Positions 1 through 64,000 of a stretch of 64,000 nt of DNA are shown one piece after another (the stretch's first letter is position 1; each line of letters starts with the position of its first letter). The notes beneath the pieces were generated by a model that saw only the letters and a list, made by a program, of their open reading frames with translations, had not been told where the DNA came from and searched no databases. The stretch covers positions 1 to 64,000 of the forward strand of contig NZ_JAGOMQ010000008.1 of assembly GCF_017993425.1 (NCBI RefSeq), written 5' to 3'. Source of the stretch: Amaricoccus sp. (GTDB taxonomy: Bacteria > Pseudomonadota > Alphaproteobacteria > Rhodobacterales > Rhodobacteraceae). The position numbers were made by a program, and so were the translations under genes.

Positions 1-123
1 GCTTCTCCAAGCTCAAGCAGTTCCGCCGCGTCGCCACCCGATACGAGAAGACCGCCAGAAACTTCCTCGCCGTCGTCACCATCGCCGCAATCGTCCTATG
101 GGTGCGGTAAGTGTCCACAGCTC
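1..123 (+). mobile_element. right end of an IS5-family insertion sequence
   Basis: The transposase tail stops at 110 and is followed by GTGTCCACAGCTC and then CTAG at 124-127. IS5-group elements often insert at YTAR sites and duplicate them, so CTAG may be the target duplication and 123 the last base of the element. The left end is not in the window, so the inverted repeat and duplication cannot be confirmed. Confidence 0.5.
3..110 (+). CDS. IS5-family transposase, C-terminal fragment
   Basis: The window opens inside a gene; 35 codons are visible and end at TAA 108-110. The translation contains FSKLKQFRRVATRYEKTARN and ends with a hydrophobic tail and LWVR. This is the conserved C-terminus of IS5-family DDE transposases, where the basic (R/K)RxATRYEKTARNF segment follows the catalytic Glu region. 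The rest of the gene lies outside the window, so whether it is intact cannot be judged. Confidence 0.85.
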   Translation, partial: FSKLKQFRRVATRYEKTARNFLAVVTIAAIVLWVR

Positions 124-147
124 CTAGCGGATAGGCCCGGCGCACGA

Positions 148-234
148 ATGAAAAGAGTTAAGATCGATCTTCTGCAGCCTGGGGACATCGTGCTTACCGC
201 CAGGCGAAGCCCGGTAGGCAAGGGCATTCTCAGT
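148..234 (+). other. out-of-frame 5' segment of the YiiX-like gene
   Basis: ATG 148 opens a reading frame whose first 28 residues include LLQPGDIVLTARRSPVGKG, the usual N-terminal strand of YiiX/NlpC-type permuted papain-fold proteins. This frame stops at 261-263. The continuation of the same domain (VSHAMICV...) is in the frame that starts at TTG 234. Restoring one missing base near 229-235 would join the two halves. No slippery heptamer is visible there. Confidence 0.6.
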
Positions 235-1412
235 TGTCGACGGGAGGGCTGGTCTCGCATGCCATGATCTGCGTGCAACATGGTTCGGTCATCGACTCCA
301 CGTCGGAGGGCGTCCAGGCGCGCAACATTCAACGCGAGCTTTTCGGCGCGGGCGAAGAGGTGTTCGCGTTCCGTCTCCGCGAGCCGCTCGATGAGGCGCA
401 AGTGGCGCAGGTCATCGACTTCGCGAGATCGGAAATCGGCGCCCGGTACTCCAACATGGAAGCGGCACGGTCCGTCCTCCGCGGGTCAAAGCCTCGCACA
501 AGGCGCCAGTTTAGTTCGCGGCTGGTCGCCCGGTCGTATGCGAGCGTCGGGATAAAGCTGGTCGGCGACCCGGATTACTGCACGCCCGAGGAGTTGCGCG
601 TCAGCTCCTTGCTTCACGAACTCAGCGACATCACCGAGACCGTCTCGGAGGAGGAGCTTGCCGCGTGGCGCAAGCATCCAAACCCGCTTGATCTGATGCG
701 AGCCAGCCAGAATGCTGTCCTGGCGGCCGCCCGCCGGCTTGACCCTTCTGTCGAGCATCTCGGCGACCTCGATCGGCTCGTTCAGAGTCATCCGGAGTGG
801 GACGCGCAGATTGCGCAGGCCTATCGGGACTCAGGCTATCTCGATATCTGGAGGGCCGATTTCGAGATCAATCCCTGTCACTACGACATTGAGGCAATGG
901 ATGAATTTGGCAGTGATGCGACCGCGGCCGACCTGCGGGCGCACTGCGTCTCGACAATCCGGGAGTTCTCCTCCGGCGGTGTTCGTTTCGCGGTTAACCT
1001 GAGGCACTACCGCGCTGTTCACTGGGCCTCGAGGCGCGAGACCACCGCTCTGCTGATCGCTCTTTACGAGCAGCTGGTGCGAAGTGATCAGCTGCGTCGT
1101 GATACTGCTCTTGCGTGGCTTAGGCTGCACTTCCCGGAAGATGTCGAGCGCCATCTGCAGCGGATCGTCCCGCATTCCGAGCTTTGGTTCTCCATCGTCG
1201 ATCGCGTGGAGCCTAATCTCGGCGCGATCGCCCGGATGTCCATGTCTCGTGAGGGCTCCTCCGAAGTGTGCTCGTCATGTGGTGACCCCGCCAGCGACTA
1301 TCGGCTGGTCAACGGCGCCGAGACCATGCCCGGGGTTCCGTCGCTGCGGCTCTGTGACGATTGTGTAGGTATCGGTCGTGAAGGCGGAGAGATGCTCGAA
1401 CCGCTCTCATGA
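234..1412 (+). CDS. YiiX-like permuted papain-fold protein with C-terminal zinc-ribbon-like segment, probably frameshifted
   Basis: Read from TTG 234 this gives 392 residues. Residues 6-14 (LVSHAMICV) carry the His of the permuted NlpC/P60 fold, and residues 20-34 (IDSTSEGVQARNIQR) fit the same family. At residues 93-98 the family's F-C-S-x-L-V reads F-S-S-R-L-V, so the expected nucleophile Cys is Ser94 (AGT at 513, one base from TGT). Residues 110-220 lack recognisable motifs. Near residues 344-376 there are two CxxC pairs (CSSC and CDDC) resembling a zinc ribbon. The start of the domain lies out of frame at 148-233. A frameshift plus a lost Cys suggests a decaying or non-catalytic gene beside an IS element. 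Confidence 0.65.
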   Translation: MSTGGLVSHAMICVQHGSVIDSTSEGVQARNIQRELFGAGEEVFAFRLREPLDEAQVAQVIDFARSEIGARYSNMEAARSVLRGSKPRTRRQFSSRLVARSYASVGIKLVGDPDYCTPEELRVSSLLHELSDITETVSEEELAAWRKHPNPLDLMRASQNAVLAAARRLDPSVEHLGDLDRLVQSHPEWDAQIAQAYRDSGYLDIWRADFEINPCHYDIEAMDEFGSDATAADLRAHCVSTIREFSSGGVRFAVNLRHYRAVHWASRRETTALLIALYEQLVRSDQLRRDTALAWLRLHFPEDVERHLQRIVPHSELWFSIVDRVEPNLGAIARMSMSREGSSEVCSSCGDPASDYRLVNGAETMPGVPSLRLCDDCVGIGREGGEMLEPLS

Positions 1413-1708
1413 AGCAGACGTGGGTTTCGATCGGCGCGGGCTGGTATACGTTCGATTGCTCCGGTCGGGTGGCCAGGATGGAGGATCTTGGACACAACCG
1501 CGCATGGTGCGTCTCTTTCGGCGGTCGCGCCCATCGGACATCCTTGCCACAGGGATCGACCAAAAACCCAACGAACGAGTGCACTTGCGAACGGCCGCTC
1601 TCCACCCGTTTCAACAGGCAAACCATCGCTCGCATGCCGCCTGACCGTGCCGAGATTGATGGGATTGGTTCGTTCCCGATCGCCTCCATCTGCAGCCACT
1701 GCCTGTGA
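1409..1708 (+). CDS. hypothetical protein, 99 aa
   Basis: ATG 1409 overlaps the upstream stop as ATGA, which suggests translational coupling. The product is basic and Cys-containing (CTC near residue 58 and CSHC at the C-terminus). No family is recognised. Two antisense frames over the same DNA are also open, so the call rests on the overlap alone. It could be a non-coding remnant next to the IS5 insertion. Confidence 0.3.
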   Translation: MKQTWVSIGAGWYTFDCSGRVARMEDLGHNRAWCVSFGGRAHRTSLPQGSTKNPTNECTCERPLSTRFNRQTIARMPPDRAEIDGIGSFPIASICSHCL

Positions 1709-1870
1709 TGCTTGGCATAGGCGTGTTTTCAGCAATCCTACAATAAACAGCCATGAAAATCAGCGCCACGGACCTTATCCAAAGTATATCCTAAAAGAAG
1801 AAGCAACTTTTTCGAAAAACGCAGAACTATGCGCGAAGTGCAACCTTATGCGCGAACCTACACCACCACC
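1709..1870. repeat. AT-richer spacer with a 10-bp direct repeat
   Basis: This spacer between the IS5/YiiX remnant and the end of gyrB is clearly less GC-rich than its surroundings. TATGCGCGAA occurs at 1828-1837 and 1847-1856, 19 bp apart. No gene, and no convincing hairpin-plus-U terminator for gyrB, was seen. Confidence 0.5.
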
Positions 1871-4321
<2,451 letters not shown>

Positions 4322-4443
4322 CTAGCGGGGCAGGCCGGGGATGTCACGCGCCGCCGCGCCCCGCCGGTGCGCGGTCCCAAATCTTCAAAGGGTTAAGCCT
4401 GCGGCCGCCGCCGCGATCCTCGGGGCGGCGACCGCGGGCCGGG

Positions 4444-4866
4444 TCAGCCGTCCCCGACAGTGCCGTCCGCGGCGATCCCCCAGAACGGGTTCATCGCCAG
4501 CTCCCAGACATGGCCGTCGGGGTCGGCGAAGTAGCCGGAATAGCCGCCCCAGAACACCTTCTCCGGCCGCTTCAGCGCCGTCGCGCCGGCCTCCAGCGCC
4601 AGCGCGAAGGCCGCGTCCACCTCCGCCTCGGTCGCGAAGTTGCGGGCGAGCGTCGCCGCCCCGGTCCCGAGCCCGGCGCGGTCCCGGCCCTGGTCCCGCG
4701 CGAGGTCGTCGATCCCGAAGAGGCAGAGCCGCTGCCCGGCGAGGCGGATGAACGCCACACCCTCCTGCGCCTTGTCGGCCTCCCAGCCCAGCCGCGCGTA
4801 GAAGGCCCGGGAGCGGGCGAGGTCGGCGACGCCCAGGGTCACTGCGGTGATCGATCTCGGAAACAA
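4444..4866 (-). CDS. VOC (glyoxalase/bleomycin-resistance fold) family protein
   Basis: 140 residues read from TTG 4866, chosen because GGGGAGGGG lies about 8 bases upstream and the first residues (MFPRSITAVTLGVADLARS) match the usual start of this family. A longer open frame upstream lacks family similarity. The protein has the paired beta-alpha-beta-beta-beta layout with SRAFYARLGWE near the start and GYFADPDGHVWELAMNP near the end. The substrate is unknown. It is divergent from the ppk2 gene, with a 166-bp shared upstream region. Confidence 0.85.
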   Translation of the reverse strand: MFPRSITAVTLGVADLARSRAFYARLGWEADKAQEGVAFIRLAGQRLCLFGIDDLARDQGRDRAGLGTGAATLARNFATEAEVDAAFALALEAGATALKRPEKVFWGGYSGYFADPDGHVWELAMNPFWGIAADGTVGDG

Positions 4867-5032
4867 GAGGCAGCCCCTCCCCGGTCGGCTCCCGATCTTC
4901 CCGCGGTCCCGGGAGGCGGTCAAGATCGGGAGCCCGGGCCGCCTCCGTTCCGCGGCCCGGAGCCCTCGCGCCGCCGGCCTGATCGTCATAGGATCACGGC
5001 GCAGCCCGGACCAGGCAAGGAGATGACGAGGT

Positions 5033-5923
5033 ATGGCGAAGAAGCGTCGCGGCGATGCGCCGGCGGCAGGCGAGGTCCGCGAGAATGTCATCGAGAACGT
5101 CGCGGCCGAGGCGGCGTGGCGGCTTCCGGCCCCCGGCGGGCGCAAGCCGAAGGGCGGGTCGCAGGGCTACATCCGCGAGCTGGTCAGGCTCCAGTTCGAG
5201 CTGCTGAAGCTCCAGGACTGGGTCAAGCGCGAGAGGCTGCGCGTCGTCGTGGTCTTCGAGGGCCGCGACGCCGCCGGCAAGGGCGGGGTGATCAAGCGCA
5301 TCTCCGAGAGCCTCAACCCGCGCCACTGCCGCATCGTGGCGCTGGCGTCCCCCACCGAGCGCGAGCGCGGCCAGTGGTACTTCCAGCGCTACGTCGCCCA
5401 CCTGCCGGCGGCGGGCGAGATCGTGCTCTTCGACCGCTCCTGGTACAACCGCGCCGGGGTGGAGAAGGTCATGGGCTTCTGCACCACGGCCGAGCACGCC
5501 GAGTTCCTGCGCGCCGCGCCGCTCTTCGAGGAGATGCTGATCCGCTCCGGCGTGATCCTGATAAAGTACTGGTTCTCGGTCTCCGACGCGGAGCAGGAGC
5601 GGCGCTTCCAGGACCGCATCCGCAACCCGATCAAGCGCTGGAAGCTGTCGCCGATGGACGTGAAGTCGCGCGCCCGCTGGGTCGATTACTCGCGGGCCAA
5701 GGACGAGATGTTCGCCGCCACCGACACCGACCTGTCGCCCTGGCACGTCGTCGACGCCGACAACAAGAAGCGCGCCCGCCTCAACTGCATCGCCCACCTG
5801 CTGCGCCAGATCCCCTACAGGGAGATCGCCCCGGCCAAGGTGCGGCTGGCCCCCCGCCAGAAGGACGACGGCTACGTCCGCCCCGCCAAGGACAGCCAGC
5901 GCTGGGTGGAGGCGGTGTACTGA
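5033..5923 (+). CDS. ppk2: polyphosphate kinase 2 family protein
   Basis: 296 residues, typical of single-domain PPK2, which transfers phosphate between polyphosphate and (d)NDP/NTP. The Walker A loop is FEGRDAAGKGG (75-85) and the Walker B region is LFDRSWYNRAGVE (132-144). The lid segment WKLSPMDVKSRARW and the motif EQERRFQDRI are present. The basic N-terminal 45 residues are variable in the family. A purine-rich ribosome-binding site (AAGGAGATGACGAGG) precedes ATG 5033. The preferred nucleotide (ADP or GDP) cannot be read from the sequence alone. Confidence 0.95.
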   Translation: MAKKRRGDAPAAGEVRENVIENVAAEAAWRLPAPGGRKPKGGSQGYIRELVRLQFELLKLQDWVKRERLRVVVVFEGRDAAGKGGVIKRISESLNPRHCRIVALASPTERERGQWYFQRYVAHLPAAGEIVLFDRSWYNRAGVEKVMGFCTTAEHAEFLRAAPLFEEMLIRSGVILIKYWFSVSDAEQERRFQDRIRNPIKRWKLSPMDVKSRARWVDYSRAKDEMFAATDTDLSPWHVVDADNKKRARLNCIAHLLRQIPYREIAPAKVRLAPRQKDDGYVRPAKDSQRWVEAVY

Positions 5924-6001
5924 TCGGGCGGCGCGGAGCGCAAGCCTGCAACGGCATCAGATGCTCGCGCGTCCGCTCCTTTCCCGCTATGCCCTGGCGC
6001 C

Positions 6002-7126
6002 ATGCCGCTCGCGCTCTTCCTCCCCGTCCCGCCCGGCCTCGAGCCCGTCCTGCAGGCCGAGGCCGCGGCGCTCGGGCTCGCGGGGGCGCGGGCGGCGCCC
6101 GGGGGCGTCGCGGCGCAGGGGGAATGGCCGGAGGTCTGGCGCGCCAACCTCTGGCTGCGCGGGGCGACCCGGGTTCTGGCGGTGATCGCGGAGTTCCGCG
6201 TCCTCCACCTGGCCCAGCTCGACAAGCGCGCCCGCAAGGTCGACTGGGGCGCGACGCTGCGTCCCGACGTTCCCCTGCGCATCGACGTCACGACGCGCAA
6301 GTCGCGCGTCTACCATGCCGGCGCGGCGCGGGAGCGCATCGCCACGGCGATCCGCGAGACGCTGGGCGCGCCGGTGGTCGAGGGCGGCTCCGAGGAGGAT
6401 CCGGGCGCGGCGGTCACGATCCGCGCGCGGATCGAGGACGACCTCTGCACGATCTCCGTCGACACCTCCGGCGAGCCCCTGCACCGGCGCGGCCACAAGC
6501 AGCAGGTCAACGCCGCGCCGATGCGCGAAACCATGGCGGCGCTCTTCCTCGCCGCCTGCGGCTACCGGGGAGACGCGCCGGTCTATGACCCGATGTGCGG
6601 GTCGGGGACGTTCCCGATCGAGGCGGCCGAGATCGCGCTCGGCCTCGCGCCCGGCCGCTCGCGGAGCTTCGCCTTCGAGCGGCTCGCGAGCTTCGATCCC
6701 GGGGCCTGGGCGGCGATGCGCGCCGCGGCGGCAGAGGCGCGGCGCGAGACGCCGCTCGCCTTCCACGGCTCCGACCGCGACGCCGGCGCGGTGGCGATGA
6801 GCCGCGCCAACGCCGAGCGCGCCGGGGTGGCGGCGGTCACGGCGTTCCGCCAGGCGGCGATCAGCGACGCAAGGCCGCCCGACGGCCCGCCCGGCCTCGT
6901 CATGGTCAACCCGCCCTACGGCGCGCGGCTCGGCCAGCCGGGCCAACTGCGGCCGCTCTACGCGGCGCTCGGCGCGACGCTGGCGGCGCGCTTCGCGGGC
7001 TGGCGGGTGGGCCTGATCGCCGCCGACCCCGGCCTCGTGCGCGCGACCGGGCTCCCCTTCGAGCCCCCGGGGCCGCCGGTCCCCCACGGGCCGCTCAAGG
7101 TGCGGCTCCACCAGGTCACACTATAG
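6002..7126 (+). CDS. THUMP-domain class I SAM-dependent RNA methyltransferase (RlmL/YcbY N-module-like)
   Basis: 374 residues. The N-terminal half (about 40-165) is a THUMP-type RNA-binding region ending in the conserved DTSGEPLHRRGHKQ. The Rossmann methyltransferase follows, with motif I DPMCGSGTFPIEAAE (196-210) and catalytic NPPYG (303-307), typical of N2-guanine methyltransferases of 23S rRNA G2445 type. It lacks the second (RlmK) module of the E. coli fusion, as is common in alphaproteobacteria. The gene ends 48 bp before repeat copy A. Confidence 0.9.
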   Translation: MPLALFLPVPPGLEPVLQAEAAALGLAGARAAPGGVAAQGEWPEVWRANLWLRGATRVLAVIAEFRVLHLAQLDKRARKVDWGATLRPDVPLRIDVTTRKSRVYHAGAARERIATAIRETLGAPVVEGGSEEDPGAAVTIRARIEDDLCTISVDTSGEPLHRRGHKQQVNAAPMRETMAALFLAACGYRGDAPVYDPMCGSGTFPIEAAEIALGLAPGRSRSFAFERLASFDPGAWAAMRAAAAEARRETPLAFHGSDRDAGAVAMSRANAERAGVAAVTAFRQAAISDARPPDGPPGLVMVNPPYGARLGQPGQLRPLYAALGATLAARFAGWRVGLIAADPGLVRATGLPFEPPGPPVPHGPLKVRLHQVTL

Positions 7127-7174
7127 TGAATATCGTTTAATATCGGCCAGATGGCCCCTTCACCCGTGTGCGAG

Positions 7175-7498
7175 CACACTGCACGACAGTGGAACGGAAG
7201 CCCGGCCGGGAGCAGGCCGCGACGCCGCAGCCAGACGGATTTGACCCGTGGCAAATCCGTCCGCGATCGCCCCTGCGGGGGGCGAGCGCGATTCCGCGCT
7301 CGCCGGGGCGACCACGGACGGATGGCGCGCTTCCGGAGAAATCTTCACCCCTCACGGCTTCCGCGCGCAACCGCGCTCCAGCCGTCGGCGCGGCGAAAGC
7401 CGTGCTTTCGCTTGTCGCGCCGGGCCTCGCGGGCAAGCCCGCTTCGGTCGCTCAAGGCCCCGTGGAGCCAGCAGGACAGGCAGGCGTCGTGCAGTGTG
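7175..7498 (+). repeat. dispersed hairpin-rich element, copy A (324 bp)
   Basis: Terminal inverted repeats are CACACTGCACGACA at the left end and its near-complement ending GTCGTGCAGTGTG at the right. Internal perfect stems are: GACGGATTTG (7234-7243) with CAAATCCGTC (7252-7261); GGCGAGCGCG (7281-7290) with CGCGCTCGCC (7295-7304); CGAAAGC (7394-7400) with GCTTTCG (7404-7410), inside an outer GGCGCG/CGCGCC; and GCGGGC with GCCCGC (7429-7442). The 9-bp flanks GTGTGCGAG and GCGCGCGAA agree at 6 of 9 positions, a possible decayed target duplication. The element overlaps the 3' end of the hydrolase gene and supplies its stop codon. No transposase is encoded. Confidence 0.85.
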
Positions 7499-8384
7499 GC
7501 GCGCGAAGCCGCGCCGCCGGCAGGCCGAGGACGAAGTCGGCGACGTCGTCGCGGACCACCTTGCCGTGCAGGTCGCGGAACAGCCAGTGCCAGCCCTCGG
7601 GGTAGAGCCGCCAGCCGGCGGCGGCGGGGATGCGGTCGTGGACGCTCTCGACCCGGTCGGGGCGGAGGATCTCGTCATGGGCGCCCATCAGCGTCAGCGT
7701 CGGGGTCTCCACCTCCGGCGCGGCGGCGGCGGCCATGTCCATGATCCGCACGAGGCCCCAGAGCTCCCGGCTCGACGGGTCGCCGAAGAACCGCGGATCG
7801 GCGAGCGCCCGGCGGATCGCGTCGAGGTTGTCGGTCGGGCTGATCTCGACCACGCCGTCGCCGGTCCAGCGCTTCTCCGGCGCGACCGTCGCGATGGCCC
7901 AGGCCCCGGCCCGCAGCACCGGGTTCAGCGCGTCGCCCCCGGCGATGGCGGGCCCGGCCAGCACGATCGCGTCGGCGTCGAGGCCCTGCGCCGCCGCGGC
8001 CAGCGCCACGCCGCCCCCCATCGAGTGCCCGACCACCACGAGCGGCACGCCCGGGTTACGGGCCCGGACGATGCGCGAGAGCTGGACCGCGTCGGAGACC
8101 AGCGCCTCGGGCCCCGGCCAGCGCCGCCAGCTCGGGTTCGCCCCGAAGCCGCGCTGGTCCGGGGCATAGACGGCGATGCCGCGGGCGGCCCAGTCGCGCG
8201 CGGCGCCTTCCCAGGCGGTCGCCCCCGTATCCCCGAACCCGTGCAGCGCAAGGATCGCCGCCCGCGTCTCCCCCCGCGCCGGCCAGGACCGCAAGGTCAC
8301 GTGCGGGTCCGCAGTCGGCGGCGCCGCGCAGGCGGCGAGCCCGAGCAGGGCGACGGCGAGGAAGGCGAGTTTCAGGCGGTTCAT
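7452..8384 (-). CDS. alpha/beta-hydrolase lipoprotein (lysophospholipase-like)
   Basis: 310 residues from ATG 8384. The signal peptide ends in a lipobox (LAAC, Cys19), so the protein is probably membrane-anchored. An alpha/beta-hydrolase fold follows with the nucleophile elbow GHSMGGG (Ser121), LHGFGDTG as oxyanion-hole region and GWHWLF as the likely catalytic His region, resembling monoacylglycerol lipase/lysophospholipase. The last 14 or so residues (HCTTPACPAGSTGP) are encoded by repeat copy A, so the native C-terminus after residue 290 has been replaced. The xth gene lies 76 bp upstream. Confidence 0.88.
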   Translation of the reverse strand: MNRLKLAFLAVALLGLAACAAPPTADPHVTLRSWPARGETRAAILALHGFGDTGATAWEGAARDWAARGIAVYAPDQRGFGANPSWRRWPGPEALVSDAVQLSRIVRARNPGVPLVVVGHSMGGGVALAAAAQGLDADAIVLAGPAIAGGDALNPVLRAGAWAIATVAPEKRWTGDGVVEISPTDNLDAIRRALADPRFFGDPSSRELWGLVRIMDMAAAAAPEVETPTLTLMGAHDEILRPDRVESVHDRIPAAAGWRLYPEGWHWLFRDLHGKVVRDDVADFVLGLPAARLRAPHCTTPACPAGSTGP

Positions 8385-8460
8385 CTGGTTCGTTCCGTCG
8401 GGGCGGCGGCGGCGCGACAGGCCCGCCGCGGGCGGCGCAGCGGGCGCGGGCGAGCGGGAG

Positions 8461-9237
8461 TCATCGCGGGGCGAGCTCGATCCAGGCGGGGGCGTGGTCG
8501 CTGGCGTCCGGCTCCCCCCGGGCGGCGCGGTCGACGCCGCCGCGGCGCAGCCGCCGCGCGGCCTCCGGGCTGAGGAGCAGGTGGTCGAGCCGCATCCCGG
8601 CGTCGCGCTCCCAGCGGTTCCGGCGGTAGTCCCAGAAGGTGTAGAACACCGCCTCCGGCTCGAGCCGCCGCAGCGCGTCGGTCCAGCCGTCGGCGAGGAA
8701 GCCGGCGAAGGCGGCGCGGGGGCCGGGCTGGACCAGCGCGTTGTCGTCGTAGGAGCGGGTCGGATAGACGTCGCGCGGCTCCGGCGCGACGTTCCAGTCG
8801 CCGGCCAGCACCACCGGCACGCCGGCGGCGAGGAGGCCGGCCGCATGGGCGCGCAGTCGGTCCATCCAGGCGAGCTTGTAGTCGAATTTCGGCCCCGGCT
8901 GCGGGTTGCCGTTCGGGGCGTAGAGCGAGGCGACCAGCACCCCGCGCACCGCGGCCTCGACATAGCGGGGCTGGCGGTCGTCGGGATCGCCGGGCAGTTC
9001 GGCTCGGGTCGGCACCGGCTCGGCCCCGCGGGCGAGGATCGCCACGCCGTTCCAGCTCCGCTGCCCGCGCCAGACCGCGGCATAGCCGGCCTCGGCCAGC
9101 GCGTCGGCGGGAAAATCCGGCTCGGCGACCTTCAGCTCCTGCAGGCAGACCACGTCCGGCCGCGTCGCCGCCAGCCAGGCGAGCAGGTTCGGCAGCCGCC
9201 GGACGACGTTGTTGACGTTGAAGGTCGCGATCCGCAT
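8461..9237 (-). CDS. xth: exodeoxyribonuclease III
   Basis: 258 residues, the normal length for this AP endonuclease/3'-5' exonuclease of base-excision repair. The start is MRIATFNVNNVVRRL. CLQELK supplies metal-binding Glu34, YAPNG the substrate loop, GDWNVAP catalytic Asp147 and Asn149, and SDHAPAWIEL near the C-terminus the final Asp-His pair. It lies 6 bp after the hydrolase gene at 9244 and reads as the third gene of a minus-strand operon starting with the TPR gene. Confidence 0.95.
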   Translation of the reverse strand: MRIATFNVNNVVRRLPNLLAWLAATRPDVVCLQELKVAEPDFPADALAEAGYAAVWRGQRSWNGVAILARGAEPVPTRAELPGDPDDRQPRYVEAAVRGVLVASLYAPNGNPQPGPKFDYKLAWMDRLRAHAAGLLAAGVPVVLAGDWNVAPEPRDVYPTRSYDDNALVQPGPRAAFAGFLADGWTDALRRLEPEAVFYTFWDYRRNRWERDAGMRLDHLLLSPEAARRLRRGGVDRAARGEPDASDHAPAWIELAPR

Positions 9238-9243
9238 CGGGCC

Positions 9244-9864
9244 TCACGCCAGCCGCGCGACCCAGCCCGCGATGGCGGCGGCGAGCTGGCGGCGGCGCCC
9301 GGCGGCGGAGACGCCGGTGACCGACTTGCGCGGCGCGAGGTCGTGGTCGCCGTCCTCGAACCACAGGACCTCGATCGCGGGGGAGAGCGCGTAGGTCGCG
9401 ACCTCTTCCCTGCCGCCGAACGGGTCGCGGGTCCCCTGGCAGATCAGCGTCGGCGTGGCGAGCCCGGCGAGGTGGCCGGTGCGGGTCTGCGCCGGCTTGC
9501 CCGGCGGGTGGAACGGATAGCCGAGGCAGACGAGCCCCGCCGGTCCGATCGCGTCGGCCGCCATCGAGGCGACCCGCCCGCCCAGCGACTTGCCGCCGAT
9601 GATCAGCCGCCCCGGGAAGGCGAGCGCGGCGACGGCCGCCTCGAACTCCGGAATCAGCGTCTCCCCGCGCGGCGGCGGCCGGCGCTCGCCGCGGCGGCGG
9701 GCGGCCATGTAGGCGAACTCGAAGCGGGCGACGGCGAGGCCCTCGGCGACCAGCGCCGCGGTCAGCGCGTTCATCCACGGGCTGTCCATCGCCGCGCCGG
9801 CCCCGTGGGCGAGGAGCAGCGTCGCTGCGGCGTCCGCCGGGCCGTCGCGCAGGAATTCGGTCAT
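9244..9864 (-). CDS. KANL3/Tex30-type alpha/beta hydrolase
   Basis: 206 residues from ATG 9864, which overlaps the upstream TPR gene stop as ATGA. LLAHGAGAAMDSPWM (17-31) and the nucleophile elbow GGKSLGGRVAS (Ser93) define the KANL3/Tex30 group of dienelactone-hydrolase-like proteins. CQGTRDPFGGREEV and GDHDLAPRKSVTG carry the likely catalytic Asp and His. The substrate is unknown. A longer open frame upstream of 9864 lies wholly inside the TPR gene and was not used. Confidence 0.88.
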   Translation of the reverse strand: MTEFLRDGPADAAATLLLAHGAGAAMDSPWMNALTAALVAEGLAVARFEFAYMAARRRGERRPPPRGETLIPEFEAAVAALAFPGRLIIGGKSLGGRVASMAADAIGPAGLVCLGYPFHPPGKPAQTRTGHLAGLATPTLICQGTRDPFGGREEVATYALSPAIEVLWFEDGDHDLAPRKSVTGVSAAGRRRQLAAAIAGWVARLA

Positions 9865-10931
9865 CTCCCGCCCCGGGCGAGGGCGACGAAGGTGAGCCCG
9901 CGCTCGGCGGCGCGCGCCCATTCCGAGGTGGCGTCGAGCTCGAGGTAGCGCCGCCACCAGCGCTCCGCCGCGGCGAGGTCGCCGGCCTCGAGCTCCAGCG
10001 TGGCGAGGTTGTAGACCGCGTCGGCGTAGTCCGGGTCCGCCGCGATGGCGCGGGCGAGCTGCGATCGCGCGGCGGCGACGCGGCCGCGGGCGCGGGTGAG
10101 GCCGGCGAGGTTGAACCAGGCCTCGACGAAGCCCGGGTCGAGCTTCACGGCGCGCACGTAGCCGCGCTCGGCCTCGGCGGTCTCGCCGAGCAGGCGCAGG
10201 CAGTTGGCGCGGTTGAAGGCGGCGGCAGCGTCCGCCGGGTCGAGCGCGAGGCAGCGGGCGTAGGCCGCCTCCGCCTCGGCGAGCCGCCCGTCGTCCTCCG
10301 CTTCCTCGGCCTCGGCGAAGAGCGCGTCGGGCGTGGCGCCCGGGCCGCCGAGGTCGAGCAGGAGCTGGCCGTCGAGCTCGGAGAGCCGGTCCGCGCCGTC
10401 GCGGGCGAGGATGGCGCGCCCCTGCCGCTCCAGCGCCCGGGCGGGCAGCGACGCGCGGCAGGCGCCGCGCAGCGACCGCGCGATCTCGCCCCAGCCCGCG
10501 CCCTCGGCGAGCAGTCCCGCATATTTGCGCGCGAGGATGAGGTCGCGCAGCCCGAAGGGCGCGAACGGCGCCTCGAAGGCGTCGAAGAGGCGCAGCAGCC
10601 GCAGGTCGGCCGCCGGCAGCCGCGACTTCGCGGCAAGCTCGGCCTCCGTCATCCCGGCGGCGGCGGGCGCCGGCGCGAGGCCGAGCGCGGCGAGGAACCC
10701 CGTCTCGGAAAGGAGCGCCCGCCCCGCCTCCGCCTCCGTGGCGACCCGCGCGGCGAGGGCGGCGTCGTCCCGCCGGTCGAGAAGGCCGCGGCCGAGGACC
10801 AGATGGGTCACGCCCCGGTCCGCCCCGCGCCGCAGCCGCGCGCCCGCAGCGGCGGCGGCCCGGGCGGCGAGGCGCCGGGGAAAGGCGGCGAGCGGCCCGA
10901 GAAGGCCATAGACCGGAGCGCCCTGCGTCAT
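9861..10931 (-). CDS. tetratricopeptide-repeat protein with BRCT-like N-terminus
   Basis: 356 residues. The first 50 residues (PVYGLLGPLAAFPRRLAARA then GVTHLVLGRGLLDRR) look like the fold ending of a BRCT-type domain. Residues 95-170 form a helical region resembling a DNA-binding or adaptor segment. Residues 205-345 are at least three TPR units (AEAAYARCLALDPADAAAAF, AERGYVRAVKLDPGFVEAWF and ARAIAADPDYADAVYNLATL). It probably acts as a protein-interaction scaffold; no enzymatic motif is visible. It is first in the run with the two genes downstream. Confidence 0.8.
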   Translation of the reverse strand: MTQGAPVYGLLGPLAAFPRRLAARAAAAAGARLRRGADRGVTHLVLGRGLLDRRDDAALAARVATEAEAGRALLSETGFLAALGLAPAPAAAGMTEAELAAKSRLPAADLRLLRLFDAFEAPFAPFGLRDLILARKYAGLLAEGAGWGEIARSLRGACRASLPARALERQGRAILARDGADRLSELDGQLLLDLGGPGATPDALFAEAEEAEDDGRLAEAEAAYARCLALDPADAAAAFNRANCLRLLGETAEAERGYVRAVKLDPGFVEAWFNLAGLTRARGRVAAARSQLARAIAADPDYADAVYNLATLELEAGDLAAAERWWRRYLELDATSEWARAAERGLTFVALARGGR

Positions 10932-11062
10932 GCCCCCTGCCTACAGGATCGCCCGCCCCCCTCGCCAGCCCCGTTCGCCCCGAGGATGAACGGCCGGCGG
11001 TCTGGTCCGGGCCGGCGGGACGCCGTGGCCGCGCCCACCGTCCGGAGCGGGGCCAGCTGCGA

Positions 11063-11941
11063 TCAGGCCTTCGCCTTGGCCGGCGCCCGGCGGGCGCGGG
11101 GGGCGGGCTTCGCCTCCGCCTCGGCGGCGGGCTTCTCCTCCGCCTTGCTGCGGCTCTTCGCCGGCGGCTTGGACTGGCCGAGCGACTGCTTCAGCGCGTC
11201 CATCAGGTTGACCACGTTGCCGCGCTCCGGGGCCGCGGCGATGATCGGCTTGTGGCCCTTCAGCTTCTCCTTGATCATCGTCATCAGGGCCTTCTCGTAG
11301 CGGTCCTCGTAGGCCGCGGGGTCGAACCTCGTCTCCTTCTGCTCGATCAGCTTCTCGGCCAGCGCCAGCATCTCCGGGTCGGGCTTCTCGTCGGGGATCG
11401 AGTCGAAATAGGCCGCCGTCCCGCGCACCTCGCCCGGGTTCCTCAGGACGGAGACGAACATCCCCTTCCCGCGCGGACCGATCGTCACCACCCGCTCGCG
11501 CGAGGAGAGCACCAGCCGGGCGATGGCGAGCTTGCCGGACTTGCGCATCGCCTCGCGCAGCACGATGAACGTCTCCTCCGCCATCGCGCCGTCGGGGGCG
11601 AGGTAGTAGGGGCTGTCCTGCCAGACGACGTCGACCGAGCCCTGGTCGACGAAGGCCTCGATCGCCATCGTGTGGTTGGTCTCGATCTTGACCGCCTCGA
11701 GGTCCTCGTCGTCGACGATGATGTACTTCTTGTCCTCGTACTCGTAGCCGCGCACCAGGTCGGCGCGGTCGACGAGGCCGAGCTCGGGGTCGACCGGCTT
11801 CATGTTGATGCGATTGTGGGTCTTCCTGTGGAGCTGGTTGAAGCGCACCCGCTCGGAGGAGCTGGTCGCCGGGTAGAGCCGCACCGGGCAGCTCACGAGG
11901 CTCAGCTTCAGGTAGCCGGTCCAGCTCGCCCTCGGGGCCAT
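11063..11941 (-). CDS. ku: Ku protein (non-homologous end joining)
   Basis: 292 residues. Bacterial Ku is a homodimer that rings DNA ends and recruits LigD. The beta-barrel core is recognised from MAPRASWTGYLKLSLVSCPV, the segment INMKPVDPELGLVDRADLVR and YYLAPDGAMAEETFIVLREA. The last 45 residues are Lys/Ala/Pro-rich, the usual basic tail that aids DNA binding. ligD lies 13 bp upstream on the same strand, so the two are one operon. Confidence 0.96.
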   Translation of the reverse strand: MAPRASWTGYLKLSLVSCPVRLYPATSSSERVRFNQLHRKTHNRINMKPVDPELGLVDRADLVRGYEYEDKKYIIVDDEDLEAVKIETNHTMAIEAFVDQGSVDVVWQDSPYYLAPDGAMAEETFIVLREAMRKSGKLAIARLVLSSRERVVTIGPRGKGMFVSVLRNPGEVRGTAAYFDSIPDEKPDPEMLALAEKLIEQKETRFDPAAYEDRYEKALMTMIKEKLKGHKPIIAAAPERGNVVNLMDALKQSLGQSKPPAKSRSKAEEKPAAEAEAKPAPRARRAPAKAKA

Positions 11942-11954
11942 GTCGTCTCTCCCG

Positions 11955-14396
11955 TCATAGCGCGGCGGGCAGCTCCCGGGCGGAAGCGTCGATGTCGGCC
12001 CAGGGATCGCCGCTCGCCGCGATCAACTCCGGGACGGAAACATAGTTCAGATCCGCCGGCGCGTCGACGTTTCCGAGGTTTTCCCACGAGATCGGCGTCG
12101 AGGCGGGCAGGTTGTTGCGCGCCCGCAACGAATAGGGGGCCACCGCGGTGGCGCTGCGGGCGTTGCGGTGGAAGTCGATGAAGATCCGGCCCTTGCGGTT
12201 CTCCGGACCCTGCGTCGTGGTGAAGAGGTCCGGCGCGGTCGCGGCGATGCGCCTCGCCAGCGCGCCGGTCGCCTCGTGGATCGCCTTCCAGTCGGCGCGC
12301 GGCACGAGCGGCACGACGACGTGGACGCCCTTGCCGCCGGTGGTCTTGACGAAGGGCGCGAGCCCCGCCTCCGTCAGCACGTCGCGGACCTGCTGCGCGG
12401 CCTCGGTGACCACGCGCCAGTCGACGCCCTCGCCGGGGTCGAGGTCGAAGGTCACGCGGTCGGGGGTCTCGATCGCCTCGCGATGGCAGCCCCAGGCGTG
12501 CAGCTCGATCACCCCGAACTGCGGCAGCGCGAGGTAGCCGCGGGCGTCCTCGACGCTGATGTAGGTCTTGGGGCCGTCCGAGGTCTCGACCTCGAAGCGG
12601 GCGATCGTCGGCGGCATCCCGGTGAAGGCGTGGCGCTGGAAGAAGCAGTCGCCGGGCTTGCCCGTCGGGCAGCGGAAGAGGCTGACGGGCCGGCCGAGCA
12701 GGTGCGGCAGCATCGCGTCGCCGACGGCGGCGTAGTAGACGGCGACGTCGAGCTTGGTCGGCCCCGCGCGGCCGAAGAGGCGCCGCTTCGGGTTGGTGAT
12801 CGTCACCGAGGCGAGGTCGGCCTCGGAGATCAGGCGCGGGCGCGGCAGGCCCGCGGGCAGGTCGGCGAGCTTCATCTCGCGCAGTCCCTTGAAGACGGCG
12901 TGGCGGAGCAGGCCCTCGCCGGTGCGGTTCGAGTAGTGGATATGGGCCGTCAGCAGCGGCCGGACAGGGACGACGTCGCGCGGCGCGCCGTCGAGGGGGG
13001 CGGCGCCGGCGGCGAGGGGCTCGAGGCGGGCGAGGAGGTCGGCGATCGTCGCGGCGTCGAAGCCGGTCCCGACCTTGCCGCGATAGCGGAGCTCGCCCTC
13101 CTCCCACTCGCCGAGCGCCAGCGCGCCGAGCCCGCCGTTGACGGCGGAGCGGCTGAAGCCGGCGACGGGGAAATCGTCGACGGCCCGCGCCTTGGCCTTG
13201 ACCCAGGTCCGCGACCGGCCGGGGTGGTAGGGCGCGTCGGCGCGCTTGGAGACGACGCCCTCGAGGCCCATCTCGGCGGCGCGGTCGAAGAAGGCGGCCC
13301 CGTCGCCCTCGAGATGGTCGGAGAGCTGCAACGCCGAGCGGGGGCCGAGCGGGCGGATCAGCTCGGCGAGCAGCGCCTTGCGGCGGGCGAGGGGCGCGCC
13401 GGTCAGGTCCCAGCCGGCGAGCCACGGCAGGTCGAAGGCGAAGAAGGTGAGCGCATGGCTGTCGTGGCGCGAGAGCGCGTCCTGCAGCATCTCGAAGCGG
13501 CTCACCCCCTTCGCGTCGAGGACGAGCACCTCGCCGTCGATCAGCGCGTCCGGCAGCGGGGCGAAGGCCTCGGCGAGGGCGCCGTAGCGCCTGGTCCAGT
13601 CGAGGCCGCCGCGGGTGATCATGCGGACCGCGCCGCCCTCGACGCGGGCGAGCGTCCGGTAGCCGTCGAGCTTGATCTCGTGGAGCCAGTCCGGCCCGGA
13701 CGGCGGCGCCTCGACGGCCTCGGCGAGCTGCGGCGCGAGGGTCGCGGGCGGCGGGGCCTTGACGGCGCCGGGCAGCGCGCCGGGGCGGAGGCGGGCGGGC
13801 TTCGCCGGCTTCGCGGCCGGGCGCGGCGGATCCGGGCGCAGCTCCTCGATGCGCCGGCCGGACTTCACCGATTCCGGGCGGGCGGCCAGGATGTCGACGC
13901 CCGGCTCGGCGGAGGGGTCGCGCTCCTTGAAGAGGAGCCAGTTGCGCTTCTTCTCGCCCGCCTTCGGCTTCAGGCGGGCGAGCATCCAGCCGCCGTGGAG
14001 CTTCTCTCCGGCGAGGCGGAACTTGAAGGCCCCCCGGGCCAGCGCGGCGGCGGGGTCGGGCTCCATCGGGGCCCAGACGCCGGCGTCCCAGACGATCATC
14101 GGCCCGCCGCCGTACGCGCCCTCGGGGATGACGCCCTCGAAGTCGATATACTCGACCGGGTGGTCCTCGGTCTCGACGGCGAGGCGCTTGTCGGCGGGAT
14201 CGAGCGAGGGGCCCTTGGGGACGGCCCAGCTCTTCAGCACGCCGTCGAGCTCGAGCCGCAGGTCGTAGTGGTCGGCGGTGGCGTGGTGCTTGTGGACGAC
14301 GAAGCGCGAGCCGGGCGGCGGCGCGGCGGCGCCCTTCGGCTCGGCGGTGCGGCCGAAATCGCGCTTGCCCCGGTAGGTGTCGAGCCTGTCCGCCAC
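11955..14396 (-). CDS. ligD: ATP-dependent DNA ligase LigD (PE-LIG-POL)
   Basis: 813 residues from GTG 14396, chosen because DRLDTYRGKRDFGRTAEP is the common LigD start; the open frame further upstream has no similarity. The order is 3'-phosphoesterase (about 30-165, with FVVHKHHATADHYDLRLELD), ATP ligase (about 235-520, with catalytic Lys242 in EIKLDGYR) and archaeo-eukaryotic-primase-type polymerase (about 530-805, with FDLDPGEGVDW and GKGVHVVVPL). This is the Pseudomonas-type order, unlike mycobacterial POL-PE-LIG. It precedes ku in the same operon. Confidence 0.95.
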   Translation of the reverse strand: MADRLDTYRGKRDFGRTAEPKGAAAPPPGSRFVVHKHHATADHYDLRLELDGVLKSWAVPKGPSLDPADKRLAVETEDHPVEYIDFEGVIPEGAYGGGPMIVWDAGVWAPMEPDPAAALARGAFKFRLAGEKLHGGWMLARLKPKAGEKKRNWLLFKERDPSAEPGVDILAARPESVKSGRRIEELRPDPPRPAAKPAKPARLRPGALPGAVKAPPPATLAPQLAEAVEAPPSGPDWLHEIKLDGYRTLARVEGGAVRMITRGGLDWTRRYGALAEAFAPLPDALIDGEVLVLDAKGVSRFEMLQDALSRHDSHALTFFAFDLPWLAGWDLTGAPLARRKALLAELIRPLGPRSALQLSDHLEGDGAAFFDRAAEMGLEGVVSKRADAPYHPGRSRTWVKAKARAVDDFPVAGFSRSAVNGGLGALALGEWEEGELRYRGKVGTGFDAATIADLLARLEPLAAGAAPLDGAPRDVVPVRPLLTAHIHYSNRTGEGLLRHAVFKGLREMKLADLPAGLPRPRLISEADLASVTITNPKRRLFGRAGPTKLDVAVYYAAVGDAMLPHLLGRPVSLFRCPTGKPGDCFFQRHAFTGMPPTIARFEVETSDGPKTYISVEDARGYLALPQFGVIELHAWGCHREAIETPDRVTFDLDPGEGVDWRVVTEAAQQVRDVLTEAGLAPFVKTTGGKGVHVVVPLVPRADWKAIHEATGALARRIAATAPDLFTTTQGPENRKGRIFIDFHRNARSATAVAPYSLRARNNLPASTPISWENLGNVDAPADLNYVSVPELIAASGDPWADIDASARELPAAL

Positions 14397-14605
14397 GGGA
14401 GCGAGGGTAGGGCGGGCCGGCTCCTCCGGCAAGCGGCGGCTCCGGCGGCCTCGCCGTCGCGGAAATGTCGAAGACCGCGCTTCCGGGGGAACGACCAAGA
14501 TACCCCGCAGAGGGAGGTGTTGCGAACCTCGGCGATAGGGTCCATCACGTTCGGCGTCTTGCTGATATCCACGCGAACGCGTCGAGCCGAGCCGGGAGGA
14601 CGTCC

Positions 14606-14896
14606 ATGAAACCATCGGTCGCCCTCAGGAGCCACCGGCCCGCCATCCGGCAGATCGTCGAGGCCAACCGCGCGAGAAACGCCCGGGTTTTCGGCTCGGT
14701 CGCGGCCGGCGAGGATTCCGAAGGCAGCGATCTCGACATCCTCGTCGATCCTACGCCGGAGACGACGCTCTTCGACATCGGCGCGATCCGGAGCGAGCTG
14801 GGCCAGCTGCTCGGCGTGAGCGTCGATGTCCTGACCCCCGATGCGCTTCCGGCCCGGATCAGAGGCGCCGTCGTGGCGGAAGCGGTGCCGGTGTGA
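14606..14896 (+). CDS. mntA: MntA-type minimal nucleotidyltransferase antitoxin
   Basis: 96 residues from ATG 14606, preceded by GGGAGGA. The nucleotidyltransferase signature GSx10DxD is complete: Gly30-Ser31, then Asp42 and Asp44 in SDLDILVD. In characterised HepT/MntA pairs this enzyme AMPylates the toxin Tyr and silences it. It overlaps hepT by four bases (GTGA). It is divergent from ligD, with a 209-bp shared upstream region. Confidence 0.92.
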   Translation: MKPSVALRSHRPAIRQIVEANRARNARVFGSVAAGEDSEGSDLDILVDPTPETTLFDIGAIRSELGQLLGVSVDVLTPDALPARIRGAVVAEAVPV

Positions 14897-15258
14897 AGCG
14901 GGGGACCCTCCGCCTCGTGGACTATCTGGAGCACATCCTCGAGGCCATCGGGCGCGTCGAGCGCTATACCGCGGACCTAGCCAGCGAGACCTTCGTCGAG
15001 GATGACAGGACGCAGGACGCGGTGATCCGAAACCTCGAGATCATCGGCGAGGCGTGCCGCAACATCGAGCGACACGTTCCGGGCTTTTCCGCGCAGCATC
15101 CGGACTTCCCGCTGAAGGCCGCTGTCGAGATGCGGAACGTCCTCTCGCATGGCTATTTCGGCGTCGATCTGGGCGTCGTTTGGAGGACGGTTCAGACGAA
15201 CCTGCCGGAGCTCCGGCGACAGGTCCAGGAGATCCTGGCGGAGCTCTCTCGCGACTGA
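14893..15258 (+). CDS. hepT: HEPN-domain ribonuclease toxin HepT
   Basis: 121 residues from GTG 14893. This is an all-helical HEPN protein with the RX4HXY motif complete: Arg81, His86 and Tyr88 in RNVLSHGY. Arg and His form the RNase centre and Tyr88 is the expected AMPylation target of MntA. Residues 45-65 (RNLEIIGEACRNIERHVPG) match the HepT family. All key residues are present, so the pair looks functional. Confidence 0.93.
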   Translation: MKRGTLRLVDYLEHILEAIGRVERYTADLASETFVEDDRTQDAVIRNLEIIGEACRNIERHVPGFSAQHPDFPLKAAVEMRNVLSHGYFGVDLGVVWRTVQTNLPELRRQVQEILAELSRD

Positions 15259-15575
15259 CTGCCGGCGCTTGCCGGCGGGGGCGCAGAACTGCCCTGAGGG
15301 CTTTTGGGGAAGGGGCGGCTCCCGGCCGCGCTTGCGCCGACTCCGGAGCGCAAGGTGCCCGTCGATCCCCAGGCAGTCGCCCTTCCGTCGCAAATGTCCC
15401 GCAGCTCGACGCTGATCAAGTGGATGATATATATCCACAAAGTCGTTACCTAACCGGTTGCCGACAGGCTCGCCGGCCCGGGGTCGTCCAGCCCGGTTCC
15501 CGGGGCCGCGGAGACGGGGGCGGGGGGCGCGCTCGCGCTTACGGCCCTGTGAAGCAAGCTCCGTGCCAGCGGGGC
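15259..15575. other. intergenic stretch without a supported gene
   Basis: This 317-bp stretch between hepT and the hsp20 promoter has a short hairpin just after the hepT stop (GCCGGCGCTTGCCGGCG, near 15261) and an AT-rich patch with GATATATATCC near 15426. Several antisense frames are open but none resembles a known protein. Confidence 0.4.
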
Positions 15576-15604
15576 CTTGAAGCCGTCCGGCGGGGCGCCC
15601 ATGT
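15576..15604 (+). promoter_or_regulatory. RpoH (sigma-32)-type heat-shock promoter
   Basis: CTTGAAG at 15576-15582 and CCCATGT at 15598-15604, separated by 15 bp, match the sigma-32 consensus closely. Transcription would begin near 15611, leaving a leader of about 97 bases before hsp20, long enough for the thermometer described next. Confidence 0.65.
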
Positions 15605-15611
15605 CCCGGTC

Positions 15612-15707
15612 GTCCGGGGCCGCGGAGCGGACCGGACGCAAGACAGGAGGGCCAGTCCGCCATGGATGGCCCGAGCCATGTGTCGCTTCTTGGAGGATGC
15701 ACCCACC
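15612..15707 (+). promoter_or_regulatory. candidate ROSE-like RNA thermometer in the hsp20 leader
   Basis: The leader folds into successive stems, for example GGGCCA (15649-15654) with TGGCCC (15667-15672). Just before the start codon, TCGCT (15682-15686) faces the Shine-Dalgarno TGGAGGA (15691-15697) in an imperfect hairpin: TGT pairs with GCA, CTTC pairs with GAGG, and there is an internal mismatch. A U-Y-G-C-U segment occluding the ribosome-binding site is the hallmark of ROSE elements on alphaproteobacterial hsp20 genes. Folding was done by eye only. Confidence 0.55.
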
Positions 15708-16166
15708 ATGCGTTTCGATCTCACGCCGCTCTATCGCTCCACCGTCGGCTTCGACCGCCTCGCGTCGATCCTCGACCAGGTGACCGCCGCGGACGCCGCG
15801 CAGTCCACCTATCCGCCCTACAACATCGAGAAGACCGGCGATAACGCCTGGCGCATCACCGTCGCCGTCGCCGGCTTCGCCGAGGACGAGATCGCGATCG
15901 AGAGCCGCGAGGGCGTGCTCGTCGTGGCCGGCCGCAAGGCCGAGGCCGAGGAGAAGGAGGGCCGGTCCTTCCTGCACCGCGGCATCGCCACCCGCGCCTT
16001 CGAGCGTCGCTTCCAGCTCGCCGACCACGTCCGCGCCGACAGCGCCAGCGTCGAGAACGGCCTCCTGCACATCGAGCTCGTCCGCGAGGTCCCCGAGGCG
16101 CTGAAGCCGCGCAAGATCGCCATCGGCAAGGCCGAGGCCGGCGTCGTCGAGGCCCGGGCGGCCTGA
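15708..16166 (+). CDS. Hsp20 family small heat-shock protein (IbpA-like)
   Basis: 152 residues from ATG 15708, with TGGAGGA 10 bases upstream; an in-frame ATG at 15678 is less well placed. MRFDLTPLYRSTVGFDRL is the typical IbpA N-terminus. The alpha-crystallin domain covers about 35-130, with PPYNIEKTGDNAWRITVAVA and the conserved ENGLLHIELVREVPEALKP. It acts as an ATP-independent holdase on unfolding proteins. Heat-shock promoter and thermometer-like leader agree with this role. A strong terminator follows at 16198. Confidence 0.95.
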   Translation: MRFDLTPLYRSTVGFDRLASILDQVTAADAAQSTYPPYNIEKTGDNAWRITVAVAGFAEDEIAIESREGVLVVAGRKAEAEEKEGRSFLHRGIATRAFERRFQLADHVRADSASVENGLLHIELVREVPEALKPRKIAIGKAEAGVVEARAA

Positions 16167-16197
16167 CGACCGGGGCGGGCGCCACGCCCGTCGCGAG

Positions 16198-16229
16198 AGC
16201 CCGCCGATCCCCCGATCGGCGGGCTTTTT
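16198..16229 (+). terminator. rho-independent terminator of hsp20
   Basis: A perfect 12-bp stem (AGCCCGCCGATC at 16198-16209 and its complement at 16214-16225) with a CCCC loop, followed by five T residues. Confidence 0.9.
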
Positions 16230-16354
16230 CGCGCGCCAGGCGGCGCGCCTTCGCGCATGGCGCGTGTCGGGGGTTGCCACGGGGCGCCGCGGAGCCAAAT
16301 GGTCGCGGGGCGGGCAGGACGGCCCGCCAGTGATTCCCAGGGGGACGCAGGCAC

Positions 16355-16624
16355 ATGAGTCAGCGAAACATGATCATCGCGGCGGTCATCGTCGTGGTGT
16401 TGGTCATTCTCTTCTACAGCATGCGCGGCGGCGAGGAGCCGGCGCCGGCCCCGGCCGCGCCTGCGACGACCGAGGCGCCTGCGGCGCCCGCTCCGGCTCC
16501 CGCGGCTCCGGCCGAGACCGCCCCGGCCGCTCCTGCTCCGGCCGAGCCCGCCGCGCCGGCCGCCCCCGCCGAGACGGCGCCGGCCGCCCCCGCTCCGGCC
16601 GGCCAGGCCCCGGCGAACAACTGA
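16355..16624 (+). CDS. small single-pass membrane protein with Ala/Pro-rich tail
   Basis: 89 residues. Residues 6-22 form one hydrophobic helix after a short N-terminus (MSQRN). The remaining 63 residues are almost only Ala, Pro, Glu and Thr in imperfect repeats of APAAPAETAPA. GGGGGACGCAGGCAC precedes ATG 16355. Such tails are expected to be extended and periplasmic, perhaps spanning or contacting the wall. No family function is recognised. Confidence 0.7.
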   Translation: MSQRNMIIAAVIVVVLVILFYSMRGGEEPAPAPAAPATTEAPAAPAPAPAAPAETAPAAPAPAEPAAPAAPAETAPAAPAPAGQAPANN

Positions 16625-16897
16625 CGCAGCCGCGCCGGGCGGGGCCACCCGCCCGGCGCGCGCGCCGGCGACAACGAGAGCCGGGCGGGCCTCATCCCCA
16701 CAGACGGCGGCGATCCCGGAGGGCAGCGCGGAGGCCGCTCCGCCTCGCACCCCGCCTGCCGGCAACGTTCTCTTCGCCCTGCGACGGCGATGCATCGCGC
16801 CGGGCGTCGCGCCGGAGCGTTGGGGCGAGGCAATCCGCGGGGAACGCGCTCGCCCCGGCGCTGGAGCGCCCGGGAGCGAACCGGCGAGCCTCTGGCG

Positions 16898-17365
16898 TCA
16901 CCCGAGGCCGGCGCGGGCGAAGACCGCGCGGACGATGGCCTCGAGCGCGACGGCGTCCGCTTCGTCGAAGGCCGCCGGCGTGTCGCTGTCGACGTCGAGG
17001 ACGGCGATCAGCCGGCCGGCCGCGTCGTGGACCGGGACGACGATCTCCGAGCGGGTCGAGGCGGCGCAGGCGATGTGGCCGGGGAAGGCGTCGACGTCGC
17101 GCACCACCTGCGTCCGCCCCTCGCGCGCCGCCGCGCCGCAGACGCCGCGCGCGAAGGGGATGACGAGGCAGCCATGCCCGCCCTGGTAGGGCCCGATCTT
17201 CAGGACTTCCGGCGCGACGACCCGGTAGAAGCCCACCCAGTCGAACCCCTCGACCCCGTGGAACAGCTCGCAGGCCACCGTCGCCATCAGCGCCACGGGG
17301 TCGTCCTCGCCCGCGACGAGCGCGTCGATCCGGGCGGCGATCTCGGGGTAGGGGCGGGCGGTCAT
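16898..17365 (-). CDS. msrC: GAF-domain free methionine-(R)-sulfoxide reductase
   Basis: 155 residues, a single GAF domain of the fRMsr (YebR/MsrC) type that reduces free L-Met-(R)-sulfoxide. Three cysteines, Cys66, Cys76 and Cys100, have the same spacing (10 and 24) as the catalytic set in the E. coli enzyme. The motifs GCLVIPFARGVCG and HIACAASTRSEIVVPV surround them; the usual Asp after IAC is Ala here. A 273-bp gap without visible features separates it from the preceding small gene. Confidence 0.92.
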   Translation of the reverse strand: MTARPYPEIAARIDALVAGEDDPVALMATVACELFHGVEGFDWVGFYRVVAPEVLKIGPYQGGHGCLVIPFARGVCGAAAREGRTQVVRDVDAFPGHIACAASTRSEIVVPVHDAAGRLIAVLDVDSDTPAAFDEADAVALEAIVRAVFARAGLG

Positions 17366-17471
17366 GCGGCGATCCTCGCCCCCCGCGCCGCAAAAGAAAA
17401 GCCCGGCGGAAGGCCGCCGGGCGAGGTGGGGTCGGGGCCGCCGGAACGGCCCGGCCCGGGGGAAACGTCCG

Positions 17472-18821
17472 TCACATCACGTAGGCGCGCTCGCCGTGCT
17501 CGGCGAGGTCGAGACCCTCGCGCTCGGTCTCGGCCGCGACGCGCAGCCCGACGATCATGTCGACCACCTTGTAGAGGATGAAGGACACCACGCCGCACCA
17601 GACGATGGTGACCAGCACGGCCTGGATCTGCACCATCACCTGGCCGGACATGGTCTGCCCCTCGGCGTAGCCGACGCCGCCGAGGCCGCCGGAGGCGAAG
17701 ACCCCGGTCAGCACCGCGCCGACGATCCCGCCGATGCCGTGGACGCCGAAGACGTCGAGGCTGTCGTCGTAGCCGGCCTTCTCCTTCACCACCTGCACGA
17801 AGAAGTAGCAGCAGGCCGAGGCGATCAGCCCGAGGAAGATCGCGCCCACCGGGCCGACGAAGCCCGCGGCCGGGGTGACGGCGACGAGCCCGGCGACCAT
17901 GCCCGACGCGGCGCCGAGCATCGAGGCCTTGCCCCGGGTCATCGCCTCGATCGCCGACCAGCCGATGATCGCGCCGGCCGTCGCGGTGAAGGTGTTGAGC
18001 ATCGCGAGCGCCGCGCCGCCGCCGGCCGAGAGCGCCGAGCCGGCGTTGAAGCCGAACCAGCCGACCCACAGGATGGCGGAGCCGACCATGGTCAGCGTCA
18101 TCGAGTGGGGCGCCATGATCTCCTTCTTGTAGCCGATGCGCGGCCCGATCACGAGCGCGCCCACCAGCGCGGCGACGCCGGCGTTGATGTGGACGACCGT
18201 GCCGCCCGCGAAGTCCATCGCGCCCCAGCCGAAGTAGAGGCCGTTCGCGTCCCAGGCCATGTGGGCGACCGGGAAGTAGACGATCGTCACCCACAGGATC
18301 ATGAAGAGCACGACCGCCGAGAACCTCATCCGCTCGGCGAAGCCGCCGACGATCAGCGCCGGCGTGATGCAGGCGAAGGTCATCTGGAAGGCGATGAACA
18401 CGAGCTCGGGGATGGTGCCCGATTCCGAGTCGGGCGTGACTCCGGAGAGGAAGACCTTGCCGAAGCCGCCGAAGAACGCGCTTTCCGAGCCGCCGAACGA
18501 GAACGAGTAGCCGTAGAGGACGTAGATCACCATGACGACCGCGGTGATCAGCGTGCACTGCATCAGCACGGAGAGCATGTTCTTCGCCCGCACGAGCCCG
18601 CCGTAGAACAGCGCCAGCCCCGGCAGGATCATGAACAGCACGAGCAGCGTCGACGTCAGCATCCAGGCCGTGTCGCCGCTGTTGAGCGCGGAGACGGTCT
18701 CCTCGACCACCGGGTCGAGCGCCGGCGTCGTCTCCGTCGCCTCCTGGGCGAACGCGAGCGTCGCCGGCAGCGCGGCGGCGAGCACGGCCCCGAGGCCGAA
18801 GGATTTCAACAGGTCCCGCAT
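17472..18821 (-). CDS. amtB: ammonium transporter AmtB
   Basis: 449 residues from ATG 18821 (GAGG nine bases upstream); GTG 18863, overlapping the glnK stop, and ATG 18836 are alternatives. A signal peptide (MRDLLKSFGLGAVLAAALPATLAFA) precedes about 11 membrane helices. MDFAGGTVVHINAGVAALVG carries the first pore His and DVFGVHGIGG the second. It conducts ammonium across the inner membrane and is gated by GlnK. The glnK-amtB order and the sigma-54 promoter indicate control by nitrogen limitation. Confidence 0.96.
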   Translation of the reverse strand: MRDLLKSFGLGAVLAAALPATLAFAQEATETTPALDPVVEETVSALNSGDTAWMLTSTLLVLFMILPGLALFYGGLVRAKNMLSVLMQCTLITAVVMVIYVLYGYSFSFGGSESAFFGGFGKVFLSGVTPDSESGTIPELVFIAFQMTFACITPALIVGGFAERMRFSAVVLFMILWVTIVYFPVAHMAWDANGLYFGWGAMDFAGGTVVHINAGVAALVGALVIGPRIGYKKEIMAPHSMTLTMVGSAILWVGWFGFNAGSALSAGGGAALAMLNTFTATAGAIIGWSAIEAMTRGKASMLGAASGMVAGLVAVTPAAGFVGPVGAIFLGLIASACCYFFVQVVKEKAGYDDSLDVFGVHGIGGIVGAVLTGVFASGGLGGVGYAEGQTMSGQVMVQIQAVLVTIVWCGVVSFILYKVVDMIVGLRVAAETEREGLDLAEHGERAYVM

Positions 18822-18859
18822 GTAGCTATGCCTCATCGATTCGAGTTTCTTGCCCGCGC

Positions 18860-19198
18860 TCACAGCGCCTCCTCCCCCGTCTCGCCCGTGCGGACGCGGA
18901 GGGCCTGCTCGACGTCGAGGACGAAGATCTTGCCGTCGCCGATCTTGCCGGTGCGCGCCGCGGCGGCCAGCGCGTCGACCACCTGGGGCACCACGCGCTC
19001 GGCGACGACCAGCTCGAGCTTGAGCTTGGGCACGAAGTTCACCACGTACTCCGCGCCGCGGTAGATCTCGGTATGGCCGGACTGGCGGCCGTACCCCTTG
19101 ACCTCGGAGACCATCAGGCCCTGCACGCCGATGGAGGTCAGCGCCTCGCGCACCTCCTCGAGCTTGAAGGGCTTGATGACCGCAACGATCATTTTCAT
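18860..19198 (-). CDS. glnK: nitrogen regulatory PII protein GlnK
   Basis: 112 residues, the exact PII length. The start MKMIVAVIKPFKLEEVREAL is canonical. The T-loop (about 37-55) reads GYGRQSGHTEIYRGAEYVV, with the uridylylated Tyr51. VDALAAAARTGKIGDGKIFV is the second PII signature. It senses ATP/ADP and 2-oxoglutarate and blocks AmtB. Ribosome-binding site GAGGA lies seven bases before ATG 19198. Confidence 0.97.
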   Translation of the reverse strand: MKMIVAVIKPFKLEEVREALTSIGVQGLMVSEVKGYGRQSGHTEIYRGAEYVVNFVPKLKLELVVAERVVPQVVDALAAAARTGKIGDGKIFVLDVEQALRVRTGETGEEAL

Positions 19199-19250
19199 AG
19201 ACGTCCTCACAGATACCCGTCCGCGGCGCGCCTGGACACACAGGGAGCGA

Positions 19251-19266
19251 AGCAAGTCCCGTGCCA
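19251..19266 (-). promoter_or_regulatory. sigma-54 (RpoN) promoter of glnK-amtB
   Basis: On the minus strand this reads TGGCACGGGACTTGCT, matching the -24/-12 consensus TGGCAC-N5-TTGCW. Transcription would start near 19240, about 40 bases before the glnK start codon. No clear NtrC palindrome was found upstream. Confidence 0.88.
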
Positions 19267-19635
19267 GCTTTGGCGGCCCCGGGAAGATGCCCGAAAAAGC
19301 AGCGGGTTGCCGGCGTCCCGGTTGCCGGCGCCCCGCGGATCGCCGCCCGGCGGGCACGGGATTGCCTCTATTTTAGGCGACAGGCCCGATCCGCGTCGCC
19401 TCAGCGGGCAGGCGATGCGCGCCCTCGGCGCTTGCGTCGGCAACGGGCTGCGCCGCAAGCCCGGGCGGGCATGGGCTCTCCGGGCGGAGAGCGCGCATCG
19501 GACCGCCTCCCGCGCCGCAGGATCCGCCGCGATTACCTCTCCCGGCGTTGAAAGTGAGTTCCGGCCGGTCCCGCTTCCATGGCCGCCCTTCCTGGCGCAG
19601 GATCGCTTCCGGACCTGAAACGGCGGGAGGCGAGC
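19267..19635. other. shared upstream region of glnK and xdhA
   Basis: This region should hold the enhancer sites for the glnK promoter and the xdhA promoter. It contains direct GC-rich repeats (GGTTGCCGGCG-like units at about 19308-19331) and an AT patch, CTCTATTTTAGG, near 19366. No gene is supported. The xdhA ribosome-binding site GGGAGG is at 19625-19630. Confidence 0.4.
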
Positions 19636-21111
19636 ATGACGGCCAGCACAGCGACGCGGAGGGAGCTGCGCTTCCTCCTCAACGGCCGCGAGGTGCGGCT
19701 CGCGGATTGCCCGCCGACGCGCACGCTCCTCGACTGGCTGCGCATCGAGCGCCGGCTGACCGGCACCAAGGAAGGCTGCGCCGAGGGCGATTGCGGGGCC
19801 TGCACCGTGCTGGTCGGCAAGCTGACCGAGGCCGGCCTCGTCTACGAGAGCGTCAACGCCTGCATCCGCTTCATGGGCTCGCTCGACGGCGCCCACGTGG
19901 TCACCGTCGAGGCCCTGTCCGCCGGCGGCTCGCTGCACCCGGTGCAGAAGGCGATGGTCGAGCAGCACGGCTCGCAGTGCGGCTTCTGCACGCCCGGGAT
20001 CGTGATGTCGCTCTACGGCCTGTGGATGAAGAAGCCCGACGCCTCCGTCGCCCAGATCGAGAAGGCGCTGCAGGGCAACCTCTGCCGCTGCACCGGCTAC
20101 GCCCCGATCATCCGCGCCGCCCAGGCCGCGGCGGCCGCCTCGCCCGACGGCGACCCGCTGGTCGCCGAGCGCGCCCGCGTCACCGAGGCGCTCCGCGCCA
20201 TGAAGGACGGCTCCCGCCTCGACATGGGCGAGGGGACCGAGCGGCTGATCCTGCCCGCCGACGTGGCCGACCTCGCCGCGCTGCGGGCCGAGCTGCCCGG
20301 CGCGACCGTGGTCGCCGGCTCGACCGACGTCGGGCTGTGGGTCACCAAGCAGATGCGCCCGATCGGGCCGCTGATCTTCATCTCGCATCTCGACGGCCTG
20401 CGCCGCATCGAGGAGACGCCCGAGGGCGTCCGCTTCGGCGCCGGCGTCAGCTACGCCGAGGCGCGCGCCGCCATCTCCCGGCGCTGGCCGGGGCTCGTCG
20501 AGCTCTGGGACCGCATCGGCGGCGAGCAGGTGCGCAACATGGGGACGGTGGGCGGCAACATCGCCAACGGCTCGCCGATCGGCGACAGCCCGCCCCCCTT
20601 CATCGCGCTCGGCGCCACGCTGCGGCTCCTCAGCGCCGCCGGCCCGCGCGACCTGCCGCTCGAGGACTTCTTCATCGCCTACGGCAAGCAGGACCGCCGC
20701 CCCGACGAGATCGTCGAGAGCGTGTTCGTCCCCGCCCCGCCGCAGGGCGCGGCCTTCGCCTGCTACAAGGTGACGAAGCGGCTCGACGAGGACATCACCG
20801 CCGTCCTCGGCGCCTTCCGCCTGACCTTCGAGGGCGGCCGCATCGCCGAGGCCCGCCTCTGCTACGGCGGCATGGCCGGGACGCCCCAGCGGGCGGCCGC
20901 GGCCGAGGCGGCGCTGGTCGGCCGCGCCTGGGACGAGGCGGCGGCCGAGGCGGCGATGGCGGCGGTGGCGGGCGACTTCGCGCCGCTGAGCGACTGGCGC
21001 GCCACGGCGGAATATCGCCAGCTGGTGGCGCGGAACCTGATCCGGCGCTTCTGGCTGGAGACGTCCGGGGACACGGCGCGGCTCGACCGGCCGCTGGCCG
21101 AGGCGGTGTGA
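19636..21111 (+). CDS. xdhA: xanthine dehydrogenase small subunit (2Fe-2S and FAD)
   Basis: 491 residues from ATG 19636. The plant-type [2Fe-2S] domain has Cys48, Cys53, Cys56 and Cys76. The second cluster domain has Cys115 and Cys118, then Cys150 and Cys152 in NLCRCTGYAPIIRA. The FAD domain follows, with VVAGSTDVGLWVTK and GGNIANGSPIGDSPP. With XdhB it oxidises hypoxanthine and xanthine to urate. The xdhB start follows after 11 bp. Its neighbours (permease, guanine deaminase) support purine catabolism. Confidence 0.96.
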   Translation: MTASTATRRELRFLLNGREVRLADCPPTRTLLDWLRIERRLTGTKEGCAEGDCGACTVLVGKLTEAGLVYESVNACIRFMGSLDGAHVVTVEALSAGGSLHPVQKAMVEQHGSQCGFCTPGIVMSLYGLWMKKPDASVAQIEKALQGNLCRCTGYAPIIRAAQAAAAASPDGDPLVAERARVTEALRAMKDGSRLDMGEGTERLILPADVADLAALRAELPGATVVAGSTDVGLWVTKQMRPIGPLIFISHLDGLRRIEETPEGVRFGAGVSYAEARAAISRRWPGLVELWDRIGGEQVRNMGTVGGNIANGSPIGDSPPPFIALGATLRLLSAAGPRDLPLEDFFIAYGKQDRRPDEIVESVFVPAPPQGAAFACYKVTKRLDEDITAVLGAFRLTFEGGRIAEARLCYGGMAGTPQRAAAAEAALVGRAWDEAAAEAAMAAVAGDFAPLSDWRATAEYRQLVARNLIRRFWLETSGDTARLDRPLAEAV

Positions 21112-21122
21112 GGGCAACGAAG

Positions 21123-23492
21123 ATGAACATGCGCAACCCCGAGACGGCAGCCACCCTCGACAAGACCGAGCACGCGATCCGCGGCGGCGTCCACACCTCG
21201 CTCGCCCACGAGAGCGCGGCCAACCACGTCACCGGCCGGGCCGAGTACATCGACGACATCCCCGAGCCCGCCGGCACGCTGCACGCGGCGCTCGGCCTCG
21301 CCGACCGCGCCCATGCCCGGATCACGGCGATGGACCTCTCCGAGGTCGCCGCCTTCCCCGGCGTCGTCGACGTGCTGACCGCGGCCGACGTGCCCGGCCA
21401 CAACGACATCTCGCCGGTCGGCCGCCACGACGATCCGGTCTTCGCCGAGGGCCTCGTCGAGTTCCACGGCCAGCCGATCTTCGCCGTCATCGCCGAGACC
21501 CGCGAGGCGGCCCGGCGGGCGGCCACCAAGGCGAAGGTGACCTACGAGGAGCTGCCCCACGCCATCGACGTCGCCGACGCCATGGCGGCGGACTACCCCT
21601 TCGTCGTCGACCCGCTGAAGCTCGAACGCGGCGACGTGGCGAAGGCGATGGCGGCCAGCCCGCGCCGGCTGGAGGGCCAGTACCGCATCGGCGGGCAGGA
21701 GCACTTCTACCTCGAGGGCCACATCGCCATGGCGATCCCCGGCGAGGACGACGACGTCACCGTGTTCTCCTCCACGCAGCACCCCTCCGAGGTGCAGCAC
21801 ATGGTCGCGCACGTCCTCGGCGTCGCCAGCCACAACGTCACCGTCAACGTCCGCCGCATGGGCGGCGCCTTCGGCGGCAAGGAGACCCAGGCCAACCTCT
21901 TCGCCGTCATCGCCGCCATCGCCGCGAAGAAATGGCGCCGCGCGGTCAAGTTCCGCCCCGACCGCGACGACGACATGGTCGCCACCGGCAAGCGCCACGA
22001 CTTCCTGATCGACTACGCGCTCGGCTTCGACGACGAGGGCCGCATCCACGCCGTCGAGGGCGCCTGGGCCGCGCGCTGTGGCTTCTCCGCCGACCTCTCC
22101 GGCCCGGTCACCGACCGCGCCCTCTTCCACGCCGACAACGCCTATTTCTACCCCGCGGTAAGGATCATCTCCAAGCCGCTGAAAACCAACACCGTCTCCA
22201 ACACGGCCTATCGCGGCTTCGGCGGCCCGCAGGGCCTCGTCGCGGCCGAGCGCTTCATCGAGGACATCGCCTACACGCTGGGCAAGGACCCGCTGGAGGT
22301 GCGCCGCGCCAACTTCTACGGCGGCGAGGGCCGCAACCTCACGCCCTACTGGCAGGAGGTCGAGGACAACGTCATCGGCCGCATCGTCGACGAGCTCGAG
22401 GCCTCGGCCGACTACCAGTCCCGCCGCGCCGCCATCATCGCCCACAACGCGACCAACCCGACGATCCGCAAGGGCATCGCGCTGACGCCGGTCAAGTTCG
22501 GCATCAGCTTCACCGCGACCTGGTACAACCAGGCCGGCGCGCTGCTGCACGTCTACACCGACGGCTCGGTCCAGCTGAACCACGGCGGCACCGAGATGGG
22601 GCAGGGGCTCTACACCAAGGTCGCCCAGGTGGTGGCGGACGAGCTCCAGATCGACCTCGACCGCATCCGCGTCACCGCCACCTCGACCGGCAAGGTCCCG
22701 AACACCTCGGCCACCGCGGCCTCCTCGGGCGCCGACCTCAACGGCATGGCCGCGGCCGACGCCGCCCGCCAGATCCGCGAGCGGCTGGTCGAGTTCGCCG
22801 CGGAGCGCTGGCAGACCAGGCCCGAGGCGATCCGCTTCCACGCCAACCACGTCATCGTCGGCGAGGAGCACGTCCCCTTCGCCGAGCTGATCCAGATGGC
22901 CTACCAGGCCCGCATCCAGCTCTCGGCGGCCGGCTTCTACAAGACGCCGAAGATCCACTGGGACCGCGCCACCGGCCGCGGCCGGCCGTTCTACTACTAC
23001 GCCTACGGCGCCTCCTGCTCCGAGGTCTCCGTCGACACCCTGACCGGCGAGTACCAGGTCGACCGCACCGACATCCTCCACGACGTCGGCAAGTCGCTGA
23101 ACCCGATCCTCGACATCGGCCAGATCGAGGGCGGCTTCGTGCAGGGCATGGGCTGGCTCACCACCGAGGAGCTCTGGTGGGACGCCAAGGGGCGGCTGCG
23201 CACCCACGCGCCCTCGACCTACAAGATCCCCCTCGCCTCCGACCGGCCGCGCGTCTTCAACGTGAAGCTCGCCGCGTGGTCCGAGAACAAGGAGCCGACG
23301 ATCAAGCGCTCCAAGGCCGTCGGCGAGCCGCCCTTCATGCTCGCCGTCTCGGTGCTGGAGGCGCTCTCGATGGCCGCCGCCTCCGTCGCCGACTACAAGG
23401 TCCCGCCCCGCATGGACGCCCCGGCGACGCCGGAGCGGGTGCTGATGACCATCGAGCGGCTGCGCGCCGCCGCGAAGGCGACTTCCGCCTGA
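21123..23492 (+). CDS. xdhB: xanthine dehydrogenase molybdopterin-binding subunit
   Basis: 789 residues from ATG 21123; a second ATG at 21129 is possible. Molybdopterin-binding motifs include GGAFGGKETQANLFA, NTAYRGFGGPQGLVAAERF and GGTEMGQGLYTKVAQV. The catalytic Glu is in KAVGEPPFML near the C-terminus, the XDH active-site motif that separates true XDH from CoxL-type enzymes. The stop overlaps the xdhC start by one base. Confidence 0.97.
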   Translation: MNMRNPETAATLDKTEHAIRGGVHTSLAHESAANHVTGRAEYIDDIPEPAGTLHAALGLADRAHARITAMDLSEVAAFPGVVDVLTAADVPGHNDISPVGRHDDPVFAEGLVEFHGQPIFAVIAETREAARRAATKAKVTYEELPHAIDVADAMAADYPFVVDPLKLERGDVAKAMAASPRRLEGQYRIGGQEHFYLEGHIAMAIPGEDDDVTVFSSTQHPSEVQHMVAHVLGVASHNVTVNVRRMGGAFGGKETQANLFAVIAAIAAKKWRRAVKFRPDRDDDMVATGKRHDFLIDYALGFDDEGRIHAVEGAWAARCGFSADLSGPVTDRALFHADNAYFYPAVRIISKPLKTNTVSNTAYRGFGGPQGLVAAERFIEDIAYTLGKDPLEVRRANFYGGEGRNLTPYWQEVEDNVIGRIVDELEASADYQSRRAAIIAHNATNPTIRKGIALTPVKFGISFTATWYNQAGALLHVYTDGSVQLNHGGTEMGQGLYTKVAQVVADELQIDLDRIRVTATSTGKVPNTSATAASSGADLNGMAAADAARQIRERLVEFAAERWQTRPEAIRFHANHVIVGEEHVPFAELIQMAYQARIQLSAAGFYKTPKIHWDRATGRGRPFYYYAYGASCSEVSVDTLTGEYQVDRTDILHDVGKSLNPILDIGQIEGGFVQGMGWLTTEELWWDAKGRLRTHAPSTYKIPLASDRPRVFNVKLAAWSENKEPTIKRSKAVGEPPFMLAVSVLEALSMAAASVADYKVPPRMDAPATPERVLMTIERLRAAAKATSA

Positions 23493-24328
23493 TGGAGCCG
23501 CGCGACCTCCTCGCCGCCGGCGCGCCGCTCGTCCTCGCCGAGGTCGGGGCGACGCGCGGCTCGGCCCCGCGCGACGCGGGCGCCTGGATGCTGGTCGCGG
23601 CCGAGGCCGTCGCCGGCACCATCGGCGGCGGGCAGCTCGAATACATGGCGATCGACCGCGCCCGGGTGCTGCTGCGCCGCGGCCTCGGCGCCGAGACCAT
23701 GGAGGTGCCGCTCGGCCCCTCGATCGGCCAGTGCTGCGGCGGCCACGTGCGCCTGACGCTCGCCCCGGTCGACAAGTGGACGCGCCACATGCTCGACGCC
23801 CGCATCGAGGCCGAGGAGGCCGCGCAGCCCGAGGTGCTGGTCTTCGGCGCCGGCCATGTCGGCCGCGCGCTCGCCGCGGCGCTGACGCTCCTGCCGGTCC
23901 GCGTCCGGCTCATCGACCAGCGCGTCGCCGAGCTGGCGCTCGCCGCGCCGGGCGTGCCGACGACGCTGTCGCCGCTCCCCGAGGCCGAGGTCGCCGCGGC
24001 GCGGCCCGGCTCGGCCTTCGTGATCCTGACCCACGACCACGCCCTCGACTTCCTCGTCACCGCGGCGGCGCTCGACCGCGGCGACGCGGCCTATGTCGGC
24101 ATGATCGGATCGGAGACCAAGCTCGCCCGCTTCCGCTCCTGGCGCAAGCGGACGGGCGCAAGGGGCGACCCCGCCCTCGGGCTCACCTGCCCGATCGGCG
24201 GCCCCTCCGGCGACAAGCGCCCCGCGGTGATCGCGGCGCTGGTCGCGGCGGAGATCATCGGCCGGCTCGGCGCGCCGCAAGGCGCGTCGGCCGCGCGCGA
24301 GACGAGCGAGACGACCACGAGCGATTGA
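23492..24328 (+). CDS. xdhC: xanthine dehydrogenase accessory protein XdhC
   Basis: 278 residues. XdhC binds and sulfurates the molybdenum cofactor and inserts it into XdhB. The N-terminal half has GSAPRDAGAWMLV and TIGGGQLEYMAIDRA with SIGQCCGGHV, whose paired Cys are conserved in the family. The C-terminal Rossmann part has VLVFGAGHVGRALA and YVGMIGSETKLARF. TGATGG joins it to xdhB, so all three subunits form one operon. Confidence 0.95.
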   Translation: MEPRDLLAAGAPLVLAEVGATRGSAPRDAGAWMLVAAEAVAGTIGGGQLEYMAIDRARVLLRRGLGAETMEVPLGPSIGQCCGGHVRLTLAPVDKWTRHMLDARIEAEEAAQPEVLVFGAGHVGRALAAALTLLPVRVRLIDQRVAELALAAPGVPTTLSPLPEAEVAAARPGSAFVILTHDHALDFLVTAAALDRGDAAYVGMIGSETKLARFRSWRKRTGARGDPALGLTCPIGGPSGDKRPAVIAALVAAEIIGRLGAPQGASAARETSETTTSD

Positions 24329-24397
24329 ACGGGGACTGCCGGTCCCAGGGTCCGCCGAGACGGCCCGGGCGGCGACAGGGAGTGCAAGAAGGACGCC

Positions 24398-25699
24398 ATG
24401 CTGGATAGCTACTTCAAACTCAAGGAACATGGGACCACGGTCCGGACCGAGCTGATCGCCGGCCTGACCACGTTCCTGACGATGGCCTACATCATCTTCG
24501 TCAACCCGCAGATCCTCGCCACCACCGGCATGGACCAGTCCGCGGTCTTCGTCGCCACCTGCCTCGCCGCCGCCATCGGCTCGGCGATCATGGCGCTCTA
24601 CGCCAACTGGCCGATCGCCATGGCGCCGGGCATGGGGCTCAACGCCTTCTTCGCCTTCACCGTCGTCGCCCATCTCGGCTTCACCTGGCAGCAGGCGCTC
24701 GGCGCGGTCTTCATCTCCGGCTGCATCTTCCTGATCCTGACGGTGACGGGCGTGCGGCGCTGGCTGGTCGCCGGCATCCCGCACTCGATGCGCTCGGCCA
24801 TCGCCGCCGGTATCGGCCTCTTCCTCGGCATCATCGCGCTGAAGAACGCCGGCATCGTCGTGACCTCCGAGGCGACCTCGGTGACGCTCGGCCACATGAT
24901 GGCCCCGGCGCCGCTCCTCGCCATGCTCGGCTTCTTCATCATCGCCGCGCTCGACGCGCTGAAGGTGACGGGCTCGATCCTGATCGGCATCCTCGTGGTG
25001 ACGGTGATCTCGATCATCTTCGGCTTCTCCGAGTTCGGCGGGCTGATGTCGACGCCGCCCTCGATCGCGCCGACCTTCCTCCAGCTCGACGTCTTCGGCG
25101 CGCTCGGCGTCGGCATCGTGCAGGTCGTGCTGGTCTTCGTCCTCGTCGAGGTCTTCGACGCCACCGGCACGCTGATCGGCGTCGCCAAGCGCGCCGGCCT
25201 GCTGACCGAGGGCCCGGGCCACACCAACCCGCAGCTCGGCAAGGCGCTCCTCGCCGACAGCTCCGCGATCGTCGCCGGCTCCTTCCTCGGCACCTCCTCG
25301 ACCACGGCCTATGTCGAGAGCGCCTCGGGCGTGCAGGCGGGCGGCCGCACCGGGCTGACCGCGCTGACCGTCGCCGTCCTCTTCCTGCTGGCGCTGTTCT
25401 TCTCGCCGCTCGCCGGCTCGGTGCCCGCCTTCGCGACGGCCCCGGCGCTGCTCTTCGTCGCCTGTCTCATGGCGCGCGAGCTGACCGACGTCGACTGGGA
25501 CGACATCACCGAGGCCGCGCCGGCCGCGCTCACCGCGATGATGATGCCCTTCACCTACTCGATCGCCAACGGCCTCGCCTTCGGCTTCATCTCCTACGCG
25601 GCGCTGAAGCTCCTGACCGGCAAGGGCTCCCAGGTCCACGCCGCCACCTGGCTCGTCGCGGCGCTCTTCCTGATCCGCTTCATGTTCTTCCAGGAGTGA
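24398..25699 (+). CDS. NCS2-family purine permease (AzgA-like)
   Basis: 433 residues and about 12-14 membrane helices, consistent with the AzgA/PbuG-type hypoxanthine-guanine permeases. NWPIAMAPGMGLNAFFAF is the signature of that branch, and DATGTLIGVAKRAGLL is the conserved segment of TM8. Xanthine or uric acid transport is less likely because UraA/UapA-branch motifs are absent. It is 69 bp after xdhC and probably supplies purines to XdhAB and guanine deaminase. Confidence 0.92.
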   Translation: MLDSYFKLKEHGTTVRTELIAGLTTFLTMAYIIFVNPQILATTGMDQSAVFVATCLAAAIGSAIMALYANWPIAMAPGMGLNAFFAFTVVAHLGFTWQQALGAVFISGCIFLILTVTGVRRWLVAGIPHSMRSAIAAGIGLFLGIIALKNAGIVVTSEATSVTLGHMMAPAPLLAMLGFFIIAALDALKVTGSILIGILVVTVISIIFGFSEFGGLMSTPPSIAPTFLQLDVFGALGVGIVQVVLVFVLVEVFDATGTLIGVAKRAGLLTEGPGHTNPQLGKALLADSSAIVAGSFLGTSSTTAYVESASGVQAGGRTGLTALTVAVLFLLALFFSPLAGSVPAFATAPALLFVACLMARELTDVDWDDITEAAPAALTAMMMPFTYSIANGLAFGFISYAALKLLTGKGSQVHAATWLVAALFLIRFMFFQE

Positions 25700-25728
25700 C
25701 GGCACGCCCCTCGGGGCCGACCGAACGC

Positions 25729-25756
25729 AAGGGGCGGGCCGCAAGGCCCGCCCCTT
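25729..25756 (+). terminator. hairpin terminator of the xdh-permease operon
   Basis: A perfect 12-bp stem (AAGGGGCGGGCC at 25729-25740 and its complement at 25745-25756) with a GCAA tetraloop. It is followed by CGCCTTTG, so the U-tract is weak on the plus strand. Confidence 0.7.
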
Positions 25757-25866
25757 CGCCTTTGCGGCGGATACGAATGCGTGCGCGGCTCCCGTCATGG
25801 CCAATCGCCCGCGATGCCGCCGGACGAGCCCGGGCAGATGCGAACGGGCGACATCTCGATCATTCT

Positions 25867-25907
25867 TATTTGCGCGCAAATATAATTCGAAATATATTTG
25901 CAAATAT
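25867..25907. promoter_or_regulatory. paired perfect palindromes in an AT-rich island
   Basis: TATTTGCGCGCAAATA (25867-25882) and ATATTTGCAAATAT (25894-25907) are perfect palindromes sharing the half-site GCAAATA, with centres 26 bp apart. They lie in an AT-rich stretch (about 25858-25930) that contrasts sharply with the surrounding DNA. The only flanking genes are convergent, so their target gene is not obvious. Confidence 0.65.
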
Positions 25908-26080
25908 TTTGAATATAAACGGTGAAAATCATTGCACAGTCATCAGCGCCGCATTTCGCGGCGCCGTTCGACGCACTTGAAGCTTGCGCCCTCCCTGTCC
26001 AAACGACGCTCCGCATCGAGCAGGAGACGGCGCCGCTCGTCGCCCTCCTGCCGCCTACGTCATGCAGCGTGGGCGCCGCG

Positions 26081-26412
26081 CACACTGCACGACACCTGTC
26101 TGCTCTGCTGGATCCACGGGGCGCGCGCGCCGACCGACCGACCGAAGCGGGCTTGCCCGCGAGGCCCGGCGCGACAAGCGAAAGCACGGCTTTCGCCGCG
26201 CCGACGGCTGGAGCGCGGTTGCGCGCGGAAGCCGTCAGGGGCGCAGATTTCTGCGGAAGCGCGCCATCCGTCCGTGAGCGCCCCGGCGAGCGCGGACGCG
26301 CTCGCCCCCCGCAGGGGCGATCGCGGACGGATTTGCCACGGGTCAAATCCGTCGGGCGTCAGTGTCGCGGCCAGCCTCGGGCCGGGCTTCCTCTCCACTG
26401 TCGTGCAGTGTG
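26081..26412 (-). repeat. dispersed hairpin-rich element, copy B (332 bp, reverse)
   Basis: The ends are CACACTGCACGACA and its exact complement TGTCGTGCAGTGTG. The same 9 bp, GGCGCCGCG, abut both ends (26072-26080 and 26413-26421), a perfect target-site duplication. The interior is copy A in reverse, with the same hairpins. The element sits between the NCS2 permease and lysR in otherwise AT-rich spacer. Open frames run across it but are different in each copy and resemble nothing. Confidence 0.92.
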
Positions 26413-26460
26413 GGCGCCGCGAGTTATAATATAACATATATAGATAAATCAGACACTTGC

Positions 26461-27438
26461 CTAATTTTCACGCGTGAACACTGCCCGAGTCCCGGCCGTT
26501 CCGGCCTCCTCCCGCCCCGGCGCAAGCTCCGCGTCGAGCGCGGCGATCCGGCGGCGGCACTCCTCCGCCATGAAGTCGATGAACACCCGCAGCTTCGGGT
26601 CCATCAGCCGCTTGTGCGGGTAGACGATGGCGAGCTCCGCCGGGGCCGGCGGCGTCTCGGGCAGCACCTCGACCAGCGCCCCGGAGGCGAGGTGCCGGGC
26701 CAGCAGGAACCGCGACAGGTTCACCACCCCGTGCCCGGCCAGCGCCCAGTCCATCAGCACCTCGCCGTCGTCGGTGTCGAAGGGCCCGGAGAACTCCAGC
26801 CGCTGCAATCCCTCCGCCGTCTCGAAGGTCCACGTATATTCCGGGCTGCCGGTGTAGCGCAGGATCAGGCAGTCGTGCCCCTGCTGCAGCGCCTTCAGCG
26901 ACGCCGGCGTGCCCTTGCGCGCCAGATATTCCGGCGCGGCGGCCAGCACCCGCGGGCAGGACATCAGCCGCAGCACCCGCAGGTTGCTGTCCTTGAGCCG
27001 CCCGAGCACCAGCGCCGCGTCGATGCCCTCCTCCAAGAGGTCGACCACGTGGTCCGAGAGCCGCAGCCGCACCTGGATCTCGGGATAGCGGGCATGGAAG
27101 CCCGGGACCGCCGGCGCGACCACCCGCCGCCCCACCGCCAGCGGCGCGGTGATGCGGATCGCCCCCCGCGGCGCCCGCCCGATCGCCGCGACCGAGCCCT
27201 CCGCCTCGGTCAGCGCCTCCAGCACCTTCTTCGCCCCGTCGTAGAGCGCGTCCCCCTGCTCGGTCGGGCTGAGCTTGCGGGTCGAGCGGTTGAAGAGCCG
27301 CACCCCGAAATGCGCCTCCAGCGCCTTCAGCCGGCTCGACGCCACCGCCGGCGTCAGCCGCAGGTCGTGCCCGGCGGTGGAGAGGTTCCGCAGCTCGTAG
27401 ATGCGCACGAAGAGCCGCAGGTTCTCGAGATAGGACAT
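26461..27438 (-). CDS. LysR-family transcriptional regulator
   Basis: 325 residues from ATG 27438. The winged helix-turn-helix covers about 1-60 (SYLENLRLFVRIYELRNLST, then PAVASSRLKALEAHFGVRLF and STRKLSPTEQG). The effector domain occupies 90-300, with the CrgA/AaeR-like pattern APLAVGRRVVAPAVPGFHAR. It is divergent from guaD, with a 141-bp shared region holding a palindrome with T-N11-A spacing, so it probably controls guaD. The effector may be a purine, by context only. Confidence 0.92.
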   Translation of the reverse strand: MSYLENLRLFVRIYELRNLSTAGHDLRLTPAVASSRLKALEAHFGVRLFNRSTRKLSPTEQGDALYDGAKKVLEALTEAEGSVAAIGRAPRGAIRITAPLAVGRRVVAPAVPGFHARYPEIQVRLRLSDHVVDLLEEGIDAALVLGRLKDSNLRVLRLMSCPRVLAAAPEYLARKGTPASLKALQQGHDCLILRYTGSPEYTWTFETAEGLQRLEFSGPFDTDDGEVLMDWALAGHGVVNLSRFLLARHLASGALVEVLPETPPAPAELAIVYPHKRLMDPKLRVFIDFMAEECRRRIAALDAELAPGREEAGTAGTRAVFTREN

Positions 27439-27453
27439 GGGCGGGGACGCTAG

Positions 27454-27482
27454 CATTCTTCCGGATTCCGGAAAAGAGAATG
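27454..27482. promoter_or_regulatory. LysR-type operator between lysR and guaD
   Basis: The core is TTCCGG ATT CCGGAA (27459-27473), which contains a T-N11-A LysR box. Outer arms CATTCT (27454-27459) and AGAATG (27477-27482) extend the symmetry. It is about 16 bp upstream of the lysR start codon and about 98 bp upstream of guaD. Confidence 0.65.
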
Positions 27483-27579
27483 CGCCCCGCGCCCGGTTCC
27501 CCCGCCGCCCCGCCGCTGGCACTCTCCGCCGCGACGCCCCAGGGCCGCCATAGTGCCGCCATATCAGGAGACGCCCGCG

Positions 27580-28872
27580 ATGACCGACACGCTGATCCGG
27601 GGCCGCCTGCTCAGCTTCCGCGACGATCCCCGCGCCGGCGCGGACTCCACCTCCTACGTCGAGGACGGCGCCGTCCTCGTCCGCGACGGCGTGATCCTCG
27701 CCGCCGGCGAGCACGCCGCCGTCGCCCCGCAGGCCGCCTCCGGCGCCACGCTGATCGACCACCGCCCGCACCTGATCCTGCCGGGCTTCATCGACACCCA
27801 CATCCACTTCCCGCAGGTGCAGGTGATCGGCTCCTGGGGCTCGCAGCTCCTCGACTGGCTGAACGGCTACGTCTTCGTCGAGGAGCAGAAGTTCCGCGAC
27901 CCCGCCTTCGCGGGCCGCATGGCCGGCGCCTTCTTCGACGAGCTCCTCCGCCACGGCACCACCACCGCGGCCGCCTTCTGCTCCGTCCACCCCGAGAGCG
28001 TCGACGCCTATTTCTCCGAGGCGCTGGCCCGCAACCTCCGCATGGTCGGCGGCAAGGTGATGATGGACCGCAACGCCCCGGAGGCCCTGCGCGACACGGC
28101 GCAGCAGGGCTACGACGAGAGCCGCCGGCTGATCGAGGCCTGGCACGGCCGCGGCCGGCTCCACTACGCCGTCTCGCCCCGCTTCGCCATCACCTCGACC
28201 GAGGGCCAGATGGAGGCGTCGCAGGCGCTGATCGCCGAGCGCCCCGACCTGCACGTGCAGACCCATCTCTCCGAGAACCTCGCCGAGATCGCGTATACCC
28301 TCTCGCTCTTCCCCTTCGCTAAGGACTACACCGAGGTCTACGAGCACTACGGCTTCACCGGCCCGAAGACGCTGATGGGCCACTGCGTCCACCTCTCCGA
28401 CCGCGAGATCGGCGCGCTGGCGGCGAGCGGCTCGGTCGCGGTGTTCAACCCGACCTCGAACCTCTTCCTCGGCAGCGGCCTCTTCGACCTCGCCCGCATG
28501 GAGCGGCTCGGCGCCCGGGTCGCGGTGGCGACCGACGTCGGCGCCGGCACCAGCTACTCGATGCTCAACACGCTGGACGCCGCCTACAAGATCCTCCAGC
28601 TCCAGGGCCAGAAGCTCCAGCCGCTGCTCTCCTACTACATGATGACGCTCGGCAACGCCCGCGCCCTCGGCCTCGAGGCCCATATCGGCGCGCTCGATGC
28701 GGGCCGCGACGCCGACATGGTGGTCCTCGACGTCCGCGCCACCCCGGCGATGCGCCTCCGCGCCGAGACGATCCGCACCCTCGAGGAGGAGCTCTTCATC
28801 CTCCAGACCATGGGCGACGACCGCGCCGTGGTCGAGACCTACGCCGCCGGCCGCCCCGCCCGCCCGCGCTAG
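27580..28872 (+). CDS. guaD: guanine deaminase
   Basis: 430 residues from ATG 27580, with CAGGAG upstream. It hydrolyses guanine to xanthine, the substrate of XdhAB. Zinc ligands are in PGFIDTHIHFPQ, THLSENLAEI, MGHCVHLSD and VATDVGAGTSYSM, and the guanine-binding WLNGYVFVEEQKF is present, as in GuaD rather than other amidohydrolases. Xdh, the purine permease and LysR are adjacent, so this is a complete guanine-to-urate module. Confidence 0.95.
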   Translation: MTDTLIRGRLLSFRDDPRAGADSTSYVEDGAVLVRDGVILAAGEHAAVAPQAASGATLIDHRPHLILPGFIDTHIHFPQVQVIGSWGSQLLDWLNGYVFVEEQKFRDPAFAGRMAGAFFDELLRHGTTTAAAFCSVHPESVDAYFSEALARNLRMVGGKVMMDRNAPEALRDTAQQGYDESRRLIEAWHGRGRLHYAVSPRFAITSTEGQMEASQALIAERPDLHVQTHLSENLAEIAYTLSLFPFAKDYTEVYEHYGFTGPKTLMGHCVHLSDREIGALAASGSVAVFNPTSNLFLGSGLFDLARMERLGARVAVATDVGAGTSYSMLNTLDAAYKILQLQGQKLQPLLSYYMMTLGNARALGLEAHIGALDAGRDADMVVLDVRATPAMRLRAETIRTLEEELFILQTMGDDRAVVETYAAGRPARPR

Positions 28873-29010
28873 CCGCCCGCCCGCGCTCCCGCGGCGCGGC
28901 CCCTGCGGCGAGCTGCCCGCCCCGTCCCTTCGCCCGCGCCGGGACCGCCCCGGCGCGACGCCAGCCTTCTATCCACGCGCTCCCGCACCGCGAGCCCTCC
29001 GCGGGGAGGG

Positions 29011-29510
29011 TCTGCCGCTCACCCCCACCCTCTCGCGGTCCCGTGGCGGCGCCTCGTCCCGCCGCCGGATCGCCCCCCGCGCGGCATCAGGCTCCCGCCC
29101 GCCCTCCCGCCAGCGCGGGTCCCCTTCTGCCCGGGAGGGTCTGCCCCCTCACCCCCCTCCCTCTCGCGGTCCCGTGGCGCCGCCTCGTCCCGCCGCCGGA
29201 TCGCCCCCGCGCGGCGTCAACCTCCCGCCAGCGCTCCCGCCAGCGCGGGCCCCCTTCTGCCCGGGAGCGTCTGCCCCCTCACCCCTCCCGCCCGCGATCC
29301 CGTGGCGGCGCCTCGTCCCGCCGCCGGATCGCCCCCGCGCGGCGTCAACCTCCGCCAGCGCTCCCGCCAGCGCGAGCCCCCTTCTGCCCCGGCGCGTCTG
29401 CCCGCTCAGCCCCCGCCCGCGATCCCGTGGCGGCGCATCGTCCCGCCGCCGGGACCGCCGCGGCGCGCCGTTAGCCTCACCCCCGCGCTGCCGTAGCGCC
29501 GGCCCGCGGC
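29011..29510. repeat. about 129-bp tandem repeat, four units
   Basis: Units begin at TCTGCC(C/G)CTCA: 29011 (129 bp), 29140 (130 bp), 29270 (127 bp) and 29397 (partial or diverged). Each contains TCCCGTGGCG, CTCGTCCCGCCGCCGGA and CCGCCAGCG. The strand bias is extreme, with C-rich tracts on the plus strand. No protein is recognised in any frame. It fills the 658-bp gap between guaD and the transglycosylase. Confidence 0.85.
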
Positions 29511-29530
29511 CGCGGCTATGGTGCGCGCCG

Positions 29531-30469
29531 ATGCGCCGCCTCCTCGCCCCCGTGCTCTGCGTCCTCCTCGCCGGACCTGCCCCCGCGCAGCCCCCCGGCG
29601 GCGACATCGTCGTGGCCTCCGTCGACCCCGGGGCGCTCGCCCGGGTCGCGCCGCGGCCGCGCCCGGCGCCCGCCTGCAGCGCCGACGGGTCCCTCTGCAT
29701 CGCCGCCGCGAGCTACGACGCCGACGTCTGCCGGGCGATGGAGGCCGCGGCGACGCGGAACGCCCTCGACCCGCATTTCTTCGCCCGGCTGATCTGGCGC
29801 GAGAGCCTCTTCGACGCCGGCGCGGTCAGCCCCGCCGGGGCGGAGGGCATCGCCCAGTTCATGCCGGAGACCGCCCGGCTCCGCGGCCTCGCCGACAGCT
29901 TCAACCCCGCCGAGGCGCTGGCCGCCTCCGCCGCCTACCTCGCCGACCTCTCGCGCGCCTACGGCAACGTCGGCCTCGCCGCGGTCGCCTACAACGGCGG
30001 CGAGGCACGGGCGGAGCGCTTCATCGCCAGGGACGGCGGGCTGCCGCTCGAGACGCGCGCCTACGTCCACGCGATCACCGGCTACCCGGCCGAGAGCTGG
30101 CGCGACGCCGCGCCGGAGAAGCTCGACCTGACCCTCGCCGGCGAGGGCGGCTTCCAGGGCGCCTGCCTCGCGCTCGCCGCCAGCCGCACGATCCGCGAGT
30201 TCCCGGCCGCCGGCGCCCCCCTCCGTCCCTGGGGCGTCGTCCTCGCCTCGAACCGCGTCCGCGAGGGCGCCGAGCGCCAGGCCGACCGGCTCAGGAACCG
30301 CTACGCCGCGCTCCTCGCCGACGAGGACTTCAGCTTCTCCCGCAACCGCCGCCCCGGCATGCCGCGGATGCACGTCGCCCAGATCGGCCGCGACACCCGC
30401 CCCGAGGCCGACGCACTCTGCGCCCGCCTCCGCACCGCCGGCGCCGACTGCATGGTGCTGAAGAACTGA
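29531..30469 (+). CDS. lytic murein transglycosylase (SLT) with C-terminal SPOR-like domain
   Basis: 312 residues from ATG 29531. A signal peptide (MRRLLAPVLCVLLAGPAPAQ) directs it to the periplasm. The goose-lysozyme-like SLT domain (about 60-190) has the catalytic Glu91 in WRESLFDAGAVSPAGAEGIA, then QFMPETARLRG and AAVAYNGGEARAERF. The last 35 residues (MHVAQIGRDTRPEADALCAR...) look like a SPOR-type peptidoglycan-binding fold. It cleaves glycan strands to 1,6-anhydro ends. The ATG lies just after the tandem-repeat block, so its promoter may be inside the repeat. Confidence 0.88.
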   Translation: MRRLLAPVLCVLLAGPAPAQPPGGDIVVASVDPGALARVAPRPRPAPACSADGSLCIAAASYDADVCRAMEAAATRNALDPHFFARLIWRESLFDAGAVSPAGAEGIAQFMPETARLRGLADSFNPAEALAASAAYLADLSRAYGNVGLAAVAYNGGEARAERFIARDGGLPLETRAYVHAITGYPAESWRDAAPEKLDLTLAGEGGFQGACLALAASRTIREFPAAGAPLRPWGVVLASNRVREGAERQADRLRNRYAALLADEDFSFSRNRRPGMPRMHVAQIGRDTRPEADALCARLRTAGADCMVLKN

Positions 30470-30658
30470 CGCTGGCGGGGCAGGGGCAGCGCCGCGCCGG
30501 GTAAAAACCATGCGATCGAATGGATGTGGACAGGACGGCGCTTTTGGGCGATGTTCCGGCCGTCCGTGCCGGGTCGCCACCAAGCCTCAGTTGCCGCAAG
30601 TATGCGGCTTGGGGCCGGTAGTCTTGGCTAGTAGTGGTTGTGATTGTCGGAGTATCTC

Positions 30659-32590
30659 TTGACGGGCGCAGGATCTGCCAATCGCTACGTTCCGGAAATC
30701 GACGGGCTCCGCACCGTCGCCGTCCTGAGCGTTCTTTTCTACCATGTCGGCTTCGGGGCGGTTCCCGGCGGCTTCGTCGGCGTCGACGTCTTCTTCGTGA
30801 TCTCCGGCTACCTCATCACCCGTCTCATCTCCACCGAGATCGGCGGCAGCGGCCGCTTCGACTTCCTGCGCTTCTATGTCCGCCGACTGCGGCGGCTCTT
30901 CCCCGCGATGCTCGCGACGGTGGCCGTCAGCTACCTGTTCTCCACGCTCATGCTGTCCCCGGAGGAGATGCTCCGCTTCGCCCTCTCGGCGGCGACGGCG
31001 GTGTTCAGCGTGTCAAACTTCCTCTTCTGGTTCGAATCCGGCTACTTCGATCCCGGCGCGGACACGAAGCCGCTCCTGCACACCTGGTCGCTCGGCGTCG
31101 AGGAGCAGTTCTACCTGTTGTGGCCGGCGCTCCTGCTGATCCTGCTCATCAAGGCCCCGCGCTGGGCGGCGCCGACGGCGCTCGCCATCCTCTGCCTCGT
31201 CAGCCTCGCGCTCGCGGAATACTGGATCCCGCGCGACCCCGCCGCCGCGTTCTTCCTGCTGCCGACCCGGCTCTGCGAGCTCGGCCTCGGCGCGCTGCTC
31301 GTCTGGGCGCAGCGCCTCGCCCCGAAGGGCGCGGCGGCGCGCGAGGCCATGCTGGTCGTCGGCCTCGCCATGATCGTCTGGGCGGCCGCCACGTTCACCG
31401 ACAGGACGCCGTTTCCCGGCCTGAACGCCATGATCCCCTGCGTCGGCACGGCGCTCGCGATCCTCGGATGCACGGCGCGCTGGGCGGGCGCGCCGCTGCG
31501 CGCCGCCCCGGTCGTCTGGACCGGCAAGATCAGCTACTCGCTCTACCTCGTGCATTGGCCGGTCGTGGTGTTCTGGAGCATCTGGCGCTTCACGGGCCTG
31601 ACGGCGGCCGACCGCTACGCCATCATCGTGGTCTCCATCGCGCTCGCAGCGCTGCAATACTATCTCGTCGAGCAGCGTTTCCGCCATGTGACCCCGCGCA
31701 GCCTCTCCAACCCCCGCTTCCTCGGCAGCGCCGCCGCCTACGCGGCCGTGGTCTGCATCGCCTCGGCCGGGGTAGTGGCGACCAACGGCTGGACGTCGCG
31801 CATCCCCGCCGACCGTTACACCGCCTCGAGCCGCGACCAGCGCCACGAGCAGCAGCGCCTCTACTGCCGCCAGCGCGATCCCGACAAGCCGGCCGGACTC
31901 TTCACCTGCCAGAACGACCGCGGCAAGGACAAGGACATCGTCATCTGGGGCGACAGCCACGCCCTGCATCTCGTCGCCGGCTTCTCCGAGATGTTCCCCG
32001 ACTACAACATCCAGATCATGACGCAGCCGGGCTGCCCGGCGCAGAGCGGCTTCGCCGGTTACGTGCGCAACTACCGCTCGAGCGAGACGGAAGCCTGCCT
32101 GGCCCGCAACCGCGACGCCCTCGCCTGGCTCGAGAAGAACCCGAGCGCGCTCGTGGTGATCTCCAGCATCAAGCTGGCCAACCCCGAGACGCTCGCCGCG
32201 GCCTCCGAGGAGGTGCTGGCGCGCCTGCACGCCCTTGGCCAGCCGGCGATCGTCCTCGGCGACGTGATCCGCCCCGGCCGCGATCTCAACCAGTGCCGCA
32301 GCGTTCCCCGGGCGCTCATCTCCGACGCGACCCTTGCCGAGCGCTGCCAGGCCGATCCCGAGATCGTCCGCGAGGAGATGGCGTACGACGCCGGGATGAA
32401 GAAGCTCCTCGGCGACGACTACGTGCTGGCCGCCAACGCGACCTGCCCGGACGGCAAGTGCCGCTTCTTCGACGGCGACGTCCTCTTGTTCCGCGACGAG
32501 GGCCACCTGTCCCTCGCGGGATCCCCGGAGTTCGTGCGCGCCATAGGCCCGTTGCTGCCCCTGACCATGGCGCAGCAGGATCTGGACTGA
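30659..32590 (+). CDS. OafA/YrhL-type acyltransferase with C-terminal SGNH domain
   Basis: 643 residues from TTG 30659, chosen over TTG 30644 because GGAG lies six bases upstream. The AT3 domain (about 8-360, ten helices) begins RYVPEIDGLRTVAVLSVLFY and has VFFVISGYLITRLI and HTWSLGVEEQFYLLWPALL. The extracytoplasmic SGNH domain (about 400-640) has WGDSHALHL (Ser nucleophile) and DEGHLSLAG (catalytic Asp/His). Such fusions O-acetylate surface polysaccharides. No polysaccharide genes are adjacent, so the acceptor is unknown. Confidence 0.92.
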   Translation: MTGAGSANRYVPEIDGLRTVAVLSVLFYHVGFGAVPGGFVGVDVFFVISGYLITRLISTEIGGSGRFDFLRFYVRRLRRLFPAMLATVAVSYLFSTLMLSPEEMLRFALSAATAVFSVSNFLFWFESGYFDPGADTKPLLHTWSLGVEEQFYLLWPALLLILLIKAPRWAAPTALAILCLVSLALAEYWIPRDPAAAFFLLPTRLCELGLGALLVWAQRLAPKGAAAREAMLVVGLAMIVWAAATFTDRTPFPGLNAMIPCVGTALAILGCTARWAGAPLRAAPVVWTGKISYSLYLVHWPVVVFWSIWRFTGLTAADRYAIIVVSIALAALQYYLVEQRFRHVTPRSLSNPRFLGSAAAYAAVVCIASAGVVATNGWTSRIPADRYTASSRDQRHEQQRLYCRQRDPDKPAGLFTCQNDRGKDKDIVIWGDSHALHLVAGFSEMFPDYNIQIMTQPGCPAQSGFAGYVRNYRSSETEACLARNRDALAWLEKNPSALVVISSIKLANPETLAAASEEVLARLHALGQPAIVLGDVIRPGRDLNQCRSVPRALISDATLAERCQADPEIVREEMAYDAGMKKLLGDDYVLAANATCPDGKCRFFDGDVLLFRDEGHLSLAGSPEFVRAIGPLLPLTMAQQDLD

Positions 32591-32772
32591 CCGCCGGCAG
32601 GGCGTTCGCGGCCACGCGCCTCGCCACGCCCCACGGGATCGGTCTCGACGCGTGCGACGGGCTGCGCCATAGTGGCGGCGATGCGGGGCGACTGGGCGGC
32701 CTTTCCTGGGTACGACGCGGACGTGGGCGATCCCGTCCGGCCGGGCGCGCGCGCCGCGATCGGGAGCGCGCC

Positions 32773-33534
32773 GTGAGCGGCGAGGGCGCCCTGCGCGCCG
32801 AGGCGGTCGGGGTCGCCTTCGACGGCCTCAAGGCGCTCTCCGACGTCACCCTCGCCATCCCCCGCGGCCGCGTCACCGGGCTGATCGGCCCGAACGGCGC
32901 CGGCAAGACCACCGCCGTCAACGTGCTCTCCGGCTTCCAGAAGCCGACCACGGGCCGCGTCGTCATGGACGGCGCCGACGTCACCGGCCGCCGCCCGCAC
33001 GAGCTGCGCCGGCTCGGGCTCGCCCGCACCTTCCAGGGCGGCCGGCTCTTCGGCGACCTCTCGGTGATCGACAACCTCGAGGTCACCGGCGTCGGCCTCG
33101 GCCATACCCGCCGCGAGGCCGCCCGCCGCGCCGCCGAGATGCTCGACTGGATCGGCATCGGCCGCCTCGCCGGCCGCATGGCCGCGGGCCTGCCCTACAC
33201 CGACGAGCGCCGCGTCGCCATCGGCCGCGCCCTGATGATGGAGCCCGCCTACCTGCTCCTCGACGAGCCCGCCGCCGGCATGTCCGAGCCCGAGGCCGCC
33301 GAGCTCGCCCGGCTGATCCGCCGCGTCGCCGCCGAGATCGGCTGCGGCATCCTGCTGATCGAGCACAACATCGGCCTCGTCCTCGACATCTGCGAGGCGA
33401 TCACCGTGCTCGATTCGGGCCGCGTCATCGAGGCCGGCGACCCCGCCGCCATCCGCGCCAGCGAGCGGGTGCGCCACGCCTACATGGGCACCGCCGCCGA
33501 CGTGGCGCCCGCTTCGGTGGAGGCCGGACATTGA
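32773..33534 (+). CDS. livG: LIV-type ABC transporter ATP-binding protein LivG
   Basis: 253 residues from GTG 32773, with GGGAG upstream. Walker A is GPNGAGKT, the Q-loop is in ARTFQGGRLFG, and Walker B is YLLLDEPAAGM. In place of LSGGQ it has LPYTDERRVAIGRAL, the relaxed signature normal for LivG. LIEHNIGLVLDICEAITVLD is the H-loop. It starts the five-gene operon for uptake of an amino acid or related solute and overlaps livF by four bases (TTGA). Confidence 0.93.
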   Translation: MSGEGALRAEAVGVAFDGLKALSDVTLAIPRGRVTGLIGPNGAGKTTAVNVLSGFQKPTTGRVVMDGADVTGRRPHELRRLGLARTFQGGRLFGDLSVIDNLEVTGVGLGHTRREAARRAAEMLDWIGIGRLAGRMAAGLPYTDERRVAIGRALMMEPAYLLLDEPAAGMSEPEAAELARLIRRVAAEIGCGILLIEHNIGLVLDICEAITVLDSGRVIEAGDPAAIRASERVRHAYMGTAADVAPASVEAGH

Positions 33535-34265
33535 CCCTGCTCGCCGTCGAGGATCTGGTCGTCCGCTACGGCGCCCTCACCGCGCTCCGCGGCGCCTCGA
33601 TCCGGGTGGAGGAGGGCGAGATCTTCTTCGTCACCGGCCCGAACGGCGCCGGCAAGTCCACGCTGATGAAGGCGATCGCCGGCGTCGTCCGCGCCGCCTC
33701 CGGGGCCATCGCGCTCGCCGGCCAGCCGATCCTCGGCGAGGCCCCCGAGACGATCGCCCGCCGCGGCTTCTCCATGGTCCCCGAGGGCCGCCAGGTCTTC
33801 GGCGGCCTGACCGTCGAGGAGAACCTCCGCCTCGGCGCCGGGATGCGTCCCGACCGCGCCGCCGTCGCCCGCGACCTCGCCCGTGTCTACGAGACCTTCC
33901 CCATGCTCGCCGAGCGCAAGGGCGGCCCCGCCGGCCTGCTCTCCGGCGGCCAGCAGCAGATGCTGGTCATCGCCCGCGCGCTGATGACCGACCCGCGCCT
34001 CGTCGCCATCGACGAGCCCTCGCTCGGCCTCGCGCCCGTGGTGATCGACCAGGTCTACGAGCTCCTGCTCCGCCTCCGCGCCGAGCGCGGCCTGACCCTC
34101 CTCATCGTCGAGCAATCCTCCACCCGCGCGATGATGACCGGCGGCCGCATGGTGCTGATGCGCTCCGGGCGCATCGTGCTCGAGGGCGACGCCCGCACGC
34201 TCGGCGAGAGCGACGCGCTCGAGCGCGCCTATTTCGGCTACGAGGACGGGACGCCCGCCGCATGA
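33531..34265 (+). CDS. livF: LIV-type ABC transporter ATP-binding protein LivF
   Basis: 244 residues from TTG 33531 (TTGA overlap with livG). Walker A is GPNGAGKS, the signature is LLSGGQQQMLVIARALM, Walker B is LVAIDEPSLGLAP, and the LivF-specific SMVPEGRQVFGGLTVEENLR is present. It pairs with LivG as the heterodimeric motor of the LivHM permease. ATGA overlap with livH. Confidence 0.94.
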   Translation: MTLLAVEDLVVRYGALTALRGASIRVEEGEIFFVTGPNGAGKSTLMKAIAGVVRAASGAIALAGQPILGEAPETIARRGFSMVPEGRQVFGGLTVEENLRLGAGMRPDRAAVARDLARVYETFPMLAERKGGPAGLLSGGQQQMLVIARALMTDPRLVAIDEPSLGLAPVVIDQVYELLLRLRAERGLTLLIVEQSSTRAMMTGGRMVLMRSGRIVLEGDARTLGESDALERAYFGYEDGTPAA

Positions 34266-35176
34266 CCGCGATCCTGCAGACCCTCTTCGACGCGCTCTCC
34301 CTCGGCAGCCTCTACGCGCTCGGGGCGCTCGGCATCGCGCTGATCTTCGGGGTGATGCGGCTCGTCAACTTCGCCCATGGCGACTACATCGCCTTCTGCA
34401 TCTTCGCGCTGCTGTGGCCGACCACCCAGGCCGCCACAATCCTCTTCCTCGGCCAGCTCCCCACCGCGCTCCTGATCCCGCTCGTCATCCTGATCGGCGC
34501 GGCCGTCTCCGTCCTCTCCGAGATCGTCGTCTTCCGCCGGCTGCGCAACGCCAACCCCGCGACGATGATGATCGCCTCCTTCGCCCTCGGCTTCGTGCTG
34601 AAGAACCTGCTCCTGATGCTGTTCTCCTCCCGCCCGAAGTCGATCTCGCTCCTGCCGGCGCTCGCCCGCCAGACCGAGATCCTCGGCGCCCGCGTGCCGC
34701 TCCTGCAGGCCGCGACCATCGTCGCGACCATCGTCATCCTCGTCGCGCTCACCCTCTTCCTCAAGCGCACCCGCTTCGGGCTGGAGATGCGCGCCGCCGC
34801 CGAGGACTTCGCCATGGCGCGGATGCTCGGCGTCAAGGCGAACCGCGTCATCCTCCTCGCCTTCGCCATCTCCGGCGGGCTCGCCGGCGCCATCGGCCTC
34901 GTCCTCGTCGTGCAGACCGGCACCGCCGACATCAACATGGGCCTCTCGGTCATGCTCGTCGCCTTCATCGCCACCGTGGTCGGCGGGCTCGGCAGCCTCT
35001 CCGGCGCGGTGGCGGCGGGCTTCCTGATCGGCGGCGCGAGCGTGCTGATGCAGGTGATCCTGCCCCTCGACGCCCGGCCCTTCCGCGACGCCTTCGTCTA
35101 CGGCCTCGTCATCGTCGTGCTGCTCTGGCGCCCGCAGGGCCTCTTCGCGCCGCGCTCCTCGAAGCAGAGGGTGTGA
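34262..35176 (+). CDS. livH: branched-chain amino acid-type ABC permease LivH
   Basis: 304 residues and about eight membrane helices. LFDALSLGSLYALGALGIAL and RLVNFAHGDYIAF are the LivH N-terminal signatures. The EAA-like coupling region RAAAEDFAMARMLGVKANRV contacts the ATPases. GGLGSLSGAVAAGFLIGG closes the core. livM follows one base after its stop. Confidence 0.94.
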   Translation: MTAILQTLFDALSLGSLYALGALGIALIFGVMRLVNFAHGDYIAFCIFALLWPTTQAATILFLGQLPTALLIPLVILIGAAVSVLSEIVVFRRLRNANPATMMIASFALGFVLKNLLLMLFSSRPKSISLLPALARQTEILGARVPLLQAATIVATIVILVALTLFLKRTRFGLEMRAAAEDFAMARMLGVKANRVILLAFAISGGLAGAIGLVLVVQTGTADINMGLSVMLVAFIATVVGGLGSLSGAVAAGFLIGGASVLMQVILPLDARPFRDAFVYGLVIVVLLWRPQGLFAPRSSKQRV

Positions 35177-35177
35177 G

Positions 35178-36206
35178 ATGACCACCCACGCCCCCTCGGT
35201 CCTCGCCCGCACCGCGATCGCCCCCGCGGTGCTGATCGCGCTGCTCTGCGCCATCACCGTGGCGACCTGGGCCTTCGGCTCCGGCACCCTGCAACGCACG
35301 GTCGTCGAGATGCTGATTCGCGTCGTCCTCGTCGTCGGCATGTGGATCTTCGTCGGCAATTCCGGGATCATGAGCTTCGGCCATATCGGCTTCATGTGCC
35401 TCGGCGCCTACGCCGCCGCCTGGTTCACCATCCCGCCGATGCTGAAGGAGATCTCGCTCTCCGGGCTCCCCACCTTCGTGCGCTCCAGCCAGTTCCCGTT
35501 CTGGGCCTCGGCGATCGCCGCGTCGCTCCTGCCGGCGGTCTTCGCCGCGATCATCGGCCCGATCCTGATGCGGCTCGCCGGCATCGCCGCCTCGATCGCC
35601 ACCTTCGCCATGCTCGCGGTCATCAACACCGTCTACTCCAACTGGTCGACCGTCACCGGCGGCACCAGCTCGATCATCGGCATCCCGCTCAGGACCAACC
35701 TCTGGCTGGCGCTCGCCGCCGCCGCGGCCGCCATCCTGATCGCCTGGGCCTACGCCATCTCGCGCTCCGGCCTCGCGCTGCGCGCCGCCCGCGACGAGGC
35801 GATCGCCGCGCAGGCCTCCGGCGTCCACATCGAGCGCGAGCGCACCATCGCCTTCGTGCTCTCCGCCTTCGTCTGCGGCGCGGCGGGCGTCCTCTACGCC
35901 CACTTCCTCGGCATCGTCACGCCCGACGCCTTCTTCCTGACCGCAACCTTCGTCGCCCTCTCCATGCTGGTCGTCGGCGGCATGAACAGCCTCTCCGGCG
36001 CGGTGCTCGGGGTCGTGCTCATCTCGACGATCATCCAGGCCTTGCGGTCGCTGGAGAAGGGCTTCGCCGTCGGCGACGTCACCGTCGCCATCCCCTCCGG
36101 CAGCCAGGAGATCGCCATCGGCGTCGTGATGATCGTCATCCTGATCTTCCGCCCCACCGGCCTCATGGGCAACCGCGAGATCGTGCTGCCGCGGGGAGCT
36201 CGATGA
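35178..36206 (+). CDS. livM: branched-chain amino acid-type ABC permease LivM
   Basis: 342 residues with about ten membrane helices. NSGIMSFGHIGFMCLGAYAAA is the LivM hallmark. The coupling loop is RAARDEAIAAQASGVHIERE, and GGMNSLSGAVLGVVLI ends the core. Together with LivH it forms the translocation path. It is followed after 29 bp by the binding protein. Confidence 0.94.
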   Translation: MTTHAPSVLARTAIAPAVLIALLCAITVATWAFGSGTLQRTVVEMLIRVVLVVGMWIFVGNSGIMSFGHIGFMCLGAYAAAWFTIPPMLKEISLSGLPTFVRSSQFPFWASAIAASLLPAVFAAIIGPILMRLAGIAASIATFAMLAVINTVYSNWSTVTGGTSSIIGIPLRTNLWLALAAAAAAILIAWAYAISRSGLALRAARDEAIAAQASGVHIERERTIAFVLSAFVCGAAGVLYAHFLGIVTPDAFFLTATFVALSMLVVGGMNSLSGAVLGVVLISTIIQALRSLEKGFAVGDVTVAIPSGSQEIAIGVVMIVILIFRPTGLMGNREIVLPRGAR

Positions 36207-36235
36207 ACCGCCAACGAACGACAGGGAGAAGAAAC

Positions 36236-37423
36236 ATGAAACTGACATCAACAGCGCTGCTGCTGCTCGGCGTGGCCGGCCTCGCCGCCCCCGCGCTCGC
36301 CCAGGACGACCGCATCGTCGTCGGCTTCGCCACCGCGCAGTCGGGCTTCATGCAGGCCTACGACGAGCCGGCGACCCAGGCCGCGCAGATCCGCATCGAC
36401 GAGATCAACGCCGCCGGCGGCCTGCTCGGCCACCAGATCGAGACGGTCGCCGCCGACACCAAGTCCGACCGCGCCGAGGGCGCCAAGGCCGGGCTCGAGG
36501 TGATCGAGGGCGGCGCCGACCTCGTCGTCGTCTCCTGCGACTACGACTTCGGCGCCCCGGCGGCGCTGATGGCGGAGAGTAACGGCATCGTCTCGTTCTT
36601 CCTCTGCGCCGAGAGCGTGCGCGCCGGCATCCAGGGCGTCGGCCCGCATTCCTTCTCGTCGTCGGTCCTCGCCGCCGTGCAGGGCGCCACGATGGCGGAA
36701 TGGGCGCACGCCAAGCTCGGGGCGAACCGGTTCTACGTGCTCGAGGACACCTGGACCGAGTACAACAAGGGCATCTGCGACGGCTTCGACTGGCGCGCCC
36801 CGCAGATCGAGGGCGTCGAGATCGTCGGCCGCGACACCTTCGTCAACGACGACGCCTCGATCGCCGCGCAGATCACCCGGATCAGCCAGCTTCCCGAGCC
36901 GCCGGACGCGATCATGCTCTGCTCGATGATGCCGGGCGTCGTCTCGGCGGTGAAGCAGATCCGCGACGCCGGCATCGCCATCCCGATCCTGAACGGCTCC
37001 GGCGCAGACGGCAGCTACTGGATGGACGCGGTGCCCGGCCTCTCCGAGTTCTACATCCCGGTGCAGGGCTCGATCTACGGCGACGACCCGAACCCGAAGG
37101 TGCAGGAGTTCAACAAGGCCTTCGAGGCGAAGTTCGGCGCCGGCCCCTCGTCGCAATACGCCTATCCGGGCTACGTGATGATCGACGTCTGGGCCAAGGC
37201 GGTGGAGCGCGCCGGGACCACCGAGGCGAACGCCGTCGTGGCCGAGCTCGAGAAGATGAAGGACGAGCCGACCATCTTCGGCGCCCGCACCTTCACCTCC
37301 GAGCTGCACCACCAGAACCGGGCGGAATACAAGATCGTCAAGGTCACCGACGGCAAGCCCGCCGTCGTCGACACCTGGACGATCGCCGAGCCGGTCCCGA
37401 TGGAGGCGCTGCTCGGCAACTGA
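36236..37423 (+). CDS. livK: LIV-type ABC transporter substrate-binding protein
   Basis: 395 residues from ATG 36236 (AGGGAG nine bases before); an in-frame ATG at 36203 would add a short unlikely leader. Signal peptide MKLTSTALLLLGVAGLAAPALA. A type I periplasmic binding fold covers 25-370, with VVGFATAQSGFMQAYDEPA and the hinge region CDYDFGAPAALMAESNGI. The ligand may be a branched-chain amino acid, an amide or urea; specificity residues cannot be read. It is last in the operon, before a hairpin at 37438. Confidence 0.9.
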   Translation: MKLTSTALLLLGVAGLAAPALAQDDRIVVGFATAQSGFMQAYDEPATQAAQIRIDEINAAGGLLGHQIETVAADTKSDRAEGAKAGLEVIEGGADLVVVSCDYDFGAPAALMAESNGIVSFFLCAESVRAGIQGVGPHSFSSSVLAAVQGATMAEWAHAKLGANRFYVLEDTWTEYNKGICDGFDWRAPQIEGVEIVGRDTFVNDDASIAAQITRISQLPEPPDAIMLCSMMPGVVSAVKQIRDAGIAIPILNGSGADGSYWMDAVPGLSEFYIPVQGSIYGDDPNPKVQEFNKAFEAKFGAGPSSQYAYPGYVMIDVWAKAVERAGTTEANAVVAELEKMKDEPTIFGARTFTSELHHQNRAEYKIVKVTDGKPAVVDTWTIAEPVPMEALLGN

Positions 37424-37437
37424 GCCGGGGAAAGCTC

Positions 37438-37459
37438 GGGCCTCGCGCAAGCGAGGCCC
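37438..37459 (+). terminator. hairpin at the end of the liv operon
   Basis: GGGCCTCGC (37438-37446), loop GCAA and GCGAGGCCC (37451-37459): a perfect 9-bp stem 14 bases after the livK stop. The U-tract downstream is poor (GGCATTCACACTTT). Confidence 0.6.
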
Positions 37460-37465
37460 GGCATT

Positions 37466-37720
37466 CACACTTTCCGGCCGAAGCCCCGGATCGGGGCAGA
37501 ACGGGCCGCAACGCCGAAGCCAGATGGATTTGACCCGTGGCAAATCCGTCCGCGCTCGCCGGGGCGCTCACGGACGGATGGCGCGCTCCCGCAGAAATCT
37601 TCGCCCCTGACGACCCCGTGCCAACGCGCTCCAGTCGTCGGCGCGGCGAAAGCCTTGCTTTCGCTTGTCGCGCCGCGGCCTCGCGGGCAAAGCCCGCTTC
37701 GGTCGGTCAGCTTTGGAGCC
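37466..37720 (+). repeat. dispersed hairpin-rich element, copy C (decayed, about 255 bp)
   Basis: The left end CACACTTTCCGGCCGAAG is a degraded terminal repeat. The TTTGACCCGTGGCAAATCCG hairpin (left arm GATGGATTTG, now imperfect), the CGGCGAAAGC hairpin and GCGGGCAAAGCCCGC are kept. About 35 bp spanning the left half of the GGCGAGCGCG hairpin is missing, and the right terminal repeat is absent. This copy looks old and immobile. Confidence 0.8.
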
Positions 37721-37733
37721 GAATCTTCCGTCC

Positions 37734-37791
37734 TGTGGATAACCCTGTGTGAAATCCTATGGATAATCTGTTGATATCTTTATTATCCAAC
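37734..37791. promoter_or_regulatory. cluster of DnaA-box-like sites
   Basis: TGTGGATAA (37734-37742) is the exact complement of the DnaA box TTATCCACA. TATGGATAA (37758-37766) differs at one base, and TTATCCAAC (37783-37791) at two. The DNA is locally AT-rich (CTGTTGATATCTTTATTATC). It may be a DnaA-titration or regulatory site; no replication genes adjoin it. Confidence 0.5.
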
Positions 37792-37838
37792 AATCCCAAC
37801 CACATGACTAGCGTCACACAGTGGGACATTCCCGGCCC

Positions 37839-38717
37839 TCAGCGCAGCCGGCGGATCGTCATCAGCGGCGCCAGCCGCGCCTTGCGCAGGAACCCGGCGA
37901 GCAGCGCCGGGTCCGGCCCCGCCGCCTCGGTCGTCCCGGTCTCCTCCGCCGCGAGCCCCCCGGTGACGAAGAGCGCGTCGAGATTCTCCCCCATCGCTCC
38001 CAGCACGTCCGTCGCCACCCCGTCGCCGATGGCGAGGATCTCCTCCGCCGTCACCTCCGCGCCCAGCAGCTGCGAAACCCGCCGCCGCGCCAGCGCATAG
38101 ATCGGCGGGTGCGGCTTGCCGAAATAGAAGCTCGCGCCCCCCGCCTCCGCATAGGCCTGCGCGATCGCGCCCGCGCAGTAGATCCGCCGCTCGCCCACGT
38201 CGACCACCACGTCCGGGTTGGCGCACAGAAGCCGCAGCCCCCGGGTCTTGCCCTCGAGGATCAGCGCCCGATAATCGTCGGGCGTCTCGGTCGCATCGTC
38301 GAAGAGCCCGGTGCAGACGATGCCCTCCGCCTCCGCCAGCGGGACCAGCTCGACGTCGTAGGGCCGCCCCTCCGCGTCGCGGAAGAAGGCGAGGTCGCGC
38401 TCCGGCCCGACGTGATGCACCCGCCGCCCGAACCGCCCCGTCGCCAGCGCCTCCTGCGCCGCGTCGCCGGACGAGACGATCAGGTCGTAGCACGAGGCGG
38501 GCGCCCCCAGCCCCTCCAGCTGCCGCGCCACGCTCGCCGCCGGCCGCGGCGAGTTGGTCAGCAGCACCACCGCGCCGCCGCCCTCCCGGAAGCGCTCCAG
38601 CGCGGCGACCGCGGCCGGGAAGGCCCGCACCCCGTCATGCAGGCACCCCCAGAGGTCGCAGTAGAGCACCCGGTAGCCCGGGGCGATGTCGGCGAGGCTG
38701 TCGATGATGCGGGTCAT
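37839..38717 (-). CDS. HAD-superfamily class IIA hydrolase
   Basis: 292 residues. The class IIA layout is clear: motif I YCDLWGCLHDGVRAFPAAV (nucleophile Asp about 20), motif II LLTNSPRPA, a large cap (about 90-190), motif III in FYFGKPHPPIYALA and motif IV LAIGDGVATDVLGAM. The variant motif I (DLWG instead of DxDG) is usual in this proteobacterial subfamily. The physiological substrate, probably a sugar or nucleotide phosphate, is unknown. Confidence 0.88.
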   Translation of the reverse strand: MTRIIDSLADIAPGYRVLYCDLWGCLHDGVRAFPAAVAALERFREGGGAVVLLTNSPRPAASVARQLEGLGAPASCYDLIVSSGDAAQEALATGRFGRRVHHVGPERDLAFFRDAEGRPYDVELVPLAEAEGIVCTGLFDDATETPDDYRALILEGKTRGLRLLCANPDVVVDVGERRIYCAGAIAQAYAEAGGASFYFGKPHPPIYALARRRVSQLLGAEVTAEEILAIGDGVATDVLGAMGENLDALFVTGGLAAEETGTTEAAGPDPALLAGFLRKARLAPLMTIRRLR

Positions 38718-38883
38718 GGCGTCCTGCGGCTGGTCTCGCGCCGCGGCTTAGACGATTCCCGCGCGCCGGCCCAGACCCCCGGACCGGCACCCTGCCGGCG
38801 CCGGAGCGGCGCGCGGGGGGCGCGCCGCCCCGGCTCCTGCGCCTTGCCGCTGGTGGGGGCAGCGGGCGGCGCGGGAAACCCGG

Positions 38884-41241
<2,358 letters not shown>

Positions 41242-41249
41242 TTAAGGTA

Positions 41250-42203
41250 ATGGAAATCACCCTTCGCCAGCTCCGCTACCTGATTTCCCTTGCCGACGAG
41301 GGGCATTTCGGGCGCGCCGCGGCGGCGGTGAACGTGAGCCAGCCGGCGCTGTCGGTGCAGATCCGCGAGCTGGAGGCTGGGCTGGGGACGCAGCTCGTCG
41401 AGCGGCGGGCCCGGGAGGTGGTGCTGACCCCGGCGGGGCGCGAGGTGCTGCGGCGGGCGCGGCGGGTGATGGACGAGGTCGCCGAGCTGACCGAGGTGGC
41501 GCGGCGGGAGCGCGGGCTCGGCGGGCGGCTGCGGCTCGGGGTGATCCCTACGGTCGCGCCCTACCTGCTGCCGGCGGCGCTGCCGCTGCTGCGCGGCCGC
41601 AACCTTGCGCTCGACCTCGGGGTGCGGGAGGCGCAGACCCAGGCGCTGGTCGAGGAGCTGCGGCGGGGCGAGCTCGACGCGGCGGTGGTGGCGCTGCCGG
41701 CGGGGGCGGCGGATCTGGTGGAGGAGCCGCTCTTCGAGGACCGCTTCCTGCTCGCCGGCTCGGCGCGGCAGGTGGCGGAGCTCGGGGCCGGCGGCGTCGA
41801 CCCGCAGGCGATGGCGGCGCAGCGGCTGCTGTTGCTCGACGACGGGCACTGTCTCGCCGACCAGGCGCTGGCGGCCTGCGCGCTGTCGCGGGAGCAGGCG
41901 GCGCTCGATTTGCGGGCGTCGAGCCTGTCGACGCTGTGCCGGCTGGCGGAGGAGGGGTTCGGGCTGACGCTCGTCCCCGAGCTCGCGGTGCGGATCGAGA
42001 CGGCGGCGGCGCCCCGGCTGGCGCTGGCGCGCTTCGCCGGGCCGGAGCCGCGGCGGACGATCGGGCTGGCGCGGCGGCGGCAGTCGCGCGACGACGGCTG
42101 GTTCTCGGAGCTCGCGGACATGCTGGCGCGGGCGGGGCGGGACGAGATCTCCCATGCCGCGGCGGCGGTTCCGGCCCTTGGCGCCATGGCGGCGGAGGGA
42201 TAG
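41250..42203 (+). CDS. oxyR: OxyR, peroxide-sensing LysR-family activator
   Basis: 317 residues. The helix-turn-helix is in the first 60 residues ([20 protein letters not shown] and [15 protein letters not shown]). The redox pair is Cys201 and Cys210 in [16 protein letters not shown], with the same spacing as E. coli Cys199/Cys208. H2O2 would form the disulfide and activate the divergent katG. lipA starts 26 bp after the stop. Confidence 0.95.
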
Positions 42204-42229
42204 AACCGGGCGCAGGCAGGAGGAGCCCC

Positions 42230-43186
42230 ATGGCCGAGCGAGACCTGAGCGACCGGAACCAGCGCCACCCCGAGAAGGCGCATCGCCCGGACACGCCGCT
42301 CCTGCGCAAGCCGGACTGGATCCGGGTGAAGGCCCCCACGTCGGAGGGCTACAAGCGGACCCGGGACATCCTGCGGGAGAACCGGCTGGTCACCGTCTGC
42401 GAGGAGGCGGGCTGCCCGAACGTCGGCGAGTGCTGGAGCCAGGGTCACGCCACCATGATGATCATGGGCGAGATCTGCACCCGGGGCTGCACCTTCTGCA
42501 ACGTCGCGACCGGGCGGCCGGACGCGCTCGACGTGTTCGAGCCGCTGCGGGTGGCGGTCGCGGTCGAGAAGCTCGGGCTGAACCATGTGGTCATCACCTC
42601 GGTCGACCGGGACGACCTCGCGGACGGGGGGGCGGAGCATATCGCCCAGACGATCCGGGCGGTGCGGCGGAAGAACCCGGAGACGACGATCGAGGTGCTG
42701 ACGCCGGACTTCCTGCGCTGCCCGCCCGAGGCGCTCGCCGCGGTGGTCGAGGCGAAGCCGGACGTCTTCAACCACAACCTCGAGACGGTGCCGGGGCTCT
42801 ATCCGGAGGTGCGGCCGGGGGCGCGGTATTTCCATTCGCTGCGGCTTTTGCAGCGGGTGAAGGAGCTCGATCCGGCGATGTTCACCAAGTCCGGCATCAT
42901 GGTCGGGCTCGGCGAGGAAAGGCAGGCGGTGCTGCAGGTGATGGACGACCTGCGGGCGGCCGACGTCGATTTCCTGACGATCGGCCAGTATCTCCAGCCG
43001 ACCCCGAAGCACCACGCGGTGCGGCAGTTCGTGACGCCGGAGGAGTTCGCCGCCTACGAGAAGGCGGCGTGGGGGAAGGGGTTCCTGATGGTCTCCGCCA
43101 CCCCGCTCACCCGGTCGAGCTACCACGCCGGCGCCGATTTCCAGCGCCTGCGGGCGGCGCGGCTGGCGAAGCTGGGCCGGGCCTGA
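42230..43186 (+). CDS. lipA: lipoyl synthase
   Basis: 318 residues from ATG 42230, with AGGAGG nearby. The auxiliary [4Fe-4S] cluster is bound by Cys57, Cys62 and Cys68 ([12 protein letters not shown]). The radical-SAM cluster is bound by Cys83, Cys87 and Cys90 (CTRGCTFC). The C-terminal RSSYHAG supplies the conserved Ser ligand. It inserts two sulfurs into octanoyl groups of 2-oxoacid dehydrogenases and the glycine-cleavage H protein. No lipB is adjacent. Confidence 0.97.
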
Positions 43187-43297
43187 TCCGCCGGGAGGCG
43201 GCGCCGGCAGGTGCGGCAAGCCGGCCGCCGCGGCGGGTGCGGACAGCGACCGCCCACGCGTGAACACAGCCTAAGTTATTGAAATCGCGTGAGGTAG

Positions 43298-43324
43298 TGC
43301 ACGAAATTGCACGAACCTGCACGA
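43298..43324. repeat. three TGCACGA direct repeats with 10-bp period
   Basis: TGCACGA occurs at 43298-43304, 43308-43314 and 43318-43324, with a partial fourth (TTGC) at 43327. The exact 10-bp spacing puts all copies on one DNA face, as for cooperative regulator binding. They lie 260-286 bp upstream of the coxL-like gene. Confidence 0.75.
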
Positions 43325-43583
43325 TATTGCCGGGATTGCGGCCTTCCCCGGTAGTCCGCCGGAGCCGAGCCGGACAGCCTGGGTCCCGACAGTCATGTGG
43401 AACGAAGAACCTGGCCGCATCAGAGGGCAGGCGCGCGGGGGCGCGCGCGGAGACAGGCTCCGGCGAAGCGATCGAGCCGGAATTCCTTCACCCGGGACGC
43501 CGGGCGGGATGGCGAGGGGGTAGCGGGGCGGGGCGGTTTCGGCGAGGATCGGGGCGACGAACCAGAGCCAGGGGGAACGAGCC
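43325..43583. other. remaining upstream region of the coxL-like gene
   Basis: GCGCGC (43431-43436) and GCGCGC (43441-43446) form a short hairpin over GGGG. No small gene or second subunit of the hydroxylase is encoded here. The ribosome-binding site AGGGGG lies 13 bases before ATG 43584. Confidence 0.4.
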
Positions 43584-45947
43584 ATGGTCGCAACAGGGGG
43601 AATCGGCGCGTCGGTGCGGCGGAAGGAGGATCCGCGGTTCCTGCTCGGCGAGGGGCGCTTCACCGACGACGTGACGCTGCCGCGCCAGGCCTGGGGCCAC
43701 GTGCTGCGCTCGCCACATGCCCATGCCCGCATCACGGCAATCGACACGGCGGCGGCGCGGGCGATGCCCGGGGTGCTGGCGGTGTTCACCGGGGAGGACA
43801 TCGCCGCGGCGGGGCTCGGCGGCATTCCCTGCGGCTGGGGGGTGACCGACCGGCACGGCCAGCCGATGAAGGAGCCGGCGCATCCGCTGCTGGCGCAGGG
43901 CTTCGTGCGGCATGTCGGCGACGCAGTCGCCTTCGTCGTGGCCGAGAGCCGCAACGAGGCGCGCGACGCGGCCGAGGCGATCGAGGTCGACTACGAGGCG
44001 CTGCCCGCGGTGACCTCGATCGAGGCGGCGCTCGGCGAGGGCGGGGCGCGCGTCCATGACGGGCTGGCCGACAACCTCTGCTACGACTGGACGATCGGCG
44101 ACGCCGGCCCCGTCGACGACGCCTTCGCGGCGGCGGCGCGGGTGGCGCGGATCGAGCTGGTCAACAACCGGGTGATCGCGAGCCCGATCGAGACGCGCGC
44201 CGCCAATGCGCAATGGGACCGCGCCTCGGACAGCTATACGCTCTACACGACGAGCCAGAACCCGCACGTGATCCGCCTGCTGATGGGGGCCTTCGTGCTG
44301 CAGATCCCCGAGCACCGCTTCCGGGTGATCGCGCCGGACGTGGGCGGCGGCTTCGGCTCGAAGATCTATCTCTACGTGGAGGAATGCCTCTGCACCTGGG
44401 CGGCGAAGCAGGTGCGGCGGCCGGTGAAGTGGACGGCGGACCGCACCGAGGCCTTCGGCTGCGACGCCCATGCCCGCGACCATGTGACGACGGCCGAGAT
44501 GGCGATGGACGCCGAGGGCGGGTTCCTCGGGATGCGGGTCGATACGCAGGCCAACATGGGCGCCTATCTCTCGACCTTCGCGCCGTCGATCCCGACCTAT
44601 TTCTATGCGCTGATGTTCTCCGGCCAGTACCGGACCCCGGCGATCCACGTGCGCGTCCGGGCGGGCTTCACCCATACGCCGCCGGTCGACGCCTATCGCG
44701 GGGCGGGGCGGTCGGAATGCATCTACGTGCTGGAGCGGCTGGTCGACGAATGCGCCCGGGTCGCCGGGCTCGACCCGGTGGAGATCCGGCGGCGGAACTT
44801 CATCCCGAAGGACGGGTTCCCGTTCCAGTCGCCGGTTGCGGTGGTCTACGATTCCGGGGACTTCGCCGGGGTTCTCGACAAGGCGCTGGAGCTGTCGGAC
44901 GCCGGCGGGTTCGCGGCGCGCCGGGCCGCGTCGGAGGCGCGGGGGCGGCTGCGCGGGCGGGGGCTGTCGTGCTGGATCGAAAGCTCGGGGGCGGGGCCGT
45001 CGGCCATCGTCACCGCGCTGGGCTGTCGGGCGGGGCTCTACGAGGCCTCGACGGTAAGGGTGCATCCGACCGGGGCGGTGACGGTGTTCACCGGGGCGCA
45101 CAGCCACGGGCAGGGGCACGAGACCAGCTTCGCGCAGGTGATCGCCGAGAAGTTCGGGCTCGACGTGGCGCAGGTGGAGATCGTCCATGGCGACACCGGG
45201 CAGGTGCCGTTCGGGATGGGGACCTACGGGTCGCGGTCGATGGCGGTCGGCGGCGGGGCGGTGGCGCTGACCGCGGACAAGATCGTGGAGAAGGGGAAGC
45301 GGATCGCCGCGCATCTGCTGGAGGCGGCGGCAAGCGACATCGTGCTGGAGAACGGGGCGTTCAGCGTCGCGGGGACGGACCGCTCGGTTCCGTGGGCCTC
45401 GGTCAGCCTCGCGGCCTATGTGCCGGCGAACTATCCGCTGGCGGAGATGGAGCCGGGGCTGGAGGAGACCTCGTTCTACGACCCGCCGAACTTCACGTTC
45501 CCGAACGGGGCCTTCGTCTGCGAGGTGGAGATCGACCGGGAGACCGGGCGGGTGTCGGTCGAGAGCCTGGTCGGCGCCCATGACGTCGGGCGGACGATCA
45601 ACCCGATGATCGTCGACGGCCAGATCCATGGCGGGCTGGCGCAGGCGGTGGGGCAGGCGCTGATCGAGGGGGTGGCGTTCGACGAGACGGGCCAGATCGT
45701 CTCGGGGTCGCTGATGGATTACGGGCTGCCGCGCGCCGACGACGTGCCGTTCTTCGGCCTCGACCGCCACGACGTGCCGACGCCGACCAACCCGCTGGGG
45801 GTGAAGGGCGCCGGCGAGGCGGGGCTGACGGGGGCGCCGCCGGCGATCATGAACGCGGTGGCGGACGCGCTGCGCTCGGCGGGGGTGGAGCCGGTGGACA
45901 TGCCGGCGACGCCGGCCCGGGTTTGGGGGGCGCTCAACGCCGCCTGA
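43584..45947 (+). CDS. CoxL-like xanthine-oxidase-family molybdopterin subunit (form II)
   Basis: 787 residues. Residues 5-30 ([20 protein letters not shown]) match aerobic CO-dehydrogenase large subunits. The active-site loop is AYRGAGR (370-376), the form II motif, not the form I AYRCSFR that marks true CO oxidisers. Molybdopterin motifs include [11 protein letters not shown] and [13 protein letters not shown], and the catalytic Glu is in [14 protein letters not shown]. It probably oxidises an aldehyde or aromatic heterocycle. The iron-sulfur and FAD subunits expected next to it are absent from the window. Confidence 0.92.
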
Positions 45948-46203
45948 GGGCCTCGGGCCGCGCTCCCGAGGCGGTGGCGTCGGGCGTGCCGACGCCCTCT
46001 CAAGATGTCGCCGGACGAGGGCGCCGCCGCCGGCGCGGAAGCCCGGGCGGGGCTGTTCCCAAGGTCGTGGGGGAGGCCTCCGCGTCCTGCCGCGGCGGCG
46101 CGGGCGCGGGCGCGTCAACCGTTCGGGCGGATCGCAACTGGCGGAGGGGGGCAAAAGCCGCTATGGTCGCGGCCAAGAAGCAAACGAGCAGGCGGCCAGA
46201 GGC

Positions 46204-48237
46204 ATGGCCAGGACAGGCAAGCGGAAACCGAGGGCCAGGCAGAAGCTGGGCCCCCTCGAAAGGGTGTTGCGCGGCGCCTTTGGCGGCGTGCTTCGCGTGA
46301 TCTGGTGGGTCGGGCTGCGCGTCGCGATCGTCGGCGCGATCGTGCTGGGCGTCGCGACCGCCTATTACGAGAGCCAGCTGCCGCCGCTCGAGGAGCTGCT
46401 CGACGGCCGCGAGGGCGGCTCGGTGACGCTGACCGACGCGAGCGGCGAGGTCTTCGCCTGGCGCGGCGAGCAGCACGGGGTGATGCAGGCCGACGCGGTC
46501 AGCCCGCACCTGATCAACGCGATCATCGCCACCGAGGACCGGCGGTTCTACTGGCATTTCGGCGTCGACCTGCGCGGCACGGCGCGCGCGGCGCTGGTCA
46601 ACCTGCGCTCGGGGACGACGGTGCAGGGCGGCTCGTCGCTGACCCAGCAGGTGGCGAAGCTCCTGTGGTTCGACAACACCCGGACGCTGGAGCGCAAGAT
46701 CAAGGAGATCCCGGCGGCGCTGGCGCTGGAGTGGAAGTTCTCCAAGGCCGAGATCCTGTCGATCTATCTCAACCGCGCCTATCTCGGCGCCGGGGCGACC
46801 GGCTTCGAGGCGGCGAGCCAGCGGTATTTCGGCAAGTCGGCGGCGGAGGTGACGCCGGCCGAGGCGGCGATGCTGGCGGGGCTGTTGCGGGCGCCGTCGC
46901 GGTTCGCGCCGACCAACGACCTCGCGAGGGCGCAGGAGCGGGCGACGACGATCGTCGGGCTGATGGAGGCGCAGGGCTATCTGACCGTGGCGCAGGCCGA
47001 CGAGGCGCGGGCGCATCCGGCGAAGCTCTCGGCCGCGGCGGCGGCGCGGGCGGGGGCGGCCTTCGCCGACTGGGTGATGTCGTCGGGGCCGGACTTCCTG
47101 ACGCGGAGCACCACCGAGGACGTGGTGGTGGAGACGACCTTCGACCCGCGGGTGCAGCGCGCCGCCGAGGCGGGGCTGCGGTCGGTGTTCGAGACCAAGA
47201 TCAAGGAGGGCTCGAACGCCCAGGCCGCGGTGGTGGTGATGGCGCCGGACGGCGCCGTGCGGGCGATGATCGGCGGGCGCGACGTGGCTGGCGCGGACGG
47301 CAGCTTCAACCGGGCGACGCAGGCGCTGCGGCAGACGGGCTCGCTCTTCAAGACCTTCGTCTATGCGGCGGCGCTGGAGCAGGGGGCGAGCCCGTTCGAT
47401 CCGGTGCTGGACGCGCCGCTGACGATCAACGTGCCGGGCTCGGGGCCGTGGTCGCCGCAGAACTACACGCGCGAGCACAAGGGGCAGATCGACCTCGTCA
47501 CCGCCTATGCGCATTCGATCAACACCTCCGCGGTGCGGGTGGCCGAGGCCGCCGGGCGGGCGCGGGTGCGGGCGGTGGCGCAGGATCTGGGCGTGACGGC
47601 GCCGATCGCCGAGGGGCCGGCGATCGCGCTCGGCGCGTCGGAGGCGACGCTCGTGGAGATGACGGGGGCCTATGCCGGCATCCTGAACGCCGGCCAGCGG
47701 GTGCGGCCCTACGGGATGCGGGCGCTGAAGCTGCGCGCCGACGGGCAGACGCTGATGAAGGGCGGTCCCGGCGCGCCGGTGCAGGTGCTGGACGAGCGGG
47801 TCGACAACGACCTGATCTGGATGATGACCCAGGTGATCGAGACCGGCACCGGCGGGCGGGCGCGGCTGCCGGACCGGCAGGCCGCCGGCAAGACCGGCAC
47901 GACCTCGGCGGCGCGCGACGCCTGGTTCATCGGCTTCACCGCCGACTATGTCGTGGGCGTCTGGATGGGCTACGACGACAACACGCCGCTGACCGGGGTG
48001 ACGGGCGGCGGGCTGCCGGCGGAGATCTGGCGCGAGGTGATGGTGCGCGTCAACGAGGGCGTGCCGCCAAGGCCGCTGCCGATCCGTCCGCCGGAGCGGC
48101 GCGCCGCGACGACCGTGGTGGCGAGCGGCGACGGGCGGGGGCAGGGCGCCGGCGTGCCCAACCCGGTCGCCGCGGTCGACAATGTGGTGCGCTCGGTCTT
48201 CAACAGCGTGGTCAAGGGCCTCTTCGGCTCGAACTGA
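46204..48237 (+). CDS. PBP1A-family penicillin-binding protein (bifunctional)
   Basis: 677 residues. A basic cytosolic tail and one membrane helix (about 30-58) precede the GT51 glycosyltransferase (about 75-250; catalytic Glu in [16 protein letters not shown] and [13 protein letters not shown]). The transpeptidase (about 320-640) has SxxK (Ser380-Lys383), SxN in SINTSAVRV and KTG (Lys563). It polymerises and crosslinks peptidoglycan in the periplasm. At 677 residues it is shorter than E. coli PBP1a, as many alphaproteobacterial versions are. The preceding 256 bp show no other gene. Confidence 0.94.
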
Positions 48238-48303
48238 GTCCCCGTGTTGGGCCGGAGGCGACGATGGCGTGCCCCGGCGGGCGCGTCGCGCTTGCTTTTG
48301 AAA

Positions 48304-48317
48304 TGAACGTGTGTTCA
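48304..48317. promoter_or_regulatory. TetR-type palindrome upstream of ivd
   Basis: TGAAC GTGT GTTCA is a perfect 5-bp inverted repeat with a 4-bp spacer, 30 bases upstream of the ivd start codon. TetR regulators of acyl-CoA catabolism often use TGAAC-type half-sites. No regulator gene is adjacent. Confidence 0.5.
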
Positions 48318-48347
48318 GTTACCGGCAAAACCAGGGGGGAATCGCCG

Positions 48348-49511
48348 ATGTTCACCGCCAGCCTGAAGTTTCCCCTCGGGGAGGACGTCGACGCGCTGCG
48401 CGAGCTGGTGCAGTCCTGGGCGCAGGAGCGGGTCGCGCCGATGGCGGCGGAGATCGACCGCGCCAACGCCTTCCCGAACGCGCTCTGGCGCGAGATGGGC
48501 GAGCTCGGCATCCTCGGAATCACCGTGCCGGAGGAATACGGCGGCGCCGGCATGGGCTATCTCGCCCATTGCGTCGCGGTCGAGGAGATCGCCCGGGCCT
48601 CCGCCTCGGTGTCGCTCTCCTACGGCGCGCATTCGAACCTCTGCGTCAACCAGATCAAGCTCAACGGCACGGTCGAGCAGAAGGCGAAGTACCTGCCGCC
48701 GCTGGTCAGCGGCGAGAAGGTGGGCGCGCTCGCCATGTCGGAGGCGGGGGCGGGATCGGACGTGGTGGGGATGAAGCTCCGCGCCGTGAAGCGGAACGAC
48801 CGCTACGTGCTCAACGGCACGAAGTACTGGATCACCAACGGGCCCGACGCCGACACGCTGGTCGTCTACGCCAAGACCGACCCGGAGGCCGGGCCGAAGG
48901 GGATCACCGCGTTCCTGGTCGAGAGGACGATGAAGGGCTTCTCCGCCAGCCCGCATTTCGACAAGCTCGGGATGCGCGGCTCGAACACCGCGGAGCTCGT
49001 CTTCGACGACGTCGAGGTGCCGTTCGAGAACGTGCTCGGGCAGGAGGGCAAGGGCGTCAACGTGCTGATGTCGGGGCTCGACTTCGAGCGGGTGGTGCTG
49101 TCCGGCATCGGCGTCGGGTTGATGCACGCGATCCTCGACCACCTGATGCCCTACCTCCACGAGCGCCGGCAATTCGGCCGGAGCATCGGCGATTTCCAGC
49201 TGATGCAGGGCAAGGTCGCCGACATGTACACCGCGATGAACACGGCGCGGGCCTATGTCTACGCGGTGGCGCAGGCCTGCGACCGCGACGAGGTGACCCG
49301 CCAGGACGCCGCCGCCTGCGTGCTCTACGCGAGCGAGAAGGCGATGGAGCAGGCGGTGCAGGGCGTGCAGGCGATGGGCGGCGCGGGCTTCCTGAACGAC
49401 AGCCCGCTCGCCCGGATCATGCGCGACGCCAAGCTGATGGAGATCGGCGCCGGCACGAGCGAGATCCGCCGGATGCTGATCGGGCGCGAGCTGATGAAGG
49501 CGACGGGATAG
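48348..49511 (+). CDS. ivd: isovaleryl-CoA dehydrogenase
   Basis: 387 residues from ATG 48348. The acyl-CoA dehydrogenase fold shows [30 protein letters not shown] and the C-terminal [19 protein letters not shown]. The catalytic base is Glu247 in [13 protein letters not shown], the helix-G position that marks IVD rather than other acyl-CoA dehydrogenases. It converts isovaleryl-CoA to 3-methylcrotonyl-CoA, the substrate of MccAB, and passes electrons to ETF. It starts the leucine-degradation region. Confidence 0.94.
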
Positions 49512-49537
49512 GCCGTTTACCATGAGTGGTATGCCGG

Positions 49538-49566
49538 TTGGCAATTTATCATCTGAGTGATAAAGT
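49538..49566 (+). promoter_or_regulatory. promoter and operator of the AbrB/PIN pair
   Basis: TTGGCA (49538-49543), 17 bp, then TAAAGT (49561-49566) reads as a sigma-70-type promoter. The spacer carries the inverted repeat TTTATCA (49545-49551) and TGATAAA (49558-49564). A second inverted repeat, ACCA TGAG TGGT, lies at 49519-49530. This is a typical autorepression layout for a toxin-antitoxin operon. Confidence 0.6.
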
Positions 49567-49594
49567 TCGATATGCTGCGATATGGAGAGCGGAT

Positions 49595-50080
49595 ATGTCG
49601 AGTGTCACGATGAGAAAGCGGCCGCTGCCGGGTTCGGCCACGGCGCGGGTCTGGGAGATCGCCGACGACCTGTTGCGTCGGCGCGGCAGCCTGCCGGGCG
49701 GGCGCGAGGTCGTGGATCTCTATGTCGCCGAAGGGGGCAACGAGGGGACGGCGTTCACGCAGTACTCCCACTGGAAGAAGGCCTACCAGAACCACTTCAA
49801 GCGCGGCTCGGCCGCGCCGCGGCCGCAGGGGGACCAGGCGCTGAAGCTGAATGTCGACCCGTCCGGGCGGCTGACGATCCCGGCGGAGGCGCTCGTCGGG
49901 ATGGAGCTCGGGCCGGACGGCCGGGTCACGGCGCGGCTGGAGGACGGCGAGTTGCGGCTGATGTCGCCCCGGGTCGCGTTGCGGCGGCTGCGCAAGGCGG
50001 CGCGGGATGTGGCGCCCGAGGGGATGGCGGTGGTGGACGAGTTCATCGCCGAGAAGCGGCGGGAGGCCGAGCTTGAGTGA
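49595..50080 (+). CDS. AbrB/SpoVT-type antitoxin-like DNA-binding protein
   Basis: 161 residues from ATG 49595; ATG 49610 is an alternative. The N-terminal 70 residues (SATARVWEIADDLLRRRGSL and FTQYSHWKKAYQNHF) look like a helical DNA- or partner-binding region. Residues 88-130 (LKLNVDPSGRLTIPAEALVG, then LGPDGRVTARLEDGELRLMS) are a swapped-hairpin AbrB domain. The C-terminal helix probably neutralises the PIN toxin. It overlaps the toxin gene by 8 bases. Confidence 0.8.
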   Translation: MSSVTMRKRPLPGSATARVWEIADDLLRRRGSLPGGREVVDLYVAEGGNEGTAFTQYSHWKKAYQNHFKRGSAAPRPQGDQALKLNVDPSGRLTIPAEALVGMELGPDGRVTARLEDGELRLMSPRVALRRLRKAARDVAPEGMAVVDEFIAEKRREAELE

Positions 50081-50471
50081 GCGCCCCGACGACCGGGTGG
50101 TGCTCGACGCCTCCGCCGTGCTCGCCATCGTCTTCGGCGAGCCGGGCGGGGATCGCGTGGTCGATCTGATCGAGCGCGGGGTGGTCAGCACGGTCAACCT
50201 GTCCGAGGCGGCGGCGAAGATGAACGAGCGCGGGCTCGACGACGACGAGGTCGAGCGGACGCTCGAGGCCCTTCCGCTCGAGCTCGCCGGGTTCGGCGCG
50301 GCGGAAGCCTATGCCGCCGGGCGGCTCCGGGCGGCGACCCGGGGGGCGGGCCTGTCCTTCGGCGACCGGGCCTGCCTCGCGCTGGCGCTGCGCGAGGCGC
50401 TGCCGGTGGCGACCGCGGACCGGGCGTGGAAGACGCTCGATCTGGGCGTCGACGTCGAGATCATCCGGTGA
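50073..50471 (+). CDS. VapC-like PIN-domain ribonuclease toxin
   Basis: 132 residues from TTG 50073, with GGGAGG upstream. The acidic PIN residues are complete: Asp12 (VVLDASAVLAIVFGEPG), Glu45 (NLSEAAAKMNERG), Asp98 (SFGDRACLALALRE) and Asp116 (TADRAW). PIN toxins cut RNA, often tRNA or rRNA. Together with the preceding AbrB gene it forms a complete type II toxin-antitoxin module set within the leucine-degradation region. Confidence 0.88.
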   Translation: MSERPDDRVVLDASAVLAIVFGEPGGDRVVDLIERGVVSTVNLSEAAAKMNERGLDDDEVERTLEALPLELAGFGAAEAYAAGRLRAATRGAGLSFGDRACLALALREALPVATADRAWKTLDLGVDVEIIR

Positions 50472-50477
50472 GCCGCG

Positions 50478-50879
50478 ATGGAGGGGGCGACGACCGCTGC
50501 TGTTCCGTCTATCGCCGGGGAGTTCGCGCCGCTCGCGGCGGCGCTGGAGACGGTGGCGACCGGGATCGAGCTCTTCGCCATCGTGGTGCTGCTGAACGGG
50601 CTCCTGCGCTTCGTGGTTTCCTATGTCGCGGCGGAGGTGGCGTCGCGCGACCCCAAGGCGAGCGCGGCGCGGCTGAACCGCGGGCGGGTGGATCTGTCGC
50701 GGTATATCCTCGCGGGGCTCGAGGTGTTCATCGTCTCGGACATCGTGCGGACGGTGATCTCGCCGACGCTGGAGGCGCTGGGCGTGCTCGCCGCGCTGGT
50801 GGCGATCCGCTCGGCGATCAGCTTCTTCCTCGGGCGCGAGATCAGGGAGATGCGCGAGCTCGACGGGGACGCGCCGTGA
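50478..50879 (+). CDS. DUF1622 family membrane protein
   Basis: 133 residues with three likely membrane helices (about 27-52, 72-90 and 93-117). RVDLSRYILAGLEVFIVSDI and VRTVISPTLEALGVLAALVA match DUF1622 proteins, small inner-membrane proteins of unknown function. It starts 6 bp after the PIN gene and ends in GTGA overlap with the next gene, so it may be co-transcribed with the toxin-antitoxin pair. Confidence 0.8.
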   Translation: MEGATTAAVPSIAGEFAPLAAALETVATGIELFAIVVLLNGLLRFVVSYVAAEVASRDPKASAARLNRGRVDLSRYILAGLEVFIVSDIVRTVISPTLEALGVLAALVAIRSAISFFLGREIREMRELDGDAP

Positions 50880-51385
50880 TCCTCGCGGCGCTCATGGCCG
50901 TGCTGGCCGGGCCGGCGGCGGCGCAAGGCGCGGCGGCCGCGCCCGATCCGGCGGCGATGGCGGCGGCGGCCGAGGCCTGCGTGGTCGAGGCGAACCGCGA
51001 CCCGGCGGCGGAGCGGGCCTGCGTGGGGCAGGGGGCGGCGGCCTGCCTCGACGCGGCCGCCGAGGCGACGCCGGAGGTCGCGGCTTCCTGCACGGCGGCG
51101 GAGGCCGAGGGCTGGCGGATGCTGGCGGCCTCGACGGCCGGGGCGCTCGTCGCCATGGCGGAGGGGCTCGGCGTCGGCGGCGAGGGGCAGGGCGGGCAGG
51201 CGGCGCTGGTGGCGCGGGCGCAGCGCGCCTGGGCGGAGTTCCGCGACGCCGATTGCGCGCAGCTCGCCGCGCTGGCGGAGCCCGGGGCGGCGCAGGACGG
51301 CGTGGTGGCGGAATGCCGGCTGGACCGCAGCGCGGAGCGGGCGCTGGCGCTGCTGGCGCGGCGGCGGGCGATGGAGAGCCCGTGA
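50876..51385 (+). CDS. LprI/DUF1311-like periplasmic protein
   Basis: 169 residues from GTG 50876. Signal peptide MILAALMAVLAGPAAAQG. Six cysteines occur in the mature part, in the DUF1311 pattern (ACVVEANRDPAAERACVGQG, then RAWAEFRDADCAQL and CRLDRSAERAL). LprI-type proteins include lysozyme inhibitors, but that activity cannot be inferred here. GTGA overlap couples it to the DUF1622 gene. Confidence 0.75.
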   Translation: MILAALMAVLAGPAAAQGAAAAPDPAAMAAAAEACVVEANRDPAAERACVGQGAAACLDAAAEATPEVAASCTAAEAEGWRMLAASTAGALVAMAEGLGVGGEGQGGQAALVARAQRAWAEFRDADCAQLAALAEPGAAQDGVVAECRLDRSAERALALLARRRAMESP

Positions 51386-51533
51386 CCGGGGGCGGGTCGG
51401 GGAAGCCCCCGGCCCGCGGAGGCGGCGGGCGACGGAGCGCCCGACGGAAGGAGGGTCGGGCGGCGTGCGCCGGACCTGAGACGAGAAAGTCGCCCGGGCG
51501 GAACCGGGCGACGCGCAAACGGGAGGTCGACCG

Positions 51534-53138
51534 ATGATCCTCGCCTCGCAGGCGGCTCTGGCCTCGGAGGCCTTTCGCGCCAACCGGGCCGCGCATCTCG
51601 CCGCGCTCGCCGAGGCGGCCGAGGCGGCGCAGGCGGCGGCGGAGGGCGGCGGGCGCGAGGCGCTGGCCCGTCATGTCGCGCGCGGCAAGATGCCGCCGCG
51701 GGCGCGGGTGGCGAACCTGCTCGACGCCGGCGCGCCGTTCCTCGAGATCGGGGCGACGGCGGCGCATGGCATGTACGACGGCGACGCGCCCTGCGCCGGG
51801 CTGGTCGCCGGCGTCGGCAAGGTCCGGGGCCAGGACGTCATGGTCGTCGCCAACGACGCCACCGTGAAGGGCGGCACCTACTACCCGATGACGGTCAAGA
51901 AGCACCTGCGGGCGCAGGAGATCGCCGCGGAGTGCCGGTTGCCCTGCGTCTATCTGGTGGACAGCGGGGGCGCGAACCTGCCGAACCAGGACGAGGTCTT
52001 TCCCGATCGCGACCATTTCGGGCGCATCTTCTACAACCAGGCGCGGATGAGCGCCGAGGGGGTGGGGCAGATCGCCGTGGTGATGGGCTCCTGCACCGCC
52101 GGCGGGGCCTATGTGCCGGCGATGGCGGACGTGTCGATCATCGTGAGGAACCAGGGGACGATCTTCCTCGCCGGGCCGCCGCTGGTGAAGGCGGCGACGG
52201 GCGAGGAGGTGAGCGCCGAGGATCTGGGCGGGGGCGACGTGCATACGCGGCTGTCGGGGGTGGCGGATTATCTCGCCGAGGACGACGCCCATGCGCTGGC
52301 GCTGGCGCGGGACGCGGTGGCGGCGCTGAACCGCGCCCGGCCGGCGGGGCCGGTGCGGCAGGCGATCGAGGAGCCGCGCTACGATCCGGAGGAGATCCTC
52401 GGGGTGGTGCCGGCGTCGCTGTCGACGCCCTACGACATCCGCGAGGTGATCGTGCGGGTGGTGGACGGGTCGCGGCTCGACGAGTTCAAGGCGCGGTTCG
52501 GGGCGACGCTGGTCTGCGGGTTCGCGCATGTGATGGGGATCCCGGTCGGGATCATCGCCAACAACGGGGTGCTGTTCTCGGAGAGCGCGGTGAAGGGCGC
52601 GCATTTCGTCGAGCTGTGCAGCCAGCGCGGCGTCCCGGTGGTGTTCCTGCAGAACATCACCGGGTTCATGGTCGGGCGGCGCTACGAGAACGAGGGGATC
52701 GCGCGGCACGGCGCGAAGCTGGTGACCGCGGTGGCGACGACCTCGGTTCCGAAGGTGACGGTGCTGGTCGGCGGGTCGTTCGGGGCGGGGAATTACGGCA
52801 TGGCGGGAAGGGCTTACCAGCCGCGGTTCCTGTGGACCTGGCCGAACAGCCGCATCTCGGTGATGGGCGGCGAGCAGGCGGCGGGGGTGCTGGCCACGGT
52901 GCGGCGCGAGGGGATCGAGCGGCGGGGGGGCGTGTGGAGCCTCGACGAGGAGGCGGCGTTCAAGCGGCCGACGCTGGAGATGTTCGCCCGGCAGAGCCAT
53001 CCGCTCTACGCGAGCGCGCGGCTCTGGGACGACGGGGTGATCGACCCGAGGCGGACGCGCGCGGTGCTGGCGCTGTCGCTGGAGGCGGCGCTGAACGCGC
53101 CCGTGGGGGAGACGCGCTTCGGCGTGTTCCGGATGTGA
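51534..53138 (+). CDS. mccB: 3-methylcrotonyl-CoA carboxylase, carboxyltransferase (beta) subunit
   Basis: 534 residues, the normal length. The crotonase-like carboxyltransferase halves carry [40 protein letters not shown] and the C-terminal [19 protein letters not shown], typical of MCC-beta rather than propionyl-CoA carboxylase. It moves CO2 from biotin to 3-methylcrotonyl-CoA. Its partner mccA lies 594 bp downstream, separated by a nuclease-like gene that overlaps the mccB stop (GTGA). Confidence 0.95.
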
Positions 53139-53719
53139 GACGCAAAGGTGCCCGGCGGGACGTCGTTGTTCCGTTTGCGCGGCCTCGCAAGACCCCGCAC
53201 GGAAGAAGACCTCCGCGTCGTCCCGCGGGCCGAACTTTCAGCCGAGGCGTCGTTGCATGGGTCGTCATATTTGCGGTCGTCATCACCGGGTATGGCCTCC
53301 TTGCTCCGATCGTGGATGACTACAGATCAAGCCTGCGCGACATGGAGAAGGATTGCCGGGTAACTCGGGTGATTGACGGCGATACGGTCGAAATCGGCTG
53401 CAGGGGCGAGCGGTGGCCGGATGGGCACGCGTTTTCCGCCCGGATCGTCGGATACGACACGCCGGAAAAATTCTCGCCGGATTGCCCTTCTGAGGAGGAC
53501 GCGGCCATCAGCGCGCAGGCTGCGTTCGCGAAGTGGCTGATGGAGGCCGGGGTGATGGTGGGGCAGGAAGGATTGCTGGAAATCGCCTATCTCGGGACGG
53601 ACAGATACGGGCGGACGCTGGTCGACATGCGAGTTGGCGGCGAGCGAGTGGCGACGTGGATGACCGCCGAGGGGCATGGACGACGCTATCTCGGCGGGCT
53701 GCGCGGCGGATGGTGCTGA
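53135..53719 (+). CDS. membrane-anchored staphylococcal-nuclease-type protein
   Basis: 194 residues from GTG 53135 (GTGA overlap with mccB). A basic N-terminus (18 of the first 38 residues are Arg, Lys or His) is followed by one helix (39-59). The SNase fold (75-190) has [12 protein letters not shown] (Asp81, Asp83), the catalytic triad Arg103 and Glu111 in [10 protein letters not shown] and Arg160 in [10 protein letters not shown], so it looks active. The product is expected outside the membrane. Base composition is visibly less GC-rich than mccB and mccA, suggesting an acquired gene. Confidence 0.85.
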
Positions 53720-53732
53720 GGGAGGGTAACCG

Positions 53733-55679
53733 ATGTTCGATCGCATCCTGATCGCCAACCGCGGCGAGATCGCCTGCCGGGTGGCGGCGACCTGCCGGCG
53801 GATGGGGATCGAGACCGTGGCGGTCTATTCCGACGCCGACGCGGGCGCGCGGCATGTGGCGGTGGCCGACATGGCGGTGCGGATCGGGCCGGCGCCGGTG
53901 GCTGAGAGCTACCTGCGTGGCGACGCCATCGTGGCGGCGGCGCTGGCGACGGGCGCGCAGGCGGTGCATCCGGGGTATGGCTTCCTGTCGGAGAACCCGG
54001 ACTTCGTCGAGGCGGTCGAGGCGGCGGGGCTGGTGTTCATCGGGCCCTCGGCGGCGGCGATCCGGGCGATGGGGCTGAAGGACGCGGCCAAGGCGCTGAT
54101 GGAGAGGGCCGGGGTTCCGGTGGTTCCGGGGTACCACGGGGCCGACCAGGACGACGCGGCGCTCGCGGCCGAGGCGGAACGGATCGGCTATCCGGCGCTG
54201 ATCAAGGCGGTGGCGGGCGGCGGCGGCAAGGGGATGCGCAAGGTCGAGCGGGCGGCGGACTTCGCCGCGGCGCTCGCCGCGGCGCGGGGCGAGGCGCGCT
54301 CGGCCTTCGGCAACGACGCGGTGCTGATCGAGAAATACGTCACCGCGCCGCGCCATATCGAGGTGCAGGTGTTCGGCGACAAGCACGGCGCCGCGGTGCA
54401 TCTCTTCGAGCGCGACTGCTCGTTGCAGCGGCGGCACCAGAAGGTGATCGAGGAGGCGCCGGCGCCGGGGATGACGGCGGAGATGCGCGCCGCGATGGGG
54501 CAGGCGGCGGTCGATGCGGCGAAGGCGATCGGCTATGCGGGCGCGGGGACGATCGAGTTCATCGTCGACGGCTCGGAGGGCCTGCGCCCGGACGGGTTCT
54601 GGTTCATGGAGATGAACACCCGGCTCCAGGTCGAGCACCCCGTCACCGAGGCGATCACCGGCGAGGATCTGGTCGAGTGGCAGCTGCGCGTCGCCGCCGG
54701 CGAGCCGCTGCCGAAGACGCAAGGCGAGCTCGCCATCCACGGCCATGCCTTCGAGGCGCGGCTCTATGCCGAGGACGCGACCAAGGGCTTCCTGCCGGCG
54801 ACCGGACGGCTGACGCACCTTACCTTCCCCGAGGGGGTGCGGGCCGATACCGGCGTGCGGGCGGGCGACGTCATCACGCCATGGTACGACCCGATGATCG
54901 CCAAGGTGATCGTCCACGGGCCGGACCGGGCGGCGGCGCTGCAGCGGCTGGCGCGCGGGCTGGAGGCGACCCGGGTGGCGGGCTCGACCACCAACCTCGC
55001 CTTCCTCGCCCGGCTGGCGCGACAGGCGGACTTCGCCGCCGGGCGTGTGGACACCGGGCTGATCGAGCGCGACCTCGCGGCGCTGACCACGCCGCGGGAG
55101 CCCGACCTCGCGGCGCGGGCGGCGGCGACGCTGGCGGCGCTCGGACTGCTGGATGCGGCGGGGCCGCTCGTCGGCTTCACGCTCTGGGCGCCGCTGCTGC
55201 GGCTGGCGCGGCTCCGCATCGGCGAGGAGGACGCCGCGCACACGCTGGCGGCGCTCGGGGCCGGGCGCTTCGTCTTCGACGGGCGCGAGGTGGAGGTGCG
55301 GCGCTGGGACGGGGCCGATCTCGACCTGCGCATCGACGGCGAGAACCGCCGCTTCGGCGTCGTCGTCGCGGCGGGCGCGGTGACGATCTTCGACGGGGCC
55401 GAAGCCTTCGTGGCGCGCGTCCCCGACCCGCTCGCCGTCGGGGCCGAGGAGGCCGGCGGCGACGACCTGCGCGCGCCGATGCCGGGGCTCGTGAAGCGCC
55501 TCGCCGCCGCGCCGGGGCAGAAGGTCGCCCGCGGCGACGTGCTGGTCGTGCTCGAGGCGATGAAGATGGAGCATTCGCTCCTCGCCCCCCGCGACGGCGC
55601 GGTGAGGGAAGCCCCCGTCCCCGAGGGCGCCCAGGTCGAGGCCGGCGCGGTGCTGGTGCTGCTGGAGCCCGAGGAATGA
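53733..55679 (+). CDS. mccA: 3-methylcrotonyl-CoA carboxylase, biotin-carrying (alpha) subunit
   Basis: 648 residues. The biotin carboxylase part (1-445) begins FDRILIANRGEIACRVAATC and has the ATP-grasp loop KAVAGGGGKGMRKV and EMNTRLQVEHPVTE. A middle BT domain links to the biotinyl domain (570-645), with Lys611 in EAMKMEHS. It uses ATP and bicarbonate to charge biotin. The domain layout is also that of PCC/ACC alpha; MCC is favoured by the neighbours ivd, HMG-CoA lyase and methylglutaconyl-CoA hydratase. Confidence 0.94.
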   Translation: MFDRILIANRGEIACRVAATCRRMGIETVAVYSDADAGARHVAVADMAVRIGPAPVAESYLRGDAIVAAALATGAQAVHPGYGFLSENPDFVEAVEAAGLVFIGPSAAAIRAMGLKDAAKALMERAGVPVVPGYHGADQDDAALAAEAERIGYPALIKAVAGGGGKGMRKVERAADFAAALAAARGEARSAFGNDAVLIEKYVTAPRHIEVQVFGDKHGAAVHLFERDCSLQRRHQKVIEEAPAPGMTAEMRAAMGQAAVDAAKAIGYAGAGTIEFIVDGSEGLRPDGFWFMEMNTRLQVEHPVTEAITGEDLVEWQLRVAAGEPLPKTQGELAIHGHAFEARLYAEDATKGFLPATGRLTHLTFPEGVRADTGVRAGDVITPWYDPMIAKVIVHGPDRAAALQRLARGLEATRVAGSTTNLAFLARLARQADFAAGRVDTGLIERDLAALTTPREPDLAARAAATLAALGLLDAAGPLVGFTLWAPLLRLARLRIGEEDAAHTLAALGAGRFVFDGREVEVRRWDGADLDLRIDGENRRFGVVVAAGAVTIFDGAEAFVARVPDPLAVGAEEAGGDDLRAPMPGLVKRLAAAPGQKVARGDVLVVLEAMKMEHSLLAPRDGAVREAPVPEGAQVEAGAVLVLLEPEE

Positions 55680-55683
55680 GGCC

Positions 55684-56346
55684 GTGACCGCGATCCGGCT
55701 CCACCACGTCGCGCAGGCGCGGTCCTTCCGCATCCTGTGGCTGCTGCACGAGATGGGGACGCCGCCCGAGGTGGCGCGGCACTCGATGTTCGACGGCTCG
55801 ATGCGCCGCCCCGACTACCTCGCGCTGTCGCCTGCCGGACGGGTGCCGGCGCTGGAGATCGACGGGCGCGTCATCTTCGAATCCGGCGCGATCACCGAAT
55901 ACCTGTGCGAGAGCCGCGCCCCGGCGCTCGGCCGCGCCCCCGGCGACCCGGAGCGCGTCGACTGGCTGGAATGGCTGCACTTCGCCGAGACGATCGGGCA
56001 GCATGTGGCGAACCTGACGCAGCAGCACATCGTGCTGAGGGAGGACCACATGCGCTCGGCCGTGGTGATGAAGCTGGAGGCGCGGCGGCTGGAGAAGACG
56101 CTGGAGGTCGTCGACCGCGTGGTGACGGGCCGCGACTGGCTGCTGCCGTCCGGCTTCTCGGCGGTCGATGTCGCCGTCGGCTACGGGGCGCTTCACGGCC
56201 GGCGCTTCGTGCGGCTCGACGCGCTGCCGGGGCTCGCGGCCTGGCTGGCGCGGATCGAGGCGCGCCCCGCATATCGCGCCGCGCTGGCGGCGGACGGCCC
56301 GGCCGAGGTCTATCTCCGCGACTTCTACGAGGCGCCCCGTGGCTGA
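55684..56346 (+). CDS. glutathione S-transferase family protein
   Basis: 220 residues from GTG 55684, 4 bp after mccA. The thioredoxin-like N-terminal domain has RLHHVAQARSFRILWLLHEM and the cis-Pro region GRVPALEIDG, followed by FESGAITEYLCE, which binds the glutathione gamma-glutamyl group. The helical domain follows. Its position within the leucine operon and 8-base overlap with the lyase gene suggest a role linked to CoA-ester metabolism, but the substrate is unknown. Confidence 0.9.
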   Translation: MTAIRLHHVAQARSFRILWLLHEMGTPPEVARHSMFDGSMRRPDYLALSPAGRVPALEIDGRVIFESGAITEYLCESRAPALGRAPGDPERVDWLEWLHFAETIGQHVANLTQQHIVLREDHMRSAVVMKLEARRLEKTLEVVDRVVTGRDWLLPSGFSAVDVAVGYGALHGRRFVRLDALPGLAAWLARIEARPAYRAALAADGPAEVYLRDFYEAPRG

Positions 56347-57193
56347 GATCACCGTCTACGAGGTCGGCCCGCGCGACGGGCTGCAGAACGAGGCCCGCAG
56401 CATCGCCACGGCGGACAAGATCCGGCTGGTCGACCTGCTGACCGCCGCGGGCCTGCGCCGCATCGAGGTGACGAGCTTCGTCTCGCCGCGCTGGGTGCCG
56501 CAGATGGCCGACGCGGCCGAGGTGATGGCCGGGATCGCCCGCGCCCCGGGCGTGGTCTACGCCGCGCTGACGCCGAACCTGAAGGGCTTCGAGGCGGCGC
56601 AGGCGGCGGGGGCCGGCGAGGTGGCGGTCTTCGCCGCCGCGTCCGAGACGTTCAGCCGCAAGAACATCAACGCGACGATTCCCGAGAGCCTCGCGCGCTT
56701 CGCCCCGGTGGCCGAGGCGGCGTCGGCGGCGGGGATCGCGCTCCGCGGCTACGTCTCCTGCGTGACCGACTGCCCCTACGAGGGGCCGGTCGCCCCCGCC
56801 GCCGTCGCCGACGTGACCGCCCGCCTGCTCGCGCTCGGCTGCCGCGAGGTCGCGCTCGGCGAGACGCTCGGCCGGGGCACGCCGGAGACCGTCGCGGCCA
56901 TGCTCGACGCGGTGCGCGCCATCGCGCCCGCCGACCGGCTGGCCGGGCATTTCCACGACACCGGCGGCCGCGCCCTCGACAACGTCGAGACGGCGATCGG
57001 CTTCGGCCTTGCGGTCTTCGACGCCGCCGCCGGCGGGCTCGGCGGCTGCCCCTACGCCCCCGGGGCCGCCGGCAACGTCGCGACCGAGGCGCTGGTCGCC
57101 CGGCTCCACGCGCTCGGCCACGAGACCGGCGTGGACGCGGACAGGCTCGCCGAGGCGGCGGCGTTCGCGCGCAGCCTGAGGAGCGCGGCATGA
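56339..57193 (+). CDS. mvaB: hydroxymethylglutaryl-CoA lyase
   Basis: 284 residues from GTG 56339. The DRE-TIM barrel has VGPRDGLQNEARSIATADKI with catalytic Arg/Asp, the metal ligands in AGHFHDTGGRALDN and the catalytic Cys in GGLGGCPYAPGAAGNVATE. It cleaves HMG-CoA to acetyl-CoA and acetoacetate, the last step of leucine breakdown. It overlaps the GST gene by 8 bases and the next gene by ATGA. Confidence 0.95.
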   Translation: MAEITVYEVGPRDGLQNEARSIATADKIRLVDLLTAAGLRRIEVTSFVSPRWVPQMADAAEVMAGIARAPGVVYAALTPNLKGFEAAQAAGAGEVAVFAAASETFSRKNINATIPESLARFAPVAEAASAAGIALRGYVSCVTDCPYEGPVAPAAVADVTARLLALGCREVALGETLGRGTPETVAAMLDAVRAIAPADRLAGHFHDTGGRALDNVETAIGFGLAVFDAAAGGLGGCPYAPGAAGNVATEALVARLHALGHETGVDADRLAEAAAFARSLRSAA

Positions 57194-57966
57194 GCCTCGT
57201 GGCGAGCGAGATCGACGGGCGGGGCGTCGCCACGCTGCGCCTCGACCGCGCGGAGAAGCACAACGCCATGTCGGGCGAGATGTGCGACGAGATCGCCGCG
57301 GCGGCGCGGCGGCTCGGCGCCGATCCGGCGGTGCGCGCGGTGGTGCTCGCGGGGGCCGGGCGGACCTTCTGCGCCGGCGGCGACCTCGGCTGGATGGGGG
57401 CGCAGTTCGACGCCGACCGCGCCGGCCGCATCGCCGAGGCCCGTCGGCTCGCGGGCATGCTCTTCACGCTCAACACCCTGCCGAAGCCGGTGATCGCCCG
57501 GGTGCAGGGCGCGGCCTATGGCGGCGGGGTGGGGATGATGGCGGTGGCGGATTGCGTGGTCGCCGCCGCGGACGCGCGCTTCGGGCTGACCGAGACGCGG
57601 CTCGGGATCATCCCCGCCACCATTGCGCCCTATGTGGTGGCGCGGATGGGCGAGGGGCGGGCGCGGGCGGTGTTCTTCTCGGCGCGGGTCTTCGGGGCCG
57701 ACGAGGCGAAGGGGCTGGGGCTCGTCAACCGCATCGCGCTCCCCGAGGACCTCGACGGCGCGGTGGCGGCGGAGGTTGAGCCGTATCTCTCGGTCGCGCC
57801 GGGCGCGGCGGCGGCGGCGAAGCGGCTGGCGCGCAGCCTCGGCCCGCGGATCGACGAGGCGGTGATCGAGGCGACGATCACCACGCTCGCCGACGTCTGG
57901 GAGACCGACGAGGCGCAGGCGGGGCTGCGGGCCTTCCTCGAGAAGCGGCCGGCGCCATGGGCGTGA
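57190..57966 (+). CDS. enoyl-CoA hydratase (methylglutaconyl-CoA hydratase by context)
   Basis: 258 residues. The crotonase fold has the oxyanion loops [14 protein letters not shown] and [20 protein letters not shown], with the catalytic Glu in [20 protein letters not shown], as in the LiuC/AtuE group. Hydration of 3-methylglutaconyl-CoA to HMG-CoA links MccAB to HMG-CoA lyase. ATGA overlap upstream and a 10-base overlap with the ammonia-lyase downstream. Confidence 0.92.
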
Positions 57967-59495
57967 CGCTGATCCCGGGCGAGACACTGGTCCCGGGCGG
58001 GACGGGGCTCGCGGCGCTGGCGGCGGTCCTCGGCGGCGCGGCGGCGGCGCTCGACCCGGCGGCGCGCCCGGACGTCGAGGCGGCGGCGGCGCGCATCGCC
58101 GGGGCGGCGGCGGGCGCGGCGGCGGTCTACGGGGTCAACACCGGCTTCGGCAAGCTCGCGAGCGTGAAGATCGCCGCGGGCGACGCGGCGGCGCTCCAGC
58201 GCAACCTGATCCTGTCGCACTGCGCCGGGGTCGGGCCGGCGACGCCCGTGCGGATCGTCCGGCTGATGATGGCGCTGAAGCTCCTGTCGCTCGGACGGGG
58301 GGCCTCGGGGGTGCGCTGGGAGATCGTGGCGCTGATCGAGGGGATGCTGGCGCGCGGCGTCGTGCCGGTCGTCCCGGCGCAGGGCTCGGTCGGCGCCTCG
58401 GGCGACCTCGCGCCGCTCGCCCACATGGCGGCGGTGATGATCGGCGCGGGCGAGGCCGAGGTCGCGGGGCGGGTCCTGCCGGGCGCCGGGGCGCTGGCGG
58501 CGGCCGGGCTCGCGCCGGTGACCTTGGGGCCGAAGGAGGGGCTCGCGCTCATCAACGGCACGCAGTTCTCCACCGCCTGGGCGCTCGCGGGCCTGCTCGA
58601 CGGCTGGCGGGCGGCCTCGAGCGCGCTCCTCGTCTCGTGCCTCTCCACCGACGCGATCATGGGCTCGACCGCGCCGCTCAGGCCGGAGATCCATGCGCTG
58701 CGCGGGCATCGCGGCCAGATCGAGGCGGCGGCGCTGATGCGCGGGCTGATGGCCGGGTCGGCGATCCGCGAGAGCCATCGCGAGGGCGACACGCGGGTGC
58801 AGGACCCGTACTGCATCCGCTGCCAGCCGCAGGTGACCGGGGCGGCGATGGACCTGCTGCGGCAGGCGGCCGCCACGCTGGTCGTCGAGGCGAACGCGGC
58901 GACCGACAACCCGCTGGTGCTCGCCGACGGCATCGTCTCGGGCGGCAACTTCCACGCCGAGCCGGTCGCCTTCGCGGCCGACGTGATCGCGCTGGCGCTG
59001 GCCGAGATCGGCGCGATCGCGCAGCGGCGGGTGGCGCTGATGGTCGACCCGACGCTCTCCTTCGACCTGCCGCCGTTCCTGACGCCGGATCCGGGGCTGA
59101 ACTCCGGCTTCATGATCGCCGAGGTGACCTCCGCGGCGCTGATGAGCGAGAACAAGCATCTCGCGCATCCCTGCTCGACCGACTCGACGCCGACGAGCGC
59201 CAACCAGGAGGACCACGTCTCGATGGCGGCGCACGGGGCGCGGCGGCTCGCGCCGATGGTGGCGAACCTCGAGCGCATCCTCGGGATCGAGGCGCTCTGC
59301 GCGGCGCAGGGGGTGGAGTTCCGCGCGCCGCTGACCACGAGCCCGCCGCTCGCCGCGGCGCTGGCGCGGCTCCGGGCCGAGATCCCGCCGCTCGGCGTCG
59401 ACCGCAGCCTCGCCGCGGAGCTGGAGGCGGCGGCGCGGCTGGTGCGCGAGGGCGCGCTGCTCGAGGCCGCCGGGGTGGCGCTCACGCTACCGTGA
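57957..59495 (+). CDS. hutH: histidine ammonia-lyase (MIO enzyme)
   Basis: 512 residues from ATG 57957, which overlaps the hydratase gene. The MIO prosthetic group forms from Ala147-Ser148-Gly149 in [56 protein letters not shown] and NFHAEP fit histidine ammonia-lyase. It deaminates His to urocanate. No hutU, hutI or hutG is nearby, which is unusual, and the overlap places it in the leucine operon. A tyrosine or phenylalanine ammonia-lyase role is less likely but not excluded. Confidence 0.9.
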
Positions 59496-59574
59496 GAGGC
59501 GATTAACCGTAGGTTTGCTTGCGACGTGGAGGCTCCGGCCGTTAACGTCTCCGTTGTTGCTGCGGGAGTTTGAA

Positions 59575-60279
59575 GTGGCGCTGCCCCCGATCTGGCTGCT
59601 GTTCCTGGGCGCGCTGGCGGTCCGCAAGGTCTCCGCCGAGCCGTTGCCGCTGCGCGAGGATCTGATCCCGCTCGACGGCTTCGAGGGCGCCGCGCTGCTC
59701 GCCGGGGCCGAGGCGCGCGCCGGCTATGCCGCGCTCGACCGGCATTTCGTGGGGCAGGTCCATCCCGCCTTCTGCGGCCCGGCGACCATGGCGATCCTGC
59801 TGAACGCGCTCCACGAGGCGCCCGACGGCGTCCGCCGCCTGCGTCCCTTCGACCAGAGCAACGTCTTCACCCCCGAGGTGGCGCGGCTCCGCGCCCGCAA
59901 CCGCGTCGCCCGGGCGGGAATGCCGCTCGCGATCCTCGCCCGGGCGCTCGCGGCGCACGGGCTCGCGGTCGAGACGCGCTATGTCGACGAGACCGGCGTC
60001 GACGCCTTCCGCGACCTCGCTCGCGCCGCGCTGGCGACGGGAGACCGCTTCGCCGCCGTGAACTACGACCGCCCGGCGCTCGGCCAGCAGGGCAAGGGCC
60101 ACATCTCGCCGCTCGCCGCCTACAACGGCGCCGCCGACCGCTTCCTCGTCCTCGACGTCGCCCGCGCCAAGTATCCCCCCACTTGGGTCGAGACCGCCGT
60201 CCTCCACGACGCCATGCGCCGCCCCGGCGGCGGCCGCCCCAGCCGCGGCTTCGTCCTCGCCGGCCGCCAGCCTTCCTGA
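59575..60279 (+). CDS. phytochelatin-synthase-like papain-fold protein, exported
   Basis: 234 residues from GTG 59575, with GGGAG upstream; a longer frame from ATG 59515 lacks support. Signal peptide MALPPIWLLFLGALAVRKVSAEP. Papain-like catalytic triad Cys67 (HPAFCGPATMAILLNALH), His176 (QQGKGHISPLAAYN) and Asp194 (VLDVARAKYPPTW), with spacing close to cyanobacterial phytochelatin-synthase homologues. Those one-domain bacterial proteins mainly remove Gly from glutathione conjugates rather than build phytochelatins. The second (C-terminal) domain of plant enzymes is missing. Confidence 0.88.
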   Translation: MALPPIWLLFLGALAVRKVSAEPLPLREDLIPLDGFEGAALLAGAEARAGYAALDRHFVGQVHPAFCGPATMAILLNALHEAPDGVRRLRPFDQSNVFTPEVARLRARNRVARAGMPLAILARALAAHGLAVETRYVDETGVDAFRDLARAALATGDRFAAVNYDRPALGQQGKGHISPLAAYNGAADRFLVLDVARAKYPPTWVETAVLHDAMRRPGGGRPSRGFVLAGRQPS

Positions 60280-60422
60280 CTCCCGTCCGCCTCCGTTCCT
60301 GGCCGCGGGGGCGGGGAGACGGCGCCGCCGGCGCAACGGTCGAGCGCGCCGCGGGCGGAACGCCGCCACAGGCGCGACATCGACGCGGCGCCTGGGTCCG
60401 GCCGGCGCGAGCCGGGCGGACG

Positions 60423-61478
60423 TCAGGCGCCGAGGACCAGGATGTCGGAGGGCGCGAAGGCGATCTCCACCCGCTCGCCGAGCGCCGGCGGCGGGGAGGC
60501 CGCGTTGTTGAAGGTGTCGAGCGCAACGCTGCCGCCCGCCACGTCGACGCGGATGCGCACCACCGAGCCGTGGAAGCTCACCTCCGACACCGTGCCGGCG
60601 AGCCGCGTGTCGCCGGGCCGCGCCGCCAGCCCGACCGCCTCCGGCCGCAGCGCCAGCGCCACCGCCTCGCCCGCCGCCGCCGGGACCGGCCGGCCGAGCG
60701 CGATCTCCGCGTCGCCGACCGTCACCCGCCCGGCGCCCGGCTCGACCGCCCGCGCCTCGATCTGGTTCAGCGTGCCGACGAAGCCCGCGACGAAGCGCGT
60801 CGCCGGCCGGTTGTAGATCTCGAAGGGCGGCCCGACCTGCTCCGCCACGCCGCCGTTCATCACCACGATGCGGTCCGACATGGAGAGCGCCTCCTCCTGG
60901 TCGTGGGTGACGAAGATCGTGGTGATGCCGAGCTTGCGCTGGATCGCCCGGATCTCGGTCCGGAGCGACACCCGGATCTTCGCGTCGAGCGCCGAGAGCG
61001 GCTCGTCGAGCAGCAGCACCTTCGGCCGCACCGCCAGCGCGCGCGCCAGCGCCACCCGCTGCTGCTGCCCGCCGGAGAGCTGGAACGGATAGCGCTCGCC
61101 GAGCTCGGGCAGGTGGATGATCCCGAGCATCTCGCGCACCCGCGCGTCGATCTCCGCGCGCGGCCGTCCGGCGACCCGGAGCCCGAAGGCGACGTTCTCG
61201 GCCACCGTCATGTTCGGGAAGAGCGCATAGGCCTGGAACACCATGCCGATGTCGCGCTGGCTCGGGCGCAGGCCCGTCACGTCGCGCCCGTCGATGCGGA
61301 TCGCCCCGGCCGAGGGCGTCTCGAACCCCGCCACCATGCGCAGCACCGTGGTCTTGCCGCAGCCGGAGGGGCCGAGCAGCGTGATGAACTCGCCCTTGTC
61401 GACCGCGAGGTCGAAGGAGCGCACCACATGGTTGGCCCCGAAATGCTTCTGCAGGGCGGAGAGCTCGAGAAACGCCAT
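60423..61478 (-). CDS. spermidine/2-aminoethylphosphonate-type ABC transporter ATP-binding protein
   Basis: 351 residues from ATG 61478. Walker A GPSGCGKT, signature LSGGQQQRVALARALA, Walker B VLLLDEPLSALDAK and switch His in IFVTHDQEEALSMSDRI. After about residue 240 comes the TOBE/OB regulatory domain (LRPEAVGLAARPG, SEVSFHGSVVRIRVD). It is last in the minus-strand operon, 2 bp after the permease at 61481. PotA, FbpC and PhnT are all possible relatives. Confidence 0.92.
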   Translation of the reverse strand: MAFLELSALQKHFGANHVVRSFDLAVDKGEFITLLGPSGCGKTTVLRMVAGFETPSAGAIRIDGRDVTGLRPSQRDIGMVFQAYALFPNMTVAENVAFGLRVAGRPRAEIDARVREMLGIIHLPELGERYPFQLSGGQQQRVALARALAVRPKVLLLDEPLSALDAKIRVSLRTEIRAIQRKLGITTIFVTHDQEEALSMSDRIVVMNGGVAEQVGPPFEIYNRPATRFVAGFVGTLNQIEARAVEPGAGRVTVGDAEIALGRPVPAAAGEAVALALRPEAVGLAARPGDTRLAGTVSEVSFHGSVVRIRVDVAGGSVALDTFNNAASPPPALGERVEIAFAPSDILVLGA

Positions 61479-61480
61479 CG

Positions 61481-62272
61481 TCACCTCGGCGCGGGGGTGA
61501 ATTTCTGCAGCCGCGTCACCAGCGAGATCAGGCCCATGCAGGCCCAGGTGATGGCGAAGGCGATCACGGCCAGCGCGGCCGGCTCGTAGGCGCGGTTGGC
61601 GCCGAGGAGCTGCATGAAAGGCCCGAAGGCCGGGCGGTTGAGGAGGGCGGCCAGCGTGAACTCGCCGATCACGATGGCGAAGGTCAGGAACGCCCCGGAG
61701 AGGACCGCGACCATGACGTTGGGCAGGATCACCCGCCGCAGCACCGTGAGCTTGCTCGCCCCGAGGCTCTCGGCCGCCTCGGTCAGCGTCGCCACGTCGA
61801 TGGTGCGGAGCCCGGTGTCGACGGCGCGGTACATGTAGGGCAGCGCCAGCGTCGTGTAGCCCATCAGCAGCAGGAAGTTGGTCCCCCCCGCCGTCCCGGT
61901 CAGCGGCAGGATCGAGGACGTGTTGTAGAGCCGGATATAGCCGAACACGATGACGATCGCCGGGATGACCAGCGGCAGCAGCGTGATGAACTCGACCACG
62001 GGCCGCCACCGCGGCAGCTTCAGCCGCACCCAGTAGGCGGTCGGCACCACCAGCGCCACCCCGACCACGATGGTCAGGAGCGCCATCACCGTCGAGTAGA
62101 GGAAGGTCGCGTGGAACCGCGGATCGGAGAACACCGCCCGGTAGGCGTCGAGGGAATAGACCCCGCGCCGCATCCGGAGCGAGAACTCCAGCGTGCCGAT
62201 CAGCGGCAGGAAGAAGTAGAGGACGCCGATCACGAAGGCGACCCAGGCCCAGAGCCTCGTTCCCGCCCTCAT
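61481..62272 (-). CDS. ABC transporter permease (PotC-like)
   Basis: 263 residues with six membrane helices. The EAA motif is TEAAESLGASKLTVLRRVILP (near residue 165-185), which docks to the ATPase. NTSSILPLTGTAGGTNFLLL and GEFTLAALLNRPAFGPF fit the PotC/PhnV branch of binding-protein-dependent permeases. It is separated from the upstream permease by 820 bp filled with repeat copies D and E. Confidence 0.92.
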   Translation of the reverse strand: MRAGTRLWAWVAFVIGVLYFFLPLIGTLEFSLRMRRGVYSLDAYRAVFSDPRFHATFLYSTVMALLTIVVGVALVVPTAYWVRLKLPRWRPVVEFITLLPLVIPAIVIVFGYIRLYNTSSILPLTGTAGGTNFLLLMGYTTLALPYMYRAVDTGLRTIDVATLTEAAESLGASKLTVLRRVILPNVMVAVLSGAFLTFAIVIGEFTLAALLNRPAFGPFMQLLGANRAYEPAALAVIAFAITWACMGLISLVTRLQKFTPAPR

Positions 62273-62400
62273 GCGCGCCGTCCGGCGCGGCAGGCCCGGG
62301 CGCCGCCGCCGTGGCGGGCGCGCTCGCAGGCTAACACGCGTGATAGTGTGGTCAAGACCTTGATGCCACAGGGGATTTTCTCCGGCGTCAACCGGCCGGC

Positions 62401-62724
62401 CACACTACACGACAGTAGAGCCGAAGCCCGGCCGGAAGCAGGTCGCGACACTGACGCCAGACGGATTTGACCCGTGGCAAATCCGTCCGCGATCGCCCCT
62501 CGGGGGGCGAGCGCGATTCCGCGCTCGCCGGGGCGCTCACGGACGGATTGCGCGCTTCCGGAGAAATCTGCGCCCCTCACGGCTTCCGCGCGCAACCGCG
62601 CTCCAGCCGTCGGCGCGGCGAAAGCAATGCTTTCGCCTGTCGCGCCGTGGCCTCGCGGGCAAGCCCGCTTCGGTCGCTCGGGGCCTCGTGGAGTCAGCAG
62701 GGCAGACAGGTGTCGTGCAGTGTG
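62401..62724 (+). repeat. dispersed hairpin-rich element, copy D (324 bp)
   Basis: Left end CACACTACACGACA, right end TGTCGTGCAGTGTG. All internal hairpins of copy A are present, including the perfect GGCGAGCGCG ATTC CGCGCTCGCC stem. The left flank is CCGGCCGGC. The right flank, GCCGGCCGG, is the exact junction with copy E. Confidence 0.9.
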
Positions 62725-62733
62725 GCCGGCCGG

Positions 62734-63057
62734 CACACTACACGACAGTGGAGAGAAATATCGGTCGGGAGGGTGCGGGACGGTGAAGCCAGACGGATTT
62801 GACCCGTGGCAAATCCGTCCGCGATCGCCCCTGCGGGGGGCGAGCGCGTCGCCGCGCTCGCCGGGGCGATCACGGCCGGATTGCGCGGTGCGTGGAAATC
62901 TGGACCCCCCACGGCCTCCGCGCCAATGCGCTCCGGCCGTCGGCGCGGCGAAAGCCGTGCTTTCGCTCGTCGCGCCGCAGCCTCGCGGGCAGAGCCCGCT
63001 TCGGTCGGGGCGAGCGCCGCAGCCTCGGGCGGCGACCGGCTCCTGTCGTGTGGTGTG
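62734..63057 (+). repeat. dispersed hairpin-rich element, copy E (324 bp)
   Basis: Begins CACACTACACGACA at 62734, nine bases after copy D ends, and finishes TGTCGTGTGGTGTG at 63057. The right flank TCGGCCGGC matches the left flank of copy D (CCGGCCGGC) at 8 of 9 positions. The interior is more diverged than copies A and D (for example the GGCGAGCGCG arm is followed by TCGC instead of ATTC). Confidence 0.88.
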
Positions 63058-63092
63058 TCGGCCGGCAACCTCCGCCAGGGGGCGGCGGCGGC

Positions 63093-63944
63093 TCACTTCA
63101 GCCACCGCTCGGCGCGGGTGCGCATGACGATGTAGATCGCGTTGGCGATCCCGGTGACCACGATCATGCCGAAGGCGAGCGCGTAGCCGATATGCGGGTC
63201 GCCGAGCACGTCGCCCCGTATCTGCGCGAAGAGCAGGATCGGCACGATCCCGAGCGACGAGCCGGTCAGCGCATAGGCCGTCGCCACCGCCCCGAAGGCG
63301 TTGGCGAAGAGCAGCGCGAAGGTCCCGAGCAGCGACGGCCACAGGATCGGCAGCGCCACCATGCGCCAGTATTGCAGGCCGGAGGCCCCGAGGATCTCCG
63401 CCGCCTCGCGCCATTCCCGCTTCAGCCCGTCGAGGGCCGGGGTGATGATCAGGATCATCAGCGGGATCTGGAAGAACAGGTAGGTGAGCGTCAGCCCCCA
63501 GAACGACAGCAGGTTGAAGCCGAGCGCGTAGAGGTTCACCCCGAACCACTCGCGCAGCATGATCGTCACCAGCCCCAGCCGCCCCAGCGTGGCGAGGAAG
63601 GCGAAGGCGAGCGGCACGCCGGCGAACTGCGAGGCGACGCCGGAGAAGGTGGAGATCGGCCCGCGCAGCCAGCCCGGCAGCCCGCCGATCGTCATCGCCC
63701 AGGCGATGAAGAAGCCGATCAGGCAGCCGAGCAGCGCCGAGGCGACGCTGACCTTGATCGAGATCCAGAACGCCGCGAGGATCGAGGGCTGGAACAGCCC
63801 CGCCACGTAGCGCAGCGTGAAGCCGCCGTCCGTCGTGCGGAAGGCGCCGACGACGATCTGCATCGTCGGCAGGATCAGGAACAGGAGCGCAAAGGCGAGG
63901 AACGGCGTGACGCCGAGCCAGGCCCAGGTGCGCGGTGCGCTCAT
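63093..63944 (-). CDS. ABC transporter permease (PotB-like)
   Basis: 283 residues with six membrane helices. The EAA motif is WREAAEILGASGLQYWRMVALP. WAWLGVTPFLAFALLFLILP and FLATLGRLGLVTIMLREWFG fit the PotB/PhnU branch. It would pair with the permease at 61481 to form the channel. Immediately upstream on this strand is the end of the binding-protein gene. Its own downstream side is the repeat block, so expression of the distal genes depends on reading through the hairpins. Confidence 0.92.
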   Translation of the reverse strand: MSAPRTWAWLGVTPFLAFALLFLILPTMQIVVGAFRTTDGGFTLRYVAGLFQPSILAAFWISIKVSVASALLGCLIGFFIAWAMTIGGLPGWLRGPISTFSGVASQFAGVPLAFAFLATLGRLGLVTIMLREWFGVNLYALGFNLLSFWGLTLTYLFFQIPLMILIITPALDGLKREWREAAEILGASGLQYWRMVALPILWPSLLGTFALLFANAFGAVATAYALTGSSLGIVPILLFAQIRGDVLGDPHIGYALAFGMIVVTGIANAIYIVMRTRAERWLK

Positions 63945-63961
63945 GTGGCGGGACCGGGGGA

Positions 63962-63981
63962 GGGGGCCCGGGCGGGCCCCC
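63962..63981 (-). promoter_or_regulatory. hairpin between binding-protein and permease genes
   Basis: GGGGGCCCG (63962-63970) and CGGGCCCCC (63973-63981) form a perfect 9-bp stem with a 2-base loop, in the 43-bp gap. No U-tract follows on the minus strand. Such hairpins often stabilise the upstream mRNA so that the binding protein is made in excess. Confidence 0.55.
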
Positions 63982-63987
63982 GCGCCC

Positions 63988-64000
63988 TTACTGGACGTTC
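63988..64000 (-). CDS. C-terminal end of the ABC substrate-binding protein (partial)
   Basis: On the minus strand the last codons read N-V-Q and TAA (63988-63990). The position at the head of an ABC operon, 43 bp before the first permease, implies the solute-binding protein. Identity rests on context alone because only three residues are visible. Confidence 0.45.

Follow-up and report, generated by a model that had tools for sequence, protein, structure and literature searches.

The window analysed here, a 64-kb stretch of an Amaricoccus genome, carries five copies (A to E) of a short repeat with a hairpin-rich interior. The features are given below by position and strand; the stem names P1, P4, P5 and P6 were coined in the present analysis.

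7175..7498, + strand: copy A, full TIR1 MITE, 324 bp; TIRs at 7175-7188 and 7485-7498
7234-7261: hairpin P1 of copy A
26072..26080, no strand: left copy of the 9-bp target duplication of B, GGCGCCGCG, repeated at 26413-26421
26081..26412, - strand: copy B, full TIR1 MITE, 332 bp
26467..26478, - strand: target-block palindrome TTCACGCGTGAA, lying 66 bp beyond the end of copy B
37463..37755, + strand: copy C, decayed TIR2-type element with central stems partly deleted; remnants of the ends: ATTCACAC, 37463-37470, and GTGTGAAAT, 37747-37755
62335..62342, no strand: palindrome CACGCGTG, its centre about 62 bp outside copy D
62401..62724, + strand: copy D, full TIR1 MITE, 324 bp
62460..62674, + strand: structured module of copy D, with the P1 hairpin, a central three-segment stem, P4, P5 and P6
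62734..63057, + strand: copy E, full TIR1 MITE, 324 bp; right end diverged (E-type subfamily)

The original prediction was right about the coordinates, end sequences and lengths of copies A, B, D and E (324, 332, 324 and 324 bp). These full copies have 14-bp inverted ends related to CACACTGCACGACA, and the BLASTN identity to A amounted to 92% for D, 89% for B and 86% for E over the first 276 bases of A. Copy C aligned with the interior positions 41-280 only. The interior proposed to be common to all five copies is complete in A, B, D and E, and C turned out to be a decayed member with a second type of ends rather than an A-type copy that has been truncated. D and E are arranged in tandem with a 9-bp spacer, GCCGGCCGG. 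The flanks of B show the predicted 9-bp target duplication in perfect form (CGCGGCGCC on B's own strand), and flanks match at 6/9 positions for A and at 4/9 each for D and E. Folding of copy D resulted in z-scores of -4.0 as RNA and -4.65 as DNA.

Copy A sits between the 3' ends of two called genes, 6002-7126(+) and 7452-8384(-), and the second gene overlaps the copy by 47 bp. Copy B is flanked by the convergent genes 24398-25699(+) and 26461-27438(-), the end of the second one being overlapped by the palindrome TTCACGCGTGAA, and copy C by the convergent genes 36272-37423(+) and 37839-38717(-).

Ends, target sites and gene positions in the Amaricoccus genome

Allowing at most one mismatch, TIR1 ends were matched 97 + 90 = 187 times in the Amaricoccus genome and 1 + 0 times in the control, and we estimate a total of about 100 copies. 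The following counts refer to 69 copies taken at targeted loci rather than across the entire genome; two of them, C and L019:2431, have ends of the second type. Flanks matched at 8-9 of 9 positions in 41/69 copies compared to 0.3% of mismatched flank pairs used as a control, which bears out the duplication seen at B. The element length ranged from 288 to 374 bp with a median of 324; as exactly 324 bp were found in only 14/69 copies, the constant length suggested earlier does not hold genome-wide. None of the reading frames stays open throughout the 69 copies (the best one does so in 45/69), and the lengths modulo 3 are split 25/19/25, in agreement with the earlier statement that no frame is conserved as protein. 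The second end type, ATTCACAC...GTGTGAAAT, flanks the same module in this genome, with a flank match of at least 7/9 in 11/13 copies.

Unpaired ends were considered as parts of a longer autonomous element, a candidate that was rejected: among the 100 of the 187 end matches listed, all but one of the unpaired ends inspected belonged to a whole or truncated copy. One end (C70:40517, L066:518) stands alone, without a partner in the 3 kb behind it. The repeats combine the features of a MITE: terminal inverted repeats, a target duplication, no transposase gene in the element, and a partner IS with matching ends in the Amaricoccus genome, which has a complete relative in C. azotoformans. Based on the end pairs, the duplications, the copy number and the lack of a conserved frame, the proposed non-autonomous, MITE-like identity is supported.

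To describe the target sites, we used 67 of the 69 elements, two being left out for short flanks. For 35 of these, a repeated palindrome block lies at a distance of 61-68 bp, on one side in all 35 cases and on both sides in none. The offset was 65-68 bp in 33/35. When the window was shifted to any of five control positions, the block was seen in 2/67 elements. The block consists of a palindrome together with an AT-rich part, mostly follows stop codons, and is absent beside 32/67 elements. Apart from the repeated block, palindromes so placed were found at 17/120 ends and at 3-19 in seven control windows, which is no clear enrichment; a general palindrome rule for all insertions in the Amaricoccus genome is unsupported there.

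The gene context could be classified for 85 of 106 copies, after leaving out 21 at locus edges: 37 were convergent, 43 tandem, 5 divergent, and none was inside a called gene. As background, window gaps of more than 60 bp (n=30) comprised 5 convergent, 20 tandem and 5 divergent cases. The elements showed no preferred orientation with respect to transcription (22 ++ vs 21 --).

The probable IS4-family partner

The IS end CACACTACACGACACAG was identified at five contig ends of the Amaricoccus genome. All five matches run into the contig ends, all five IS copies are truncated, and no complete IS was seen in the assembly; about 310 bp of the own IS sequence is known. Compared by eye, IS and MITE ends match over no more than about 14 terminal bp (18 in L003). 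The IS copies L164 and L192 begin at distances of 65 and 66 bp from the target block that is also found beside the MITE. The 78 amino acids available gave no hit in NCBIfam and domain-model searches, and they match an intact relative in C. azotoformans (Cereibacter) at 65% over 72 amino acids. This relative is 1183 bp long, has the ends CACACTACACGAC and GTCGTGTAGTATG, and carries GCAAATACC on both sides, with a 9-bp duplication. Its transposase matched the NCBIfam IS4 model NF033591 with 179.9 bits (cut-off 152; 7.3e-53) as well as DDE_Tnp_1 (2e-11), and the YREK spacing Y(2)R(3)E(6)K was read from its codons by eye.

A duplication of about one helix turn, as expected for IS4, is seen with 9 bp at both the MITE copies and the Cereibacter IS. 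With the IS4 family as outlined in PMC2266710, the present system shares the 9-bp duplication, the 5'-CA ends and, in the Cereibacter relative, a DDE transposase with YREK spacing and the length of 1183 bp. The repeats themselves lack a transposase, and their interior is unrelated. The IS4Sa signature CA------T given there has a T at position 9; the ends of the own and the Cereibacter IS contain the CA, but an A at this position. The type of the element, at first unrecognised, can now be assigned to IS4-family ends by means of the partner IS and its Cereibacter relative. The full-length IS that had been suggested as a search target is represented by a complete relative in C. azotoformans, and in the own genome by the five matches at contig ends. 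With nearly identical ends and the same target position, an IS4-family IS is the likely mover of the MITE, and its DDE transposase would cut and paste the element in trans.

The hairpin module across genomes

The interior forms a module of ordered hairpins, about 215-240 nt long, that covaries and has no Rfam match. In the comparison that had been proposed, no family reached threshold in the element: Rfam release 15 matched nothing in the window at its gathering scores, and relaxed thresholds at 18 related loci yielded three weak hits to eukaryotic RNAs that stayed below the gathering score and a single tRNA, which lies outside the element. The module was found in 13/295 genomes of the host's bacterial family, the own one included, and in 0/288 others across the class; distant searches of plasmid collections found no homologues. 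In other Amaricoccus and 11 other genera it occurs without these ends, for the most part at the 3' ends of genes. Of the two end types, neither was detected beside 54 copies in other genera or 10 in other Amaricoccus, while a positive check recovered TIR1 on both sides in 7/7 own copies. After leaving out 8 of the 54 copies at edges, 22/46 classified copies in other genera lay between convergent genes, with a neighbouring-pair background of 29/112. Directly before P1, TT was observed in 39/54 and YTT in 37/54 of these copies, resulting in a sharp left boundary; the right one is less uniform. Several P5 hairpins consist of GC stems followed by T-runs.

Between genomes, P1 was paired in 99.6% of cells. 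Double-change cells amounted to 42 for P1 plus a:b (11.3 shuffled) and to 51 for the alternative long stem (15.2 shuffled), and one segment pairs with both neighbours, all three changing together. For further pair types, the between-genome count was not above shuffles. Within the genome, singletons on the + strand comprised 21 G-U, 14 A-C, 23 other mismatches and 4 Watson-Crick doubles, so that pairing was not favoured, and over all cells A-C (186) exceeded G-U (95). Changes per site and copy were 0.051 at paired vs 0.092 at unpaired positions. Compensatory stem changes, as anticipated, were confirmed between genomes but not clearly among copies within the Amaricoccus genome, where the young copies give no clear sign of RNA-level selection. 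RNA action of the stems therefore stays a suggestion.

Origin and possible role of the repeats

Very probably, the copies represent a MITE with 14-bp inverted repeats (CACACTRCACGACA) and a 9-bp duplication, with the IS4-family IS as putative mover and a captured family-wide module. The interior would be the hairpin module of gene 3' ends, captured between two different IS4-type end pairs, and insertion would often occur about 66 bp downstream of the palindrome and AT-rich block that mostly follows stop codons. Such fixed-distance insertion would spare the genes and leave strong two-way hairpins at gene ends. Judging from position and fold, our guess is that these hairpins are probably, if anything, bidirectional terminators or 3'-end caps.

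MITEs are usually taken for what is left of decayed IS elements. The interior of the present one does not resemble IS DNA left over after a deletion, and an ordinary internally deleted IS whose DNA decayed into hairpins is highly improbable, because only the terminal 14 bp or so match and copy D had no match in a plasmid collection that includes the complete Cereibacter IS. The same interior also occurs between ends of the second type and, elsewhere, in copies without ends. It is possible, though on the unlikely side, that the module functions as an RNA or as a bidirectional terminator and is selected at each gene end, mobility accounting for its spread only. The compensatory changes between genomes, the convergent-gene position in other genera, the P5 stems with T-runs and the lower variation of paired sites in the Amaricoccus genome are consistent with such a function; in contrast, the young copies lack a clear excess of pairing-preserving changes, the further pair types do not rise above shuffles, and the module is patchily distributed and unoriented relative to transcription.

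The sharp left boundary with its TT or YTT, the segment that changes together with both partners and the DNA fold score would also fit stems kept at the DNA level, by single-stranded hairpin movement or repair (IS200/IS605- or REP-like, or quasi-palindrome correction) without RNA function. We consider this unlikely, given the less uniform right boundary and the clear movement by inverted ends with duplication in the Amaricoccus genome. Equally doubtful is a joint reading, according to which a bidirectional gene-end module with two mutually exclusive folds would be the cargo of at least two IS4-type end pairs, delivered by the transposase to gene 3' ends via a palindrome about 60 bp away. If true, the selfish element and the host terminators would be one dispersal system.

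Returning to the MITE with its captured module, a literature search found no description of this repeat. For comparison with the present element we considered bacterial MITEs such as ERIC, NEMIS, RUP, BOX/SPRITE and QMITE. Bacterial MITEs as described in PMC10969869 are likewise short, non-coding and intergenic, with TIRs, duplications and transcripts predicted to fold. The present element differs from those covered there in an interior that is conserved across genera without ends and shared by two end types, in the frequent fixed distance from a repeated palindrome, and in being GC-rich. REP palindromes with GTAG or CGTC tags, the CGTC type being common in alphaproteobacteria, are hairpin repeats too; in the account given in PMC3733652 they are single hairpins of 20-40 bp with a tetranucleotide tag, whereas the module is an ordered set of hairpins.

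Three features exceed an ordinary MITE: the covarying module that occurs elsewhere without ends, the two IS4-type end pairs and the spacing from the palindrome block. In this case, two different sets of IS ends carry a module that is conserved, covarying, non-coding and unmatched in Rfam, and numerous insertions keep a spacing from gene-end palindromes. The roughly 100 natural insertions in one genome are a direct test system for target choice at a distance by an IS4-type transposase, and they allow one to test how mobile hairpins affect the end of transcription.

Copies and ends of the element

The original prediction of a non-autonomous mobile, MITE-like element was upheld, and its coordinates, lengths and ends for copies A (7175-7498), B (26081-26412), D (62401-62724) and E (62734-63057) all matched. 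The full element is bounded by 14-bp terminal inverted repeats (CACACTRCACGACA; TIR1). In the genome (4.24 Mb, 102 contigs, the window lying on contig C55), 97 forward and 90 reverse TIR1 ends were found with at most 1 mismatch (reversed control pattern: 1 and 0), and the first interior hairpin gave 84 + 70 matches with at most 2 mismatches (control: 0). The fetched sequence yielded 69 distinct full-length elements, including two with a second end type, and 105 distinct interior copies.

The nine flanking bases were identical in 27 of the 69 elements and agreed at eight positions in another 14, while only 0.3 % of mismatched left-right flank pairs, used as control, reached 8-9/9. The 9-bp duplication proposed for copy B is perfect (9/9); flank matches in the window copies A (6/9), D (4/9) and E (4/9) are imperfect. 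The absence of a conserved protein frame was also confirmed: every frame is interrupted in at least some of the 69 copies, even the best one being open in just 45, and element lengths fall in all three residues modulo 3.

Tandem pairs of the MITE, about 9 bp apart, are present at window 62401-63057 (D-E) and at the fetched loci L085-L089, which suggests insertion directly beside an existing copy. At L066:518, a lone end occupies the corresponding position next to a copy. The right parts of L053 and L077 contain variable GGTC/GCTC-like tetranucleotide runs, and these copies are longer as a result.

A probable IS4-type partner and a second end type

Among the matches listed (100 of 187), all but one of the unpaired TIR1 ends fetched are part of an element copy, the exception being a lone end. 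At the contig starts L164 and L192, TIR1 ends lead into a different interior, that of an IS. The genus search detected the end of this IS five times in this genome, each time at a contig end, and also in three of ten sister genomes. This end opens a reading frame (MSHRAVAALSRTLWGHV...), the best match of which in the plasmid set is an annotated IS4 family transposase on Cereibacter azotoformans plasmid pORIO4 (65 % over 72 aa). The pORIO4 IS is complete, with 1183 bp, ends CACACTACACGAC and GTCGTGTAGTATG and GCAAATACC on either side, and its protein passes the NCBIfam IS4 model (7.3e-53; Pfam DDE_Tnp_1, 2e-11). Read by eye from the sequence, this protein has Y(2)R(3)E(6)K spacing, which PMC2266710 gives for the IS4 family. 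The 78 transposase residues available in this genome had, taken alone, 0 hits to Pfam or NCBIfam models. An IS with these ends is the likely mover of the MITE, and there is good support for reading the element as a MITE that an IS4-type transposase probably mobilises.

At L193:1550-1575, an inverted repeat (GGACGACTCCCTTGCAAGGATCGTCC) immediately precedes the start codon of the transposase and could mask the ribosome site there, as has been reported for other ISs.

Copy C (37463-37755) has the interior common to the other copies, as predicted, but belongs to a second end type (TIR2) and is itself decayed. It shares the hairpin-rich module with its relatives, whose ends, CTACGGCATTCACACATC and CTAGCGAATTCACACTTC, differ from TIR1. 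Such ends occur at 25 sites genome-wide with at most 1 mismatch (control: 0); 11 of 13 measured copies have a flank match of at least 7/9, and lengths are mostly 343-348 bp. A further segment lies on another contig, C67:

C67:371-1862, 1.49 kb: segment with ends similar to the second type and a broken IS4-type transposase

One piece of this transposase matched NCBIfam transpos_IS4_3 with 8.4e-38 and 130 bits, below the cut-off of 160. In L127 (~1454-1566), a TIR2-type copy lies inside the central hairpin of another module copy, with the duplication CCCTGCGGG. At L159, L171 and L174 (from ~1560), similar ends (e.g. CACGCTGCACGA) enclose an interior of another kind; this seems to be an additional short element of about 150 bp, spaced from the target block described below as the MITE is.

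Target block and gene context

A block consisting of a repeated palindrome and AT-rich sequence lies beside many element copies:

Window 26467-26478: 12-bp palindrome of the target block (block: TTCACGCGTGAA-N8-AAGCCATTGATTT)

In its outer form, TGTTCACGCGTGAACA, the block looks similar to a parS palindrome. The 12-mer of the block has 110 sites in this genome, none in nine sister genomes and one in the tenth; the longer pattern, with N8, has 45 exact copies in this genome. The block was found on exactly one side of 35 of 67 elements, with an offset of 65-68 in 33 of these 35, versus 2 of 67 elements in five shifted control windows combined. With the blocks as the starting point, an end (at most 4 mismatches) accompanies 51 of 68; two of these ends are 84 bp away, the others 63-68 bp. 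The IS copies L164 and L192 are spaced like the MITE. Blocks lie at a median distance of 28 bp from the preceding stop, and 48 of 62 follow a gene reading towards the block, 14 a gene reading away. Among 12 IS ends from sister genomes, four are accompanied by palindromes of 14-20 bp that start 67-77 bp outside; their sequences differ from the block, and one has a 3-nt loop. Own-genome ends without the 12-mer showed no clear enrichment of palindromes at block distance (17/120 versus 3-19 in seven control windows); several palindromes at such ends have a CACGCGTG core in common.

Using a simple codon-model gene caller, 85 of 106 own-genome copies were classified as convergent (37), tandem (43), divergent (5) or within genes (0), against a background of 5, 20 and 5 in window gaps >60 bp. 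For other genera, 46 of 54 copies gave 22 convergent, 21 tandem, 3 divergent and 0 within genes (background gene pairs: 29, 65 and 18). Window copies A, B and C each lie between convergent genes, the D-E pair in a tandem context.

Distribution and folding of the module

In the named genome collection, exact matches of an interior pattern were confined to A. macauensis DSM 101730, where they lie on three contigs. R1, our search model for the module, matched 14 times in A. macauensis and 32, 17 and 15 times in three other genera (a few of them weak or antisense). Beside the module, neither end type was found in other genera (54 copies) or in other Amaricoccus (10 copies); by contrast, 7/7 own copies tested alike are flanked by TIR1 at either end. 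Under stricter filters, R1 detected the module in 13 of 295 family genomes (this one included; 12 genera including Amaricoccus), with only 1-2 matches per genome outside the four richest, and in 0 of 288 further genomes sampled across the class. The interior is a module of older origin. The Rfam comparison proposed earlier returned no family matching the element, and the literature searches brought up no account of the repeat. The central part of L092 and L222, two module copies from other genera, contains an additional inserted hairpin of ~60 nt.

The module runs from the P1 hairpin through the central segments a, b and c to P4 and P5, with P6 added in Amaricoccus. Covariation was analysed in 25 sequences from three genera, with 500 shuffles and slid controls; related sequences may beat such shuffles without structure, the slid controls being the other guard. 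P1 together with a:b forms standard pairs in 95.4 % of cells. Double changes occur in 42 cells, against a mean of 11.3 in the shuffles, of which 0/500 reached 42, and at most 3 in the slid controls. The alternative stem (P1 right arm and a with a downstream segment, plus b:c) is 89.3 % paired with 51 double changes (shuffled 15.2; slid at most 8). Further pair types did not exceed the shuffles, 205/500 (P1 + a:b) and 354/500 (alternative stem) reaching the observed count. Since both alternatives covary, one segment covaries with both its neighbours, which indicates either two mutually exclusive folds or three copies kept alike at the DNA level.

The compensatory stem changes for which the original prediction proposed a test appear between genomes, but not as a clear pairing bias among own-genome copies. 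Changes unique to one of the 105 copies did not favour pairing (21 G-U, 14 A-C, 23 other mismatches, 4 Watson-Crick doubles), and over all cells A-C (186) exceeded G-U (95); variation was lower at paired (0.051) than at unpaired sites (0.092). Together, this points to a structure kept in the long term and not visibly per insertion. The perfect stems may also arise from a DNA-level cause. The module may be a functional gene-end structure: the position of the copies favours this, and the lack of constraint among young copies argues against it.
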